A DNA stretch of 64,000 nt. It comes from an uncultured Bacteroidota bacterium (GTDB lineage: Bacteria > Bacteroidota > Bacteroidia > Bacteroidales > P3). A program made the translations under genes and the position numbers. The stretch spans positions 160,243 through 224,242 of the forward strand of contig CADAQX010000009.1 of the NCBI GenBank assembly GCA_902790215.1. The letters run 5' to 3'. A model generated the notes under the pieces. The model did no database searches. It saw nothing but the letters and a program-made list of their open reading frames with translations, and was not told the DNA's origin. Positions 1-64,000 of the stretch are shown here, in pieces (the stretch's first letter is position 1; every line of letters begins with the position of its first letter).

Positions 1-2
1 TA

Positions 3-521
3 AGACGCCACCTGCCGCTGTGGCTGCTGGCCGCGGCGCTCCTTGCAGCAGGATGCATCAGCCACAAGGGAGCCGCCCGCCCGGAGACACCCGCCGTCAC
101 TTCCCCGACCACGGATGCCAGCCCCAGCTACTATACCGCCAATTTCACCTGCTCGGCCGAGGGGATGACCGCCAACGGGCAGCTGCGCATGCAAACCGAC
201 AGCATCATCTGGCTCAGCGCCTCCAAAGTCATAGAACTCGGACGCGCCCGCTTCACCCACGACTCGGTGATAATCCACGCCAAGATAACGGGACAGTGTT
301 TCCGGGGGAACTACAACGACCTGTACAGGCGTTTCAATTTCCGCACCGACTTTGACCAACTGTCCAAGACCCTCACCGCCCCCGCCCCCCAGGCCGAGAA
401 GCAATTGGCAGACATTGCCCAGCTGCTGGGCATCGAGGCCACCTTCACCCTCCAGCCCTGGCAGAAGGTTGACAAGCTCACGTTCCCCATTCCCATTCCC
501 AACAACGCCAAACCCCTGTAA
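3..521 (+). CDS. DUF4292-like lipoprotein, 5' end outside window
   Basis: The reading frame is open from base 3, so the start codon lies upstream of the window. The visible N-terminus is a hydrophobic signal ending in LAAGC, a lipobox, which predicts a lipoprotein. The body (SIIWLSASKVIELGRARFTHDSV, then a GNYNDL segment) resembles the N-terminal half of DUF4292, a LolA/LolB-like fold in Bacteroidota lipoproteins. Only about 172 residues are present, whereas the family is usually near 250, so it is a short version. It ends 12 bases before the next envelope gene, which suggests an operon. The family assignment comes from motif resemblance only. Confidence 0.6.
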   Translation, partial: RRHLPLWLLAAALLAAGCISHKGAARPETPAVTSPTTDASPSYYTANFTCSAEGMTANGQLRMQTDSIIWLSASKVIELGRARFTHDSVIIHAKITGQCFRGNYNDLYRRFNFRTDFDQLSKTLTAPAPQAEKQLADIAQLLGIEATFTLQPWQKVDKLTFPIPIPNNAKPL

Positions 522-533
522 CCATATCCTCAC

Positions 534-1325
534 ATGAAGAAAATAGCATTGTTTCTTACCCTCGCCATCGTCAGCCTGACCTGCGCCCACGGCCAGGCTC
601 CAGCCGACTCGACCCAGTCCTCGCCTGCAAAAGGCGACACGGCCATGGCAGCAACAATCATTGACAACTACATCGGCTTTATCAATTTCGACCACCTGCT
701 AAAGGACAGTGTGCTGGCGGTGGTGTCCTATGTCGTCGACCAGTACCACCCGGACGACACCATCACCATCTACCGCTGGTATGCCGCCAACCACCAGAAC
801 CGAATAGAGATGTGGCAGAAAGGCCGCATGGAGGATGCCTATTTCTGCGACGGCACAAGCACATTCATGCGGTTTGTCGCCTCCCGCCGCGAGTGGGCCC
901 ATGTCACGCAGATGTCGTACTATGACCTTACCACCCCCCTCGACATCCGCGGCGCACTCTACAACTGGCGAGGCAAGGGTGCCGAAGCCTCCTATATGGG
1001 GCAATATGAATACAAAGGCCACCCCGTTCACCGGGTCTTTGTCTCCTCGCCCGAAATCTTCGACCGCAACTACTTCTTTGAGAAAGAGACCGGCCTGCTT
1101 TTCATTCTCACCGAGGACGACCACATCTTCGGCGATGCCAAGCCCTCCATAAACGCCCACCGCGTGGACTGGCGCGCCTGGCACGAGTTCACACCCTTCC
1201 ACGGCTGTCTGCTTCCCAGCATAGAGTCGTATCAAGTAAAAGGCCAGATTGTCGTCATGCACCACAAATACAGCCTCGAAGCCTACAACAAGAAACTCTT
1301 TACCGAAGAATACCGCAAAAGATGA
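534..1325 (+). CDS. secreted LolA-like hypothetical protein
   Basis: This 263-residue protein begins with a signal peptide (about residues 1-20, ending AHGQA) and lacks a lipobox, so it is probably periplasmic. The remainder is rich in beta-strand patterns (RIEMWQKGRMEDAYFCDG, YEYKGHPVHRVFV, NYFFEKETGLLFIL), reminiscent of outer-membrane lipoprotein-sorting proteins of the LolA/LppM type. I do not recognise a specific family. It follows the DUF4292-like lipoprotein by 12 bases and overlaps the tadA start in an ATGA, so the three genes are probably co-transcribed. Confidence 0.6.
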   Translation: MKKIALFLTLAIVSLTCAHGQAPADSTQSSPAKGDTAMAATIIDNYIGFINFDHLLKDSVLAVVSYVVDQYHPDDTITIYRWYAANHQNRIEMWQKGRMEDAYFCDGTSTFMRFVASRREWAHVTQMSYYDLTTPLDIRGALYNWRGKGAEASYMGQYEYKGHPVHRVFVSSPEIFDRNYFFEKETGLLFILTEDDHIFGDAKPSINAHRVDWRAWHEFTPFHGCLLPSIESYQVKGQIVVMHHKYSLEAYNKKLFTEEYRKR

Positions 1326-1771
1326 GCATCTTTGACAATCCCGACGAGTACTATATGCAGCAAGCGCTGCGCGAAGCCCGTGCCGCCTTTGACGAGGGCG
1401 AGATACCTGTCGGGGCTGTCATTGTCGGCAACGGCAGCATCATTGCACGCGCCCACAACAACACCGAGCGGCTGCAGGATGTCACCGCCCATGCCGAGAT
1501 GCTGGCTTTTACCGCCGCCACCAATTTCCTCGGTGCCAAATATCTTACCGACTGCACCCTGTATGTCACCCTTGAGCCCTGTCCCATGTGTGCCGGGGCC
1601 GCCGGATGGACACAGATAGGCCGCATTGTCTATGGTGCCTCCGACCCCAAGCGGGGCTTCAGCCGCCTGGGCCGCGAGATGCTGCACCCCAAAACCACTG
1701 TCGAGGGAGGCCTGATGAAAGAGGAGTGCGAGGAATTGCTGAAGCGTTTTTTCCAACAAAAAAGACAATAA
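1322..1771 (+). CDS. tadA: tRNA-specific adenosine deaminase TadA
   Basis: TadA converts the wobble adenosine 34 of tRNA-Arg(ACG) to inosine. The 149-residue length is normal. The zinc deaminase signature is complete: HAE at residues 57-59 (His ligand, Glu proton shuttle) and PCPMC at 86-90 (Cys87 and Cys90 as ligands). The start codon overlaps the stop of the upstream envelope gene by four bases (ATGA), implying translational coupling although the functions look unrelated. Other cytidine/guanine deaminases share the fold, but PCPMCAGA and the length favour TadA. Confidence 0.9.
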   Translation: MSIFDNPDEYYMQQALREARAAFDEGEIPVGAVIVGNGSIIARAHNNTERLQDVTAHAEMLAFTAATNFLGAKYLTDCTLYVTLEPCPMCAGAAGWTQIGRIVYGASDPKRGFSRLGREMLHPKTTVEGGLMKEECEELLKRFFQQKRQ

Positions 1772-1791
1772 ACAAAAATACTATAACAATT

Positions 1792-2682
1792 ATGCAACCT
1801 ACATTATTAGTACTTGCCGCTGGTATGGGCAGCCGTTACGGCGGCCTGAAACAGATGGACGGCGTAGGCCCCCACGGCGAAATCATCATGGACTATTCTA
1901 TCAACGACGCCATCCGCGCCGGTTTCGGCAAAGTGGTTTTCGTCATCCGCCACAGCTTTGAACAGGAATTCAAAGCCAAAATCAACGCCGAGCACTTCGG
2001 CAACCGCATTGCTGTGGAGTATGTCTTCCAGGAGCTCGACTATCTGCCGGAAGGCTTCCATGTGCCCGAAGGCCGCGAAAAGCCCTGGGGCACCAACCAC
2101 GCCATCCTCATGGCCAAGGATGTAATACACGAGCCTTTCGCCATCATCAATGCCGACGATTTCTACGGCCGCGACGCCTTTCAAGTGATTGCCGACCACC
2201 TGCGCACACTCGAAGGCACCAAAGGGAAATACTGCATGGTGGGCTACCGCCTGGAAAACACCCTGAGCGAAAACGGCACGGTGAGTCGCGGTGTCTGCGA
2301 GACCGATGCCAACGGGCTGCTCATCGGCATGACGGAGCGCACCTCCATCGGCCGTACTGCCAACGGAATCGAGTACAAGGACGCCGACGGCTCGATGCAC
2401 CCGCTGTCCGCCGACGCTACCGTCAGCATGAACCTCTTCGGCTTCACGCCCGACTATTTCGGCAAGAGCGAGGAGCTGTTCGTGGAGTTCTTAAAGGAGC
2501 ACGGCAACGAGATGAAGAGCGAATACTATATCCCCTTTGCCGTCAACACCTTCATCCATAGCGGCTACGCCACGATGACTGTTCTGAAGACCACCGCCCA
2601 GTGGTTCGGCGTCACCTACAAGGAAGACCGCCCCATGGTTGTCGACCGCCTCAAACAGCTCCACGACCAGGGCGTATACTGA
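1792..2682 (+). CDS. sugar-phosphate nucleotidyltransferase family protein
   Basis: This 296-residue protein starts with the nucleotide-binding signature LAAGMGSRYGGLKQ (residues 7-20) of the NTP_transferase superfamily, which transfers NMP from an NTP to a sugar phosphate or related substrate. An INADDFYGRDAF segment fits the metal/nucleotide-binding region. The start at 1792 is chosen because the glycine-rich loop follows six residues in; longer in-frame extensions run back into tadA. The substrate is unknown. The stop overlaps the ATG of the next gene (TGATG). Confidence 0.8.
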   Translation: MQPTLLVLAAGMGSRYGGLKQMDGVGPHGEIIMDYSINDAIRAGFGKVVFVIRHSFEQEFKAKINAEHFGNRIAVEYVFQELDYLPEGFHVPEGREKPWGTNHAILMAKDVIHEPFAIINADDFYGRDAFQVIADHLRTLEGTKGKYCMVGYRLENTLSENGTVSRGVCETDANGLLIGMTERTSIGRTANGIEYKDADGSMHPLSADATVSMNLFGFTPDYFGKSEELFVEFLKEHGNEMKSEYYIPFAVNTFIHSGYATMTVLKTTAQWFGVTYKEDRPMVVDRLKQLHDQGVY

Positions 2683-3899
2683 TGCCCTGTGACATGGACA
2701 GCCTGGACGACATCCTGCTTTTCGCCGACCGGCATTGCACTGACGACCCGCTTGCCCTCCTGCTGCAGAAAGACCGCTACCCGGGCATAAACCTCGGCCT
2801 GGTAGCCCAGCAACTGGAAGGCAGAAGCCAGGCCCACAGTAAATGGCCGTCGCTGGCAGCATGCGGCAGCTATTTCTTCCCGCCGAAACTTAACCGCGAG
2901 CAAAGCTCGTCAGAGGCCACAGCCCGCTATAAAGCCGGCATTGCCGCCCGGCTACACCCCGACACCCTTGCCGACCTCACCGGCGGCATGGGTGTCGATA
3001 TTTCATTTATGGCACCTCACTGCCGCCAAGCCGACTATTTCGAGCTTGACACCGAACTATGTGCCATAGCAAAGCACAACTTCAGGCATCTCGGTCTGGA
3101 CAACATCGCCTGCCACAATGCCGACAGCCTCGCCCACCTCGCCGCACACAGCCATCGTTACAGCCTCATCTTCATAGACCCCGCCCGACGCGACAGCCAT
3201 GGCCGGAAGGTGTCGGCCTTTGAGAATTGCACACCCGACCTTATAGCCAGTCTGCCGCTGCTGCAAAGCCGGTGCGAACGCCTGCTGATTAAGGCCTCGC
3301 CCATGATAGACCTGCATCTGGCACTCTCGCAACTTGGCAGTGTGGCCGAAGTGCACATTGTGGCAGTCGGCAACGAATGCAAGGAGATTCTCTTCCTCAG
3401 CGGCGACTCGACGGAGCCCACAATCCATTGCGCCAACATCACCGCGGCAGGCACCTCCCTCACCAGTTTCACAGCCACGTCCGAGGCTGCTGCACAGCCC
3501 CTCTATGCCACTGAGACTGCCACCTACCTCTACGAACCCAACTCCGCCATCATGAAAGGCGGCTGCTACAACACCCTGGGCCAGCAATACAACCTGCACA
3601 AACTGGCACGCAACACCCACCTCTACACCTCCGACAGACTTGTGTACGGCTTTCCGGGGCGCATCTTTGAGATATTGCAGGCCATTCCGCTCAATGCCAA
3701 GACCGTCCGCAAGGCTCTGCCCGACGGCAAGGCCCATGTCGTCACGCGCAATTACCCCATGGCCGCCGCCGAGCTGCAGCGGCAACTCAAACTGCGCGAA
3801 GGCGGCGACCTTTTCATCATTGCCGCCACTCTCGGCACCCGTCCCCAAGGGTGGCTCTGCCGACGCGTCGCCGCCACCCCATCCGGCACCGACTCTTGA
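2682..3899 (+). CDS. class I SAM-dependent methyltransferase with THUMP-like C-terminus
   Basis: The 405-residue protein has a helical N-terminal region, a Rossmann methyltransferase core with motif I DLTGGMGVD (about 98-106) and an acidic FELD after strand 2, and FIDPARRD at the motif IV position. The later part (MIDLHLALSQLG ... EILFLSGD, then a C-terminal alpha/beta segment) matches Bacteroidota proteins annotated as THUMP-like, suggesting an RNA substrate; this is inference. The ATG at 2682 overlaps the upstream stop codon. An alternative start at 2694 would remove four residues. Confidence 0.75.
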   Translation: MPCDMDSLDDILLFADRHCTDDPLALLLQKDRYPGINLGLVAQQLEGRSQAHSKWPSLAACGSYFFPPKLNREQSSSEATARYKAGIAARLHPDTLADLTGGMGVDISFMAPHCRQADYFELDTELCAIAKHNFRHLGLDNIACHNADSLAHLAAHSHRYSLIFIDPARRDSHGRKVSAFENCTPDLIASLPLLQSRCERLLIKASPMIDLHLALSQLGSVAEVHIVAVGNECKEILFLSGDSTEPTIHCANITAAGTSLTSFTATSEAAAQPLYATETATYLYEPNSAIMKGGCYNTLGQQYNLHKLARNTHLYTSDRLVYGFPGRIFEILQAIPLNAKTVRKALPDGKAHVVTRNYPMAAAELQRQLKLREGGDLFIIAATLGTRPQGWLCRRVAATPSGTDS

Positions 3900-3975
3900 G
3901 CATCATTCCAGCAGACTGCCCCACCCTGCCTGAAAAACTTTTCAACAGAAAAATGAAAGAAATTAACAGGCAAAT

Positions 3976-4006
3976 TTTGTCAATTAAAAAATAAGTTGTA
4001 ATTTTG
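3976..4006 (+). promoter_or_regulatory. promoter of rplM-rpsI-rpsB-tsf
   Basis: TTTG at 3976-3979, a 19-base spacer and TAATTTTG at 3999-4006 match the Bacteroidota housekeeping promoter. Transcription would begin near 4012, leaving a leader of about 230 bases before rplM. Confidence 0.8.
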
Positions 4007-4011
4007 CATCC

Positions 4012-4239
4012 TCTTAGCATAGTGGGTACAAGCCCTGTTATATACCCGTTCAGGCTTGTGATTCAAAATGTTGAGAGAAAATATTATGTCACAGAAACTG
4101 GCTGAAAACGTCGAAAAAAAGGTATCCGTCACCCCAATTCGGCACCGAAACCGGCAGAAATGACAAAAAAATTATGCACGTTCCGCATAAAAACCGGGAC
4201 AGCGAAAACAAAGAAAAAACATCATCGTTAAAAAATAGT
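4012..4239 (+). promoter_or_regulatory. structured 5' leader of rplM
   Basis: This non-coding stretch carries complementary segments. GGGTA (from about 4024) can pair with TACCC (from about 4044), while CAAGCC just after the first can pair with GGCTTG just after the second. The interleaved order permits an H-type pseudoknot or two exclusive hairpins. A second hairpin is TTATGC (4172-4177) with GCATAA (4185-4190). Autoregulation by ribosomal proteins through leaders is known in bacteria; its use here is inference. Confidence 0.45.
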
Positions 4240-4695
4240 ATGAACACATTAAGTTACAAAACAATCTCCGCCAACAAGAACACCGTCCAGAAGGAATGGG
4301 TGCTCGTTGATGCCGAGAACCAGACCGTGGGACGTTTGGCTACCCGCGTGGCCAACATCCTGCGTGGCAAGACCAAACCTTGCTACACCCCGCACGTGGA
4401 CTGCGGCGACAATGTCATCATTATCAATGCTGAGAAGATTGTCTTCACCGGCAAAAAGATGACCGACAAGATCTACCAGCGCTATACCGGATATCCCGGC
4501 GGCCAGCGCGAGACCACCCCTGAGAAGGTGCTCGCCAAACACCCCGAGCGCATACTTGAACACGCCATCCGCGGCATGCTTCCTAAAAACCGTCTGGGTG
4601 CTGCCCTGTACCGCAACCTGCATGTGTATGCCGGTCCCGAGCATCCCCACCAGGGTCAGAACCCCAAAGTAATCAATATTAACGACGTTAGATAA
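4240..4695 (+). CDS. rplM: 50S ribosomal protein L13
   Basis: The 151-residue protein is L13 of the large subunit. It contains EWVLVDAENQTVGRLAT, a central GDNVIIINAEK segment and the conserved HAIRGMLPKNRLG block. The frame extends upstream to 4174, but that ATG lies inside a leader hairpin and adds 22 non-family residues, so MNTLSYKT at 4240 is taken as the start. It is followed eight bases later by rpsI, the usual L13-S9 pair. Confidence 0.97.
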   Translation: MNTLSYKTISANKNTVQKEWVLVDAENQTVGRLATRVANILRGKTKPCYTPHVDCGDNVIIINAEKIVFTGKKMTDKIYQRYTGYPGGQRETTPEKVLAKHPERILEHAIRGMLPKNRLGAALYRNLHVYAGPEHPHQGQNPKVININDVR

Positions 4696-4703
4696 TAATC
4701 AAT

Positions 4704-5090
4704 ATGGAAGTAATCAACACTATCGGTAGAAGAAAATGCTCCGTTGCCCGCATCTATATGACCCCCGGCACCGGCAAGATTGTTGTTAACAAGAGAGACT
4801 ATAAGGAATATTTCCCCACTGGCCCGCTGCAGTTCATCGTCAACCAGCCTCTGCAGGTTGCCAATGCCGAAGGCAAATGGGACATCAAGGCCAATCTCGA
4901 CGGCGGCGGAATCACCGGCCAGGCACAGGCTCTGCGCATGGCTATCGCCCGCGCCCTTTGCGAGAACAACATCGAGGACCGTCCCGCTCTGAAGAAAGAA
5001 GGTTTCCTCATGCGCGACCCCCGTATGGTCGAGCGCAAGAAACCCGGTCAGCCCAAGGCCCGCAAACGCTTCCAGTTCAGCAAACGTTAA
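4704..5090 (+). CDS. rpsI: 30S ribosomal protein S9
   Basis: This 128-residue protein opens with IGRRKCSVARIYM and ends in a basic tail, ARKRFQFSKR, the extension that reaches the P-site tRNA in the 30S subunit. The GGGITGQAQALRMAIARAL segment is the S9 core. It lies eight bases after rplM and is followed by a 163-base structured spacer before rpsB. Confidence 0.97.
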   Translation: MEVINTIGRRKCSVARIYMTPGTGKIVVNKRDYKEYFPTGPLQFIVNQPLQVANAEGKWDIKANLDGGGITGQAQALRMAIARALCENNIEDRPALKKEGFLMRDPRMVERKKPGQPKARKRFQFSKR

Positions 5091-5253
5091 CCGTTGCCGC
5101 TTAGAAGCACAAACAACAGAAATAATCAAGTTTAGAATCCAAATCGCAGAGACGCTCCGTCTGGTTGCCAGTCCGGCAGCATAGGACAGCCGGAAAACCA
5201 GACCCAAAGGACTACTCCACGATTGGTTCAAAAGGAAAGTAAACAATAAAAAA
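5091..5253 (+). promoter_or_regulatory. structured spacer ahead of rpsB, candidate S2 leader
   Basis: The spacer holds a two-part stem. GTCTGGTT (5159-5166) pairs with AACCAGAC (5196-5203), and inside it CCGGC (5173-5177) pairs with GCCGG (5189-5193). No consensus promoter is obvious. In other bacteria S2 represses rpsB-tsf through its leader; a similar role here is inferred from position and structure only. Confidence 0.5.
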
Positions 5254-6006
5254 ATGACAGAACTCAAATTTGAAGAACTCCTTGAGGCCGGTTGTCACTT
5301 TGGACACCTCAAGAGAAAATGGAATCCCAAAATGGCTCCCTATATCTTTAAGGAGCACAACGGCATCCACGTTATCGACCTGCAGAAGACCATCGCCAAA
5401 GCCGACGAGGCAGCTGCTGCACTGAAACAGATTGCCAAGAGCGGCAAGAAAGTGCTTTTCGTGGCCACCAAGAAACAGGCCAAGGACATCGTGGCCGAGA
5501 TGGCAAAAGGCGTTGACATGCCTTTCGTCACCGAGCGTTGGCCTGGTGGTATGCTCACCAACTTCGCCACCATCCGCAAGGCTGTGAAGAAGATGAACAA
5601 CCTCGACAACCTGATGCACGACAAGGATTTCAACAACATCAGCAAGCGTGAACGCCTCCAGGTGCAGCGCGAGCGTGCCAAGCTCGACAAGAACCTTGGC
5701 AGCATCGCCGACCTCACCCGTCTGCCCAGCGCCCTGTTTGTCATCGACATCAACAAGGAGCACATTGCTGTCGCCGAGGCACGCCGTCTTAACATCCCCA
5801 CCTTTGCACTGGTCGACACCAACTGCAACCCCGACCTTATCGACTTCCCCATCCCCGCTAACGATGATGCTTCCAAGTCGATAGCCGCCATCCTGAAACA
5901 CATGACCGAGGCTATCCAGGAAGGTCTTAACGAGCGCATGCTCGCCGAGAAGAAGACCCGTCCCCGCCGTGGCCGCAAAAACGAGGATGCCCCCGCTGAA
6001 CAATAA
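5254..6006 (+). CDS. rpsB: 30S ribosomal protein S2
   Basis: The 250-residue protein is S2, with the conserved opening FEELLEAGCHFGH, the KWNPKMAPYIF motif, WPGGMLTNF and the LPSALFVIDINKE strand followed by DTNCNPD. The C-terminal tail is short and basic (KTRPRRGRK). It is followed 24 bases later by tsf, the classical S2-EF-Ts pair. Confidence 0.97.
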   Translation: MTELKFEELLEAGCHFGHLKRKWNPKMAPYIFKEHNGIHVIDLQKTIAKADEAAAALKQIAKSGKKVLFVATKKQAKDIVAEMAKGVDMPFVTERWPGGMLTNFATIRKAVKKMNNLDNLMHDKDFNNISKRERLQVQRERAKLDKNLGSIADLTRLPSALFVIDINKEHIAVAEARRLNIPTFALVDTNCNPDLIDFPIPANDDASKSIAAILKHMTEAIQEGLNERMLAEKKTRPRRGRKNEDAPAEQ

Positions 6007-6030
6007 TCATTAACAAAAGAAATCACTACT

Positions 6031-7020
6031 ATGGCAAATATCACCGCAAAACAGGTTAATGAGCTGCGCCAACTCACTGGCGTGGGCATGATGGACTGCA
6101 AAAAAGCCCTCGTAGAGTGCGACGGCGATTTTGAGAAAGCTATCGACTTCCTGCGCCAGAAAGGCCAGAAGATGGCTGCCAAGCGTGCCGACCGCGACGC
6201 CAACGAAGGCTGCGTGCTGGCCAAGAGCAACGGCACCTACGGTGCTATCATCATGCTGAGCTGCGAGACCGACTTCGTGGCCACCAATGCCGACTTCGTG
6301 GCATTCACCACCAACATCCTCGACAACGCCATGGCAAAACACCTCACCACCAAGGAGCAGGTGCTCGACATGGAACTCGAAGGCCGCAAAGTGAGTGACT
6401 GCATCACTGACCAGATTGCCAAGATTGGCGAGAAGATAGAGTTGGCCCACTTCGAGGCCATCGAGGCTGCTGCCGTCTACTCCTACATCCATCCGGGCAA
6501 CCGCATGGCCTCCATCGTCGGAATGTCCAAGGCCGGCTTTGACGAGGTTGGACACAACATCGCCATGCAAGTCGTCGCCATGCGTCCTCTGGCCATCGAT
6601 GCCAACAGCATCCCCCAGGAGACCAAAGACAAAGAGCTTGCCGTCGCCGCCGAGAAGACCCGCGAGGAACTCATTGGCAAGGCAGTTGACGCCGCCCTGA
6701 AGAAAGCCGGCATCAACCCCGCCCACGTCGACAGCGAAGAGCACATGGCCTCCAACTGCGCCAAAGGCTGGATTACCGAGGAGCAGGTCGAACAGGCCAA
6801 GAAAATCAAAGAGGAAGAAGCCGCCAAGAAAGCCGCTACCCTCAATGAGAAGCAGATCGAGCAGATTGCTATGGGCCGTCTGAACAAGTTCTTCAAAGAG
6901 AACACCCTGGTCGAACAGGAGTACATCATGGAGAGCAAGATGACCGTCCGCCAGTTCATCGAAAGCATCGACAAAGAGCTTTCCTGCACTGGTTTCAAAC
7001 GCCTCGAGCTGGGTGCGTAA
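6031..7020 (+). CDS. tsf: translation elongation factor Ts
   Basis: EF-Ts is the guanine-nucleotide exchange factor for EF-Tu. The 329-residue protein begins with a UBA-like domain containing LRQLTGVGMMDCKKAL (about 12-27) and the TDFV motif (CETDFVATN), which intrudes into EF-Tu. Length and domain order match Bacteroidota EF-Ts. It is the last gene of the operon and is followed by a strong terminator. Confidence 0.97.
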   Translation: MANITAKQVNELRQLTGVGMMDCKKALVECDGDFEKAIDFLRQKGQKMAAKRADRDANEGCVLAKSNGTYGAIIMLSCETDFVATNADFVAFTTNILDNAMAKHLTTKEQVLDMELEGRKVSDCITDQIAKIGEKIELAHFEAIEAAAVYSYIHPGNRMASIVGMSKAGFDEVGHNIAMQVVAMRPLAIDANSIPQETKDKELAVAAEKTREELIGKAVDAALKKAGINPAHVDSEEHMASNCAKGWITEEQVEQAKKIKEEEAAKKAATLNEKQIEQIAMGRLNKFFKENTLVEQEYIMESKMTVRQFIESIDKELSCTGFKRLELGA

Positions 7021-7035
7021 TAACACACCTGTCAA

Positions 7036-7077
7036 TAATAATAAAGGCTGCGATTGTTCGCAGCCTTTATTATTTTA
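7036..7077 (+). terminator. intrinsic terminator after tsf
   Basis: GGCTGCGA (7046-7053) pairs perfectly with TCGCAGCC (7058-7065) across a TTGT loop. The flanking A/T bases (AATAATAAA and TTTATTATT) extend the stem, which ends in a T-rich tract. The A-rich left flank could let it act in both directions, also ending the convergent gene at 7091. Confidence 0.95.
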
Positions 7078-7090
7078 CTTTTTTGGAAAC

Positions 7091-7852
7091 TTATTCTGCG
7101 TGGACTTTCGAGCCGCCACTGGTGCTGCAGTTCACCACGGGATTGCAGCCAGGGAGTGCTTTATAGTAAAGGTCGCTGGAACCCGAAATGGAACCCGTGA
7201 TACTCTCGCAGCATGAAATCTTTACATCGCTGGAACCGCTCACCTTGGCAGTCACCTTGCGGCTCTCAAGCCCGAAAGCGTCCACATTGCTGGAGCCGGA
7301 GACAGTCATATCCAGCTGCTCGGTGCATATTCCGGCACTCTTGACCGAAGAAGAACCGCTAACTTCCAAATCCAACTTGTCGGCATCGATATAGCCTTCA
7401 AAATCCGAGGCACCGGAAAGGTCGATGTTCACCTCCGGTCCCGACACATTGCCGTAGAAATTGGAAGAACCCGACGCATCCACTTCCACCTCGTCACCCT
7501 GCAAATCACCACGGAAACTGGAGGCACCCGAAAGTTCCACATCGCATAACTCGATATTACGGGGCAGCAGCACCTTGGCCGTACCGTGGTACCAATGGAA
7601 CAGACCATTCTTGAAACCAATCTTCAGCGTGCCGTCCTCCACCTTGAAAATAACATTCTTGTGTTCTCCTCCCCTCACTGTCACCTTCGCCTCGTTAATC
7701 GTGTCGCACACCACCACATCAAAGGCGTTACTCACATCCAAAGCAGTATATTTGTCGGTAACAGGATAATTAATGGTGATACTGCTGTTGTCCTTTTCAC
7801 ATGCAGTGCACAAACCGCACAGCACAAGTAGCATAAAAGTGATTTTCTTCAT
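7091..7852 (-). CDS. GIN-domain (DUF2807) lipoprotein
   Basis: This 253-residue protein has a signal peptide with lipobox LCTAC (Cys18), so it is probably attached to the outer membrane. From about residue 90 it consists of short repeats (VELSGASSF, VDASGSSNF, IDLSGASDF, LEVSGSSSV, MTVSGSSNV, AKVSGSSDV), the right-handed beta-helix ladder of the head-domain/GIN family (DUF2807). Family function is not established; an adhesin-like or surface role is often assumed. It stands alone, convergent with tsf and divergent from the RNase H gene. Confidence 0.85.
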   Translation of the reverse strand: MKKITFMLLVLCGLCTACEKDNSSITINYPVTDKYTALDVSNAFDVVVCDTINEAKVTVRGGEHKNVIFKVEDGTLKIGFKNGLFHWYHGTAKVLLPRNIELCDVELSGASSFRGDLQGDEVEVDASGSSNFYGNVSGPEVNIDLSGASDFEGYIDADKLDLEVSGSSSVKSAGICTEQLDMTVSGSSNVDAFGLESRKVTAKVSGSSDVKISCCESITGSISGSSDLYYKALPGCNPVVNCSTSGGSKVHAE

Positions 7853-7883
7853 TGTAAACAGTTTTTAGTATTCTTTTAAAATG

Positions 7884-7891
7884 CAAAGATA
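7884..7891 (-). promoter_or_regulatory. -7 element for the GIN lipoprotein gene
   Basis: Read on the minus strand this is TATCTTTG followed by C, about 32 bases before the ATG. No good upstream TTTG is visible. It sits back to back with the -7 element at 7924 of the divergent RNase H gene. Confidence 0.6.
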
Positions 7892-7923
7892 CGAATAAAA
7901 AACCATATATGAGAAAAAGTTTG

Positions 7924-7931
7924 TACCTTTG
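7924..7931 (+). promoter_or_regulatory. -7 element for the RNase H gene
   Basis: TACCTTTG lies only 12 bases upstream of the ATG at 7944, so the transcript would have a very short 5' end. Confidence 0.55.
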
Positions 7932-7943
7932 CACCTCAATTCT

Positions 7944-8609
7944 ATGGCAAAGAAACAGAAATACTACGTTGTTTGGCAGGGTAATACGCCCGGCATCTAC
8001 GACAACTGGGCCGACTGCCAAAAGCAGGTCACCGGTGTCAGTGCCGCGCAATACAAATCCTTCGACACCCTCGAAGCCGCCCGCTATGCCTACCAGCGTC
8101 CCTACGACGAGATAAAGGGAACCCACACCACCCCTACCGCCCAGCCGCCTATGGTGGGGATAGACGAAAACGGCATGACCGTTGTGCGCCCGGGCGGTGT
8201 GCCAGGTCCCGAGCTGAACAGTATCGCGGTCGACGCTGCCTGCAGCGGCAATCCCGGGGCGATGGAATACCAAGGGGTCTACGTCGCCACACGCCAGCAG
8301 CTCTTCCACTTCATCACACCCCTGGGGACAAACAACATAGGCGAATTCCTTGCCATAGTCCACGGCCTCGCCTACCTCAAGCAGCACCACATGAAGCAGA
8401 TACTCTACAGCGACTCGAAAATAGCCATCAACTGGATTCGACACAAAGAGTGCCGCACCAAACTGCCCCTCACCCCCGACACCGCCGCGCTTTGGAACGT
8501 TATCCGCCGCGCCGAAGCCTGGCTGCAGAACAACACCTACACCACCGAAATCCGCAAGTGGGACACCGACCACTGGGGCGAAATACCTGCCGACTTTAAC
8601 CGTAAATAA
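7944..8609 (+). CDS. ribonuclease H with viroplasmin-type N-terminal domain
   Basis: The enzyme degrades RNA in RNA-DNA hybrids. Residues 5-50 (YYVVWQGNTPGIYDNWADC...SFDTLEAA) form the caulimovirus viroplasmin/RNase HI N-terminal domain that binds hybrids. The catalytic domain follows a linker and has Asp97 in VDAACSGNPG, Glu134 in NNIGEF, Asp157 in YSDS and a late Asp near 209-217. The length of 221 residues fits this two-domain class. ATG 7944 is preferred over an upstream TTG that lies inside the promoter element. pnuC follows eight bases later. Confidence 0.9.
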   Translation: MAKKQKYYVVWQGNTPGIYDNWADCQKQVTGVSAAQYKSFDTLEAARYAYQRPYDEIKGTHTTPTAQPPMVGIDENGMTVVRPGGVPGPELNSIAVDAACSGNPGAMEYQGVYVATRQQLFHFITPLGTNNIGEFLAIVHGLAYLKQHHMKQILYSDSKIAINWIRHKECRTKLPLTPDTAALWNVIRRAEAWLQNNTYTTEIRKWDTDHWGEIPADFNRK

Positions 8610-8617
8610 CAACACAC

Positions 8618-9196
8618 ATGGACGCAATACTCACCATTCTCATCACCATTGCCCAAATCGCCACCGTCTATCTTGCCGCCCGCGGCAACCGCTGGACTTG
8701 GGTATTCAGCATAGTCACCGGCCTCATCCTGTGCTACAACTTCTTCACCGACCAGCACTACATGAGCTTCGCTTTCCAAGTCTATAGCCTGCTGGCCTCC
8801 ATCGGCGGTGTATTCATCTGGAAAAAGAAAGAGGAGGACAACCGTCGCTCCATCCGCTGGGGCAACCCGCTCTGGCCTTTGCTCGCCGTTGCCGCCATCG
8901 CTGCCGCCACATACCTGCTCGACACCCGCGTGCTCCACTCCAACCTGCCCGCTCTCGACTGTGCCATCTTTGCCCTCCAGGCTGTGGCCACCTTCCTCAT
9001 GGTGCGCAAAGACATCAACGCCTGGATTTGCTACCTCATCTGCGACGCCATCTACATTCCCCTCGGCATCATGGGCGGCAGCTACAAATGGCTCTTCATC
9101 AGCGCCTGCTTCCTCGCCACCGCCACCTATGGCTTTATAGTCTTCGTCAAAGCCTGGCGCAACAGCAAGAAAGCCTCCGAGACCGAAAACGCATAG
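8618..9196 (+). CDS. pnuC: PnuC-family nicotinamide riboside/vitamin transporter
   Basis: This 192-residue membrane protein has about seven hydrophobic segments and PnuC-like features: an early GNRWTWVFSIVTGLILCYNFF segment and the paired aromatic motifs YSLLASIGGVFIWKKK and NAWICYLICDAIYIPLGI. PnuC proteins move nicotinamide riboside or, in relatives, thiamine or riboflavin by facilitated diffusion coupled to cytosolic phosphorylation. The substrate cannot be decided: no riboswitch lies upstream and no kinase gene is adjacent. Confidence 0.75.
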   Translation: MDAILTILITIAQIATVYLAARGNRWTWVFSIVTGLILCYNFFTDQHYMSFAFQVYSLLASIGGVFIWKKKEEDNRRSIRWGNPLWPLLAVAAIAAATYLLDTRVLHSNLPALDCAIFALQAVATFLMVRKDINAWICYLICDAIYIPLGIMGGSYKWLFISACFLATATYGFIVFVKAWRNSKKASETENA

Positions 9197-9236
9197 TTCC
9201 CCCTGCTTAGCACCCGCCGCCGTGAACACCACCAAC

Positions 9237-10109
9237 ATGCACATCCCCTCCAACCGCGTGCGCGACATCGAGCGGTACTACCTCTCCGAACTCCGCACCC
9301 TCTATCCCGAAGGGGAACTGCGCACCTTTGTCTACATGCTCTTCGAGGCCTTCCTTGGTTGGGACAAAACCCAGTTCCTGCTGCATCGCGACGACACCAT
9401 CAACCAGTCCGACCTGCTGCGTTTCCACTGGGCCGCCGAAGACCTCAAACGCCACCGCCCTATCCAGCACATCGTCGGCTACACGCACTTCTGCGGCCTC
9501 CGCATCGACGTGTCGCCCGATGCCCTCATTCCCCGTCCCGAAACCGAGGAGATAGTGCAAAGCCTCATCCTGTCGCTGCATCCGGCTCCGGCAGCCGTCC
9601 TCGACCTCTGCACGGGAAGCGGATGCATTGCCATTGCTCTCAAGCACCACTTCCCCACCGCCGAAGTGACAGCCGTGGACATCTCCCCTGCCGCCCTCGC
9701 ACTGGCGCAGCACAACGCCCGGCAAAACAATACCGAAATCACCTTTAGGCAAACCGACCTGCTCGACCCCGCGCAGCTCGCCGCACTCCCATGCCCCTAC
9801 GACCTTATCGTCAGCAATCCCCCCTACGTCATGGAACGCGAGCGCGCCGATATGCAACTCAATGTTTTAGACTACGACCCGGCTCAGGCTCTCTTCGTGC
9901 CGGACAGCGACCCGTTGCTCTTTTACCGCGCCATCGGGCAGTATGCCGTCCGCAGCCTCGCCCCCGGTGGACAGCTCGTAGTGGAGATCAACCAAGCCCT
10001 TGCAGCCGAGACCTCCCAGCTGCTCGGCACACTGGGCTTCGACACCCGCATCCACGACGACTTCCGAGGCAACCCACGCAGCATCACCGCCACCCTGCCG
10101 TCACGATAG
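9237..10109 (+). CDS. prmC: peptide chain release factor N5-glutamine methyltransferase
   Basis: PrmC methylates the GGQ glutamine of release factors RF1 and RF2. The 290-residue protein has the helical N-terminal domain, IPRPETEE (about 98-105), SAM motif I LDLCTGSG (122-129) and the substrate-binding NPPY (194-197). ATG 9237 is chosen; an in-frame GTG at 9222 would add five residues. It starts 40 bases after pnuC on the same strand. Confidence 0.92.
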   Translation: MHIPSNRVRDIERYYLSELRTLYPEGELRTFVYMLFEAFLGWDKTQFLLHRDDTINQSDLLRFHWAAEDLKRHRPIQHIVGYTHFCGLRIDVSPDALIPRPETEEIVQSLILSLHPAPAAVLDLCTGSGCIAIALKHHFPTAEVTAVDISPAALALAQHNARQNNTEITFRQTDLLDPAQLAALPCPYDLIVSNPPYVMERERADMQLNVLDYDPAQALFVPDSDPLLFYRAIGQYAVRSLAPGGQLVVEINQALAAETSQLLGTLGFDTRIHDDFRGNPRSITATLPSR

Positions 10110-10178
10110 CCACGCCGCACCCCCGACGCCCTAACATCGTCCTCTATTCTTTCATGCTTCTATATTATTGAAGGAAAA

Positions 10179-10634
10179 CTACTTCCGGTTTTGACTGTCG
10201 ATAATGATGGTCACCGGGCCGTCGTTGACAAGCTCCACCTGCATGTTGGCACCGAATTCACCGGTCTGCACCTCTTTGCCGAACTCCTGGCTCAGCCTTT
10301 TGATGAACTTCTCGTACATGGGGATGGCCACATCGGGCTTGGAGGCGTGGATGTAGCTGGGGCGGTTGCCCTTCTTGGTGCTGGCCATGAGGGTGAACTG
10401 GCTGACAAGCAGGATACCGCTGTCGGGCACATCGGTGATGGGGAGGTTCATCACCCCGTCGGCATCATCGAAAATGCGCAGAGCTACCGTTTTGCGGCAG
10501 AGCCAGTTGATGTCTTCGTCGGTGTCGGCATCTTCTATGCCGAGGAGGATGAGCATGCCCTGCCCTATCTGTGATTTAAGCTGCCCCGCAATGGTGACCG
10601 AGGCTCTTGTGCAACGCTGGATAACTATTCGCAT
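10179..10634 (-). CDS. dtd: D-aminoacyl-tRNA deacylase
   Basis: Dtd hydrolyses D-amino acids wrongly attached to tRNA. The 151-residue length is typical. Both signature motifs are present: SQFTL (78-82) and NDGPVT (137-142), the latter carrying the cross-subunit Gly-Pro that gives chiral rejection. It lies 67 bases downstream of the helicase gene on the same strand; that spacer has two TTCCTAGGA copies. Confidence 0.95.
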   Translation of the reverse strand: MRIVIQRCTRASVTIAGQLKSQIGQGMLILLGIEDADTDEDINWLCRKTVALRIFDDADGVMNLPITDVPDSGILLVSQFTLMASTKKGNRPSYIHASKPDVAIPMYEKFIKRLSQEFGKEVQTGEFGANMQVELVNDGPVTIIIDSQNRK

Positions 10635-10649
10635 GGTGGTGTTTTTTGA

Positions 10650-10701
10650 GAGGATAGGAAGTTCTAGGCTTTCCTAGGATACCTTAGGTTTTCCTAGGAG
10701 T
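10650..10701. repeat. short CCTAGG-word repeat between helicase gene and dtd
   Basis: The spacer contains TTCCTAGGA twice with related TTCTAGG and CCTTAGG words. Each word is self-complementary or nearly so, giving small hairpin potential. It resembles on a small scale the word arrays elsewhere in this window. Confidence 0.5.
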
Positions 10702-13068
10702 TTATTCTATTATCTTTAGTCTGGCATAAACCAGCATCATGGTCTTTTGGCCGGCGGATTCAAAGAAAATGGTGGCCTTGCGGTTGCTACCGCTGCCTTC
10801 CACGCTGAGCACCTTGCCCTTGCCGAACTTGGCGTGTTCCACCTGCATGCCCACTTGTATGGCATTGATTTCGGCCTCGCTGTTGGGTGCCGTGGGGCCT
10901 TTGGGCAGGGCCGACTGCGGTTTCAGACGGCGTGGTTTCGGCGGCTCAGCGGCGGGTTTACGCTGGAAACCCTGCTCCACCTCGGAAGACCATTTCACTC
11001 CCTTCACTCCCTCGAAAGCCTTGGGCAGCTCGCCCGGCTTGGGGAAAGAGCTCTTGCGCTGGGGCATCTCGATGTACTTGCGGTCTATCTCTTCCACGAA
11101 ACGACTCATCTCCTGGCAGGAGGAGCTGCCGTACTGGTAACGCGTCATGGCATAGGAGAGGGTGAGCTGCCGCTCAGCGCGGGTGACGGCGACATAGAAG
11201 AGCCTCCGTTCCTCTTCCAGCTCCTGGCGCGAGGAGATTGACATGATGGAGGGAAAGAGGTTCTCCTCCATGCCCGCCACATAGACGTAGGGGAATTCCA
11301 ACCCCTTGGCGGAGTGGATGGTCATCATAGCCACCTTGTCGGCATCCTTGTCCTCGCCCTTGTCCTCGGAGGTGAGCAGCAGCACTTGCTGAAGGAATTG
11401 GTCGAGGGTTTTTATCGGAGTGGTCAGAGTATTCTGAGTATTCTGATTGTCGCCCTCCTCTTCTTCGGAGAACTGGTCTTCCTTTTCGCAGAATTCCTGC
11501 ACACCGTTGAGAAGCTCTTCGATGTTTTCTATGCGGTTGGGATTGTCGGGGTCGTCGTCGTTGCGCAGCATGGTGACGATGCCGGAGTTATAGACTATCT
11601 GCTTGGCCAGGTCGTAGGCGTTGGTGACGGGCAGCATGGCTGTGAAGCGCTTGATCATCATCACGAACTCGCCTATCTTCTGCGTGGCACCACTTCCGAG
11701 ACCCAAACCCCACGAGGGCAGGTTTTCGAGCACTGTCCAGACGGCCACGTCATTGTCTGACGCAGCCACACGCACTCGGTCAAGCGTGGTTTGCCCAATG
11801 CCTCGTGCGGGGTAGTTGATGACACGTAGGAGCGATTCCTCGTCGTAGTTGTTCACCACCAGGCGCATGTATGCCAGCACATCCTTGATTTCCTTGCGCC
11901 CATAGAAAGAGAGTCCCTGGTAGATGCGGTAGGGGATGGCAGCGCGGCGGAGGGACTCCTCAATGGCACGCGACTGCACATTGGTGCGGTATAGGATGGC
12001 GAAAGACTTGTAGTCGAGGTTTTCACCGATGTGGGCTTCCTGTATCGATTCGGCTATGAGTCGCCCTTCGTCGCGCTCGTCGGCGGCGCGGAGCAGGGTG
12101 ATGCGGTTGCCTTGTGCGTTGTCGGTCCATATTTCCTTCTCTATCTGCTCGACATTTTTGGCTATAATGGAGTTGGCGGCATTGACGATGACCTTGGTGG
12201 AGCGGTAGTTCTGTTCCAGTTTGAAGAGGTGGAGGTTGGGATAATCGCGGCGGAAGTTGAAGATGTTCTGTATGTTGGCACCACGGAAGGCATAGATGCT
12301 TTGGGCATCGTCACCCACGACACAGATGTTCTGCAGCCGCGCGGCAAGCTTTTTGACAATGAGGTATTGCGAGTAGTTGGTGTCCTGGTACTCATCGACC
12401 ATGATATACTTGAAACGGTTCTGGTATTTGAGCAGCACATCGGGAAAGTCGCGCAGGAGGATGTTCATGTTGAAGAGCAGGTCGTCGAAGTCCATGGCCA
12501 TGGCGTTGCGCAGGCGCTGGTTGTAGTGCTTGTAGATTTCGGCAATCATGGGCTTGTGTGAGTCCTTGTCGGCCTGCATGATTTCGGGGTTGTTGGCGTA
12601 GTCGTCGGGCGAGAGGAGGTTGCTCTTGGCCATGGAGATGCGCCCGAGCACAAAACTGGGGCTGTAGGTCTTGGGGTCGAGGTTCTGAGCCTTCACAATC
12701 TGCTTGATGGCAGACTTGCTATCGTCGGTGTCGTAGATGGTAAAGGTGCGGATATACCCCAGTTTTTCCGCTTCGGAGCGGAGAATGCGGGCAAAGACAG
12801 AGTGGAATGTTCCCATCCAGATATTGCGGGCCTCGGAGCCGACGAGTTTCATGATGCGCTCCTTCATCTCGGCGGCAGCCTTGTTGGTAAAGGTGAGTGC
12901 CAGGATATTGAAGGGGTCCACACCCTGGCTTATGAGATAGGCTATGCGGTAGGTGAGCGTGCGGGTCTTGCCGCTACCGGCACCGGCTATTATCATGACG
13001 GGGCCTTCGGTGCAGGCGGCTGCCTCGCGCTGCGATTCGTTGAGCTGGGAGAGTATGTCGTTGTTCAT
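10702..13068 (-). CDS. UvrD/PcrA-type 3'-5' DNA helicase
   Basis: The 788-residue protein is a superfamily 1A helicase: Walker A AGAGSGKT (28-35), motif II DEYQDTN, motif III-type QSIYAFRGA, QNYRST (motif IV), MTIHSAKGLEF (motif V) and VAVTRAERQL (motif VI). The C-terminus has a VGMQVEHAKFGKGKVL Tudor-like tail, as in PcrA/UvrD, which contacts RNA polymerase. It acts in excision repair and replication-conflict clearance. An acidic insert (residues near 540-560) is Glu-rich. Length and tail favour PcrA/UvrD over Rep. Confidence 0.93.
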   Translation of the reverse strand: MNNDILSQLNESQREAAACTEGPVMIIAGAGSGKTRTLTYRIAYLISQGVDPFNILALTFTNKAAAEMKERIMKLVGSEARNIWMGTFHSVFARILRSEAEKLGYIRTFTIYDTDDSKSAIKQIVKAQNLDPKTYSPSFVLGRISMAKSNLLSPDDYANNPEIMQADKDSHKPMIAEIYKHYNQRLRNAMAMDFDDLLFNMNILLRDFPDVLLKYQNRFKYIMVDEYQDTNYSQYLIVKKLAARLQNICVVGDDAQSIYAFRGANIQNIFNFRRDYPNLHLFKLEQNYRSTKVIVNAANSIIAKNVEQIEKEIWTDNAQGNRITLLRAADERDEGRLIAESIQEAHIGENLDYKSFAILYRTNVQSRAIEESLRRAAIPYRIYQGLSFYGRKEIKDVLAYMRLVVNNYDEESLLRVINYPARGIGQTTLDRVRVAASDNDVAVWTVLENLPSWGLGLGSGATQKIGEFVMMIKRFTAMLPVTNAYDLAKQIVYNSGIVTMLRNDDDPDNPNRIENIEELLNGVQEFCEKEDQFSEEEEGDNQNTQNTLTTPIKTLDQFLQQVLLLTSEDKGEDKDADKVAMMTIHSAKGLEFPYVYVAGMEENLFPSIMSISSRQELEEERRLFYVAVTRAERQLTLSYAMTRYQYGSSSCQEMSRFVEEIDRKYIEMPQRKSSFPKPGELPKAFEGVKGVKWSSEVEQGFQRKPAAEPPKPRRLKPQSALPKGPTAPNSEAEINAIQVGMQVEHAKFGKGKVLSVEGSGSNRKATIFFESAGQKTMMLVYARLKIIE

Positions 13069-13135
13069 CCTGTGATTTGAAAATGGAGAGTTGATAATTG
13101 AAAATTAACGCTACCTGTTTATTGTCATTACCGCT

Positions 13136-13744
13136 TTAGTTTATCTTTAGGCCATAGAGCTTGGAGAGGGTGTCGTAAACACGGACGCTCTGCGACTGGC
13201 GCACGGAGATGTCGAGGCGGCAGTCGAGGTTGAACTCCTGGTTGCGGGGCTGTACGCCCAGTTCCTTGAGCATGCGCATCACGTCGTTCATCAAGGCATA
13301 CTCGAAGTGGAGATGATAGGTCACGTCGATGGTCTTCTCTATGATGGTGGCGTTGGTGATGGCGTCGCGCGCGGCGGCCTTGTAGGCATTGGCCAACCCC
13401 GAAGCGCCCAGCAGTATGCCACCAAAGTAGCGCACCACGACGATGAGCGTGTCGGTGAGGTCGGCGGAGAGAAGCTGCCCATGGATGGGCCGGCCGCCAG
13501 TGCCAGAGGGCTCGCCGTCGTCGTTGGCCCGGTAGACCTCCTTGGTGGGGCCGAGTATATAGGCATAGCAATGGTGACGGGCATCGAAGTACTCCTTGCG
13601 CAGTGCCTCGAGGTGCTGTTTCACCTCGTCGGTGTTATGCACCGGATAGGCAAAGGCGAGGAACTTGCTGCCCTTCTCCTTGTAGAGCCCCTCGGCGGGA
13701 GCCGCTATGGTATGATACGTGTCATCGAACATTGTGGCTGTCAA
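13136..13744 (-). CDS. YigZ/IMPACT family protein
   Basis: The 202-residue protein has the IMPACT N-terminal domain, with KGSKFLAFAYPV and the signature DARHHCYAY...NDDGEPSGTGGRPIHGQL, followed by VVVRYFGGILLGASGLANAY and a C-terminal EF-G-like domain. The family (YigZ, YvyE, IMPACT) has no settled bacterial function. A second in-frame ATG at 13732 would shorten it by four residues. An AT-rich spacer separates it from the helicase gene downstream. Confidence 0.9.
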   Translation of the reverse strand: MTATMFDDTYHTIAAPAEGLYKEKGSKFLAFAYPVHNTDEVKQHLEALRKEYFDARHHCYAYILGPTKEVYRANDDGEPSGTGGRPIHGQLLSADLTDTLIVVVRYFGGILLGASGLANAYKAAARDAITNATIIEKTIDVTYHLHFEYALMNDVMRMLKELGVQPRNQEFNLDCRLDISVRQSQSVRVYDTLSKLYGLKIN

Positions 13745-13799
13745 AAACTGCTTTATTATTAGGCTCTAAGGCTTCCGCCCATGGCCATAGAATGCAATG

Positions 13800-13807
13800 C
13801 AAAGATA
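13800..13807 (-). promoter_or_regulatory. -7 element for the IMPACT gene
   Basis: TATCTTTG followed by C, read on the minus strand, 56 bases before the IMPACT start codon. No clear TTTG is found at the expected distance upstream. Confidence 0.55.
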
Positions 13808-13902
13808 AACAAAAAAAACGACATAGCAGGTAAAAACTATCACCGCTGCACCAAGAAAAAAAGCACCTGTCCACAAAAACATGCTATATCGAAAAAAAAG
13901 CG

Positions 13903-14150
13903 TATCTTTGCAGTCGCTTTCGAAAGGTGGAAGCTGTTTGCAAGAAAAGCATTGCGATAAGGTCCTTACATTTAAAGTTCGCCATATTTTATGTGAGTCG
14001 TGCACACTTCACATTTACCTTCTGTAGTAGTCGAATTTGGGCAATTAGAACAGATGTATTAACCAACAATAGGGAGTGTAATGTGGGTACCATAAATCCT
14101 TACAGTGCAATAAATATATACCACTATCATATTATTTATATGCATCTTAC
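13903..14150 (+). ncRNA. putative orphan structured RNA or leader, related to 21550-21640
   Basis: A -7 element TATCTTTG (13903-13910) starts a non-coding stretch. Its first 90 bases align with those at 21550: both begin CAG(T/C)CGCTT, make a first hairpin ending in AAGC, then share GCAAGAAAAGCATTGC, then GTCC and TTCGCCA. A further hairpin TGTGA/TCACA follows near 13995. No peptide with the YxxPxVE motif lies downstream here and I see no clear terminator, so it may be a decayed copy or a leader of the ATPase gene. Confidence 0.4.
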
Positions 14151-14153
14151 AGA

Positions 14154-14200
14154 ATTATGCAAACAGCATTATGCAAATTGCATAATGCTGTTTGCATAAT
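14154..14200. repeat. perfect 47-bp palindrome upstream of ATPase gene
   Basis: Two 23-base arms (14154-14176 and 14178-14200) are exact reverse complements around one central A. Each arm contains two ATTATGCAA-type words. The right arm includes TTTG at 14191-14194, which is also the -33 element of the promoter at 14216, so a protein bound here would affect transcription of the ATPase gene. Confidence 0.95.
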
Positions 14201-14223
14201 ATCAAAAATTATTCGTATCTTTG
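14191..14223 (+). promoter_or_regulatory. promoter of the ATPase gene
   Basis: TTTG at 14191-14194, a 21-base spacer and TATCTTTG at 14216-14223. The upstream element lies inside the right arm of the 47-bp palindrome. The transcript would begin about 20 bases before the ATG at 14251. Confidence 0.75.
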
Positions 14224-14250
14224 CAGCCGGAAACTATAGAATAGAAGATT

Positions 14251-15381
14251 ATGGAAGAGAATCCTTTTGTAGTGTCTGGGCGCATACGGCCCGAGTATTT
14301 CTGCGACCGCAAGGCTGAGTCGGAACGGATGATTAAACTGCTGACCAATGGGAATAACGTGGTATTAAAGTCTGACCGGCGCATGGGCAAAACGGGACTG
14401 ATTCAGTATTGCTTTGACCAGCCTGTGCTGCACGATAATTATTACACGTTTTTTGTAGATATTCTTCACACCACCTGTTTGCAAGAGTTGGTGCATGAGT
14501 TGGGTCGGACAGTGTATGAACAGACTGTGCCTCGAGGTAAAAAGATGGTACAGAACTTTGTCAAGGCTCTGCGCAGCATTGCAGGTAAAATGGGGTTTGA
14601 TGCAAGCACTGGGCTGCCGACTTTCAGCGTTGGCCTTGGTGACATTGAACAGCCCGAATATACGCTGGAAGAGATTTTCGGCTACCTGCAGCAGGCCGAC
14701 AAGCCTTGTATTGTCGCCATTGATGAGTTTCAGCAGGTGGCAAAGTACCCGGAAAGTAATATCGAGGCCTTGCTTAGAGGCCATATCCAGCGGATAGACA
14801 ATTGCCGATTCGTGTTCGCGGGAAGCGAGCGACACATGCTGGAACAGATGTTTGACAGCAGAAAACACCCCTTCTATAAGAGTGCAGACAACATGAACCT
14901 GGGGGCTATAGACAGGGATTTGTATGTTGATTTTATGTGTCAGAAGTTCCAGGAGAAGGGAAGGTCATTGGATGCAGATGTCGCTAAGGTTGTATATGAT
15001 ATGTTTGAGGGGCATACATACTATGTACAGAAGACTATGAATGAAGCCTTTGCCGACACTTCAAGGGGTGATAAATGCACAGAAGAAACTTTGGGGACTG
15101 CCATTAGCGATATTCTTGCCAGCAATGATTATTACTACAGAGAGTTGTTGTCTCGTATGACAATAAAGCAGAAGATGCTATTGTATGCTATTGCAGAAGA
15201 CGGCTTGGCCACACAAATAACTTCTGCAGACTTTATCAAACGCCATAAACTGACTTCAGCCAGTTCGGTTCAGTCGGCAGTCAAGAGACTTCTGTCGGAC
15301 GGCTATGTCGTTGAGGAGGATAGACGGTACCGGGTCAATGACCGGTTCTTCGGGCTGTGGATACAGCGGATGATGGCATAA
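14251..15381 (+). CDS. AAA-type ATPase (ATPase_2-like) with C-terminal winged helix
   Basis: The 376-residue protein has the family opening NPFVVSGRIRPEYFCDR, a P-loop SDRRMGKTG (41-49; Ser in place of the first Gly, as in many relatives), and Walker B CIVAIDEFQQ. The C-terminal 90 residues (LLYAIAEDG...LTSASSVQSAVKRLLSDGYVVEED) look like a winged-helix DNA-binding domain. Such ATPases are common, often multicopy, in Bacteroidales and have no established function. With the palindrome overlapping its promoter, self-regulation is a plausible inference. Flanking genes are unrelated. Confidence 0.8.
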   Translation: MEENPFVVSGRIRPEYFCDRKAESERMIKLLTNGNNVVLKSDRRMGKTGLIQYCFDQPVLHDNYYTFFVDILHTTCLQELVHELGRTVYEQTVPRGKKMVQNFVKALRSIAGKMGFDASTGLPTFSVGLGDIEQPEYTLEEIFGYLQQADKPCIVAIDEFQQVAKYPESNIEALLRGHIQRIDNCRFVFAGSERHMLEQMFDSRKHPFYKSADNMNLGAIDRDLYVDFMCQKFQEKGRSLDADVAKVVYDMFEGHTYYVQKTMNEAFADTSRGDKCTEETLGTAISDILASNDYYYRELLSRMTIKQKMLLYAIAEDGLATQITSADFIKRHKLTSASSVQSAVKRLLSDGYVVEEDRRYRVNDRFFGLWIQRMMA

Positions 15382-15441
15382 CATCCGGGTTAAGGAAGTG
15401 GCTTATGGTGGGCAGAATATGTGGCGTAATGCAAGTTTTTC

Positions 15442-15471
15442 TTGCTATGTTAAAAAAATTGTGTATCTTTG
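15442..15471 (+). promoter_or_regulatory. promoter of rimP-nusA-infB
   Basis: TTG at 15442-15444, a 19-base spacer and TATCTTTG at 15464-15471. The leader carries a hairpin GGGGAC (15486-15491) with GTCCCC (15496-15501) closed by a GAGA tetraloop, just ahead of the rimP start. Confidence 0.75.
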
Positions 15472-15514
15472 CAGCGATTAAATGTGGGGACGAGAGTCCC
15501 CTCTTTTATTGCTT

Positions 15515-15955
15515 ATGATAGACAAGTTCAAGGTTTTAGACATCATCAACGATGTGCTGGAAGGGACTGAAAAGTTCCTCATTAATATGAAAATCACCCC
15601 CGATAACCGCATTTTTGTGGATATCGACGGGGATAACGGCGTCACGATTGACGACTGCATTGAACTGAGCCGCGCCATTGAGAACGGTTTAAACCGCGAA
15701 GAGGAGGATTTCGAGTTGAATGTGAGTTCGGCGGGTGCCGATTCTCCATTGAAGATGCCGCGTCAGTTCCGCCGCCATGTGGGTCGGGATGTAAGTGTGG
15801 TGCCTTTTGAAGGACCGAGTGTGGAAGGCACTCTGGCCGAGGCCGGCGACAAGGAGTTCACCATCAAAATCAAGGGCACCAAGAAAGAGGCGCCGAAGGA
15901 ATATACTTTTGCCTACGAGGATGTGAAGACTGTGAAGGTAATCATCCGTTTCTGA
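15515..15955 (+). CDS. rimP: ribosome maturation factor RimP
   Basis: RimP assists maturation of the 30S subunit. The 146-residue protein has the GVTIDDCIELSRAIE and FELNVSSAGADSPL motifs (usual form VSSPG). MIDKFKVL at 15515 is chosen because the upstream in-frame ATG at 15482 would place the GNRA hairpin inside the coding region. It heads the conserved rimP-nusA-infB cluster, with nusA 45 bases downstream. Confidence 0.93.
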   Translation: MIDKFKVLDIINDVLEGTEKFLINMKITPDNRIFVDIDGDNGVTIDDCIELSRAIENGLNREEEDFELNVSSAGADSPLKMPRQFRRHVGRDVSVVPFEGPSVEGTLAEAGDKEFTIKIKGTKKEAPKEYTFAYEDVKTVKVIIRF

Positions 15956-16000
15956 GGCACAGACATAGTGTAGAAATTATATCAACAATATATTAGTCAA

Positions 16001-17287
16001 ATGAAGACGTTAGACCTGATAGATTCCTTTTCGGAATTTAAAGAATTTAAGAACATTGACCGCGAGACATTGATGCATATTCTCGAAGAGGTTTTCCGCG
16101 CCGCGCTGGCCAAACGCTACGGCACCGAGGACAACTTCGACATTATTGTGAACATTGACAAAGGCGACCTGGAGATTTTCCGCAACCGCACCATTGTTGA
16201 AGACGGTGCCGTGAAGGACGAGAACCTGGAGATTGCCTACAGCGATGCCATTAAGATTGAGTCGGACTTTGAAGTGGGCGAGGAACTGTCGGAGCCCATC
16301 TACATGACCGACTTTGGCCGCCGCGAGATTCTGGCTATCCGCCAGAATCTGGTGAGCAAAATCCAAGACTATGAGAAGTCGCTTGTCTTCCAAAAATACA
16401 AAGAGAAAGTTGGCGAAATTGTGGTTGGCGAAGTTTACCAACCCTGGAACAAAGAGATATTGATTCTTGACGAGGAGAAAATTGAACTGGTGCTTCCCAA
16501 GGCCGAGCAGATACCGACCGACCGTTTCCGCAAAGGCGACACCGTGCGTGCCGTTGTGCTGAAGGTGGAGATGCGCAACAACAACCCCGTCATCGTGCTG
16601 TCCCGCACATCCCCCATCTTCCTGGAGCGCCTGCTCGAGGCTGAGGTGCCAGAGATTTACGACGGTCTCATCACCATCCGCAATATCGTCCGCATCCCCG
16701 GCGAGCGTGCCAAGATAGCCGTTGAGTCCTACGACGACCGCATTGACCCCGTGGGTTCTTGCGTCGGTATCAAGGGTGCCCGTATCCATGGCATTGTGCG
16801 TGAGCTGCGCAACGAGAACATTGACGTGCTCAACTATACCCCGCGCCTGGACATTATGGTGCAGCGTGCTTTGGCTCCCGCCAAGGTTTCGTCGCTCAAG
16901 GTACGCGAGGAAGAGAAGAAAGTGGATGTCTACATGGAGCCGGACCAGGTGTCGCTGGCCATCGGCAAGGGCGGCTGCAACATCAAGCTGGCCAGTAAGC
17001 TGGTAGGATACGACATCGATGTTTACCGTACCGGTGACGAAGACCCGGACGATGTCGACCTGCGCGACTTCTCCGACGAGATTGACCAGTGGATTATCGA
17101 TATCCTCATCAATATCGGCTGCGACACGGCCCGCGAGGTTCTTGCCCTCAGCAAGGAAGACCTCCTCAGCCGTACCGACCTCGAAGAGGAGACTATCGAC
17201 GAAGTCATCCGCATCCTCAAGGCTGAGTTCGAGGAAGAGCCGAACTCCCAGAATGCTGAGGCCAAAGCCGAGCCCGACGGGGAATAG
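16001..17287 (+). CDS. nusA: transcription termination/antitermination factor NusA
   Basis: NusA binds RNA polymerase and nascent RNA to modulate pausing and termination. The 428-residue protein has the N-terminal polymerase-binding domain, an S1 domain (about 130-200), and two KH domains with VGSCVGIKGARI and VSLAIGKGGCNIKLA. An acidic C-terminal region (EEETIDEVIRILKAEFEEE) follows. The length is near normal for Bacteroidota, which lack the two long acidic repeats of the E. coli protein. Confidence 0.96.
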   Translation: MKTLDLIDSFSEFKEFKNIDRETLMHILEEVFRAALAKRYGTEDNFDIIVNIDKGDLEIFRNRTIVEDGAVKDENLEIAYSDAIKIESDFEVGEELSEPIYMTDFGRREILAIRQNLVSKIQDYEKSLVFQKYKEKVGEIVVGEVYQPWNKEILILDEEKIELVLPKAEQIPTDRFRKGDTVRAVVLKVEMRNNNPVIVLSRTSPIFLERLLEAEVPEIYDGLITIRNIVRIPGERAKIAVESYDDRIDPVGSCVGIKGARIHGIVRELRNENIDVLNYTPRLDIMVQRALAPAKVSSLKVREEEKKVDVYMEPDQVSLAIGKGGCNIKLASKLVGYDIDVYRTGDEDPDDVDLRDFSDEIDQWIIDILINIGCDTAREVLALSKEDLLSRTDLEEETIDEVIRILKAEFEEEPNSQNAEAKAEPDGE

Positions 17288-17389
17288 GCCAACAACCCAC
17301 TGGGATTTGGACAACCACTTAGCAAGTGGCAAAAAGAAATAACAAAACAATGGCGGCCACCGCCGCCCTAACGAAAAAAGGAGTGTAAT

Positions 17390-20365
17390 ATGGCAGAAGA
17401 AAACAAAGGAATACGACTTAAAAAAGCGGCTACAGAGCTGAACGTGGGAATCTCTACACTAGTGGAATTTCTTGCCAAGAAAGGCCATCAGGTGGAAATG
17501 AACCCCAATACGAGGCTCTCTGCCGAGCAGTACGATATTGTCGCCACCGCCTTCCAGGCCGAGCGTGCCGTCAAAGAGCAGGCTGACAAAATCGAAATAA
17601 CTCCCAGCAGCAGTAATGTGGTTGTAGAGGCGACCAACGACGAGAACAAAGAGGAGTCGGAAGAAGTCATCATCAAGAACTACAACACATCACCTGCAGA
17701 CAACAAGGTCGCTGCCAAGCCCGTCGAAACTGCCGTCACTCCCGACGAGCCGGAGGTGTCCGAGACTGTTGCAGAGAATGCCGCCGAGCCTGTGGCACCC
17801 ATCGAGAGCGAACAAGTTCCCGAAGCTGTCAGCGAACCTGCAGAGCCTCAGCCCGCAGAGCCCGAGGCCGCCCCGGCATTCATTCCCACACAGGTAGGCG
17901 ACCTGCGCATCATCAACAAGATAGACCTCGACGCCATCAACACCAAGACCCGTCCTGACAAAAAGAAAAAGACCAAGGCCGAGAAGACTGAAAAGCAAGC
18001 CAAAGCCTCTAAAGCTCCTAAAACCCCCAAAGCCGAAGCTCAGCCCAAGGCACCCAAAGAGCAAGTCGAGGCACCCAAGGAGCCTCCCGCACCGGCACCC
18101 GTTCCCGAACCCGAGCCTGTGCCCGAACCTGTCGTGGTGGCTCCCCCTGCCGTAAAAGAGCCGGAGTTTATCGAGACACAATACAAGAAACTCGAAGGCC
18201 CCAAACTGGTAGGCAAAGTGGATCTCAGCCAGTTCGAGAAGCCAAAGTCATCTTCTGAAAAGAAGAAACGCAAGCGCATCAAGAACAAAGGTGTCAAGGT
18301 GAGCGAAGTAAACGGCCAAACCGAAACTGCCGCTCCCGCTCCAAGCACCCCAAAGAATGCCTCAAAGAACAAAAAGAACGAGGCAGGTGGAACCGATGCC
18401 AAGAGCGAAAAATCCGAAAAGAAGAAAAAGAAAGAAAAGAAGGCCGTAAAGGTCGAGATTGATGAATCTGAAATCGAGAAACAGATTCGCGACACTCTCG
18501 CCCGTCTCAGCCCCATGGGCAAGTCAAAGACTTCCAAACACAACCGCGAGAAACGCCAGAAGGTGCACCAGCGCATAGAGGAGGAGCAGCTCAACGAGAT
18601 GGAAAGCCAGAAGACGTTGCAGGTGACGGAATTCGTCACCGCCAACGAGCTGGCCACCATGATGAACGTGCCTGTCACCCAGGTCATCAGCACCTGTATG
18701 TCCGTAGGCATATTCGTCAGTATCAACCAGCGTCTCGATGCCGAGACCATCAAGCTCATTGCCGACGAGTTCGGCTTTGAAATCAACTTTGCCAGTGCCG
18801 ACGTCATCGACGAGCTCAACAAGATTGAAGAGGAAGACCGTCCCGAAGACCTCATCACGCGCAACCCCATCGTCACCGTCATGGGTCATGTGGACCACGG
18901 TAAGACCTCTCTCCTTGACTATATCCGCAAGACCAACGTCATTGCCGGTGAGGCTGGCGGCATCACCCAGCACATCGGTGCCTACGAAGTCACCACTGCC
19001 GACGGCCGCAAGATTACTTTCCTCGACACCCCTGGCCACGAGGCTTTCACAGCCATGCGTGCCCGCGGTGCCAAGGTGACGGATATCGCCATCATCGTCA
19101 TCGCCGCCGACGACAAAATCATGCCGCAGACCGTCGAGGCCATCAACCACGCCCAGGCTGCCGGTGTCCCCATCGTCTTTGCCATCAACAAGATTGACAA
19201 ACCCGGTGCCGACCCCGACCGCATCAAGACCGAACTGGCCAACATGAACCTTCTTGTCGAAGAATGGGGCGGTAAATACCAAAGCCAGGACATCTCTGCC
19301 AAGAAGGGTATCAACGTGGAGGAACTGCTTGAGAAAGTAATTCTCCAAGCTGACATCATGGAGCTGAAAGGCAACCCCAATAAACGAGCCAAGGGTACTG
19401 TGCTGGAAAGCTCGCTGGACAAAGGCCGTGGCTATGTGGCCAAACTCCTTGTGGAGAACGGTACCATCCGCAAAGGCGACCCCATCGTGGCTGGTGCCAT
19501 CAGCGGTCGTGTGCGCGCCATGTACAACGAGCGCAACCAGGAAGTCATGTCTGCCGGTCCTTCGCAGCCCGTGCTGCTTCTCGGCCTTACCGGTGCCTGC
19601 CAGGCAGGCGACACATTCAACGTCACTGAGAACGAGAAGGAAGCCAAAGATATTGCCGCTAAGCGCACCCAGCTGCAACGCGAGCAGGGACTCCGCACCC
19701 AGACACACCTCACCCTCGACGAGATTGGCCGCCGCATAGCATTGGGCAACTTCAAAGAACTCAACGTTATCGTCAAGGGCGATGTGGACGGTTCCGTCGA
19801 AGCACTTTCCGACTCGCTGTTGAAGCTCTCCACCGACGAAGTGCAGGTCAACGTCATCCACAAGGCTGTGGGACAGATTACCGAGACCGACGTCATGCTG
19901 GCTGAGTCCTCCGACGCTATCATCATCGGCTTCCAGGTGCGCCCCTCCGTGGGTGCCCGCAAGATGGCCGAGACCGACCACATCGACATCCGCCTCTACA
20001 GCATCATCTACGACGCCATCAACGAGCTCAAGGATGCTATTGAGGGCATGCTCTCGCCCGAGACACAGGAGAAGATTGTCGCCAACCTCGAAATCCGCGA
20101 AACCTTCAAGATTTCCAAGGTGGGTACCATTGCAGGATGTATGTGTCTTGATGGAAAGATTACCCGCAACCACAATGTCCGCATCATTCGCGACGGCATC
20201 GTGGTCTATACAGGCAAGCTGGCCTCTCTCAAACGCTTCAAAGACGATGTCAAGGAAGTCGTCAGCGGCCAGGACTGTGGCCTGAACATCGAAGGCTTCA
20301 ACGACATCAAAGTCGGCGACATTGTCGAAGCCTATGAGGTAATAGAAATCAAACGAAAACTATGA
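17390..20365 (+). CDS. infB: translation initiation factor IF-2
   Basis: IF-2 is the GTPase that brings initiator tRNA to the 30S subunit. The 991-residue protein has an N-terminal IF2_N helix motif, then a low-complexity Lys/Glu/Pro/Ala-rich linker (about 70-390), a second IF2_N segment, and the G domain: GHVDHGKT (about 500), DTPGHEAF (about 545) and NKID (about 600). Domains II, III and the fMet-tRNA-binding C-terminus complete it. The extended charged linker is normal for Bacteroidota. Confidence 0.97.
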
Positions 20366-20367
20366 TG

Positions 20368-20427
20368 AATGTGTTAACGTGTAAATTCGTTAATTCGTGA
20401 ATCACTGAATACGTTAATTTGTTAATC
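20368..20427. repeat. left arm of split foldback array
   Basis: This run of 7-9 base words (GTGTTAA, ATTCGTTA, ATTCGTGA) lies between infB and the S23/Avd-like gene. ATTCGTTAATTCGT at 20385-20398 is the exact reverse complement of 20821-20834 in the right arm, so the gene between them sits in the loop of a possible long hairpin. Confidence 0.8.
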
Positions 20428-20787
20428 ATGAAGGCACAAGGAATATTATACGACAAAAGCAAGATATTTGCCTTAAGCGTAATTGCCTTGTGTAACGAGT
20501 TGCGTGAAAAGGGTGAATATGTCATGTCCAAACAGATTCTCAAGTCAGGTACCAGCATAGGAGCAAATTATTGCGAGGCAGTTTGTGCCGAGAGTCCACA
20601 AGACTTTATCCACAAAGTGTCTATCTCAATTAAAGAAGCGAATGAAACATACTATTGGCTAGACCTGCTTCACGATAGCAAATATCTCGACAACGAAAGG
20701 TACACCCAAATGAGCAATCAAGTGGAAGAAATCTTCAAGATGCTTAATTCCTCTGCAATAACCGTCAAACAAAGACTAACGCATTAA
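20428..20787 (+). CDS. four-helix bundle protein, S23/Avd-like
   Basis: This 119-residue helical protein matches the four-helix bundle family that includes proteins encoded in 23S rRNA intervening sequences and the Avd subunit of diversity-generating retroelements. Typical features are FALSVIALCNELREKGEYVMSKQILKSGTSIGANYCEA and the later KEANETYYWLDLL. No reverse transcriptase or variable-repeat gene is nearby. ATG 20428 is preferred over an in-frame start at 20419, which would add three residues. Complementary word arrays flank the gene, as the arms of an rRNA intervening sequence flank S23, but this locus is not inside an rRNA gene. Confidence 0.85.
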   Translation: MKAQGILYDKSKIFALSVIALCNELREKGEYVMSKQILKSGTSIGANYCEAVCAESPQDFIHKVSISIKEANETYYWLDLLHDSKYLDNERYTQMSNQVEEIFKMLNSSAITVKQRLTH

Positions 20788-20880
20788 CGAATTCAAAAAG
20801 ACTAACGAATTAACACATTAACGAATTAACGAATTCAAAAGGACTAACGAATTAACACATTAACGAATTAACACATTCAA
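20781..20880. repeat. right arm of split foldback array
   Basis: Words ACGAATTA, ACACATTA and GAATTCAAAA repeat here, including a roughly 50-base tandem duplication (each copy carries GACTAACGAATTAACACATT). They are the complements of the left-arm words at 20368-20427. The array ends just before the tRNA-Arg gene. Confidence 0.8.
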
Positions 20881-20883
20881 AAC

Positions 20884-20955
20884 GCTCTGATAGTTCAATG
20901 GATAGAATAACTCTCTCCTAAAGAGTAGATCCGGGTTCGATTCCCGGTCGGAGTA
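20884..20955 (+). tRNA. tRNA-Arg (anticodon CCU)
   Basis: The cloverleaf is complete. The acceptor stem is GCTCTGA with TCGGAGT (including G-U pairs); the D stem is GTTC/GAAT; the anticodon stem is ACTCT/AGAGT around loop CTCCTAA, giving anticodon CCT. The T arm is CCGGG TTCGATT CCCGG, with discriminator A. CCA is not encoded. No consensus promoter is seen; the foldback array lies directly upstream. Confidence 0.95.
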
Positions 20956-21549
20956 CAAAACAAAGATGCCATAGAAGCAATTCACTTGTTTTTTGCAAGT
21001 TCTCTTAGTTAAATCAAAACACAGTATGTCAAAGGCCTCTCGGTTCAAAGAAGCGTAACCACTCCTTGGAAGCCGGTTGCAAAAGTACATAAAACTCTTG
21101 CACCATTTCCCTCAATTTTCGCCTACTTTCCGATATTAACCTATATTTACCACAAAGTAGGAATAGAAAACCTCTCAGTATGACAGGATTCCTGAATTGA
21201 AGAGTGATGCTAAGGCTGACCTTATTTACTTCATCGGATTATTGGAGTGGCGCGATACGGGCTTTTGTGAGGTGTGTCTATCTGTCAGCATGACTATCAG
21301 ATCATGGATAGGAACGAGCGAAGCTTCACCCTGTATATGACGTTTAAGACGATACAACCCTGCAAGGCGTACAGAAATCTGTTGTCAATACATGTGCAAC
21401 ACCTGTAGGGTCTATTTTTGAAAAAATAGATGGACAAGGAGTGCTTTTTATGCCGACAGGCAGGTTTGCGGGTTTTATGTAATTGTCTGGTATATATACC
21501 AATTTGTTGTTATTATTTGAAATAATGCAACTGTTTTTAAAAAAAAGTG
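20956..21549. other. 594-base region without a recognised gene
   Basis: No intact gene is supported. A minus-strand TACTTTTGC near 21075 could be a promoter element. Around 21175-21385 the plus strand reads as short protein-like pieces in two frames (one containing KADLIYFIGLLEWRDTGFCEVCL, the next YQIMDRNERSFTLYMTF), which may be a frame-shifted remnant of an unknown gene. Nothing links it to a known family. Confidence 0.4.
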
Positions 21550-21803
21550 TATATTTGCAGCCGCTTACAATAGTAAAGTAAGCAGTAAGCAAGAAAAGCA
21601 TTGCAAGATTGTCCTTTTTGCTGAATTTCGCCAAAACAAAGAAGGAGGACGAGGCAATTATGCTTTCGCTTGTTGTGTATGCTATGGGCTCACGCCTCAG
21701 CATATCCTCAGGCGTGAGATTAGTTCCTTAACCGTTCCTTCAAAGGTGTTTGGCGATACCTAGCAAAAGACGGACATGAGCACATAAGTCTCATGCCTTT
21801 TTT
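21550..21803 (+). ncRNA. structured leader or ncRNA with terminal hairpin, upstream of peptide gene
   Basis: A -7 element TATATTTG (21550-21557) precedes two small hairpins (CTTAC/GTAAG and GCAA/TTGC). A long-range stem follows: TTTTTGCT (21615-21622) with AGCAAAAG (21762-21769), and TCGCCAAAACA (21628-21638) with TGTTTGGCGA (21747-21756). A 9-base apical stem CTCACGCCT/AGGCGTGAG (21689-21718) closes it. It ends in a terminator-like stem CATGAG/CTCATG (21775-21795) with six T's. The overall shape is loosely like 6S RNA, but no family can be assigned. The peptide gene begins 48 bases after the T run. Confidence 0.55.
21775..21803 (+). terminator. terminator-like hairpin before peptide gene
   Basis: CATGAG (21775-21780) pairs with CTCATG (21790-21795), extended by GG/CC past one bulged A, and is followed by TTTTTT at 21798-21803. 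It would stop the leader transcript before the peptide and lipoprotein genes unless read through. Its left arm overlaps GGAC (21772-21775), which can pair instead with GTCC at 21611-21614. Confidence 0.65.
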
Positions 21804-21851
21804 ATTTGCTGCCTGTTGGAGACTTGGGGCAGTAACATAATACCTAAAAAC

Positions 21852-22031
21852 ATGAAAGAAAGCAATTTCAAGTGCAATTACGAATCACCCGTCGTAGAGG
21901 TGTTGAAAGCCCGCGTGGAGGCTGGTTATCAGTCTTCCAATGTGCAAAGTGGAGGAAACGCCAACACCACCCGCTACGGTGAAGGCAGCTGGGACACACC
22001 CAGTGGTAACCCTAACGCACGGTACAATTAA
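21852..22031 (+). CDS. small peptide with YxxPxVE...VExGYQxS core
   Basis: The 59-residue peptide (start MKESNFK) has YESPVVEVLKARVEAGYQSS at residues 10-29 and then a Gly/Asn/Ser-rich polar tail. The same core occurs in the peptides at 57535 and 62843, each directly before a fimbrillin-like lipoprotein. Small proteins of this general look are common in Bacteroidales; I know of no established function. It has no signal peptide. The lipoprotein gene follows 18 bases later. An upstream in-frame start at 21816 is less likely because it adds non-conserved residues. Confidence 0.8.
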   Translation: MKESNFKCNYESPVVEVLKARVEAGYQSSNVQSGGNANTTRYGEGSWDTPSGNPNARYN

Positions 22032-22049
22032 CCTTTAACCTTACTTGCC

Positions 22050-23828
22050 ATGAAGAAGATTCTATTCATTTCTACTCTCATTGCAACCCTGCTGCTGGCC
22101 TCCAGTTGCCAGAAAGAGCAGGAATTAGTCACCCTCGGGGCAGTCATCAACCAGCCCTCCAAGACCTATATCGACAATCGCTACCCCTGTTGGAGCGAGG
22201 GCGACCAAGTGTATGTCAACAATGCCGCCTACACCGTCTCTGCCATCTCCGGCTCGTCGGCACAGATAGCCGATGTGGTGGGTGACGACTCTTATCGTGC
22301 CCTCTTCCCCGCCTCGTTGGTGACACCGGGCAGCAACATCACCAACAGTGCTACCATACCCGTCACCCTGCCAGCCACGCAGCGGTACCAAGTGGTGAAT
22401 GGCCACCAACGCGTAGACGCTCCCATGGGGGCCTACACCGAGGGCAGCACACTGCAGTTCTACAACCTCTGCTCCATTGTGCATGTGGTAGTCAACAACA
22501 ACACGGGCAGTGACATGACACTCGGTAGCCTGAAAATGGAAGCAGCCAACGCCTATCTGAGCGGCACAGGCACTGCCTCAATCAACGGCACTTTGAACGA
22601 CGGCATCACCCTCTCCTCCGATGCCTCCCACTCCGTTTCGCTCCGCATAGCCGGACCCACCAGCGTCACCCTCGCTGCCGGAGCCCAATCCACTTTCGAC
22701 ATCTACGTCCCCGCCTTCCCCACGGACAATGTCACCATCACCCTCTATACCACCAACGGCTACTACTACGAGCTGCCCAAGAACGGTGTAGCCCTCACCC
22801 CCAACACCTACACCACCGTCACCCTCAATGTCACCTCCCTCACCCAAGTCCTCGCCGCAGAGCTGGTGAATGGCTATACGTTTAAAAATGCCATTCCTGA
22901 CAATGCCACTTCGGTGGTTTTCGAATACAATAACGCTTCGACATCAAATACTATACTATCCACACCCGATTCCCCTGTCCCCATTTATGGTTACATAGAT
23001 GGGAATGTATGGCATGTATGTACTGCCGCCGATGCAATCAATGCCAACTCTGACTGTTCAAGTATGTTCTCCTCCAAATCGTCCCTAACCTCCATTGATT
23101 TTGGATCTGACTTCAACACTTCCAACGTGACGTATATGCTATATATGTTTGATGGTTGCTCCAGCCTGACCAGCCTCGACCTCTCCAACTTCAACACCGC
23201 CAACGTGACAAGTATGGGTGCGATGTTTGGCAATTGCCAAAGCCTGACCAGCCTTGACCTCTCCAACTTCAACACTTCGAATGTAACAAATATGCAGGTG
23301 ATGTTTAGCGGGTGTTACAGCCTGACAAGCCTTGACCTCTCCAACTTCAACACTTCCAGCGTGATGAATATGCCTTTTATGTTTGAGGGTTGCTCCAGTC
23401 TTACCAGTCTTGACCTCTCCAATTTCAACACCGAGAATGTAACGAGCATGAACGGTATGTTCGGAAAATGTAGCAGCCTGATAAGCCTTGACCTCTCCAA
23501 CTTCAACACCTCCAACGTGACGAGTATGAGAGGGATGTTTTCCAGGTGCATCAGTCTGACCAGCCTTGACCTCTCCAGTTTCAACACTGGCAATGTGACG
23601 CGAATGTATAATATGTTTGGCGGTTGCTCCAGCCTGACTAGCCTTAATCTATCCCACTTTGATATGAGTAGGGTTTTAGAGAAGTCATTCATGTGCCTCC
23701 TCCTTTCCACCACTTCAGGTTATTGTACTATCATTTGCCCAGCGGCAGTGCAGACGGAATTGGAGAATGGTACAGACCTACCCTCAAGCGGAGTTACTTT
23801 CACTTGGGTTAGACCCACATCCAAGTAA
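22050..23828 (+). CDS. fimbrillin-like lipoprotein with BspA-type DUF285 repeats
   Basis: The 592-residue protein has a signal peptide with lipobox LASSC (Cys20). Residues about 25-265 resemble the fimbrillin-like/Mfa2 N-terminal region (WSEGDQVYVN, ATIPVTLPATQRY, LQFYNLCSIVHVVV, YVPAFPTDNVTITLYT). From about 330 there are eight copies of a 24-25 residue unit (SLTSLDLSNFNTSNVT-M--MF), the DUF285/BspA-like repeat. It is presumably exposed on the outer membrane, with an adhesin-like role inferred. The repeats are nearly identical at DNA level, so recombination between them is likely. It is coupled to the small peptide upstream. Confidence 0.88.
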   Translation: MKKILFISTLIATLLLASSCQKEQELVTLGAVINQPSKTYIDNRYPCWSEGDQVYVNNAAYTVSAISGSSAQIADVVGDDSYRALFPASLVTPGSNITNSATIPVTLPATQRYQVVNGHQRVDAPMGAYTEGSTLQFYNLCSIVHVVVNNNTGSDMTLGSLKMEAANAYLSGTGTASINGTLNDGITLSSDASHSVSLRIAGPTSVTLAAGAQSTFDIYVPAFPTDNVTITLYTTNGYYYELPKNGVALTPNTYTTVTLNVTSLTQVLAAELVNGYTFKNAIPDNATSVVFEYNNASTSNTILSTPDSPVPIYGYIDGNVWHVCTAADAINANSDCSSMFSSKSSLTSIDFGSDFNTSNVTYMLYMFDGCSSLTSLDLSNFNTANVTSMGAMFGNCQSLTSLDLSNFNTSNVTNMQVMFSGCYSLTSLDLSNFNTSSVMNMPFMFEGCSSLTSLDLSNFNTENVTSMNGMFGKCSSLISLDLSNFNTSNVTSMRGMFSRCISLTSLDLSSFNTGNVTRMYNMFGGCSSLTSLNLSHFDMSRVLEKSFMCLLLSTTSGYCTIICPAAVQTELENGTDLPSSGVTFTWVRPTSK

Positions 23829-23979
23829 GGCAACTGCCATCTGTCTGCTATTGTCAGCCTATCCGTGCCGGAGGCACTGTATCCTATTAACCCCACACTA
23901 AGCGACCACAGAGAGTGCAGTGTGGGGTTGCATATCAACCCCATCTTGCGTGTCAACGACACGCTACAAAAACTTTATT

Positions 23980-24058
23980 CTCAACAATTTGCAAAGATTG
24001 CTCTCCCAAGAGAGCAAAAAATGCAAAATTTACTCTCCCGAGAGAACAATAATTATTG
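23980..24058. repeat. paired CTCTCCC(A/G)AGAG elements before ATPase gene
   Basis: TTGCTCTC CCAA GAGAGCAA and, about 17 bases later, CTCTCCCGAGAG form two adjacent small palindromes separated by ATGCAAAATTTA. An outer imperfect pair (CTCAACAATTTG with AATTATTGAG) encloses them. They lie just upstream of the ATPase gene at 24092. Confidence 0.75.
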
Positions 24059-24091
24059 AGTTTTGACGTTACCATTGTAAATTAAACGATT

Positions 24092-25291
24092 ATGGACGTA
24101 CTGGTATCACAATTTAAACGTCGGCTGACGAATATATCGTTAGATTTGATTAGAGAGTGCATTAACGAAGTGGCTTGGGATGAAAGGCTGTCAGCCATCA
24201 TAGGACCGCGCGGTGTAGGCAAGACCACGTTGATACTTCAGTATATAAAACAGCATTACGCCGATAGTCTTTCCGAAGTGCTTTATGCCACAGCCGAAAG
24301 TCTGTACTTCGCACAGAACACACTAGTGGACTTGGCGGAACGATTCGTGACAAATGGGGGAAAACATCTATTCTTAGACGAGATTCATCGTTATCAGAAC
24401 TGGAGTCGTGAAATAAAACTGATTTACGATACCTACCCCGAACTGAAGGTTACGATTAGCGGATCATCACTGCTTCAGATACTCAATTCGGAAGCTGACC
24501 TTTCTCGTCGTTGCATTTGGTATAATATGCAAGGGTTGTCTTTCCGCGAATTTCTTCGGTTTTATAAAGGAATCGACCTCCCAGTGTTCTCTTTCGACAA
24601 TATTATTCAAAAACCTGATGATGTATGTCGCAAAATCAATACATTGTGTCACCCTGTGCCATTGTTTCATGAATACCTTCAGGTAGGTTATTTCCCCTAC
24701 TTTTTAGAGGGCGAGAAAAGATACTATGAACGTGTGGGGAATGTGATAGACTATGTAATTGGCACAGAACTACCGATGGTATGCAAGGTGGAGACGGTGA
24801 ACGTTCGCAAGCTACAGATGCTGCTAAATGTAGTGGCTGGCCTTGTACCTTATGAACTTGATATTAGCAAAATTGCACTGATGCTACAGTCTTCGCGTAA
24901 TACGGTGATAACTTATCTTAGGTATTTGTCCATGTCGAAAATTATCAATTTGCTCTATTCGGACATCCAATCGCTAAAGAAAGTACAGAAACCCGATAAA
25001 ATGTATTTGGAAAACCCCAATATGCTATATGCCTTGTGTCTGGAAAAAGCGAATATAGGTACCGCCAGAGAGACCTTTGTTGTTAATCAATTGGGATACC
25101 AACATCGGATAGAGTACAGCAAGAAAAACGGTGATTTCAAAATCGATGGGAAATATGTGTTTGAAGTGGGTGGAGCTACTAAGAACTTTGACCAGGTGGC
25201 CAACATACCTGACTCATACATCTTAGCAGATGACATAGAATGGCCTGTAGGAAACAAACTGCCACTATGGCTTGTCGGACTGTTGTACTGA
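24092..25291 (+). CDS. AAA_14/DUF4143-type ATPase
   Basis: The 399-residue protein carries Walker A GPRGVGKTT (about 38-46), Walker B KHLFLDEIH and a SGSS sensor-like segment. A helical middle with LSFREFLRF follows, and the C-terminus contains KKNGDFKIDGKYVFEVGGATKN, which resembles the nuclease-like domain of DUF4143 proteins. Such ATPases are frequent and often multicopy in Bacteroidales, with no settled role. It has lower GC than the core genes around it, suggesting acquisition. No consensus promoter is visible; small palindromes lie upstream. Confidence 0.82.
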   Translation: MDVLVSQFKRRLTNISLDLIRECINEVAWDERLSAIIGPRGVGKTTLILQYIKQHYADSLSEVLYATAESLYFAQNTLVDLAERFVTNGGKHLFLDEIHRYQNWSREIKLIYDTYPELKVTISGSSLLQILNSEADLSRRCIWYNMQGLSFREFLRFYKGIDLPVFSFDNIIQKPDDVCRKINTLCHPVPLFHEYLQVGYFPYFLEGEKRYYERVGNVIDYVIGTELPMVCKVETVNVRKLQMLLNVVAGLVPYELDISKIALMLQSSRNTVITYLRYLSMSKIINLLYSDIQSLKKVQKPDKMYLENPNMLYALCLEKANIGTARETFVVNQLGYQHRIEYSKKNGDFKIDGKYVFEVGGATKNFDQVANIPDSYILADDIEWPVGNKLPLWLVGLLY

Positions 25292-25426
25292 AGAGAATTG
25301 TGATTAGGTAACCACTAATATTTACCCCAAAAAGGAGCATTCGTGATAATCAAATACTGAGTATTAAACACAAATTGCCATGTAATGACTATAAATTCAT
25401 GGCAATTAATGATAATTAGTGTTTAA
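25292..25426. other. AT-rich spacer after ATPase gene
   Basis: No gene is seen. The stretch contains a diffuse inverted repeat (CATGTAATGAC...GTCATTA-like words) but nothing I can name. Confidence 0.4.
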
Positions 25427-25673
25427 CCCAAATCGGTCATTAGGCAGACTTTTCAATTATTCTCTTTTTTCAGGTCCGTTTATGCCCTATCAGTATTTCT
25501 TTATGTTCTATGATGTTACTTGGCTCGGCGGAGCAAGCGAGCTTTCTCTGCTCTCAAAAATAACGTTGCTCCCATTCGGTCGCGACGTCACTTTACGCAG
25601 CTTTCGCCAGCGCTGCGGCCAATCTGCTCGAAACAAATACTCACCTGCCATAAACCCTAATGACCGATTGGGG
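25427..25673. repeat. 247-bp island bounded by 18-bp inverted repeats
   Basis: CCCAAATCGGTCATTAGG (25427-25444) and CCTAATGACCGATTGGGG (25656-25673) are reverse complements with one mismatch. The interior is non-coding or holds a doubtful 90-residue frame. The same word, with G for A in TCATTAGG, forms the hairpin after asnS (54197-54222). It could be a miniature mobile element or a duplicated regulatory hairpin. Confidence 0.6.
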
Positions 25674-25715
25674 ATAAAATACTCAATATAATGCTCTACA
25701 TCTGAATATTATTTG

Positions 25716-25723
25716 TATATTTG
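25716..25723 (+). promoter_or_regulatory. -7 element of second BspA-like gene
   Basis: TATATTTG followed by CACC, 21 bases before the ATG at 25745. No good upstream TTTG is seen at the expected distance. Confidence 0.6.
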
Positions 25724-25744
25724 CACCCACAAACACACATCATT

Positions 25745-26893
25745 ATGAAAAACAGGATTATTCTTAATGCCCTGATACTAGTCACAATGGCTATGCTGGC
25801 AGTAGGTTGCCAGAAAGACTATGAAACCCTCCACGCCGAATTGGTTGACGGTGAGACTTTCAATAGTACCATTCCAGCGAATGCCACATCTGTGGTATTT
25901 GAATGCAACAATTCCTATCACAGAAACCGTATTAATCTTTCTTCACCTTCATCGCCAGTTCCTGTCTATGGACATTTAGAAGGCGAAGTGTGGTATGTCA
26001 CCACCCGGGCCGGTTTCCTTGATGCCAATCCCAATAGTAGAAAGATGTTCTGTAATTGTTCAAAGTTGACCTCCATCAAGTTTGGCAATGGCTTCAACAC
26101 CTCCAATGTAGAACACATGGATGCCATGTTTTATGGCTGCAGTGGCTTGACGAGCCTTGATGTCTCCAATTTCAACACCTCCAATGTCGTCTCCATGTCC
26201 TATGCTGTAGATTCAGTTTTTTACTCTACTGCCCCAGATGGACGACGATACAAATGGTACAATAAATATATGCTAATGGGTATGTTCGCCGGTTGTAGCA
26301 GTCTCACAAGTCTCGACCTTTCCAGTTTCAACACCTCCCAAGTGACCGACATGCGTGGACTCTTTGATGGGTGTAAGAATCTGACAAGCCTAAATGTATC
26401 CAACTTCAACACCTCGAATGTAAAACACATGGATGCCATGTTTAGGGGTTGCAGCAGATTGACAAGCCTTGACCTCTCCAATTTCAACACCTCCAATGTC
26501 GTTTCCATGAGCTATAGGGTTAAGGTATTCCGCAACAACGGTTCTTGGGGACAGAGGCCAGGCAGTGGTTATAATTGGGATGGCGGCATGTTTATGAATT
26601 GCAATAGTTTGACAAGCCTCGACCTTTCCAATTTCAACACTTCGAATGTGACCTGTATGTGTAAGCTGTTCTGCAATTGCACCCATTTGACATTCCTCGA
26701 CCTCTCCAATTTCGATATGACCTTGACAAATGGTTTCTCCCAGAAGCAGGATATGTGTAGTGGCTTATCTACATCTTCGGGAGTCTGCACCATCGTTTGT
26801 ACAGAGTCGGTACAAAACAGTCTCTTAGATAATAATGGTTACATTACAGGTATTCCCGTCGACGAGGTGACGTTCACCTGGGTGAGACCTTAG
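25745..26893 (+). CDS. BspA-like lipoprotein with DUF285 repeats
   Basis: The 382-residue protein has lipobox LAVGC (Cys22) and seven DUF285 units of the form LTSLDLSNFNTSNV. Unlike the gene at 22050 it lacks the fimbrillin-like N-terminal region and has no small peptide gene ahead. Two repeats are interrupted directly after SNVVSMSY by different insertions of about 30 residues, rich in Tyr, Trp, Arg and Gly. The start at 25745 is chosen because earlier in-frame residues overlap the promoter. It ends in VTFTWVRP, the same C-terminal motif as the 22050 protein, so the two are paralogues. Confidence 0.88.
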   Translation: MKNRIILNALILVTMAMLAVGCQKDYETLHAELVDGETFNSTIPANATSVVFECNNSYHRNRINLSSPSSPVPVYGHLEGEVWYVTTRAGFLDANPNSRKMFCNCSKLTSIKFGNGFNTSNVEHMDAMFYGCSGLTSLDVSNFNTSNVVSMSYAVDSVFYSTAPDGRRYKWYNKYMLMGMFAGCSSLTSLDLSSFNTSQVTDMRGLFDGCKNLTSLNVSNFNTSNVKHMDAMFRGCSRLTSLDLSNFNTSNVVSMSYRVKVFRNNGSWGQRPGSGYNWDGGMFMNCNSLTSLDLSNFNTSNVTCMCKLFCNCTHLTFLDLSNFDMTLTNGFSQKQDMCSGLSTSSGVCTIVCTESVQNSLLDNNGYITGIPVDEVTFTWVRP

Positions 26894-26896
26894 GGA

Positions 26897-27016
26897 TTAT
26901 TGCTTGAATGCTTGAATGTGTAAATGCTTGAATGAATGCATGAATGCTTGATTGTGTAAATGCTTGAGTGAAAAATACTCAGACAATCAAGCAATTAGAC
27001 AATCAAGCAATAATTG
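26897..27016. repeat. foldback word array before the AlkD-like gene
   Basis: Left words GCTTGAATG and GTGTAAAT (to about 26970) are followed by a short core and right words CAATCAAGCAATTAGA repeated twice. Left and right words are largely complementary, so the array can fold back. It ends in or just before the AlkD-like gene. Confidence 0.75.
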
Positions 27017-27039
27017 ACGTTGTTTACCGTTATAGGGGC

Positions 27040-27747
27040 ATGAATAGGTTGATGAATGCTATTGTGGCACTTCGCGATGAGGCACAAGCTGCACACTTGG
27101 CCCGTTTCTTCAAGACGGGACCGGGAGAGTACGGCGAGGGCGACCGTTTCCTTGGCATCAAGGTGCCGGTCACCCGCTCGGTGGTGAAGGAACACTGGAA
27201 AGGGTGCAACTGGGATGACCTTGAGGAGTGTCTGGCTTCGGAGTGGCACGAAGTGCGGCTGGCTGGCCTGCTGGCTTTGGTCCAGCGTTTTCACCACGCC
27301 AAAAGAGACCCCGCCGAACAGCAAAAGTGTGTAGATTTTTACCTCAACCACCTTTCGGCAGTGAACAATTGGGATTTGGTTGACCTCTCGTGCTATGAAA
27401 TCCTCGGCACGTGGTACCTCACCCACGACGCCACACTGCTTTACACATTAGCCCGCGAGGGCAAGACCATTTGGGAACAGCGTATAGGCATTGTCAGCAC
27501 CATGCAGTTTCTACGCCACGGGCGCTTGGACGACACCTACGCCATTGCCGACATCCTGCTTCACCACCCCCACGACCTTATCCACAAAGCCGTTGGCTGG
27601 CTGCTGCGCGAGGCCGGCAAGCGCGACACCCAGCGCCTGCAGCAGTATCTCGACACCCGCTGCACCGCCATGCCTCGCACCATGCTGCGCTATGCCATTG
27701 AGAAATTCCCTCCCGACATCAGGCAGTTCTATCTTAGACAAAAATAA
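27040..27747 (+). CDS. AlkD-like DNA alkylation repair protein
   Basis: This 235-residue all-helical protein belongs to the AlkD/HEAT-repeat DNA glycosylase family that removes bulky alkylated purines. Typical segments are FLGIKVPVTRSVVKEHW, HEVRLAGLLALV, NNWDLVDLSCYEILG and LIHKAVGWLLREAGKRD. The frame extends upstream to a GTG at 26968, but those residues are encoded by the foldback word array, so MNRLMNAIVAL at 27040 (or 27052) is preferred. The YbjQ gene follows 20 bases later. Confidence 0.85.
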   Translation: MNRLMNAIVALRDEAQAAHLARFFKTGPGEYGEGDRFLGIKVPVTRSVVKEHWKGCNWDDLEECLASEWHEVRLAGLLALVQRFHHAKRDPAEQQKCVDFYLNHLSAVNNWDLVDLSCYEILGTWYLTHDATLLYTLAREGKTIWEQRIGIVSTMQFLRHGRLDDTYAIADILLHHPHDLIHKAVGWLLREAGKRDTQRLQQYLDTRCTAMPRTMLRYAIEKFPPDIRQFYLRQK

Positions 27748-27767
27748 CAATATAATACATTAAAGTT

Positions 27768-28079
27768 ATGAAGATTATCACAGTCGAAACCCTCCAGGGT
27801 TACAATTACGAAGAGCTGGGCGTTGTGACCGGCAGCACCATCCAGTCCAAGAACTTTGTCAGCGACTTCGGTCAGGGCATAAAGAGCATAGTGGGTGGCG
27901 AACTCAAATCCTACACCTCCATGATGGAGAAAGCCCGCAACCAGGCCACGCAGCGTATGGTTGACCAAGCCGTCAAGATGGGCGCCGATGCCATCATCGG
28001 CGTGCGCTACACCACCTCCAGCATCATGGCGCAGGCCGCTGAAGTGCTGGTGTATGGCACCGCCGTCCGATACAAATAG
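27768..28079 (+). CDS. YbjQ/UPF0145 family protein
   Basis: This 103-residue protein has the YbjQ pattern: an N-terminal strand with VTGSTIQSKNFVSDFGQGIKSIVGGE, then RNQATQRMVDQAVKMGADAIIGVRY and a final VYGTAVRY. The family forms pentamers and is sometimes called heavy-metal binding, but no function is proven. Length is normal. It lies 20 bases after the AlkD-like gene and 62 bases before the PBP2 gene, which has its own promoter. Confidence 0.88.
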   Translation: MKIITVETLQGYNYEELGVVTGSTIQSKNFVSDFGQGIKSIVGGELKSYTSMMEKARNQATQRMVDQAVKMGADAIIGVRYTTSSIMAQAAEVLVYGTAVRYK

Positions 28080-28110
28080 ACAGGAATCCTTTCATGTGGA
28101 TTTTTTTTTG

Positions 28111-28118
28111 TATTTTTG
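28111..28118 (+). promoter_or_regulatory. -7 element of mrdA-rodA
   Basis: TATTTTTG followed by CA lies 23 bases before the PBP2 start codon at 28142. It is preceded by a T-rich tract, and no distinct TTTG can be assigned. Confidence 0.55.
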
Positions 28119-28141
28119 CAAGTTAAAACTAACATGCAAAA

Positions 28142-29992
28142 ATGTCCAAGCAGTATGCCCATCGCAGTGGTATAGTGAAGATTATCTTCATTGTGGTCGG
28201 AGTCCTCTTTGTGCTCCGGCTCTCGATGCTGCAGCTGTTTGACAAAGAATACAAGGAAAAAGCCAAGAACCAGTCGCTGCGCATCATCACCCAGTATCCC
28301 TCCCGTGGACTGATGTACGACCGCAACGGGCAGCTGCTTGTCTACAACGAAGCAGTGTACGACCTGATGGTCATCCCCCGCATGGTGAAAGACCTCGACA
28401 CCGACTATTTCTGCCGGAATGTAGGCATCACCCGCGAGGACTTCATCTCCCGCATGGAAAAGGCCTATACCTACTCCCCCTATTCCGGCTCCATCTTCAT
28501 GAAACAGATATCCAAGGAGGACTTTGGCCGGTGGGAGAACAACCTATACAAGTTCAAGGGCTTCTACATCTCCAAGCGCACCCTGCGCATATATGACAAG
28601 CCCATCGCCGCCCACGTGCTGGGTTATGTGGGCGAGGTGAACGAAAAGGACCTTGAAGAAAAGCCCTACTACAAACGGGGAGACTACATAGGCAAGAGCG
28701 GTCTCGAAGCATCCTACGAGGAAGTGCTGCGCGGTGTGAAGGGCAAGAAAGTGATGCAGGTGGATGTGCACAACCGCGAAATCGGCTCCTACATGCACGG
28801 GCAGCAGGACACCATGCCCATCGAGGGAAAGAACCTCTACACCACCATCGATGCCGATCTGCAGGAGTATGCCGAGAAAGTGATGGCCAACAAGCGTGGC
28901 TGCATCGTGGCCATCGAGCCATCCACAGGCGAGGTGCTCACCCTGCTCTCTGCACCCTGCTACGACCCCAACCTGCTCGTAGGGCGTATCCGCGGAGCCA
29001 ATTTCAAGAAACTGAACGAGGACATATCCAAACCCCTTTTCAACCGAGCCCTGCAGGCCCAGTATCCGCCCGGCTCCATCTTCAAGGTGGCACAGGCTAT
29101 GATTGCCCTGCATCTGGGCGTCATCACCCCTTCCACGGGCTTTGTGTGCGACAAAGTCATCGGCTGCCACAACCACCCCTCGGCACGGAGTGTGCAGGAG
29201 GCAATCAAAATGTCCTGCAACCCGTACTTCTACTACACCTACCGCCGTGTCATCCAGCAGGGCAAATACAAAAACATATACAAAGACAGCCAGTATGGCC
29301 TCACCGTCTGGCACAACTACATGAACCGCTTCGGTTTTGGCATCAAACTGCCCACAGACCTGCCCAACATCAAGTCGGGCAACATCCCCGACACCGCATT
29401 CTACAACAAGTGGTACGGCAAGGAGCGCTGGGCATTCACCACCATCTACTCCAACAGCATCGGACAGGGCGAGGTGGAGGTTGTACCCCTGCAGATGGCC
29501 AACCTGGCATGCATCGTTGCCAACCGCGGCTATTACTACACACCCCATCTGGTGCGCTACTATGGCTCCGACACCTCCCGTAACGAGGAGTTTTACACCA
29601 AGCACGAAACAGGCATCAGCCGTGAGTATTTCGACATTGCCGCACGCGGCATGTACGATGTGGTGCACGGTGCCGGAGGCACCGCCCACAAGGCCGACAT
29701 CCCCGGCATAGATGTCTGCGGCAAGACCGGCACCGCCGAGAACTACGGCGACGACCACTCGGTCTTCATCGCCTTTGCGCCGAAAGACAATCCCAAGATA
29801 GCCGTGGCCGTGTATGTAGAGAATGCCCGCGGCGGCGGCGGCACATGGGCAGCCCCCATCGCCAGCCTTATCATTGAAAAATACATCCGGGGCGAAGTTA
29901 AACGCAAGGATGTAGAGAAATACTATACCGAAACCAATCCCTGCCAAAGGCTCCCGCTTGCCCGCAGGATTAAAAAACCGAAGAGAAGATAA
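28142..29992 (+). CDS. mrdA: penicillin-binding protein 2
   Basis: PBP2 is the transpeptidase of the elongation complex. The 616-residue protein has one N-terminal membrane segment, the dimerisation domain (SRGLMYDRNGQLLVYNE) and a transpeptidase domain with SIFK (Ser312), SCN (near 358) and KTG (near 528, GKTGTAEN). Length is normal. Its stop overlaps the rodA start (TAATG), the usual partnership with the SEDS glycosyltransferase. Confidence 0.95.
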   Translation: MSKQYAHRSGIVKIIFIVVGVLFVLRLSMLQLFDKEYKEKAKNQSLRIITQYPSRGLMYDRNGQLLVYNEAVYDLMVIPRMVKDLDTDYFCRNVGITREDFISRMEKAYTYSPYSGSIFMKQISKEDFGRWENNLYKFKGFYISKRTLRIYDKPIAAHVLGYVGEVNEKDLEEKPYYKRGDYIGKSGLEASYEEVLRGVKGKKVMQVDVHNREIGSYMHGQQDTMPIEGKNLYTTIDADLQEYAEKVMANKRGCIVAIEPSTGEVLTLLSAPCYDPNLLVGRIRGANFKKLNEDISKPLFNRALQAQYPPGSIFKVAQAMIALHLGVITPSTGFVCDKVIGCHNHPSARSVQEAIKMSCNPYFYYTYRRVIQQGKYKNIYKDSQYGLTVWHNYMNRFGFGIKLPTDLPNIKSGNIPDTAFYNKWYGKERWAFTTIYSNSIGQGEVEVVPLQMANLACIVANRGYYYTPHLVRYYGSDTSRNEEFYTKHETGISREYFDIAARGMYDVVHGAGGTAHKADIPGIDVCGKTGTAENYGDDHSVFIAFAPKDNPKIAVAVYVENARGGGGTWAAPIASLIIEKYIRGEVKRKDVEKYYTETNPCQRLPLARRIKKPKRR

Positions 29993-31266
29993 TGCAAGCC
30001 AGACAACTTCCCTCCACAGAAAAGAAACGCTACGACTGGGTGCCCATACTGCTGTACTTAGGCATTGTCCTGTTTGGCTGGCTCAACATCTACGCAGCCT
30101 GCTACGACGAAATGCATGCATCGGTCTTCGACTTCTCCCGCCAGCACGGCAAACAGCTGCTATGGATGGGAATCGCTTTCTTGATGGCCATCTGTGTACT
30201 GCTCATCCATCCACGGGTATTCTCCAGCAGTGCCTATGTCATTTACGGCATTGTGCTCATACTGCTGGTTGTCACCCTCTTTATAGGGACGGTAACCCAT
30301 GGAGGACAGTCGTGGATAGACTTCGGTGCCTTCAAATTCCAGCCGTCGGAGTTCGCCAAATTTGCCACCGCCCTTGCATTGGCCAAGACCATCAGTGCCA
30401 TCGACATAGACCTCACCCTGCCGCGCACCCGCATCACCTTGGCTCTCATGGTGCTCATCCCTGCCGGGCTCATCCTGCTGCAGCACGACACCGGTTCGGC
30501 CCTCGTCTTCCTGGCATTCCTCCTCCCCTTCTTCCGCGAGGGGCTTTCCCACTACATCCTGCTGGTGGGTGTGCTGGCCATCATCCTCTTTGTCTCCGCC
30601 CTGCTCATCAACAAGTTCATCCTCATGGGCATCATCCTGGCGCTATGCCTGTTCTATCTCTTCGTGTGGCTCTCCAAGCGCACCTCGCGCACCTATTGGC
30701 ACACGGCAGCCTTCTTTGTGGTATGCTGCCTCTTCACCCTTTCGGTCGACTTCACCTTCGAACACATACTCGAAACCCACCAGCGCAACCGCATCTACGT
30801 CCTCCTCGGCAAAGTGGAAGACCCCAAGGGCATAGGCTACAACGTCGACCAGGCCAAGATTGCCATCGGCTCGGGAGGCCTGTTCGGAAAAGGATTCCTC
30901 AACGGCACCATCACCAAAGCCGACTTCGTCCCGGAACAGGAAACCGACTTCATCTTCTGCACCGTGGGCGAGGAATGGGGCTTTCTCGGCAGCATCGTCC
31001 TGCTGGCGGCCTACGTCTATCTGCTCGTCTACCTGATAGGCATGGCGGAGCGACAACGCTCCACTTTTTCTCGATTCTACGGCTATAGCGTGGCCGGCAT
31101 CCTCTTCTTCCACTTCTTCATCAATATCGGCATGGTGCTGGGCCTCGTCCCTGTCATCGGCATACCCCTGCCCTTCTTCAGCTACGGCGGTTCATCCCTC
31201 ATCGCCTTCACCTTGCTGCTCTTCATCTTCATCCGTCAGGATGCCGACAAAAACGCACTGATATGA
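29992..31266 (+). CDS. rodA: rod-shape SEDS peptidoglycan glycosyltransferase RodA
   Basis: The 424-residue multispanning protein is a SEDS family polymerase working with PBP2. It contains WIDFGAFKFQPSEFAKFA, LLQHDTGSALVF (with the catalytic-region Asp), QAKIAIGSGGLFGKGFLNG and the C-terminal GIPLPFFSYGGSSL. About ten membrane segments are apparent. It overlaps mrdA by one base. Confidence 0.94.
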   Translation: MQARQLPSTEKKRYDWVPILLYLGIVLFGWLNIYAACYDEMHASVFDFSRQHGKQLLWMGIAFLMAICVLLIHPRVFSSSAYVIYGIVLILLVVTLFIGTVTHGGQSWIDFGAFKFQPSEFAKFATALALAKTISAIDIDLTLPRTRITLALMVLIPAGLILLQHDTGSALVFLAFLLPFFREGLSHYILLVGVLAIILFVSALLINKFILMGIILALCLFYLFVWLSKRTSRTYWHTAAFFVVCCLFTLSVDFTFEHILETHQRNRIYVLLGKVEDPKGIGYNVDQAKIAIGSGGLFGKGFLNGTITKADFVPEQETDFIFCTVGEEWGFLGSIVLLAAYVYLLVYLIGMAERQRSTFSRFYGYSVAGILFFHFFINIGMVLGLVPVIGIPLPFFSYGGSSLIAFTLLLFIFIRQDADKNALI

Positions 31267-31372
31267 ATGTGTTAATGCTTGAATGCCTGAATGCTTTAAT
31301 TCGTTGTCCGTTGATAAGTTGATAAGTTTATACGGCTCGCATCATATCAACGTATCAACATATCAACAAAAA
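31265..31372. repeat. foldback word array before clpX
   Basis: Words TTGATAAG twice, a unique core GTTTATACGGCTCGCATCAT, then TATCAACG/TATCAACA. The 50 bases 31302-31351 occur again, exactly and inverted, at 40399-40448. The array lies immediately upstream of clpX, followed by a run of 13 A's. Confidence 0.85.
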
Positions 31373-31384
31373 AAAAAAACTGAC

Positions 31385-32626
31385 ATGCCCAAGAAACCTA
31401 CTGACGAAAAACGCTGCTCCTTCTGCGGAAGACCCGAATCGCAAGTGCGCATGCTTATCACCGGCGCCACAGGCTATATATGCGACTCCTGCGCCCAAAA
31501 GGCCTCCGAGATGGTCCAGGAATACATCCCCGCTCACAAGCCACACACAATAACCCACATCCCCACACCGGCTGAAATCAAAGCCCACCTCGACCAATAT
31601 GTCATCGGGCAGGAAGACGCCAAGCGTGCACTCTCCGTAGCCGTCTACAACCACTACAAACGCCTCAAGCACTCGGCCGACCGTGCCGCCGAAGATGTGG
31701 AGATAGAGAAAACCAACATCATCGTCGTGGGCGAGACAGGCACTGGCAAAACCCTCATGGCACGCACCATTGCCCGCATACTCGACGTGCCTTTCTGCAT
31801 AGCCGATGCCACCACCCTCACCGAGGCCGGCTATGTGGGCGACGATGTCGAGAATGTGCTTGTGCGCCTCCTGCAGGCTGCCAACTACGATGTGGAATAT
31901 GCCCAGCGCGGCATCGTCTTCATCGACGAGATAGACAAGATAGCCCGCAAAGGCGACAACCCCTCCATCACCCGCGACGTCTCGGGCGAAGGCGTGCAGC
32001 AGGCCATGCTCAAACTGCTCGAAGGCGCCGTGGTCAACGTGCCGCCGCAAGGCGGGCGCAAGCATCCCGAACAGCCCATGATACAAGTCGACACCCGCAA
32101 CATCCTCTTCATCGCCGGCGGTGCATTCGATGGCATAGAGCGCACCATAGCCTCCCGACTCAAGGCAAACATCATCGGCTACAACGGCACCAAGACCCGT
32201 GAGGAAATCGACCGCCACAACATGCTCAAGTACATCCTGCCCATGGACCTCAAGCACTTCGGGCTCATCCCCGAACTTGTGGGGCGTTTCCCCATGCTCA
32301 CCTATCTCAACCCCCTCGATGCCGACGCACTGCGCCGCATACTCACCGAACCCAAGAACGCCCTCGTCAAGCAATACGAGGCGCTCTTTGCCATGGACGG
32401 CATAACCCTCCGCTTCCAGCCCGAGGCACTCGACGTCGTTGTCAACACCGCCGTCGAATACCGCCTGGGAGCACGCGGACTGCGCTCAATCATGGAGGGC
32501 ATCATGACCGACTACATGTTCGACCTGCCCAACATGAAAAAAGGCAGCACCCTCACCATCACCGAAGAAATGGCACAAACGAAAATCAGTCAATCCAACA
32601 TTAATAACACATTAAAGAATCAGTAA
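31385..32626 (+). CDS. clpX: ClpX, ATP-dependent Clp protease ATPase subunit
   Basis: ClpX unfolds substrates for ClpP. The 413-residue protein has an N-terminal zinc-binding domain (CSFCGRPE...CDSC), Walker A GETGTGKT, Walker [10 protein letters not shown] and the GYVGDDVE pore-loop region. The ORF extends upstream into the word array, so [10 protein letters not shown] at 31385 is chosen because the zinc finger follows directly. No clpP is adjacent, which is unusual. A nitroreductase-fold gene starts three bases after its stop. Confidence 0.95.
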
Positions 32627-32628
32627 TC

Positions 32629-33351
32629 ATGAAAAAAACACTCCTTCTGGCCTTTGCCATGATGATTGTGGCCACCGGTGCCTATGCACAGAAAAAGACC
32701 ACTGCCAACAACAAACGTATCCCCGCCTCAGTTGCCATAAACGACGACGGAACAAGAAACGACAACTCCGCCAAGGTCCTTGCCACCATCGAGCTTCCGC
32801 CCGCCGACATGGGACTTGAAATGCCATTCCGCGAAGTCTTGAAAAACCGTTGCACCCAGCGCAACATACTCCCCGAAGAGCTCCCCATCGAAATGGTTTC
32901 CTCCCTCCTCTGGAGTGCCTACGGCTTCAACCGCCCCGAAGAAAGCAAGCGGGTGGCTCCCTCGGCAGTCAATGCACAGGAATACGACGTGTATCTCTTC
33001 AACCACGAGGGCATCTTCTTCTACAACGCCGAGAAGAACTCGCTTGAAATGGTTGCAAAGGGCGACCACGTAAAAGACATCTCCGAACAGAAATTCTTCC
33101 AGGAAGCCCCCATCGCCCTCGTGCTTGTCGCCAACTACGACCGCATGGAAATGTTCAAAGACAAGGAAGTCCGCGACTTCTACGCCGCCGTTGACTGCGG
33201 CTACATCAGCCAGAACATCTATCTCTTCTGCTCATCGGCCAAACTCTCCACCGTGGCCTGCGGAGGCATCAACCGCGACAAACTCGCCAAGCTTATCGGC
33301 ATCAAAAACGGCAAAGCCATGCTGGCTCACCCCGTCGGACTGAGCAAATAA
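32629..33351 (+). CDS. secreted nitroreductase-fold (SagB-type) protein
   Basis: The 240-residue protein has a signal peptide (about 1-21, GAYAQ). The mature part resembles nitroreductase/SagB-type oxidoreductases: FREVLKNRCTQRNI near the N-terminus (the Arg-rich FMN loop), LLWSAYGFNRPE, VNAQEYDVYLF and VDCGYISQNIYLFCSSAKL near the FMN phosphate site. A signal peptide on this family is common in Bacteroidota; the substrate is unknown. It sits three bases after clpX, so it is probably co-transcribed. Confidence 0.78.
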   Translation: MKKTLLLAFAMMIVATGAYAQKKTTANNKRIPASVAINDDGTRNDNSAKVLATIELPPADMGLEMPFREVLKNRCTQRNILPEELPIEMVSSLLWSAYGFNRPEESKRVAPSAVNAQEYDVYLFNHEGIFFYNAEKNSLEMVAKGDHVKDISEQKFFQEAPIALVLVANYDRMEMFKDKEVRDFYAAVDCGYISQNIYLFCSSAKLSTVACGGINRDKLAKLIGIKNGKAMLAHPVGLSK

Positions 33352-33365
33352 AAGAAATTCGAAAA

Positions 33366-33460
33366 ACTGTTGATTGCTTGAGTGTCTGATTGCTTGATTG
33401 TTTGAGTAACTTGACCGCGCCAGCCACTTTTCAATTTTCAATTTTCAATTTTCAACTTAT
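33366..33460. repeat. foldback word array before queD
   Basis: Left words TTGATTGC and TTGTTTGAGT, a core TTGACCGCGCCAGCCACTT, then ATTTTCA repeated four times. The core resembles the one at 48655-48680 in the same orientation. Confidence 0.75.
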
Positions 33461-33470
33461 CTTAAGAATT

Positions 33471-33926
33471 ATGCTGCTCCGCCTAACCAAACAATTCACC
33501 TTCGAGATGGCCCATGCACTGCCCGGCTACGAAGGCAAGTGCCGCAACATCCACGGCCACTCATACAAACTGTTTGTCACTGTCGAAGGCACCCCTATAA
33601 ATCGACAGGGTGCCTCAACCGACGGCATGGTGATGGACTTCAGTGCCATAAAAAGGATGGTGGAGGAGCACATTGTCAGTGTCTTCGACCATGCACTGGT
33701 TCTGCCGCGGCGCGATGGAGATAATCCCGACGCTGCCGAAAGCAGCCTGGGCGGCTACGAGGCACGCCTTATATTGGTGGACTTCCAGCCCACCACCGAG
33801 AACCTGCTGCTCCATTTCGCCCGGTTGCTCGACGGACAGCTGCCCGACGGCACCCGCCTCCACTCCCTGAAACTCTGCGAGACCGAAACCTCATGCGCCG
33901 AGCTAATCCTTGGCGAGCCATCCTGA
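33471..33926 (+). CDS. queD: 6-carboxytetrahydropterin synthase-like protein QueD
   Basis: The 151-residue protein belongs to the 6-pyruvoyl-tetrahydropterin synthase family. Zinc-binding histidines appear in FEMAHAL and CRNIHGHSY, with the catalytic Cys in the same motif, plus FDHALVL and the C-terminal ETETSCAE. In bacteria without biopterin this is usually QueD of queuosine synthesis. No other queuosine gene is adjacent, so the exact role is inferred. ATG 33471 is used because the longer frame runs into the word array. Confidence 0.85.
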   Translation: MLLRLTKQFTFEMAHALPGYEGKCRNIHGHSYKLFVTVEGTPINRQGASTDGMVMDFSAIKRMVEEHIVSVFDHALVLPRRDGDNPDAAESSLGGYEARLILVDFQPTTENLLLHFARLLDGQLPDGTRLHSLKLCETETSCAELILGEPS

Positions 33927-33943
33927 CCCGCACGAGTTTTTAA

Positions 33944-34252
33944 GGTAAGAACTAAGAACCAGGAGCTTGTGACATACAATCCTGGTTCTTATTTCTTATC
34001 TCTTACTTTGCTCTCTGTCGCTTCGCGCGTAATTTACTTTTTATTCTGTGAGGAATTGCGCCAACTTTCGTCAACGTTCCGATAGTGTCGCATAATTGTC
34101 CCCAACGTTCTTCTATGTACCTTCAGAGCCCGGTGTTGAGTCGTTCTTCATCATATCGTTTTCCGATATGTTTCCCATCGTTTTCCCTTTGTGAAACGGA
34201 GAAAAAAGGGAAAACGATCGAATAACGATCGAATAAATGACGACGCTTGATG
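33944..34252. repeat. ~310-bp dispersed non-coding repeat, copy A
   Basis: This copy aligns end to end with the reverse complement of 48785-49106. It begins with an 11-bp hairpin (33954-33964 with 33980-33990) and ends with a 14-bp hairpin (34177-34190 with 34205-34218), followed by CGATCGAATA twice. Long blocks such as GATAGTGTCGCATA and GATATGTTTCCCATCG are identical in both copies. No reading frame is conserved. It looks like a structured intergenic element or mobile relic. Confidence 0.85.
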
Positions 34253-34310
34253 GATACTATATACTGGGTAGGTCCTATAAAGAGCGTGGGTTACTCGGAG
34301 CCGCAAACTG

Positions 34311-34757
34311 CTAATAGTTGCTTATGTAGAGCAGGCTGCCGTCGTAGTAAGTATTGTACTTCTGCAGGAAACAGGAGGTTTTGCTGCCCTCGATGGGTGC
34401 GCCGTCGGCGAAGGTGCTGAACTGCGAGCCGCATTCAGGGCACTCCAGAACGAGGTTGCCGTAGCCGTCAGCCATCTCGAGACGGCCCCGGTCGTGGGGA
34501 CAGGTGCGCTCATAGGCCACAAACTCGCTCCAGCTGGTACGGATGACGACGATGCCCTGATAGCCACCAATAAGGTACTGGTAGCCGCTAAGGTTGTTGA
34601 GACCCGGATATTCGGCCGAGTTGGGGTTGAGCTGACAGGTGGCGTCGCCGATGGGCACTTTGCACATGCGGTCCTTGTCGCATCCCGTCAGGAGGAGGCA
34701 TGCGGCAAACAGGAGCAGCGTCAGGACAGTGTTACTTGCTTTGACCATAGTCGCCAT
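34311..34757 (-). CDS. Rieske-like [2Fe-2S] lipoprotein with Cys in place of the second His
   Basis: The 148-residue protein has lipobox LLTGC (Cys26), so it is predicted to be a lipoprotein. Two metal motifs resemble Rieske proteins: CPH (86-88) and CPECGSQF (106-113). A normal Rieske second box is CPxHGSxF, so here the second His is a Cys, giving 3 Cys + 1 His as possible ligands. The gene overlaps the end of the M28/cyclase gene by 26 bases, or 17 if it starts at 34748. No electron-transfer partner is adjacent. Confidence 0.72.
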   Translation of the reverse strand: MATMVKASNTVLTLLLFAACLLLTGCDKDRMCKVPIGDATCQLNPNSAEYPGLNNLSGYQYLIGGYQGIVVIRTSWSEFVAYERTCPHDRGRLEMADGYGNLVLECPECGSQFSTFADGAPIEGSKTSCFLQKYNTYYDGSLLYISNY

Positions 34758-35739
34758 AGAGGGTTTTGAGCAGCACCATGCCTGTGGCTTTGAGGCTGTT
34801 CTTGTCTACGTGTTCCATGTTGTCGCCCATTGTGTGCCAATGCTGGAAGAAGCTGGTGCCGGGGGTGTTCTGCACGATGTCGACCATGGGGATGCCTGCC
34901 AGGCGGTTGACATAGTAGTGGTCGTCGAGAATGGGGTCGGTGTCTTTGTTGACGAAAATGTCGCCGTAGCCGATAGCTGCCGCTGCAGTCCACATTTTGT
35001 TGAGGATGCCGGAGGCATACTGGCGGCTGATTTCCTCTTTGGTATAGCGGGGCTGCTGGGTGCCCACCATGTCGAGCAGCACACCGTAGGTGGCGGTGTA
35101 GAACGGCGTGTGCGGGTTTTTGCTCCAGTATTGCGAGCCTTTGCACCAGCTGTCGTTCTCGTATTTGTCGGCCCATTCGGGAACACCCTGGTCTTCGATG
35201 TCGAAGAAGATGATGTCGACGGGTATGGTGAGGGGCTGCGAGGAGATGGCACGTGCCAGTTCCATGAGCACACCTACGCCGCTGGCACCGTCGTTGGCTC
35301 CATCGAAGGGTTTGCGATGGTTGGCCTCGTCGGGGTCATGGTCGGCCCAGAGACGGCTGTCCCAGTGGGCGGCAAGGAGTATGCGACGGCCTTCGGGGCT
35401 GCCGGGCAGGGCGTTGAGGGTGGCTATGATGTTTTTGCCACGCACCTCTTTGCCGTCCCAAAGCACGGCGGGAAAGTCTTGCACAATGACGGTGTCGCAC
35501 CAACGGCGCATCTGCGACGCCAGATAGTCGGCGCAACGGCGTTGCCCCGTACTGCCCGGGGTGCGGTAGCCAAAGGCCACCTGGTCGGCCACATAGCTGT
35601 AGGCGCTGTCGGCATTGAAGGGGGGTGTCTGCACTGCGGCGTAGTCAATGGCAGCCGGGGTTGCAGGCTGGCTGGTGTTGCCATGGCATCCGGCAAGAAG
35701 CAGGATGGCGAGGGGAAGAATGAGAAGGGTGCGTTTCAT
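34732..35739 (-). CDS. M28-family lipoprotein, glutaminyl-peptide cyclotransferase type
   Basis: The 335-residue protein has lipobox LLAGC (Cys18). The M28 zinc core is recognisable: AAHWDSR (His125, Asp127), DGANDGASGVGVLMELAR (Asp150), FFDIEDQG and QHWHTMGDN. This arrangement is characteristic of glutaminyl cyclases in Bacteroidota, which convert N-terminal Gln of exported proteins to pyroglutamate; an aminopeptidase role cannot be excluded. The Rieske-like gene follows with an overlap. Confidence 0.82.
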   Translation of the reverse strand: MKRTLLILPLAILLLAGCHGNTSQPATPAAIDYAAVQTPPFNADSAYSYVADQVAFGYRTPGSTGQRRCADYLASQMRRWCDTVIVQDFPAVLWDGKEVRGKNIIATLNALPGSPEGRRILLAAHWDSRLWADHDPDEANHRKPFDGANDGASGVGVLMELARAISSQPLTIPVDIIFFDIEDQGVPEWADKYENDSWCKGSQYWSKNPHTPFYTATYGVLLDMVGTQQPRYTKEEISRQYASGILNKMWTAAAAIGYGDIFVNKDTDPILDDHYYVNRLAGIPMVDIVQNTPGTSFFQHWHTMGDNMEHVDKNSLKATGMVLLKTLYGDYGQSK

Positions 35740-35821
35740 GGCGAATAAAGATAAAAGCTAAAAACTACGAGGCATCCGTGCAGGACGGCATCTCTTAGTT
35801 CTTAGCTCTTGGTTGTCGGTA

Positions 35822-36385
35822 TTATTTCAGGCGCTCGGCATATTCGCAGGTGCGGGTGTCCACCTTGATGCGCTCGCCTTCTTTGATGAAGAGGGGCACG
35901 CGGACTTGCACACCGGGTTCGACAGTGGCGTCTTTCATGGCGTTGGTGGCGGTGTTGCCGGCAAAACCGGGCTCGGTGTAGGTGACAACAGTCTCGATGA
36001 ACGGGGGCAGCTCGCAGGTGAGGGGTGTCTCGTTGTCGGCTGCTACGGTGATTTCAACATATTGTCCGTCCTTGAGGAACTGCGGAGCATTGATGATGTT
36101 TTCGGGGATATAGATTTGCTCGTAGGTTTCGGTGTGCATGAAAACATGCATGTCGCCCTCTTTGTAGAGGTAGGTGTAGGGACGGCGTTCCACGCGTACC
36201 ACGTCGATCTTGGCACCGCTGGGGAAGGTGTTCTCCAGCATGCGGCCAGTCTTGACGCTGCGCATCTTGGTGCGGACAAAAGCGGCTCCCTTGCCGGGTT
36301 TTACATGAAGGAATTCGACGATGGTGTAGATGTCGTTGTTGAAATTGATGCAAAGACCATTTTTGATATCAGCGGTTGTTGCCAT
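35822..36385 (-). CDS. efp: translation elongation factor P
   Basis: EF-P relieves ribosome stalling at polyproline. The 187-residue protein has the three beta-barrel domains: the KOW-like domain with [14 protein letters not shown] (Lys32 at the modification tip), the central [12 protein letters not shown] and the C-terminal [25 protein letters not shown]. No yjeA/epmA-type modification gene is near. Confidence 0.96.
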
Positions 36386-36448
36386 AGGTTGTTAGGGTAT
36401 TTGATTATAAAATGATTAATTAATATTCTGTTTGTCCTGCGGTGAGAG

Positions 36449-36715
36449 TCAGGCGTTGTTCTTTTTCTTTTCCTCGGCATAGAGCTGGGTGAGACGGCGC
36501 AGGTCGTCCTTGAGCTGGTCGTTCTCGGCATCGGCTGCCAAACGGCGTGTGCGCTCCATCATGAGGCGGCAGAAGATGGCCAGCACGAGGATGCAGAGCG
36601 TGAGATTGAGTGCCCAGGCCCCGCGGCTGCGGAGGATGAAATACACAACGGTGGCTCCAAGAATGAGGATATAGGAAATCCATTCATAGATGCGCAGGGT
36701 TCTTTGATAGTTCAT
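36449..36715 (-). CDS. small two-span membrane protein with coiled-coil tail
   Basis: The 88-residue protein has two hydrophobic segments (WISYILILGATVVYFIL and LNLTLCILVLAIFCRLMM) and a charged helical tail (ADAENDQLKDDLRRLTQLYAEEKKK). MNYQRTLRIY at 36715 is the chosen start; the frame continues much further upstream but through the promoter region. I do not recognise a family. It lies 63 bases upstream of efp on the same strand. Confidence 0.65.
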   Translation of the reverse strand: MNYQRTLRIYEWISYILILGATVVYFILRSRGAWALNLTLCILVLAIFCRLMMERTRRLAADAENDQLKDDLRRLTQLYAEEKKKNNA

Positions 36716-36823
36716 TTGTGTTGACGTTATTGTTGTGCGGAGGGTGTCCGCAGGGGTTAATAATCTCATTTTTTGCAGAATATGTGCAGCATGAAGGGTG
36801 GCGGCACACATACTTTTGCGATG

Positions 36824-36831
36824 CAAAGATA
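36824..36831 (-). promoter_or_regulatory. -7 element upstream of the small membrane protein gene
   Basis: TATCTTTG followed by CATC on the minus strand. It would give a leader of about 100 bases to the ATG at 36715 and could also serve efp downstream. Confidence 0.6.
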
Positions 36832-36969
36832 CAAAAAAAAGGCGAAATAATGTATATTTGGTTGATTTATTTGTGTTGTGCAGCGAAGTTTTGTTGCAGC
36901 GACAGGCTCTGCAGGGTGGCTGCAATAGGGTGCCTGCAGTATGCCGGGAGTATTAAAAAAACTGAAAAG

Positions 36970-37001
36970 TTTGTCTATCTGAATATTTTTTCGTTATTTT
37001 G
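36970..37001 (+). promoter_or_regulatory. promoter of small lipoprotein gene
   Basis: TTTG at 36970-36973, a 20-base spacer and TTATTTTG at 36994-37001, one base off the -7 consensus. Confidence 0.5.
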
Positions 37002-37084
37002 TAATGTCGAAAAGTGTTCTCCAAGGATGCTCAGAGACGTTATTTTGAATTGATTATAAGTTGAATGTATAAATCATTGAAAGT

Positions 37085-37288
37085 ATGAAAAAGTGTGCAA
37101 AGGTCCTGTTGTCGCTCACATTGGTGGTGGGTTTGATGGCTGTATGCGGTGGTTTCGCCTCGTGCGGTTCGTCGAAACAGGCGACGATGTACCCGAATAA
37201 GAAGTACAAATCGAGCAAGGTGGTGAAGTCGAATATCTCTGTGAGGGGTACGAACAAGAAGAATGGTTCCACATATCGCTCGTATTAG
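37085..37288 (+). CDS. small basic lipoprotein-like protein
   Basis: The 67-residue protein has a signal peptide and a lipobox-like FASC, followed by a Lys/Ser/Tyr-rich basic tail (KKYKSSKVVKSN...). I do not recognise a family, but short basic lipoproteins of this type occur upstream of thioredoxin-fold genes in Bacteroidales. It overlaps the next gene by 26 bases, implying coupling. Confidence 0.65.
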   Translation: MKKCAKVLLSLTLVVGLMAVCGGFASCGSSKQATMYPNKKYKSSKVVKSNISVRGTNKKNGSTYRSY

Positions 37289-38198
37289 GCCACTGCTGCT
37301 GTGGATGGCATTGCTGCTGCCGGTCTTGTGCCGGGCGCAAGGCTATGAGGTCAGCGGAGAGAGCAGCCTTACAGGGACGTTCACGCTGACGGTCTACGAC
37401 GGTGATTCCACCTTCCACAGCTATACCGAGAAGGCAACAAAAGGTATGTTCCGCTTTGCAGGCAAGGTGGAGCGTCCTGTTTTGGCTGCTGTGGAACATC
37501 CCGCCATGCAGCATCCATTGTTTTTTTACCTTGAAAACACACGCATCGCCATCTGTGTGAATGCCACACATCCAGATGTTTCTGTGATAAAGGGTTCGCG
37601 AAGCAACAGCGAATACCGCTATGTGATGGAGCGACTCCATTCCGCCGCCGACCCCAACGGATTCCTTCGCCAGGAGGTGAAGGAGAATCCCTCATCGATA
37701 TATCTGCCCTTTATCCTGTACAGGCAGATGTCCACCCTGGACGAGAGCGTGGTGCGTCAGCTAATCGTTCAGATGACCGACGAGGCCCGCCACACGTATC
37801 ACTACACCCTGCTGAGACGTTGGATGCGCCAGACCCCGACCGTGTCGGAAGGCAGCGAGATGCCCGACTTTGCCTGGATAGACAGCCACAAAAACCGCCG
37901 CACCTTTGCCGCCGAGCGCGACACACAGGGCTACACGCTGGTGTTCTTCAGCGCCACATGGTGCGAAAGATGCCATTCGCAGCTTGACTATGCCCGCCGT
38001 CTGTTGGAGAACAGGAATGCCGAAGTGATTACCATCAACATCGACGACAACCCCAACGGCTGGGAAGCCCAGAACCTCAAACAGCTCTCGGTCGACCACC
38101 TGCCCTACATGATTCTGGTGGACAAAAACGGCAACGTCGTGGCACGCGACATGCGCATGTGGGAACTGGAAAAATTCATAAAGCGCATGAGGGACTGA
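37263..38198 (+). CDS. TlpA-like thiol-disulfide protein with DUF4369-type N-terminus
   Basis: The 311-residue protein has a signal peptide (about 1-25). An N-terminal beta domain (SLTGTFTLTVYDGDSTFHSYTEKATKGMFRFAGKVERPVLA) fits DUF4369, a helical linker follows, and a C-terminal thioredoxin fold carries WCERC (233-237) and the cis-Pro loop LPYMILVDKNG. It is periplasmic and probably reduces or exchanges protein disulfides. The start codon lies in the preceding small lipoprotein gene. Confidence 0.82.
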   Translation: MVPHIARIRPLLLWMALLLPVLCRAQGYEVSGESSLTGTFTLTVYDGDSTFHSYTEKATKGMFRFAGKVERPVLAAVEHPAMQHPLFFYLENTRIAICVNATHPDVSVIKGSRSNSEYRYVMERLHSAADPNGFLRQEVKENPSSIYLPFILYRQMSTLDESVVRQLIVQMTDEARHTYHYTLLRRWMRQTPTVSEGSEMPDFAWIDSHKNRRTFAAERDTQGYTLVFFSATWCERCHSQLDYARRLLENRNAEVITINIDDNPNGWEAQNLKQLSVDHLPYMILVDKNGNVVARDMRMWELEKFIKRMRD

Positions 38199-38207
38199 GA
38201 CCTTAGA

Positions 38208-38436
38208 GAATTCGTTAATGTGTTAATTCGTAAATTCGTGAGTCTTTGATGCACCAATGATTAATACATTCTGAACTCGTTAATTCGTTAATTTGTTAAT
38301 TCGTTAATCTTTTGATGCGCCAAGGACTAACACATTCTGAACTCGTTAATTCGTTAATTCGTTAATTCTTGAGTCTTTGATGCGCCAAGGACTAACACAT
38401 TAACACATTCACACGTTTACACATTCAATCAAGCAA
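38208..38436. repeat. foldback word array before manA
   Basis: Three tandem units of about 70 bases each carry CGTTAATT words, then TTTGATGC(G/A)CCAA, then GACTAACACATT-type words. The left and right words are complementary. It ends in ACACATTC/ATCAAGCAAT words just before manA. Confidence 0.8.
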
Positions 38437-38444
38437 TAACCCCT

Positions 38445-39506
38445 ATGGATACACCACTCTATCCCCTAAAGTTCATGCCCCTGTTCAAACAGAAAGTATG
38501 GGGCGGCAATAAAATCAAGACTCTCGGTTTCGACTATGACCCGCTGCCCAACTGCGGCGAGTTGTGGGCACTCTCCGGCGTGGAGGGACACGAGTCTGTC
38601 ATCACCAATGGCTTTCTGGCTGACAACACCATCAACGAAGCCCTGGAGATTTATATGGGCGAGCTCGTAGGTGAGCAGAACTTTGACCATTTCGGCATCG
38701 ATTTCCCACTGCTGGTGAAGATTATCGACGCCAACGACAGGCTCTCGATACAGGTGCACCCCGACGACAAACTGGCGCAGCAGCGCGGCATGGAGAACGG
38801 AAAGACCGAGATGTGGTATATCCTCGAAGCCGACGAAGGGGCAACCATTGTGGACGGTTTTGAGCAGGAGGTGACATCCGATGAGTACCGTCAATTCCTC
38901 GAATCCGGACATCTGGAGCGCATCCTGCACCTCGAATATCCCCAGCCGGGCGATATGTTCTTCATCCCCGCCGGGCGTGTGCATGCCATCGGCAAAGGCG
39001 TACTGCTGGCCGAGATACAGCAGAACAGCGAATGCACCTACCGCATTTATGACTACAACCGCCCCGATGTGGACGGGAAGATGCGCGAACTGCACACCGC
39101 CGAGGCGCTGGAAGCAATAGACTTTTCCGCCACCACGGACGGAAAGACACACTACACCTACCGCGAAAACAGCACCACCCAGCTTGCCCAGTGCCCCTAT
39201 TTCACCACCAATCTCATTCCCCTCACCCAGCCCATGCGCAAAGACTTCTCACACCTCGACTCCTTTGTGCTCTACCTTTGCGTTGACGGCATCGCCGCTG
39301 TCAAATCGCTCGGCACGGTTGCCCCCCTTCACATGGGCGAGTGTGTACTGGTGCCCGCCGTGGCCGACACCGTGGAACTCTTTCCAGAAGGCCGTGCCAA
39401 ACTGCTGGAGGTGTACATAGACCCTGCACAGTGGACCGACACCACGCGCAGCCATATCCACGACAACGACTGGATTGCTAAAATGGGTGTGGAAAGTGAA
39501 AATTGA
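38445..39506 (+). CDS. manA: mannose-6-phosphate isomerase, type I
   Basis: The enzyme interconverts mannose 6-phosphate and fructose 6-phosphate. The 353-residue cupin has the zinc motifs QVHPDD (SIQVHPDDKLA), EMWYIL and AGRVHAIGKG with AEIQQNSE (including the PAGRVHAIG segment). The size fits the short type I enzymes of Bacteroidota and Firmicutes. It supplies the substrate route used by manC (51644), 13 kb away. Confidence 0.92.
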   Translation: MDTPLYPLKFMPLFKQKVWGGNKIKTLGFDYDPLPNCGELWALSGVEGHESVITNGFLADNTINEALEIYMGELVGEQNFDHFGIDFPLLVKIIDANDRLSIQVHPDDKLAQQRGMENGKTEMWYILEADEGATIVDGFEQEVTSDEYRQFLESGHLERILHLEYPQPGDMFFIPAGRVHAIGKGVLLAEIQQNSECTYRIYDYNRPDVDGKMRELHTAEALEAIDFSATTDGKTHYTYRENSTTQLAQCPYFTTNLIPLTQPMRKDFSHLDSFVLYLCVDGIAAVKSLGTVAPLHMGECVLVPAVADTVELFPEGRAKLLEVYIDPAQWTDTTRSHIHDNDWIAKMGVESEN

Positions 39507-39632
39507 AAAGTGAAAAAATGAATTCGTTAATTCGTTAATTCGTTAATTCGTAAATCGACTAACACATTCACACATTAACACATTAACACATTTATTCTTT
39601 CAATTTTCAACTTTCAATTTTCAATTCGTCAG
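39495..39632. repeat. foldback word array between manA and pcm
   Basis: ATTCGTTA repeated four times, a short core AAATCGACT, then ACACATTA repeats and TTTCAATTTTCAA words. It lies between convergent genes. Confidence 0.75.
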
Positions 39633-39640
39633 GCATTAAG

Positions 39641-40309
39641 TCACTCAAAGTTCTTTCCTTCGAGCATGGGGACAAAGTTGGCATCGCCGAGTTCCTCGAT
39701 TTGCCATGTCTCCGGACTTTCGCCGTTCTTCAGCACACGGCACATCTTCTGGTTACCTTCTTCGCCGACAGGGATGACCATAAGGCCACCCGTCTTCAGC
39801 ATTTTCATCAGTCCTTCGGGCAGCATGGGGGCACCACAGGTGACCAGTATCCTGTCGTATTGGAAATCTTTCATTTCCGGCAACCCGTTGAAGCAGTCGC
39901 CCAGGAAACACCGTGCCGTATAGTGCAGCGAGGCCAGCAGTGCCTTTGTCTTGCGGAACAGGACGCTCTGCCGCTCCACTGTGTAGACTCGCGCGCCCAT
40001 CTCGCACAATATGGCTGTCTGATAGCCGCTGCCCGTGCCTACCTCGAGGACGGTCATTCCGGGTGCGAGTTCCAGCAGCTGTGTCTGCCATGCCACGGTG
40101 TAGGGTTTCGATATGGTCTGGCCGCAGTCTATTGCAATGGCACGGTCGATGTCGTACAGAAGTGTGTCCAACAATGTGTCGGGACAGAACCATTGGCGCG
40201 GCAGTTTCTGCATGGCGGCAAGCAGACGGGTGTCGGTGATGCCGCGTTCTTTGAGTCGTGTCACCATCTGGCGGCGCCAGGCTTGATATTTAGGAGGATC
40301 GGTTAACAC
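39641..40309 (-). CDS. pcm: protein-L-isoaspartate O-methyltransferase
   Basis: The enzyme repairs isoaspartyl residues. The 222-residue protein carries SAM motif I VLEVGTGSGYQTAIL, the substrate segment QTISKPYTVAWQTQLL and the DRILVTCGAP segment. Length is normal. thiL lies upstream on the same strand, but a word array of about 200 bases separates them. Confidence 0.93.
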   Translation of the reverse strand: MLTDPPKYQAWRRQMVTRLKERGITDTRLLAAMQKLPRQWFCPDTLLDTLLYDIDRAIAIDCGQTISKPYTVAWQTQLLELAPGMTVLEVGTGSGYQTAILCEMGARVYTVERQSVLFRKTKALLASLHYTARCFLGDCFNGLPEMKDFQYDRILVTCGAPMLPEGLMKMLKTGGLMVIPVGEEGNQKMCRVLKNGESPETWQIEELGDANFVPMLEGKNFE

Positions 40310-40311
40310 TT

Positions 40312-40515
40312 CATTAATTCGTTGATATGTTGATATGTTGATACGTTGATATGTTTTGCGTTGATATGTTGATATGTTGATATGTTTTGCGTTGATATGT
40401 TGATATGATGCGAGCCGTATAAACTTATCAACTTATCAACGGACAACGTATTTACACAATCAAGCATTCAAGCAATAATTTCAATTTTCAACTTTCAATT
40501 TTCAATTCGTCAAGC
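40312..40515. repeat. foldback word array between thiL and pcm
   Basis: GTTGATAT words, repeated with GTTTTGC interruptions, are followed by ATGCGAGCCGTATAAAC, TTATCAAC words and then ATCAAGCATTC and TTTCAATTTTCAA words. 40399-40448 is an exact inverted copy of 31302-31351. Confidence 0.85.
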
Positions 40516-40517
40516 AT

Positions 40518-41567
40518 TCATTTCTTTCCCCATCCCTGGGCACGCAGCTCGATGGTGCTGCCCTGTGGCGTCACCATTACGGCTGGAGTACCCTCTTCGG
40601 TGATGTGTCCAATGATGTGAATCTCTTGGCTACCCTTGATTTTCTCGTAGTCTTTTTGCCCGATGGTGAACAGCAGTTCGTAGTCCTCGCCACCGTTGAG
40701 AGCATTGCTCACGGGCAGCATGTTCTGGCTCATCTCCGAGCAGACTCGGGTGGTCTGATAGTCTATAGGCAGCCGTTCCTCGTATATCTGACAGCCGCAC
40801 TTCGACTGCTTGCAGATGTGCAGCAGTTCGCTGGCGAGGCCGTCGCTCACGTCGATCATGGAGGTGGGGACTATCTCCTTCTCGGCAAGCAATTTTACGA
40901 TATCTGTGCGGGGCTCGGGCTTCAGGTAACGCTCCAGCACATAGTCGTAGCTGTCCAAATCGGGCTTGAAGTTGGGGTCGGCCTGGAAGGTCACCTTCTC
41001 CCGCTCCAAGATGAGCAGACCGCTGTATGCGCTGCCCAGGTCGCCGCTGACGCATATCAGGTCGTGCATCTTGGCACCGCTGCGATAGGTGATTCTGTCA
41101 CTCTCCACTTCGCCAACAGCGGTGACTGAAATCACCATGCCGATACGGCTGCTGCTGGTGTCGCCGCCCACGAGGTCGACATCGTAGCGCTCGCAGCAGA
41201 GACGGATGCCGGCATAGAGTTCTTCCAATGCCTCGACAGAGAAACGGTTGCTCACTGCTATACTCACCAGCACCTGCCTCGGGGTGGCGTTCATGGCGCA
41301 GATGTCGCTCAGGTTAATGGCCACTGCCTTGTAGCCCAAGTGGCGCAGGGGGGTGTACGTCATGTCGAAGTGGATGCCTTCCACCAGCATGTCGGTGGTG
41401 ACAACGGTTTTCTTCTTGCCCGTGCCCAGCACGGCGCAGTCGTCGCCCACGCCTTTCACAGTGCTTTTGTTCACGCGGCCGAAACCGTCTGTAAGCCTTT
41501 CTATCAAGGCAAATTCGCCCAAAGACTCCAGTTCTGTGCGACCTTCCTGATATTCGAGTTTCTCCAT
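40518..41567 (-). CDS. thiL: thiamine-monophosphate kinase
   Basis: ThiL phosphorylates thiamine monophosphate to the diphosphate cofactor. The 349-residue protein of the PurM/ThiL fold has GVGDDCAVLG near the start, TDMLVEGIHFD, LVGGDTSSSR and DVSDGLASEL. These cover the metal-ATP and substrate sites. Downstream of the PNGase-like gene on the same strand, 32 bases away, but functionally unrelated. Confidence 0.93.
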   Translation of the reverse strand: MEKLEYQEGRTELESLGEFALIERLTDGFGRVNKSTVKGVGDDCAVLGTGKKKTVVTTDMLVEGIHFDMTYTPLRHLGYKAVAINLSDICAMNATPRQVLVSIAVSNRFSVEALEELYAGIRLCCERYDVDLVGGDTSSSRIGMVISVTAVGEVESDRITYRSGAKMHDLICVSGDLGSAYSGLLILEREKVTFQADPNFKPDLDSYDYVLERYLKPEPRTDIVKLLAEKEIVPTSMIDVSDGLASELLHICKQSKCGCQIYEERLPIDYQTTRVCSEMSQNMLPVSNALNGGEDYELLFTIGQKDYEKIKGSQEIHIIGHITEEGTPAVMVTPQGSTIELRAQGWGKK

Positions 41568-41599
41568 GTTTTGTTTAATCTTTTTACGGTTGTGTTTTT

Positions 41600-43471
41600 T
41601 TATTCATATAGCATTACGCCGCTGACACACCAGTGGCTGAAACTGCCGGCCTGGGGCTCTCCCTGCGGGATGGCAACGGTGAGGGTATGGCGGCCGGAGG
41701 CTGGGATGCCCTCGCGGCGGAAGTATTCGGATATGTTGAAATAGACGGGCTGGGTTGCCGTGCCGGGGCACCATCCGGAGCGGGAGAAGTCGCTGCTGGA
41801 CATACCGTTCCAGAAGTTGCCGCTGACGGGGTTCCACTCGCGGTAGCGGCCGCAGTCGCTACGCCAGGGGGTATAGGTGAAGGCGGGCTTGCCGTCGATG
41901 AGGATAGTGTGGGTCTTGGGGTTGAACTCGTCACCGCCTCCCCATCCACCATGGCCTGTGGCAAGATAGCGCAGGCGTATGTTGCGGGTGGTGTCGCTGC
42001 CCCAGATGCTGAACTCGGTAGTGAGGCTGTCGGTGGCAAATAGTTTGCCATAGTTCTGTCCGGCCATTTCAAGGACGTTGCAGGTGTTGAACAAGGAGTA
42101 TGACCGGGGGGAATTAGTTTGATTATCTTCGGGCAAAGTCTGGTCGCCGGGGTAGGATTTGATGTCGAGGGTTACGATGTGGCCACCACGGTCGTAGTTG
42201 CCAATCCATACGCCAATCCACACTTCGCCTTGCAGTAGGTGGGCGAGGTCGGTGACTTCCTGTTTGTAGTAGGCTTCGTCCTGCCAGTCGAGGCCGTCGA
42301 TTTGCACACGGTCGTTGAACTGACCCACGCCGAAGGGGGTGAAGAAGCGCATCAGCTCGACAGGCGGCCAGTACATGAACGAGGAGATACGGTACTGCTG
42401 CAGGTGACTGATGCCTTTTCTGATGCCTTGGTAGCGTTCACCGTCGCGCCCAATGAAGAGGGGAAGGCTGTCGGGGTGGTTGTTGATGCCGTCGAAGAAG
42501 TTGGGGCAGAGGTCTATGTCAGCACCGGGGATGATGAAGACGGAGCCCGTGCGGTCGTAGGCGTCGCCATTGCTGCGCTGGTGCAGTTCGACAAAAGTCT
42601 GATAGTGAGTAGGCAGTTTGGGAAGGCGGATGCGTTTGAGGGCGAGTGTGCCGCCGGCATAATGAAGTACGCTGTCGTAGGGTGTATTCTGCCGGTAGTT
42701 GCCGTCGATATGGTCGTTGAGGCCGCACCAACAAAGCTGCACGGAGTCGAACACACGGGTGGTGATGACCATCTTCTGCCGCTTGATATTGCTGAGCTCG
42801 CGGGCGGTGACAAGTGGGGTGTCATGTTTGATATAGAATTTCGAGCTGTGCTCCCGGTTGGTCTTCACAAGCTCCATGCGGCACTGTCCGTTGCGCCAAA
42901 AGCTGACCAGCAGTCCGGGGAAGCGGCCGTAATAAGGCACAGGCGAGAGGTCGCGGGACTCTTTGCCAGCGGGGCTGGAACCGCCGTGCCAGATGGTCTT
43001 GAAAGGCTGCACATAGAACTCCAGCTTGTTGCTATTGATGGAGCAGGTGTAGCGGGTGAGGCCGCCCACTTGGTCGGTGTCGAAATGGATATCCTTGCGC
43101 GAGAAGGGAGCCACAGTGCGGTAGTGTTCGCGGTGTTCGCCCTCGAAGATGGTGGTGAGGTAGGTGATGGAGTCCTTGCGCTCATCGACGAAGAGGTCCT
43201 CCACAGAATAGCCTTGTATGTAGGGGCCGTTGCTCCATCCGCCCGGATGGTACTCGGCGGGCAGGCGGTCGCCGTCGGTAACGAGATAGACGCTGCCGCC
43301 GCAGATCTCTATCTGTGTGTAATGGGTGTCGATATGCTCGCCATAGTCGTAGGTGGCATAGACAAAGTGGTTGGCGTTCTTGGCCACTTTGAAGGGAGCC
43401 GGAGTGTTCTGAGCCTGTGCCATGAAATGTAAAAGGCACAGACCAAAGGCCAAAAACATAATCTTTCTCAT
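41600..43471 (-). CDS. PNGase F-like peptide-N-glycosidase
   Basis: Secreted enzyme of 623 residues with a signal peptide (about 1-20). The C-terminal half has hallmarks of the PNGase F fold: LRYLATGHGGWGGGDEFNPKTH, PWRSDCGRYREWNP and SSDFSRSGWCPGT near the end. The N-terminal part carries extra beta domains as in longer Bacteroidota relatives. PNGase F cleaves the GlcNAc-Asn bond of N-glycoproteins, so activity on host or dietary glycoproteins is a reasonable inference. It is followed by thiL. Confidence 0.85.
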   Translation of the reverse strand: MRKIMFLAFGLCLLHFMAQAQNTPAPFKVAKNANHFVYATYDYGEHIDTHYTQIEICGGSVYLVTDGDRLPAEYHPGGWSNGPYIQGYSVEDLFVDERKDSITYLTTIFEGEHREHYRTVAPFSRKDIHFDTDQVGGLTRYTCSINSNKLEFYVQPFKTIWHGGSSPAGKESRDLSPVPYYGRFPGLLVSFWRNGQCRMELVKTNREHSSKFYIKHDTPLVTARELSNIKRQKMVITTRVFDSVQLCWCGLNDHIDGNYRQNTPYDSVLHYAGGTLALKRIRLPKLPTHYQTFVELHQRSNGDAYDRTGSVFIIPGADIDLCPNFFDGINNHPDSLPLFIGRDGERYQGIRKGISHLQQYRISSFMYWPPVELMRFFTPFGVGQFNDRVQIDGLDWQDEAYYKQEVTDLAHLLQGEVWIGVWIGNYDRGGHIVTLDIKSYPGDQTLPEDNQTNSPRSYSLFNTCNVLEMAGQNYGKLFATDSLTTEFSIWGSDTTRNIRLRYLATGHGGWGGGDEFNPKTHTILIDGKPAFTYTPWRSDCGRYREWNPVSGNFWNGMSSSDFSRSGWCPGTATQPVYFNISEYFRREGIPASGRHTLTVAIPQGEPQAGSFSHWCVSGVMLYE

Positions 43472-43479
43472 GGTTGATA

Positions 43480-44568
43480 TTATTGATTATTATTGTCTCC
43501 AGGCGCAGCCTGGTCGTCGGGGAGGTCAATGACTTTGAAACGGGACTGGCGTTGATGCCAGCGGTCGAGAGCCAGTTGCCGCAGGTCGGCCACGTCGTCG
43601 CGCTCGTCCATAATCTCCAGTCCCACGATGGTCTCGATGATGTCTTCGAGGGTGATGATGCCTTGAAAACTGCCGTACTCGTCGATGACACAGGCTATGT
43701 GGCGCTTGTTGCGCAGCATGGAGTCCCATATCTCCGACACGGGCATCTCTTCCTTGTACATGACGATGTCGCGTTTAATCTCACCGAGGGTCATGTTGAA
43801 CTTGTCCTCGGTGAGCAGTTCCAATGCCTCGCTGCGGAGGACGTAGCCGGTGATGTACTCGTCGCTGTCGCTATAGACGGGTATGCGCGAGAAATGGCTA
43901 TAGGTCTTGTCGCGATAGAACTCCTTGAGGGTCATCTGCTCCGGTGCGATGGCGGCCACAGTGGTGGGTGTCATCACGTCCTCGGCCTTCACATCGTCGA
44001 GCTTGATGACGTTCTGGATAATCTTGTTCTCGTCCTCATCAATCACCTCCTCGTCCTCGGCCATGTCAGCCATGGCGGCCACCTCCTCACGACTGACGGC
44101 GGCTTCCTCGTCGTCGTCGTCGGCAATAGTCTTGGAGAGTTTCTCCACCACCCATACAATGGGGAAGAGAATAATGATTATCAGCCGCAGGGCACGAGTG
44201 GTGAAACCCATGAGTTTCTTCCAGTATCGGGTTCCTATAGTCTTTGGGATGATTTCGGCAAACACAAGGATAAGGATAGTGGTGATAGCCGACACCAACC
44301 CGAACCAGTGGCTTCCGAACACTTCGGTGGCCTGGGCGCCCACACCGGCGGCACCGATGGTGTTGGCAATGGTGTTGAGCGAAAGGATGGCGGCAATGGG
44401 ACGTGCGTTGTCGGTCTTGTATCGCTTGAATCGGGTGGCGGGCTTGTAGCCCTCGTCCTCGCGCATGTTCACATACGAGAGAGGGGTGGACATAAGCGTG
44501 GCTTCCAGTATCGAACAGATGAACGATATGGTCATCGCGCCAAAAAGGAATATGAGCAAAAGGGTCAT
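43480..44568 (-). CDS. CNNM/DUF21 membrane protein with CBS pair
   Basis: The 362-residue protein has an N-terminal DUF21/CNNM transmembrane domain with about four spans (LLLIFLFGAMTISFICSILEA, SLNTIANTIGAAGVGAQA, FAEIIPKTIGTRYW) and a pair of CBS domains (VMTPTTVAAIAPE ... SRIPVY; VIDEYGSFQGIITLEDIIETIVG). It lacks the C-terminal CorC_HlyC domain. Family members are implicated in Mg2+ export or tolerance. The gene stands eight bases upstream of the PNGase-like gene on the same strand. Confidence 0.87.
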   Translation of the reverse strand: MTLLLIFLFGAMTISFICSILEATLMSTPLSYVNMREDEGYKPATRFKRYKTDNARPIAAILSLNTIANTIGAAGVGAQATEVFGSHWFGLVSAITTILILVFAEIIPKTIGTRYWKKLMGFTTRALRLIIIILFPIVWVVEKLSKTIADDDDEEAAVSREEVAAMADMAEDEEVIDEDENKIIQNVIKLDDVKAEDVMTPTTVAAIAPEQMTLKEFYRDKTYSHFSRIPVYSDSDEYITGYVLRSEALELLTEDKFNMTLGEIKRDIVMYKEEMPVSEIWDSMLRNKRHIACVIDEYGSFQGIITLEDIIETIVGLEIMDERDDVADLRQLALDRWHQRQSRFKVIDLPDDQAAPGDNNNQ

Positions 44569-44573
44569 TTTTA

Positions 44574-44626
44574 TTGTTTGAATGTTTGAATGTTAGAATG
44601 CATGAATCGATTAACGCATTAACGAG
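44574..44626. repeat. short word array after the beta-galactosidase gene
   Basis: TTTGAATG words three times then CATGAATC and ATTAACGCATTAACGAGTT. It lies between two genes on the same strand and is the smallest of the arrays. Confidence 0.6.
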
Positions 44627-48784
<4,158 letters not shown>

Positions 48785-48790
<6 letters not shown>

Positions 48791-49106
48791 GCCGTCATTT
48801 ATTCGCTCGTTATTCGATCGTTTTCCCTTTCTTTTCCGTTTCACAAAGGGAAAACGATGGGAAACATATCGAAAAACGATAAGATAAAGAACGACGCAAC
48901 AGCGGGTCTGTAAGGCACTCAGATGAACGTTGGGGACAAATATGCGACACTATCGGAACGGTGACGTAAGTTGGCGAAAGGTGACGTAATCCCTCGCAGA
49001 ATAAAACGTAACTTTCGCGCGAAGCGGCAGAAAGCAAGGTAAGAGGTAAGAGATAGGAACCAAGATTGTATGCCACAGTTCATGGCTCTTAGTTCTTACC
49101 TCTTAC
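48785..49106. repeat. ~310-bp dispersed non-coding repeat, copy B (inverted)
   Basis: Reverse-orientation copy of 33944-34252. The terminal hairpin with AAAGGGAAAACGAT and the CGAATAA tandem words lie at its left end here. Relative to copy A it has a roughly 10-base insertion near the CACC(T/G)TTCG words. It adjoins a word array on the left and a TTTAGGG-like array on the right. Confidence 0.85.
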
Positions 49107-49198
49107 GAGGGTTAAAGGGTTTTAGGGTTGAAGGGTTTGAAGGATTTAGGGTTAAAGGGTTTGAGGGTTAAAGGGTTTAGAGGTTTAAAGGTTTGAAT
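49107..49198. repeat. TTTAGGG/GGGTTAAA tandem array
   Basis: About eight imperfect copies of GGGTT(T/A)AAAGGGTTTG-type words, superficially telomere-like. It abuts the dispersed repeat and lies upstream of the promoter at 49221. Confidence 0.75.
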
Positions 49199-49220
49199 CC
49201 ATTATATCGTTTTTTTTTTG

Positions 49221-49228
49221 TACTTTTG
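49221..49228 (+). promoter_or_regulatory. -7 element of the PEGA-like gene and rsgA
   Basis: TACTTTTG followed by CA, about 58 bases before the ATG at 49287. It is preceded by a T-rich run. Confidence 0.55.
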
Positions 49229-49286
49229 CAATTTGATTCCGGCATGGCTGCCGGGGTCTGAAAATATTTTTCCAAATACTGACAAG

Positions 49287-49730
49287 ATGAACGGGATTGC
49301 CACCCTTACCCTACGCCACAAGCGCCGCTTCTATGAGCCGAGGCTGCCGCATCTGCTGTTTGTGGACGGCCTTTACGCCGGGACGATGCAGGGCGACGAG
49401 TTTTCCCTGCGGATGCCGTCGGGACGCTATCGGCTGCGGGTTCAGTTCGGCGGACGCGTGCCGCTGGGCAGGAGCGGTCGCAGCGTCGACCTGTCGGTGA
49501 GTGCGGAGAAAGAGAGGGTGGAAGTGACGGGTGACACAGTGGTGGAGTTCCACGACCGCGAGCGGCTGTGGAACCTGCTGTTCGACGTGGACTTGCTGGT
49601 GTGGATTGTGTCGCTGTTTATCCCCCTGTCGCGGGGATATAAGATTGTTTCCGACGCCTTCTTCGCCATATGGCTGATACGGTTAATCTTTATACGTAAA
49701 CGATATTACAAGCTGAACATTAAACAATAA
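49287..49730 (+). CDS. hypothetical protein with PEGA-like domain and C-terminal membrane segment
   Basis: The 147-residue protein has an N-terminal beta-rich part (LLFVDGLYAGTMQGDEFSLRMPSGRYRLRV) resembling PEGA-type surface domains, a middle beta segment, and one or two hydrophobic spans near the C-terminus (LLFDVDLLVWIVSLFIPL, AFFAIWLIRLIFI). The function is unknown. ATG 49287 is used instead of the earlier in-frame ATG at 49218, which lies before the promoter. rsgA follows 7 bases later. Confidence 0.65.
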   Translation: MNGIATLTLRHKRRFYEPRLPHLLFVDGLYAGTMQGDEFSLRMPSGRYRLRVQFGGRVPLGRSGRSVDLSVSAEKERVEVTGDTVVEFHDRERLWNLLFDVDLLVWIVSLFIPLSRGYKIVSDAFFAIWLIRLIFIRKRYYKLNIKQ

Positions 49731-49737
49731 ACGAGAT

Positions 49738-50682
49738 ATGGAAGGATTGGTGATGCGCACAACAGGCAGCTGGTACAGGGTGTTGCCGATGGATGAGGCG
49801 GACGGCGGCACGGTGGACTGCCGTCTGCGGGGCAACTACCGTCTGCGGGGCAACAAACAGACCAACCCTGTGGCAGTGGGCGATGTGGTGGACTATTCCA
49901 TGCTGGAGGACGGCACAGGCGTGATTGCCGAAGTGCACGACAGGCGGAACTACATTGTGCGCCGCGCCACCAAGCTGAGCAAGCAGACTCATGTAATAGC
50001 GGCGAATATCGACCGTCTGTGCATCGTGGCCACGCTGGCCTTTCCCCGCACCTCGACGGGGTTTATAGACCGGCTGCTGGTCACTGCCGAGGCCTACCAT
50101 ATTCCGGCATGCATCATCTTCAACAAGATTGATTTGTACGACATTCCGATGCAGGCCGTGCACAAAAACCTGCAGGAGATGTACGAGGGCGCGGGCTATC
50201 CCGTCTATGCAGTGAGTGCCCTGCAGGGCACCGGGCTGGAGGAGGTGCGCGCCATGATGACCGGGCAGACCACATTGTTTTGCGGGCACTCGGGTGTGGG
50301 CAAGTCTGCGCTGCTCAACGCCCTGGTACCGGGCCTGGAGCTGCGGGTGGGCGAAGTGAGCGACTGGAGCCAGAAGGGGAAACACACCACCACTTTTGCG
50401 GAGATGTTTGCCGTGGGCGGTGACTTCCAATCCCCGACATTCTTGATTGACACACCGGGCATCAAGGAGTTCGGCATGGTGGACTTCGAACCGGCCGAGC
50501 TGTCGCATTTCTATCCGGAGATGCGCGCGGTGCTCCATGGGTGCCAATTTGCCAACTGCACCCACCGCCACGAACCCCATTGCGCTGTGAAGGAGGCTGT
50601 GGAGGCAGGAGTTATCAGCATGGAACGCTACTCCAACTATCTGGGTATTTACGACCAGATAGAGGCTGATCTTGGGGGTTGA
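49738..50682 (+). CDS. rsgA: ribosome small subunit-dependent GTPase A
   Basis: RsgA is a circularly permuted GTPase that assists late 30S assembly. The 314-residue protein has an N-terminal OB-fold, then the GTPase motifs in permuted order: NKID (G4, FNKIDLYD), GHSGVGKSAL (G1) and DTPGI (G3). The C-terminal zinc motif CQFANCTHRHEPHC completes it. Confidence 0.95.
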   Translation: MEGLVMRTTGSWYRVLPMDEADGGTVDCRLRGNYRLRGNKQTNPVAVGDVVDYSMLEDGTGVIAEVHDRRNYIVRRATKLSKQTHVIAANIDRLCIVATLAFPRTSTGFIDRLLVTAEAYHIPACIIFNKIDLYDIPMQAVHKNLQEMYEGAGYPVYAVSALQGTGLEEVRAMMTGQTTLFCGHSGVGKSALLNALVPGLELRVGEVSDWSQKGKHTTTFAEMFAVGGDFQSPTFLIDTPGIKEFGMVDFEPAELSHFYPEMRAVLHGCQFANCTHRHEPHCAVKEAVEAGVISMERYSNYLGIYDQIEADLGG

Positions 50683-50803
50683 AAACATAATTTATGGTTT
50701 TCATAATAATTTTGTTTTTTCTGCGTTACGTAATGAGTTAAGCCGCTTATACGGCGGGGTTCGTTGTGTGGCTTTGTGAACATAAAAAACAGAGATACAG
50801 GGA

Positions 50804-51598
50804 ATGAAACAATATCTTGACTTGCTGCAGCATGTGCTGGACACCGGAGTGTCCAAGAAAGACCGCACGGGCACGGGAACCATCAGCACGTTTGGTTACC
50901 AGATGCGGTTCCATTTGGACGACGGTTTCCCCCTCTTGACAACCAAGAAGTTGCACTTGCGGTCGATTATATATGAGTTGCTGTGGTTTCTGCGCGGCGA
51001 CACCAATGTGAAGTATCTGCACGACCACAAGGTGAGCATCTGGGACGAGTGGGCAGGTCCCGACGGGGAGCTGGGACCCATCTACGGTCACCAGTGGCGC
51101 TCGTGGGGCACGGCCGACGGACAGCATATCGACCAGATTAGCAGCCTTATCGACGAGATAAAGCGCAACCCCGATTCGCGGCGCCTGCTAGTGTCTGCCT
51201 GGAACGTGGGTGAGTTGGAGCAGATGCACCTGCCCCCGTGCCATATCCTGTTCCAGTTCTATGTGGCCGAAGGCAGACTGAGCTGCCAGCTCTATCAGCG
51301 GTCGGCTGACATTTTCCTGGGTGTGCCGTTCAACATTGCCTCGTATGCGCTGTTTACAATGATGATTGCACAGGCATGCGGGCTGCAGTACGGCGACTTT
51401 GTGCATACGCTTGGCGATGCGCATATCTACAACAACCACATTGAGCAGTGCCGCCTGCAGCTGACACGCGAGCCCAGGCCGCTGCCCCGAATGCTGTTGA
51501 ACCCCGAGAAGAAGAATATTTTCGATTTCGACTATGACGACTTTAAGCTGGAGGGATACGACCCGCACCCCCATATCAAGGGTGAGGTGAGTGTGTGA
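50804..51598 (+). CDS. thyA: thymidylate synthase
   Basis: ThyA methylates dUMP to dTMP using methylenetetrahydrofolate. The 264-residue length equals the E. coli enzyme, and catalytic Cys146 lies in LPPCHI, with RRLLVSAWN and YNNHIEQ also present. No folA is adjacent. The 120 bases upstream hold no clear promoter. Confidence 0.97.
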
Positions 51599-51643
51599 CA
51601 GGGATATTAATCAAGGATTATGAATATTGAATATTAAGGCAAG

Positions 51644-52729
51644 ATGAACAACAATACCTATTGCATTATCATGGCAGGCGGCTTCGGAAGCCGGTTCTGG
51701 CCTATTTGCAAGGATGACAGCCCAAAACTGTTTATTGATATTCTCGGCACTGGCCAGTCGCTGCTGCAGTCTACGTTCAAAAGGTTTGAGTGTGTGTGTC
51801 CGCGGGAGAACATCATTATTGTCACCAACAGGATATATGTGGACCGTGTGCGGGAGCAGATAGGCGGGTTGCTGCCCTATCAGGTGCTGGGCGAGCCCAC
51901 CCGAAGGAACACCGCTCCGTGTGTGGCCTACGCAGCATCGGTGATACATGAGATGAACCCCAATGCCAATGTGATAGTGACACCTTCGGACCACGCCATC
52001 TTCGGGATGGAACACTTTATCCACGACATTGAGCTGGCGCTGCAGGTGACAGAGGCCCACGACTGCATTGTGACCGTCGGCGTGCGCCCCACCAACCCCA
52101 ATGTGAAGTACGGATACATCCAGTTCAGCGAGGAACCCGCCGACCCGCGGATGACCAACCTGCACAAGGTGATAACGTTCACCGAGAAACCCCCTGTGGA
52201 GATGGCGCGCCAGTTTATCGCCACGGGCGAGTTCTTCTGGAATGCCGGTATTTTTGTGTGGAGCATGCCCACGCTTCGGAAAGCCTACGAGACCTTTCTG
52301 CCGAATATAGCCAAGAACTACTTTGCGCTGAAGACCTCCACGTCCCAGGCCGAGGTTGACAGTGTATATGCCCTCAGCGAGTCCATCTCGGTGGACTTCG
52401 GCATTATGGAGCATGCCGGGAATGTGTATGTGATGGAGGCCTCGTTCCAATGGTCGGATGTGGAGTCGTGGGATTCTCTGTATGGCGTGGCACGGCACGA
52501 CGCGAATGAGAATGCCGTCGTCACCGGAAGGGCTTTACTCTACGATGTGAAGAACACCGTAGTGCATGTGCCTTCCAACAGAACAGTGGTGCTGCAGGGG
52601 CTTGACGGCTATATTGTGGCCGCCAACGAGGACACCATCCTCGTATGCCGCCGCGACAACGAGGACTGCATTGTCAAGTACATATCCGACGTGGAGCTGA
52701 TGTCCAGCCGCGTAAAATTGAAAAAATGA
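51644..52729 (+). CDS. manC: mannose-1-phosphate guanylyltransferase
   Basis: The enzyme makes GDP-mannose for surface polysaccharides. The 361-residue protein has IIMAGGFGSRFWP (residues 8-20) with SPKLF, the EPTRRNTAPC motif and FTEKP. There is no fused C-terminal mannose-6-phosphate isomerase domain; a separate manA lies at 38445. Length fits the single-function form. Confidence 0.92.
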   Translation: MNNNTYCIIMAGGFGSRFWPICKDDSPKLFIDILGTGQSLLQSTFKRFECVCPRENIIIVTNRIYVDRVREQIGGLLPYQVLGEPTRRNTAPCVAYAASVIHEMNPNANVIVTPSDHAIFGMEHFIHDIELALQVTEAHDCIVTVGVRPTNPNVKYGYIQFSEEPADPRMTNLHKVITFTEKPPVEMARQFIATGEFFWNAGIFVWSMPTLRKAYETFLPNIAKNYFALKTSTSQAEVDSVYALSESISVDFGIMEHAGNVYVMEASFQWSDVESWDSLYGVARHDANENAVVTGRALLYDVKNTVVHVPSNRTVVLQGLDGYIVAANEDTILVCRRDNEDCIVKYISDVELMSSRVKLKK

Positions 52730-52756
52730 AAATTGAAAAAAGCAAAATATTGAGAA

Positions 52757-54160
52757 ATGAAACGAATTGAAATTAAACATTTGTTCGCCGACAATGTGGA
52801 GCAGCTGATTGGCTCCGACGTCGTTGTGAAGGGCTGGGTGCGCACCAAGCGCGGTAACAAGAATGTGGCTTTCATTGCCTTGAACGACGGTTCGACGATA
52901 AACAATATCCAAGTGGTTGCAGACCCCGCACAGTTCGAGGAGCCCCTGAAGCGCATCACCACGGGTGCATGCATCGGCGTGGAAGGCCATTTGGTCAAGT
53001 CGCAGGGCGCCGGACAGGCTGTGGAGATCCAGGCTGTGAATATCGTCGTATACGGCGAAGCCGACCCCGACAGCTATCCCCTGCAGAAGAAAGGGCACTC
53101 CATGGAGTTCTTGCGCGAGATAGGACACCTGCGCCCCCGCACCAACACCTTTGGCGCCGTCTGCCGCATACGCCACAACATGGCATACGCCATCCACACC
53201 TTCTTCCACGAGCGCGGTTTCTTCTACTTCCACACACCGCTTATCACCGCCAGCGACTGCGAAGGAGCCGGTGAGATGTTCCAGGTGACCACCCTCGACA
53301 TGAAGAACCCTCCCCGCAAGGAGGACGGCAGCATCGACTACGAGCAGGACTTCTTCGGCAAGCAGACCTCCCTCACCGTCAGCGGACAGCTGGAGGGCGA
53401 GCTGGGTGCCACAGCACTGGGCAAGATCTACACCTTCGGCCCCACATTCCGTGCCGAGAACAGCAACACCCCGCGCCATCTGGCCGAGTTCTGGATGATT
53501 GAGCCTGAAATGGCATTCTACGACATCGACGACCTCACCGCCCTTGAGGAGGAGTTTATCAAATACTGCATCACTTGGGCACTGGAGCACTGCGCCGACG
53601 ACCTGCAGTTCCTGAACAACATGATTGACAAGGGGCTCATCGAGCGCCTGAAGAGTGTCATCAGCACCGACTTTGTCCGTCTGCCTTACACTGAGGGTAT
53701 CCGTATCCTTGAAGAGGCTGTGAAGAACGGCCACAAGTTCGAGTTCCCCGTATATTGGGGCGTGGACCTTGCCAGCGAGCACGAGCGCTATCTGGTTGAA
53801 GAGCATTTCAAGAAACCCGTTATCATGATTGACTATCCCAAGGAAATCAAAGCTTTCTACATGAAGCAGAACGATGACGGCAAGACAGTGCAGGGCACTG
53901 ATGTGCTGTTCCCGCAGATTGGCGAGATTATCGGCGGCTCGGTGCGTGAAGAAAACTACGACAAGTTGATGACACGCATCAATGAGCTGGGCATCCCCAT
54001 GAAGGACATGTGGTGGTATCTCGACACCCGCCGCTACGGCACCTGCCCGCACGCCGGCTTCGGTCTCGGCTTCGAGCGCCTGATGCTCTTCGTCACCGGC
54101 ATGGCCAACATTCGCGACGTCATCCCCTTCCCCCGCACACCCAAGACTGCGGAATTCTAA
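52757..54160 (+). CDS. asnS: asparagine-tRNA ligase
   Basis: The 467-residue class II synthetase has an N-terminal OB-fold anticodon-binding domain ([24 protein letters not shown]), motif 2 [21 protein letters not shown] and motif 3 GFGLGFERL. The DLT/EEEF pattern and length match AsnRS more than AspRS. It ends just before a hairpin shared with the convergent gene at 54190. Confidence 0.95.
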
Positions 54161-54189
54161 TAGAGTTTGAGGGATTTAAAATAATAGAG

Positions 54190-56421
54190 TTAAAAACCAA
54201 ATCGGTCGTTAGGCCGATTTGGGTTTATCTCATCCCAGAGCTGTTCACGGGGTTGCAGGGTGTAGGGCATGAGAGCCTGGCGCTCGGGTGAGATGGTGTG
54301 ATAGTAGTCGAGTTGTTCGCGCAGAATGCCGTGGAGGAAACCGTTTATGCTGTCGCACACAGCCGTATCGCCGGCATGAAGGAAGGCTTGGCCAACACCA
54401 TAGACCAGCTGCACATCCTGCAAAGCGGAGAGGGGTATCTCGCCCAGAGTCTTGTCAAGTACTGCTGCGGCATCGCTTTCACGGCTCTGTGTTATGAGGT
54501 TTTCGGCCAACAGAAGCGCATCGCGCCAGTATTGTTCGAGGAATTTACACCCTACCTCATCAACATAGACCCCCTCAAGGGAATGCCATTCCATATCGGC
54601 AATATGGCGCAGGAACGGCTCCACGGCCACACTGTCGCACTCGTGCGGCATAAGACGGTAGGCGTTGCCTTCGAGTTGCAGCCGCTGCGGGAAAAGGCGT
54701 CCGTATTGGTTGAAAAGATAATGCGAAAAATAGACGGGACGTCCCAGACTCATACTCTCGCCAAGAAGGTCGAGGAATTTGCGCCAACCCATAAGGCCAA
54801 CGTTCTCCACCCGTATGTCAAGACGCTCGTTTTCGACAGTCTGTAGATACCACAGGGGGAAGGTGTCGTTGTCGCCATAGGTGAAGAGGACAGTGCCGAG
54901 AGGGTGCCGGTCGCATGAGCGGAGGATATTGGCTCCGGCATCGTGGGCAACATAGCGGTGGCTACGGTCGTGGTCGTCCCAATTCTGGCAAGCCATAAGA
55001 AGCGGAACGGCGAATACCAGATATTTGGAATTGCGAATCAGGCAGCCAACAGCCTTGGGGCGACTTCGTCTGTTTTTTGTTCCGAATTTCTCAAACCTGC
55101 GGAAGAGCCAGTCAACGCCGAAGGCGATGTAGATGCAGAAGGCATAGAAGCTGAGGATATAGGCATAGTCGCGCTCACGAGGCTCATAGGTGGGATGGTT
55201 GAGATAGATTGACAAGATGAAACCGCCCATGAGGAAGAGCAGCGTAACCACCCAGAAACGGCGGCGGTGGGGCGTTAGCGCAATGAAACCGATGATGCCC
55301 AGCAGGAGAGGCAGAAGGTAGTACACATTGTGGCCGCGCGTGTGGAGGCTATCGGGCGGACGTGCTGCAGTGCCCACCAGCAGGCGGTCGACGGGAGGCA
55401 GTCCTGTGAGGAATTGGCCGTTTTGGGGAGAGCCATAGCCCTGCCGGTCGTTGTAACGGCCGGAGAAGTTCCACATCAAGTAGCGGAGATACATATAGGT
55501 GAGCTGATAGGAGCCGTAATATTTAAGGTTGCCAACAAAAGAGGTGTCGCCGCCACTCCAATCAGCAGCATAGCGTGCATCGTTTTCGCGGTGCCGCCAC
55601 ATGCGGGGATAGAGGGGTGCCTTTTCATATTGCTCGCGGGCCACGTATGCCTTGAAATCCTCGAAAGTGGACGGATGGTTTTCGTTGATGGGAGTGCCCG
55701 CTGCGGAACGTATGGGGATAATCAGATAAGGCGAAAGTCCAATGGCATAAAATAACAGCGCAAACAACAGCAAGGCTGGCGGGAAGAAACCCCGCAGGGT
55801 GCCGCTCTTTTTCCTCTCGAAGAATTTAAAGAGGAACAGCAGAAGAAGCACAGGTGCGGTGAGGAGGGTGAGCAGATGGGTGCAGGTGCCGAGGCCAAGC
55901 AGCAAGGCAATGAGGAGCAGCCAGCGTTGCGACAGCCTGCTTTCGGCACAGCGATACCACCGCAACATGGCCCATAGGACAACAGAGGCAATAAGCATAG
56001 CCAGGCTATATACCTCGCTCTCGACAGCAGAGAACCAGGCGGTGTCGCAGAAAAGGTAGCACAGCGCTCCCACAAGGGCCGCAACTCGCAACCGCCTGTC
56101 CCCCGGATTGAGCAGCAGAATAGTCCAATAAAGAAACATGACGGTAAGGCCCCCAGCCACAGCCGAGAGTGCGTTGATGCAGGGAGCCACCAGCAACGGG
56201 TTGCCGAAAGAAAACCACGAGAAGACATGAGCAAGGAGTTGGTAGAAAGGAGCTCCCGGCGGATGTCCCACCTGCAGAAGGTAGGCCACCGAGATGAACT
56301 CGCCACTGTCCCAAAAACTGACGGTGGGTTCGAGCGTAAGAAGGTAAACCGCGGTGGCGGCTGCGGCCAACAGCCAGCCGATCACCAGTTCACCACGGAC
56401 TTGTTGAAGATGTCTTCGCAT
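54190..56421 (-). CDS. DUF2723 membrane glycosyltransferase-like protein
   Basis: The 743-residue protein has an N-terminal span, the FWDSGEFISVAYLLQVGHPPGAPFYQLLAHVF signature of DUF2723 and about ten further membrane segments, then a soluble C-terminal region. Relatives (TMEM260-like) transfer sugars to proteins, so a role in periplasmic protein O-glycosylation is inferred. It overlaps the lptE end by 40 bases. The last codons lie in the hairpin that follows asnS. Confidence 0.85.
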   Translation of the reverse strand: MRRHLQQVRGELVIGWLLAAAATAVYLLTLEPTVSFWDSGEFISVAYLLQVGHPPGAPFYQLLAHVFSWFSFGNPLLVAPCINALSAVAGGLTVMFLYWTILLLNPGDRRLRVAALVGALCYLFCDTAWFSAVESEVYSLAMLIASVVLWAMLRWYRCAESRLSQRWLLLIALLLGLGTCTHLLTLLTAPVLLLLFLFKFFERKKSGTLRGFFPPALLLFALLFYAIGLSPYLIIPIRSAAGTPINENHPSTFEDFKAYVAREQYEKAPLYPRMWRHRENDARYAADWSGGDTSFVGNLKYYGSYQLTYMYLRYLMWNFSGRYNDRQGYGSPQNGQFLTGLPPVDRLLVGTAARPPDSLHTRGHNVYYLLPLLLGIIGFIALTPHRRRFWVVTLLFLMGGFILSIYLNHPTYEPRERDYAYILSFYAFCIYIAFGVDWLFRRFEKFGTKNRRSRPKAVGCLIRNSKYLVFAVPLLMACQNWDDHDRSHRYVAHDAGANILRSCDRHPLGTVLFTYGDNDTFPLWYLQTVENERLDIRVENVGLMGWRKFLDLLGESMSLGRPVYFSHYLFNQYGRLFPQRLQLEGNAYRLMPHECDSVAVEPFLRHIADMEWHSLEGVYVDEVGCKFLEQYWRDALLLAENLITQSRESDAAAVLDKTLGEIPLSALQDVQLVYGVGQAFLHAGDTAVCDSINGFLHGILREQLDYYHTISPERQALMPYTLQPREQLWDEINPNRPNDRFGF
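54197..54222 (-). terminator. hairpin between convergent asnS and DUF2723 gene
   Basis: CCAAATCGG (54197-54205) pairs with CCGATTTGG (54214-54222) across TCGTTAGG. On the minus strand TTTTT follows, giving a good terminator that overlaps the last codons of the DUF2723 gene; on the plus strand the tail is weak (GTTTATC). The same word forms the ends of the island at 25427-25673. Confidence 0.7.
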
Positions 56422-56912
56422 AGCTCGTTGACTATTTCTTCTGTCAGTCCCTGCTCCACAGAGGAGAAGTCGCGCGAAGCGGCATAATCCTTAAACCGTG
56501 AAAAGCTCTGCTCAAAGTCGGCCTTGCTGTCAAACCGGTTGCTAAAGGAGACCTTGATGGTGATGGTGAAACGATTCGTCGCCACGTTGTCGTCGCTGCC
56601 GATGGAGGAGGCCCGCGTGCTGTAATCGGTTATCTCACCTGATATCTGCAGATCGCCGTCGTCGTTGATGACATTGAGACTTGTCTGCGTCGAAAACATC
56701 TGCTGCAAACCGTCATAGAGTTTCTGGCTAAGCTGAGGGTTGACTGTCGAGGCATAGTTGGGGAACTGCTTAATAGAAATGGTCTTGGCCTCTGGAGGGA
56801 TGGAGGCACCGGTAAACGAGTAGCCGCCCGAACAGGACATCAGTCCCGACACCACTACAGCAAGCATCAGCCGCAGGATAGCAAACGGTTTTATGTGGCG
56901 CTTGTCAAACAT
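56382..56912 (-). CDS. lptE: LPS-assembly lipoprotein LptE (Bacteroidota type)
   Basis: The 176-residue protein has a lipobox-like GLMSC (about Cys27) and the LptE/PF04390 pattern: GYSFTGASIPPEAKTISIKQFPN, LQQMFSTQTSLNVIN, DLQISGEITDYS and RFTITIKVSF. LptE plugs the LptD barrel in LPS export. MFDKRHI at 56912 is preferred, overlapping the upstream small gene by eight bases. A start further upstream would run through that gene. Confidence 0.85.
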   Translation of the reverse strand: MFDKRHIKPFAILRLMLAVVVSGLMSCSGGYSFTGASIPPEAKTISIKQFPNYASTVNPQLSQKLYDGLQQMFSTQTSLNVINDDGDLQISGEITDYSTRASSIGSDDNVATNRFTITIKVSFSNRFDSKADFEQSFSRFKDYAASRDFSSVEQGLTEEIVNELCEDIFNKSVVNW

Positions 56913-57075
56913 TCTGCGAGTCGTAGTCAATGTGTATTTCATCCTGGAGCTGCCACAGCATATAGGAGGATTGCTGCTCCATATACTCCAATATCGAGAC
57001 TTTATGGGTGAGGTCGTTGATGGCAGAGATTTCGGAAACAATGTCGTCTATCTTTTTCTTTAGGTTGTTATCCAT
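56905..57075 (-). CDS. small coiled-coil hypothetical protein
   Basis: The 56-residue protein (MDNNLKKKIDDIVSEISAIN...) is mostly helical and acidic, with no signal peptide. MDNN at 57075 is chosen because it is the first start after the -7 element at 57122. Its end overlaps the lptE start by eight bases, so the two are coupled. I do not recognise a family. Confidence 0.6.
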   Translation of the reverse strand: MDNNLKKKIDDIVSEISAINDLTHKVSILEYMEQQSSYMLWQLQDEIHIDYDSQNV

Positions 57076-57121
57076 TGGTTTATAGGTGTTATGCGAATTT
57101 TGAATTATCTTTTTCCGTCTG

Positions 57122-57129
57122 CAAAGATA
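57122..57129 (-). promoter_or_regulatory. -7 element of lptE operon
   Basis: TATCTTTG followed by C on the minus strand, about 47 bases before the small gene at 57075. It is divergent from the promoter at 57183. Confidence 0.6.
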
Positions 57130-57182
57130 CGACTTTTTCGTAAACCTCAACAAAAAAAAGCCTATATGTTAGAGAAAAGTCG

Positions 57183-57466
57183 TATATTTGCACCGTCAAT
57201 CACCCGAACCCTTTGGCGGGTAAGCGGGTGGGTGACAGGACATAACAAAAAAGACGCTGAAACGGCGTTTTATCTGCGGCGTACGAATCTCGCAAATTCA
57301 AATCCAACCGCACGGTAAGACAAAGTCGGCGCCTATTGGTGTGATATATACATTTCTTGTATATGGTCACAGCGTGGGCTCGGCATTGTTTATCCTCGGT
57401 TGGAAGGCATGCGAGAGCCTCGTACGCGGGATAGACGATGAGTTTGATACCCGCGCTTCTTTTTTT
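57183..57466 (+). promoter_or_regulatory. promoter and long structured leader with terminator, upstream of peptide gene
   Basis: TATATTTG (57183-57190) begins a leader of about 340 bases. It holds a strong hairpin GTCAATCACCCG (57195-57206) with CGGGTGGGTGAC (57225-57236), a GACGC...GCGTTTT hairpin near 57252, a TGTGA...TCACA/ATATAC hairpin near 57340, a GGCTC...GAGCC stem near 57372, and finally CGCGGG (57425-57430) with CCCGCG (57450-57455) followed by a T run. The last looks like an intrinsic terminator before the peptide gene at 57535. Confidence 0.6.
57425..57466 (+). terminator. terminator-like hairpin before peptide gene
   Basis: CGCGGG/CCCGCG with an unpaired 19-base loop and TTCTTTTTTT after it. 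Genes for the peptide and lipoprotein lie downstream, so read-through or an alternative fold must occur if they are expressed from the promoter at 57183. Confidence 0.65.
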
Positions 57467-57534
57467 ATGCCCCCTTGACCATCAAACTTATTCTGGTGCA
57501 GGTATCCGCCAGCAACAAAAACTCTAACAAAACA

Positions 57535-57705
57535 ATGAAAGAGAATTTGAACCGCAAACGGGAGTACGACGCTCCTATGGTAGAACTGATTGAGGCCCGC
57601 GTCGAAAAGGGCTTTCAACAAAGCGGCACCAGCCCCATAATTGGAGAAGGAACTGGCGAGACTCTTTCTGAGACTGGCACTGGCGACAACGCATTATTCA
57701 CTTAA
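57535..57705 (+). CDS. small peptide with YxxPxVE...VExGFQxS core
   Basis: The 56-residue peptide carries YDAPMVELIEARVEKGFQQS at 11-30 and a Gly/Thr-rich tail ending NALFT. MKENLNR at 57535 is the start; the frame continues upstream through the leader. The lipoprotein gene follows 16 bases later. It is homologous to the peptides at 21852 and 62843. Confidence 0.8.
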   Translation: MKENLNRKREYDAPMVELIEARVEKGFQQSGTSPIIGEGTGETLSETGTGDNALFT

Positions 57706-57721
57706 TCAAACAGCAAGCCCT

Positions 57722-59344
57722 ATGAAGAAGATTACACTTTTGGGAGTGGCTTTGGCCACGATTGTCTCGGTTGCGACGGTGTCGTGCCAGAAGGACAAAA
57801 TAACCATCACGGAGTTCACCGCCACGATGGAGAACTGCAACGACGAAAACGGCAAGGTGATGCTGGACGGCAACGTGCTGCGCTGGACTGACGGCGACCA
57901 GATTGCCGTATGGGGTACCGATGGTAAGGGTATCTACACTACCACCAACACGGGGACGTATGTCACCACGTTCACCTTCACCGAAGGTGAAGACCCTGGC
58001 GACCCCAACTACACCGCTATCTATCCTGCCAGTTGGGCGCAGCGGTCGGCAATAATGTTCCTGCCCCCGGTACAGACCAGCCATGACGGGCGGTTGGAGA
58101 CGTTCCCGATGATGGCAAAGTCCAGTAGCAGCGAACTGGTGTTCAAGAATTTGTGCGGCGCATTGCGGTTGCGGCTCCAAGCCAGCGGCAAGAGTGTCAC
58201 GGGTATTGAGTTAGTAGCCAATCAAAACATTTGGGGCTCGTACCGAATCGACTACAACAGCGGCAATCCTACATTGAGCCATTACGACAATGGTAGCAAA
58301 CAATTGTTGCTCTCCATCACTACGCCACAAAACATCTCTACTCAGGCAAAGGATTTCTACATTGCCCTGCCTCCCGCAACCTACGGCGAGGGCTTCAGCA
58401 TCAGAATCTATACCAGCGACGGTAGCGTCTGTACCAAGACAATTACCGAAGGGCATAGCTTCACCATCGTGCGTAGCGGTATCTTCACCATTACGCTGAA
58501 CAACGACAACTTGCAATTCAAACCCAATGCGGGATTGCTGAGCGGTGAGTTTTCGGTGAGTTCGACTCAGAAAGTCCGTTTCTCTCAGGGAAAACTCTTG
58601 TTCACAGGTTTTGGCACTCACGCTGTAGCCACGGGTGGCACAGCCGAAGGCACGTGGATGTTTGGTGACTGGTGGAACGGTAATTACGGCGATGCCTATA
58701 CCACGAAATGGATTGGCACGTTTGCTTGGGGGACAAGCGGCTGGAACAGTGGCGCGAACGGTTATTTGCCTTATCAATGTGGTCAAGGTTGGGCATCACA
58801 AGATTACATGCCAGGAGGGGATGCCGATAACAATCTGACAGGGTCATACGCGTATGCCGACTGGGGCGTGTACAACGCCATTTTCAATGGTGGTAACCAA
58901 CCCGGGTTGTGGCGCACATTGTCGGCAGATGAATGGGACTATTTGCTTAATCAACGAACAGGACATTCAGTGAAATGGGGCGTTGCTGAAGTTGTGGGGA
59001 AAGGAGCTGGACTAGTAATCCTGCCTGATAGATTTAACCTTCCCGAAGGACTTGATTTTAATGAAGGACTAGGGCTTAATGGTGAAAATAGCTTAAACAG
59101 ATATAGCGATGAACAATGGGCACAGATGGAAGCTGCAGGTGCTGTGATATTAACAACTAATGGAGACTTTGGAAACTATTGGACAACGACTGCTGCTGAT
59201 GCTACTTCATGGGGAGAACAACGTGCGTTTGTACTCCGTGTTTCTGGTCGTGATGTGGGTATTCTCGAATGTAAAAGAAGAGGAGAAGGAGTGAATAATA
59301 ATGACCCGTATACAACTGTCCGCTTGGTCAGAGACGTACAATAA
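57722..59344 (+). CDS. fimbrillin-like lipoprotein with FISUMP-type C-terminal domain
   Basis: The 540-residue protein has lipobox ATVSC (Cys22). Residues about 30-285 resemble the fimbrillin-like family (FTATMEN, LRWTDGDQIAVWG, TAIYPASWA, LVFKNLCGALRLRL, FYIALPPATYG). The C-terminal half (FSVSSTQKVRFSQGKLLFTG, LWRTLSADEWDYLLNQR, TTVRLVRDV) matches the FISUMP-type paralogous domain. It is presumably surface-exposed. GC falls in the last ~400 bases, suggesting a different origin for that end. Confidence 0.85.
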   Translation: MKKITLLGVALATIVSVATVSCQKDKITITEFTATMENCNDENGKVMLDGNVLRWTDGDQIAVWGTDGKGIYTTTNTGTYVTTFTFTEGEDPGDPNYTAIYPASWAQRSAIMFLPPVQTSHDGRLETFPMMAKSSSSELVFKNLCGALRLRLQASGKSVTGIELVANQNIWGSYRIDYNSGNPTLSHYDNGSKQLLLSITTPQNISTQAKDFYIALPPATYGEGFSIRIYTSDGSVCTKTITEGHSFTIVRSGIFTITLNNDNLQFKPNAGLLSGEFSVSSTQKVRFSQGKLLFTGFGTHAVATGGTAEGTWMFGDWWNGNYGDAYTTKWIGTFAWGTSGWNSGANGYLPYQCGQGWASQDYMPGGDADNNLTGSYAYADWGVYNAIFNGGNQPGLWRTLSADEWDYLLNQRTGHSVKWGVAEVVGKGAGLVILPDRFNLPEGLDFNEGLGLNGENSLNRYSDEQWAQMEAAGAVILTTNGDFGNYWTTTAADATSWGEQRAFVLRVSGRDVGILECKRRGEGVNNNDPYTTVRLVRDVQ

Positions 59345-59413
59345 CTGTTAGGAAAATTAATTTTTCATACCCTGTTACAGGCAGCCCTATCGCCGGTGAC
59401 CCTAGCAAAAAAG

Positions 59414-59440
59414 AAGTCCCCGCCACCACGGCGGGGACTT
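59414..59440 (+). terminator. intrinsic terminator after the FISUMP lipoprotein gene
   Basis: AAGTCCCCGC (59414-59423) pairs perfectly with GCGGGGACTT (59431-59440) around a 7-base loop, followed by TCCTTTTT. Confidence 0.9.
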
Positions 59441-59689
59441 TCCTTTTTCAATGGCGAAACACCTCTCCGCAGGCATACAGCGGCACATTTTTCATCCACT
59501 CTTTAGTCATAATACATATAAACAACACTCTATGAGGATGTAACCAGCCAATTATGCATTTTTCGTGCCGTATAACGAAACAGAACTTACATTTTTTCTA
59601 CCTTTCAGTATCTGCTTTTCGTGGTGCAACATAAGTAAGTTTGTCCATAAATAATTTGCCCGACTTGTCTTGAGGCAGGTTTTTCACCC
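59441..59689. other. spacer with no recognised feature
   Basis: No gene, promoter or repeat is recognised between the terminator and the foldback element. Confidence 0.4.
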
Positions 59690-59870
59690 CCAACAGCCTG
59701 AAAGGCCAGCAGCCCTTTAGCCCAAAGCATCGCCTTGGGTAAAGGATGGATGTAAGTGTCGCCCTGAAAGGGCAAAAGAAACAAGCTTTTGCCCTTTCAG
59801 GGCGTTAGGGATGACTGCCATATTACATAGGGCGATGCCCCGAGCTATTTGCTTTTGGCCTTTCAGACCG
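59690..59870. repeat. foldback element with perfect 19-bp central palindrome
   Basis: CGCCCTGAAAGGGCAAAAG (59760-59778) and its complement (59786-59804) frame a 7-base loop. Outside, CCTGAAAGGCCAGCAG...AAGCATCGCC on the left pairs imperfectly with GGCGATGCCC...GGCCTTTCAG on the right, so the unit is nested. It resembles the miniature foldback elements scattered in Bacteroidota. Confidence 0.75.
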
Positions 59871-59965
59871 TTAATGTCATTAAGATTCAGTCTTGTAAAG
59901 GCCATGTACCATGTTAAATCAGTGCGAAAAAACTTGTCAAACTTCAGTATAATGAAAAAAAGTCG

Positions 59966-59973
59966 TACCTTTG
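59966..59973 (+). promoter_or_regulatory. -7 element of the methyltransferase-like orphan gene
   Basis: TACCTTTG followed by CA, 9 bases before the ATG at 59983. The message would be nearly leaderless. Confidence 0.5.
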
Positions 59974-59982
59974 CAGACCATT

Positions 59983-60465
59983 ATGACACGGTTGGAATAT
60001 TGGATAATGGCTGACACGCAGTACAGGATACACTCGCCTTTTGTGTTCGACATGTACCGCAAGGTGCTGTTTGCCGAGGTGGACAAGTCCCTGCGCGACC
60101 GCATGGCCGAAGGAATGCCCGAGGAGGCGGTGGCCGCCATGCAAACGGCAGGACGACGCGAGCGGGCTTACCACGAGATTGTGTATAAGCTGCGCGACCA
60201 CTACGGCCTGAAGGTGATGTGCTACGACGGCGACGAGGCGGTGCTGTGTCCAGAATCAGGACAGGCAAGCAACCCCAAGACCGGACAGCCACTCATTGAG
60301 GGTGAGATGAAAGTGGTGTGCCGACCGCATAAGTGCCATGCCCGTGAACTGCGCTGGCAGGCTCAGCAGGGCAACGCAAAGTATAATGTGAGCATCGACA
60401 TGTACGACGTGGGGCTACTGATGAACTGTTCCCGAATGCACCGACAGCATTTTCTGCTTAAATGA
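59983..60465 (+). CDS. hypothetical protein with methyltransferase-associated N-terminal motif
   Basis: The 160-residue protein begins MTRLEYWIMADTQYRIHSPFVFDMYRKVLF. The YRIHSPFVFDMY stretch is the N-terminal motif of many Bacteroidota class I methyltransferases, but no SAM-binding core follows; the rest contains a CRPHKCHARELRWQAQQGN segment. It may be a truncated or repurposed relative. It lies 32 bases upstream of gldD and is probably co-transcribed. Confidence 0.6.
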   Translation: MTRLEYWIMADTQYRIHSPFVFDMYRKVLFAEVDKSLRDRMAEGMPEEAVAAMQTAGRRERAYHEIVYKLRDHYGLKVMCYDGDEAVLCPESGQASNPKTGQPLIEGEMKVVCRPHKCHARELRWQAQQGNAKYNVSIDMYDVGLLMNCSRMHRQHFLLK

Positions 60466-60497
60466 ATTGAATAATAAATACCTCAAACGGATAACAC

Positions 60498-61082
60498 ATG
60501 AAGACAAGAAGTGTTTTTCTCTGGATATGCCTGGCAGTGCTGGCAGCGGCCTGCTCTGACGGCAACGAAACTCCCAAGCCACAGGCTTACCTGCGCATAG
60601 ACATGCCGCCGCATGCCTACTCGGTGTGCGACACAATGGCGTTGCCATTCACCTTCGAGCTGAGCAACCTGGCCGAAGTGCAGTGGAAGAAGAACCTGCC
60701 GCGCGACAAGTGGTTCACCATCGCCTACCCGAAGTACAAGGGTTATGTGTTTATGACCTACAAGGCCATGAACGGTGTGAGAGACCTGCGGGCACAGATT
60801 GACACGTCGTATAAGTTTGTGGAGGGGCACTTCTCCTTCTCGTCGGGAATTGACGAGAACAAGTTTGTGGACCGTGAGCACCATCTTTCGGGTACCACCT
60901 ACCACCTCAAAGGACAGAATGTGGCCAGCACCTACCAGTTTTGGGTGTCGGACAGCAACCGGCACTTTATCCGCGGCGCACTGTATATCGACTGCACGCC
61001 GAACAATGATTCATTAGCGCCGGTATTGAATTATATACAAGATGACATTGACCACCTGATAGAGACGATACGATGGAGATAA
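60498..61082 (+). CDS. gldD: gliding motility lipoprotein GldD
   Basis: The 194-residue protein has lipobox LAAAC (Cys19) and GldD signatures: YLRIDMPPHAYSVCD, WFTIAYPKYKGYVFMTYKAM, GQNVASTYQFWVSDSNRHFIRGALYI and a C-terminal DDIDHLIETIRW. GldD is needed for gliding in Flavobacteriia and is retained more widely in Bacteroidota, including non-gliders, where its role is unclear. The next gene overlaps its end by ten bases. Confidence 0.9.
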   Translation: MKTRSVFLWICLAVLAAACSDGNETPKPQAYLRIDMPPHAYSVCDTMALPFTFELSNLAEVQWKKNLPRDKWFTIAYPKYKGYVFMTYKAMNGVRDLRAQIDTSYKFVEGHFSFSSGIDENKFVDREHHLSGTTYHLKGQNVASTYQFWVSDSNRHFIRGALYIDCTPNNDSLAPVLNYIQDDIDHLIETIRWR

Positions 61083-62215
61083 GAAAAATCTTAGTCTTCG
61101 TTACGGCACTGCTTACAGGTATTGGCGTGTGGGCTCAGTCGTTCACCGAACGCGAGGTGCAGTTGCAAATTGTGCAGGAATATGAGCACGACACCATGCA
61201 ACTGGCGGGAACGCTGACTATGCCCATAGGTGTTACCGAGAAGGTTCCTGCCGTGATTCTCATCACTGGTTCGGGAGCACAGAACCGCGACGAGGAGATT
61301 ATGGGCCACAAGCCCTTTAAGGTGATAGCCGAATACCTGTCGGCACGAGGCTATGCCGTATTGCGGTGCGACGACCGAGGTGTGGGAGAATCAACAGGCG
61401 ACATAGCACATGCCACCACGCTTGACTTTGCACATGATATCGATCATCTGTTAATGTATTTGCAGTCGCCCAGGTCAGGCTTGGACATAGACCCTAACCG
61501 CATCTACCTCTTCGGACACAGCGAAGGTACCACAGTAGCCGCTATTGTGGCGGCCAAGAATCGCTATACCCTGAACACTGTCGCGGGTGTGGCAATGCTG
61601 GGTGGCGCTGCTGTAGACGGTAAAACATTGCTATTGCAGCAGAACGAGGCTATATTCCGATTACAGGGGTTGGAGGACAGCCTAATCGTGAGGCGATTGG
61701 CCTGTATGCGCGAGCTGTTTGCCGTGTGCGACACGCTCCACTTAAGCAAGGGCGCGGACACCGTGAAGACTATTAATCTGGCCTTCCGTCCTCTGTTTAA
61801 AAAATACTCGACTGGCCTCACCAAAGAGCAGAAACAGCGGTGTGGGCTGACCACAGGGGATTGCTATGGTTGGGCATTGACCGTTGCCACCCCGTGGATG
61901 CGTACATTCCTGTCCCTCGACCCAGCGGAGTATATCGCCCAGATGCACTGCCCACTGCTGGCCATAGGGGGAGAAAAAGACTGCCAAGTACCGGCCGACG
62001 CCAACCTTTCGGTCATTGAGAACATCTGCGAGGCAAACGGCATCCCCTCTCGAATTGTACGGCTGCCAAATGTCAACCATCTGGGGCAGATGTGCCACAC
62101 AGGTGCAGTAGACGAATACGCCACCCTCGGACAGGCTCCCGCTGAATGTGTATTGAGTGCTTTGGTTCAATGGCTTGACTCCATTGGCAGTCAAAGCGAA
62201 CGTACCAAAAACTGA
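61073..62215 (+). CDS. secreted alpha/beta hydrolase
   Basis: The 380-residue protein has a signal peptide (about 1-22, GVWAQ). The alpha/beta hydrolase core shows an oxyanion-hole ITGSGAQNRDE and DDRGVGEST, nucleophile Ser150 in GHSEG, a late Asp in KDCQVPAD and His in NVNHLGQ. The substrate is unknown; S9-like peptidase or esterase relatives in Bacteroidota have similar sequences. It overlaps gldD by ten bases. Confidence 0.85.
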   Translation: MEIRKILVFVTALLTGIGVWAQSFTEREVQLQIVQEYEHDTMQLAGTLTMPIGVTEKVPAVILITGSGAQNRDEEIMGHKPFKVIAEYLSARGYAVLRCDDRGVGESTGDIAHATTLDFAHDIDHLLMYLQSPRSGLDIDPNRIYLFGHSEGTTVAAIVAAKNRYTLNTVAGVAMLGGAAVDGKTLLLQQNEAIFRLQGLEDSLIVRRLACMRELFAVCDTLHLSKGADTVKTINLAFRPLFKKYSTGLTKEQKQRCGLTTGDCYGWALTVATPWMRTFLSLDPAEYIAQMHCPLLAIGGEKDCQVPADANLSVIENICEANGIPSRIVRLPNVNHLGQMCHTGAVDEYATLGQAPAECVLSALVQWLDSIGSQSERTKN

Positions 62216-62601
62216 TACAGCTCCCTCTTTCTTTCGACCTGTTCTGTACCTTCGCTGTAGGTTCGCTCTGCCTTCGCTGTAGGTTCGCTTTCTGGAGCGA
62301 CCCAACAACGACTGCAACGGGACTCTACTACGGGGTTGAATACACCCAACGCGTATTGAGCTACAACGCTACAGTGCTACAGTTCCATTATCGGATACCC
62401 TGTTTTCGAACTGTAGCACCGTAACAACTGTAGCAGACAATTGTCTTTTCCTGATTTTGGTTGACAGTTTTTTGCCTTTTTCCCTGATGCTGTTGCCACT
62501 CGCTGTACTGGAAATGTTGACTATTTCCTGACATCGTTGACAGAATTCCTGAAAAGGTTGACAACTGCATGTGTCTTTTCCTGATTTTGGTTTAATTTTT
62601 T
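62216..62601. repeat. repeat-rich spacer
   Basis: It contains CCTTCGCTGTAGGTTCGCT twice, a 12-bp inverted repeat GTGCTACAGTTC/GAACTGTAGCAC near 62370-62417, tandem GTTGAC-(about 15)-TTCCTGA words near 62515-62560 and TGTCTTTTCCTGATTTTGG twice (62451 and 62573). No gene is seen. Confidence 0.65.
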
Positions 62602-62632
62602 TTTGCTATATCGGGGAAATTGTGTATATTTG
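62602..62632 (+). promoter_or_regulatory. promoter of the third peptide-lipoprotein module
   Basis: TTTG at 62602-62605, a 19-base spacer and TATATTTG at 62625-62632, an excellent consensus match. Confidence 0.8.
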
Positions 62633-62639
62633 CATACAT

Positions 62640-62842
62640 GAATTTCTGAGACAATGAAATACAATAGACTATATTTCAGCATATTACCCCCCCTATAATC
62701 CGAGACATTAAGTCGGAAAGTGGAGGAGCATACATCGTCTCTATTAACAATCGTTTATACCCTTACGCCTTGCGGACAGACGTAGGGATGGGTCTTTATT
62801 GTCATTGAAAATTAACAACAATAATCACAAAACGTAATTACT
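62640..62842 (+). promoter_or_regulatory. leader of the third peptide-lipoprotein module
   Basis: The leader of about 200 bases holds CCGA/TCGG and GAGAC/GTCTC complementary pairs and a hairpin CCCTTACG (62760-62767) with CGTAGGG (62781-62787), followed by a weak T-rich stretch. The T run is poorer than in the other two modules, so termination here is uncertain. Confidence 0.45.
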
Positions 62843-63010
62843 ATGATTGAAAAAAGGAAAGAGGAGTACACGGCTCCTACGGTAGAATTGATTGAAGCCC
62901 ACGTAGAAAAAGGTTTTCAGACAAGCGTGACCGAAGACCAGCTACAAAGCAGAAGCATGGAAGGCGTTACAAATAGCGGCAACAATTACACCAATGAACT
63001 GTTCAGCTAA
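62843..63010 (+). CDS. small peptide with YxxPxVE...VExGFQxS core
   Basis: The 55-residue peptide (MIEKRKEEYTAPTVELIEAH...) has YTAPTVELIEAHVEKGFQTS at 9-28 and a polar tail ending NELFS. It lies 27 bases before the lipoprotein gene and aligns over its N-terminal half with the peptides at 21852 and 57535. Confidence 0.8.
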   Translation: MIEKRKEEYTAPTVELIEAHVEKGFQTSVTEDQLQSRSMEGVTNSGNNYTNELFS

Positions 63011-63037
63011 TTATTAACCTTTTAAACGAGAAAAGAG

Positions 63038-64000
63038 ATGAGAAAAAGTTTACATTTTTTTGTATCGATAGTTTTATTGGTATCATTAGTTGGTCTGAGT
63101 TCATGCAAGAAGGAGAACCAGAATGGCGTAACATTTACTGCCACGATGGAGGACTGCGCCGACGTGCATAATGCCAAGACCGTGCTCAACGGCACCGCCC
63201 TCGAATGGGTGGCTGGCGACGAGATAAAGATTCATTCGACCAGCGTGGCGGTCTTTACCGCTACGCCGCTGAACCCAGCCACCGAGGCAACGTTCACCAC
63301 TACCGATGCAAGCTTCAACGATGGGGGCAGCTATATAGCCTTCTATCCTGCAGCCAACAACTCGACGTATGATAGGATAACCTTGCCAGCCACGCAGGTG
63401 AGCGAGGACGGGTCGCTGCGGGGTTTCCCGATGTATGCTTGGGCTGATGGAACCACTAACCTACAGTTCCGCAACCTATGTGGCGTGTTGAAACTGAACC
63501 TGCAGAAAACGGGCATGACAGTCGCCTCCATTGCGTTGACTGTGAACAGTCCAATCAACGGGGATTACACGTTGCAGAGTCAGTTTACCAACGAAGCCAC
63601 TTTAGCAACTTCTCCCTCTTCCGGGACGGGCAGCAACACTACGACGCTGGTGTGCAACCAGAGCATCAACACGCCGCACGACTTCTACATCTACTTGCCC
63701 GCGGGTACTTATAGTGGGTTGACGTTGGAAATTACTACTAACGACGGTAGGGTGTGCACTAAGGGGCCTGCCACGAGTAGTGTGGTGATTGAGCGCAGCA
63801 AGTACAGCACCCTGACTTTGGGCGGGGACAACCTGGAGTTTTTCGACCCGTCCGACTGGGTTGACCTCGGACTGCCTTCCGGGCTGCTGTGGGCGACAAG
63901 GAACGTGGGTGCCACCTCGCCGGAGGACTATGGCGACTACTTTGCCTGGGGCGAGACCACGACCAAGAGCCTCTACCTCTGGAGCACCTACATCTACTGC
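63038..64000 (+). CDS. fimbrillin-like lipoprotein with FISUMP domain, 3' end outside window
   Basis: The frame is open from 63038 to the window end (321 codons). It has lipobox GLSSC (Cys23) and FTATMEDCADVHNAKT, LEWVAGDEIKI, YIAFYPAAN and LQFRNLCGVLKLNL, all fimbrillin-like. From about residue 275 it shows WVDLGLPSGLLWATRNVGATSPEDYGDYFAWGE, the start of a FISUMP domain. It is a paralogue of the 57722 gene and follows the third small peptide. Confidence 0.88.
   Translation, partial: MRKSLHFFVSIVLLVSLVGLSSCKKENQNGVTFTATMEDCADVHNAKTVLNGTALEWVAGDEIKIHSTSVAVFTATPLNPATEATFTTTDASFNDGGSYIAFYPAANNSTYDRITLPATQVSEDGSLRGFPMYAWADGTTNLQFRNLCGVLKLNLQKTGMTVASIALTVNSPINGDYTLQSQFTNEATLATSPSSGTGSNTTTLVCNQSINTPHDFYIYLPAGTYSGLTLEITTNDGRVCTKGPATSSVVIERSKYSTLTLGGDNLEFFDPSDWVDLGLPSGLLWATRNVGATSPEDYGDYFAWGETTTKSLYLWSTYIYC

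Follow-up and report, generated by a model that had tools for sequence, protein, structure and literature searches.

The window analysed here, a 64,000-nt stretch of DNA from an uncultured Bacteroidota bacterium, contains three homologous open reading frames for peptides of 55 to 59 residues, each directly before the gene of a fimbrillin-like lipoprotein. What such peptides might do is the question raised by this locus. The initial annotation had considered them either processed peptide precursors or chaperone or regulatory peptides for the partner lipoprotein. The features concerned are given below; the TATATTTG boxes (general form TAnnTTTG) are what we take to be -7 boxes of the Bacteroidota type, and the borders between leader-like part and tail are putative.

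21550..21557, + strand: TATATTTG box, 294 nt upstream of peptide 1
21852..22031, + strand: peptide 1, precursor-like, 59 aa; leader-like part 21852-21926 (ends at Gly25), tail 21927-22028, conserved Ser (Y+19) encoded at 21936-21938
22050..23828, + strand: partner lipoprotein 1; common N-terminal domain (fimbrillin-like), then DUF285 repeats
57183..57190, + strand: TATATTTG box, 344 nt upstream of peptide 2; the leader downstream of the box is strongly folded
57535..57705, + strand: peptide 2, precursor-like, 56 aa; leader-like part 57535-57612 (ends at Gly26), tail 57613-57702, conserved Ser encoded at 57622-57624
57722..59344, + strand: partner lipoprotein 2 (W57722); fimbrillin-like N-terminal domain
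62625..62632, + strand: TATATTTG box, 210 nt upstream of peptide 3
62843..63010, + strand: peptide 3, precursor-like, 55 aa; leader-like part 62843-62914 (ends at Gly24), tail 62915-63007, conserved Ser encoded at 62924-62926
63038..64000, + strand: partner lipoprotein 3, truncated where the window ends; common N-terminal domain, then a FISUMP-like stretch

The three reading frames were confirmed at these positions, with the lipoprotein ATG codons (22050, 57722 and 63038) lying 18, 16 and 27 nt past the stop codon of the respective peptide. As noted initially, the peptides have no signal peptide (no hydrophobic stretch, judged by eye). The partner lipoproteins have clear lipoboxes. The N-terminal domain is common to the partner lipoproteins of this genome. 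Pfam gave PF03382 (224 bits) and no Mfa_like_1 match for partner 1, and PF13149 at 14 bits, under its cut-off of 27, for partner 2; partner 3 had no Pfam match, its FISUMP-like stretch being recognized by eye. An AF2 model of the first 321 residues of W57722 was beta-rich (mean pLDDT 76). The likeness to fimbrillin-like proteins (Mfa_like_1, PF13149) lies in the N-terminal domain, which exceeds the Pfam cut-off in two other genomes (in one of two partners encoded next to a RiPP recognition element, RRE, in G490, and in an RRE-linked protein of G138). The partners differ from that family in that W57722 stays below the cut-off, the two other window partners lack a match, and C-terminal domains such as DUF285 or Fib_succ_major are present.

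A search of the source genome with one peptide returned 13 matches (E<=10, weakest 0.48) and a profile search returned 20 copies (weakest E 0.018); the family is therefore not a chance resemblance. The proposed linkage to lipoproteins held genome-wide: 19 of the 20 copies precede an ORF whose product carries an SPII signal. The sole exception (L041) is 3 nt downstream of a fimbrillin-like gene. Conversely, a peptide was found directly upstream of 19 of the 22 strong fimbrillin-like N-terminal domains (E<1e-33; those without one are C6:28839, C6:30500 and C3:1569), a count that is partly circular since the domain profile was built from those 19 partners. At four weaker domain matches, a peptide followed one and none was seen at three. 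The other genomes searched were relatives of the source organism within the same phylum (a family sample of 101 genomes and an order sample of 393). Of 189 peptides whose gene order was compared, 141 directly precede a lipoprotein gene, with gaps, as called, of -35 to 138 nt (median 27). Some lie downstream of other genes, or alone, and the order is reversed in some loci. One of the 101 family genomes had as many as 23 precursor matches, and G091 contains tandem units. The distribution of the peptides is patchy and paralogs are many.

Database searches with the three window peptides and seven relatives gave no NCBIfam match at E<=1 and, in Pfam, only PF07935 (SSV1_ORF_D-335), below its cut-off, in two of the ten; PHROGs gave one match (E=0.34) for the three window peptides and three relatives. 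In the open-access literature, nothing was found on this family, on a fimbrillin-paired RiPP or on LPP (see below) in Bacteroidota beyond PMC13381572. The available portions of a study of RiPP mining in Bacteroidales (PMC10352776) and of PMC7533575 do not mention the family, and its search terms do not occur in PMC7470986 or PMC12710340.

The conserved half of the peptides reads Y-x-x-P-x-(V/I/L)...E-x-G-(F/Y/I/L)-x-x-S, with the family consensus YxxPxVEVxExxVExGFAxS. Among 186 unique peptides the Tyr is present in 100%, the Pro in 98%, V/I/L at +5 in 93%, Glu at +13 in 98%, Gly at +15 in 95% and Ser at +19 in 90%, figures that are partly by construction, the set having been collected by profile. 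Only three of the 186 have YxxA instead, all in the genus of G005 and G028. The tail had been described as variable and rich in Gly, Ser and Asn. Tails do vary, but they are not simply variable, since the C-terminus is patterned, with an aromatic residue within the last three positions; such a residue near the C-terminal end occurs in 166 of the 186 peptides, against 53 expected from shuffling.

The source genome encodes one stand-alone PqqD-type RRE (G000:C33), and next to it an HprK-like kinase and an S26 peptidase of SipW-like type; no NTP transferase or ABC exporter was seen at that locus. In the family sample the peptide was present in 33 of the 101 genomes and the RRE in 31, all of which also had the peptide (p=5.5e-24; this and the following p values ignore kinship). 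The two therefore agree in 99 genomes (both in 31, neither in 68). Within the same genus, only G080 and G085 have no peptide, and neither has the RRE; taken by itself, the genus gives p=0.002. In the order sample, 23 of 393 genomes had the peptide (E<=0.01), 60 the RRE and 20 both (p=2.8e-15); at a peptide threshold of E<=0.05 the RRE was found in 25 of 32 peptide genomes. The 23 genomes span 13 families, in 11 of which at least one peptide genome has the RRE. There are exceptions that count against the link. Of the 60 RRE genomes of the order, 40 have no detected peptide at E<=0.01 and 35 have none at E<=0.05. Five genomes (G005, G028, G265, G337 and G390) have the peptide and no RRE even at E<=1, and at a peptide threshold of E<=0.05 weak matches in G336, G370, G456 and G466 add to these. 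The cases of peptide without RRE are partly explained: the G265 copy has no in-frame ATG, GTG or TTG start, the genus of G005 and G028 has the YxxA peptides (another member, G038, has a YxxA peptide plus an RRE), and G337 and G390 are 65% and 89% complete. Outside the order, G490 has six peptide matches, a seventh seen beside an RRE, and three RREs.

In some genomes the genes stand together. G328 has a single same-strand run of peptide, lipoprotein, kinase, S26 peptidase, RRE, NTP transferase and ABC protein. Partial sets, likewise on one strand, occur in G119 (peptide, kinase, S26, RRE, NTP transferase, ABC) and twice in G490 (peptide, lipoprotein, RRE, NTP transferase; and peptide, lipoprotein, RRE, kinase). 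PqqD exceeds the Pfam cut-off in the RREs of the source genome and G119, NTP_transf_5 in G119, G328 and G490, and ABC_tran in G119; the ABC protein of G328 was judged by eye, and its partner lipoprotein has no Pfam match. No macrolactam cyclase or B2-type peptidase was detected in the five G119 cluster proteins scanned, the other clusters being inspected by eye.

This gene set matches that of a RiPP family reported in May 2026, the linear polyphosphorylated peptides (LPP), with LppA/K/B/S/D/N of Paenibacillus alginolyticus; according to the available text, its core Ser3 carries polyphosphate, a SipW-like peptidase cleaves the precursor, and N33 and D70 of LppB hold the Pro and Tyr of the leader (PMC13381572). 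At the aligned positions the RREs found here have Asn in 43 of 45 and Asp in 45 of 45, an equivalence drawn from homology and the TfuB1 alignment rather than from LppB itself. The only PDB match of the RRE profile at E<=0.01 was the lasso RRE TfuB1 (6jx3). The kinase P-loop FLGxSGTGKST is kept in 16 ORFs, and the only other support for the assignment comes from weak HprK_rel_A profile matches, all below cut-off; a PDB search with the kinase of the source genome gave no match. The pattern G-x-S-(M/L)-x-P ... HR ... GD, of S26 type, fits 28 ORF stretches, with a Ser-His spacing of 37-42 in 27 of them (39 in LppS) and the Asp of the GD motif at +15 in 24 (+25 in LppS). The signal peptidase I match of the G119 peptidase was below threshold (34.4 of 51.85 bits), and a PDB search with this protein gave only a weak, unrelated match.

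So far as the available text of PMC13381572 goes, both systems have a discrete RRE, and the putative HprK-like kinase, SipW-like peptidase, NTP transferase and MsbA-like exporter of the present clusters are of the kinds known from LPP, without a cyclase (here, in the five G119 proteins); both have precursors with YxxPxV in the N-terminal half, a highly variable C-terminus and a conserved Ser three or four residues past the likely cut. Two of the RRE clusters found here (L341 and L388) lie, by eye, in apparent polysaccharide loci, again as in LPP. There are also differences. The LPP motif is YxxPxVLxHQxIxFETxxS, so that only YxxPxV is in common and the second half differs; LPP clusters contain one to three precursors, while here a single genome can have up to the 23 matches mentioned above, and in the source genome the precursors lie mostly away from the enzymes; and the regular pairing with surface lipoproteins is a feature of the present family. 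LPP are called restricted to Bacillota in the discussion of that paper, its peptidase set being ‘predominantly’ from Bacillota. The paeninodin and Bsf lasso systems, as covered by the accessible parts of PMC8498205 and PMC10368454, share a YxxPxL leader at -17 to -12, a discrete PqqD-type RRE, an HprK-like kinase, a nucleotidyltransferase and an ABC exporter, but have a B2 transglutaminase-like peptidase in place of the S26 type, and a macrolactam cyclase (none in the five G119 proteins). Lasso clusters with HPr kinase, PqqD and nucleotidyltransferase have been discussed for the rumen bacteria Butyrivibrio and Lachnospira (PMC7533575, available portion).

The leader motif, the genome-by-genome co-occurrence with the RRE, and the gene runs with or without a lipoprotein strongly support the first of the two initial readings. 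We consider it likely that the window peptides are LPP-like RiPP precursors that are dispersed over the genome, undergo maturation in trans and are each paired with a surface lipoprotein. The N-terminal half would act as leader, its Y-x-x-P-x-(V/I/L) docking as a strand on the stand-alone RRE; the neighbouring HprK-like kinase would phosphorylate the Ser at Y+19; and the SipW-like peptidase would cut the G-(F/Y/I/L) bond or one adjacent to it. Cleavage after the Gly would place the motif at Y-16/P-13, as in LPP; cleavage one residue later would give Y-17/P-14/(V/L)-12, as in lasso leaders, and would make the Ser core residue 3, its position in LPP. The G(F/Y) step singled out by the initial annotation corresponds to the place of cleavage in LPP and lasso leaders. 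The tail (rich in Gly, Ser, Asp, Asn and Glu, with its aromatic end) would be released and may be exported by the MsbA-like ABC protein where a cluster has one; our guess is that the peptide, once mature, functions alongside the lipoprotein at the cell surface. A tentative extension, possible but speculative, is that one cell uses a single RRE/kinase/peptidase locus to make some 20 different phospho- or phosphoglyco-peptides, each loaded on or plugging into its own fimbrillin-like lipoprotein, as a RiPP pathway decorating adhesins.

The same precursors might instead yield a bacteriocin-like or signalling peptide, the lipoprotein being its immunity protein, receptor or sensor rather than its carrier. 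Such a role would fit the patchiness of the family, its numerous paralogs and variable tails, the tandem units of G091 and the presence of an ABC exporter in the clusters of G119 and G328; the partners, however, are large, with diverse C-terminal domains (DUF285, Fib_succ_major), which is unusual for immunity proteins, and no co-variation of the tail with the partner was found over the 200 N-terminal residues compared. We regard this alternative as rather unlikely. That RRE and peptides are merely co-inherited surface traits is very unlikely: both are concentrated in some genera, and the RRE profile was drawn from the same genus, so that its ranking follows kinship, but the gene runs of G119, G328 and G490, the joint absence in G080 and G085, the agreement in 11 of 13 families and a leader motif of the RRE-bound kind all speak for a functional link. 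The chaperone or regulatory reading of the initial annotation was not supported. A cytosolic chaperone or export pilot, whose shared head would serve the export machinery and whose variable tail would recognize the partner, would account for the position of most peptides just 5′ of a lipoprotein gene and for the co-variation of head and partner (rank correlation 0.46); yet after correction for the head there is hardly any relation between the tail and the 200 N-terminal residues of the partner (correlation 0.05; 22 of 300 permutations as high), some peptides follow other genes or stand alone, and RRE co-occurrence is not predicted. It was rejected as the leading explanation on gene order and tail-partner co-variation, and is highly improbable. 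A leader peptide or uORF that acts in cis, its translation regulating the gene that follows, would suit the short, closely upstream ORF and the long 5′ leader, which is folded at two of the three loci examined in the window, but is extremely improbable and was rejected as leading on gene order and substitution pattern, given varying gaps, reversed order in some loci, a coding-type pattern along the whole peptide (dN/dS 0.18 in the head, 0.14 in the tail) and an RRE co-occurrence left unexplained.

If the LPP-like precursor reading is correct, the LPP pathway is not confined to Bacillota, and a recently described peptide pathway, so far reported from that phylum, is linked here to surface proteins of Bacteroidales. 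Precursors could then lie far from their enzymes and be missed by cluster-based RiPP mining, while the regular partner, a fimbrillin-like surface lipoprotein, would offer a concrete handle on function in Bacteroidales.

Each precursor probably has its own promoter and is co-transcribed with its surface lipoprotein. A scan of two 5′ leaders for sigma-70-type promoters and strict terminators gave nothing convincingly above shuffles, and an Rfam scan at gathering thresholds found only a tRNA. The TAnnTTTG box was present within 350 nt of the peptide in 16 of the 20 loci of the source genome, against 2.67 expected from mononucleotide shuffling; the remaining four, which lack a box in this 350-nt count, include the peptide 2 locus, whose box lies in the folded stretch.

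The window (G000:C9:160243-224242) lies within a 2.98 Mb genome of 40 contigs. The sequences of its three peptide ORFs, the lack of a visible signal stretch in each and the distance to the next lipoprotein gene all agreed with the initial annotation:

21852-22031 (+), peptide 1, 59 aa
57535-57705 (+), peptide 2, 56 aa
62843-63010 (+), peptide 3, 55 aa

A profile made from 13 peptides found 20 copies in this genome, with these three, and no more, inside the window. For 19 of the 20 copies, the ORF directly 3′ carries an SPII lipoprotein signal; the exception (locus L041) starts 3 nt 3′ of a fimbrillin-like gene. As background, a permissive lipobox pattern marked 9 of the 52 called window genes; these include the three partners and, judged by eye, at least one false call. 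The partners share an N-terminal domain, whose profile gave 26 matches in the genome, 22 of them at E<1e-33. A peptide was directly upstream of 19 of these 22 and absent there in three, a count biased towards pairing because the profile was made from those same 19 peptide-paired lipoproteins. Among the four weaker matches, one had a peptide at its 3′ side and none was seen at the other three. No family peptide was found with the window lipoprotein genes at 25745-26893 (+) and 7091-7852 (-). Named relatives found by sequence comprised 18 loci in Bacteroidales MAGs, several carrying a goat or sheep forestomach label.

The name ‘fimbrillin-like’ is fair but not firm for the partners, since Pfam matches were above cut-off for one partner in genome G490 and a G138 protein, below it for the other G490 partner and the window partner at 57722, and absent for the other two window partners. 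An AlphaFold2 model of the 57722 partner is beta-rich (mean pLDDT 76).

Pooling of peptide loci gave 191 records, or 189 after removal of two false ones (L135, L149), a non-random set of best matches largely from one genus. In 141 of the 189 records the peptide was directly 5′ of a lipoprotein gene (≤150 nt); the rest lay ≤120 nt after a gene (26), were solitary (10), preceded another gene (8) or sat at a contig end (4). This sorting was automatic and its lipoprotein rule misses some cases; in the after-gene group, L234 and L150 are also 25 and 13 nt before apparent lipoproteins, and in the solitary group L066, L178, L179 and L229 have one 176-291 nt downstream. Ten upstream proteins of the after-gene group were scanned with Pfam; the T9SS sorting domain Por_Secre_tail was above cut-off in one (L093), below it in three (L103, L105, L113) and unmatched in six. 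Other upstream proteins of this group had a fimbrillin-like C-terminus by eye. Three peptide-lipoprotein units about 1.85 kb apart occurred in tandem at G091:C58:95200-101922 (L207, L213), and two units at L241. At L072 and L074, similar peptides lay 59 and 52 nt 5′ of a membrane protein resembling glycosyl-phosphate transferases (WecA/MraY-like by eye), with no lipoprotein there.

In 186 unique peptides (one, L099, used in edited form), the conserved core comprised Y (100%), P at +3 (98%), V/I/L at +5 (93%), E at +13 (98%), G at +15 (95%), F/Y/I/L at +16 (96%) and S at +19 (90%). The variable tail was rich in G, S, D, N, E and T, with little K (0.9%) or C (0.1%), and 166 of 186 peptides had an aromatic residue at one of the final three positions, versus a mean of 53 and a maximum of 73 in 1000 tail shuffles. 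The head had a dN/dS of 0.18 and the tail one of 0.14 (93 pairs, ≥70% identity), both values being lowered by the choice of pairs on protein identity; from the low tail value, the tail appears to be maintained as protein. Co-variation with the N-terminal 200 residues of the partner (144 pairs) was 0.46 for the head and 0.12 for the tail, the latter falling to 0.05 once the head was allowed for, a value equally high in 22 of 300 permutations. Paralogs at L182, L184, L188, L190 and relatives have the same tail (ending ...SSGEVHGGSDFD) on different heads, a pattern that points to recombination among copies or to strong constraint acting on the tail.

A Y-x-x-P-x-L motif at -17 to -12 is described as the leader motif in lasso peptides with a PqqD-type RRE (PMC10368454). 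In the own genome, one PqqD-type protein passes the Pfam cut-off and one further match is weak. The RRE gene of this genome is followed 3′ by a putative HprK-type P-loop kinase and then a putative SipW-like S26 peptidase in a VanZ-domain ORF. At the 12 other same-genus RRE loci listed, a kinase-like ORF lay 3′ of the RRE, and an S26-like ORF came next wherever the fetched stretch extends that far.

Peptide and RRE co-occurred across genomes. In the family sample the peptide was found in 33 of 101 genomes and the RRE in 31, all within the 33; the sole same-genus genomes without the peptide (G080, G085) lacked the RRE too. In the order sample the RRE profile matched 60 of 393 genomes. A broadened peptide core matched 23 at E≤0.01 (RRE in 20) and 32 at E≤0.05 (RRE in 25), and 17 of the 28 strong RRE genomes (E≤1e-10) were among the 23. 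A narrower earlier core profile gave 18 peptide genomes, 15 with the RRE; G328 was counted there through a false match, its true peptide being found later. Hypergeometric p values, which ignore kinship, were 5.5e-24, 2.8e-15, 4.1e-17 and 7e-18; agreement by family was 11/13, and inside the genus only, p = 0.002. Of the 296 genomes in the phylum sample, 3 matched the core profile, including the own genome and G490, which lies outside the order and has six peptide matches, a seventh adjoining an RRE, and three RREs.

There were exceptions in both directions. Five peptide genomes (G005, G028, G265, G337, G390) gave no RRE match even at E≤1. The G265 copy has no ATG, GTG or TTG ahead of its core and extends beyond the usual end, and completeness is 65% for G337 and 89% for G390. 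Genus g5, which includes G005 and G028, holds the only YxxA peptides (L084, L086, L087), although its member G038 has a YxxA peptide with an RRE present. Four more RRE-negative genomes had weak peptide matches only (E 0.015-0.044). Conversely, no peptide was found at E≤0.01 in 40 of the 60 RRE genomes of the order sample. Some of these have a similar enzyme cluster by eye (L355, and L356, whose fetched stretch shows no exporter), and their precursors may be too divergent for the profile; the others may represent different pathways.

Some genomes carry peptide or partner genes in runs with the predicted enzyme genes:

G328 (L385), one strand: peptide, lipoprotein, kinase, S26 peptidase, RRE, NTP_transf_5, ABC exporter
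G119 (L339): peptide, kinase, S26 peptidase, RRE, NTP transferase, ABC exporter
G490 (L386, L389): peptide, lipoprotein, RRE plus NTP transferase or kinase
G138 (L342): Mfa_like_1 + Fib_succ_major protein, then RRE, NTP transferase and ABC exporter (the last two by eye)

The G328 partner lipoprotein had no Pfam match, and the known G138 peptide is on a different contig from the RRE run. Strand and spacing suggest that these runs are operons; in several genomes they place the lipoprotein in the pathway locus itself, not just beside dispersed copies.

The gene set resembles that of the linear polyphosphorylated peptides (LPP), described as an SpI-like peptidase, a discrete RRE, an HprK-like kinase, an NTP transferase and an MsbA-like exporter (PMC13381572). 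In that source, LPP are described as restricted to Bacillota and have no role assigned; their precursors (35-200 aa) share YxxPxVLxHQxIxFETxxS and vary at the C-terminus, leader Y-16 and P-13 are held by RRE D70 and N33, LppS cuts after T-1 and LppK phosphorylates core Ser3 (PMC13381572). Here the RRE Asn/Asp pair is kept (Asn in 43/45, Asp in 45/45, at positions presumed equivalent), the conserved Ser is retained, and a putative cut after the G would place Y and P at -16 and -13. By analogy, the peptide system would work like that of LPP. It is not filed as an LPP member, since its precursor consensus differs and the RRE comparison with LPP covered the Asn/Asp pair. The initial annotation had likened the layout of the peptides to that of processed precursors, with a chaperone or regulatory peptide as an equal alternative; the genomic data give good support to their being precursors of an LPP-like RiPP pathway, with processing itself a prediction. 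Two further RRE clusters, L341 (G356) and L388 (G490), lie by eye within apparent polysaccharide export/glycosyltransferase loci, like LPP clusters reported in Bacilli.

Of the 20 own-genome peptides, 16 have a TAnnTTTG box ≤350 nt upstream, where mononucleotide shuffles predict 2.67; each peptide gene therefore probably opens a transcript of its own. Against such shuffles, the leader of peptide 2 (57170-57534) has a strong predicted fold (-136 kcal/mol, z -7.25), part of the peptide 1 leader (21590-21830) gave z -4.0, and that of peptide 3 (62660-62842) only -0.8; L010 has a leader similar to that of peptide 2. A strict scan of two peptide leaders found no terminators. By eye, several leaders show a long-loop hairpin with a T-run after it (window 57435-57475 and 21775-21815; L015, L018), making attenuation possible. 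At gathering thresholds, Rfam matched the window only at a tRNA gene, 20884-20955 (+).
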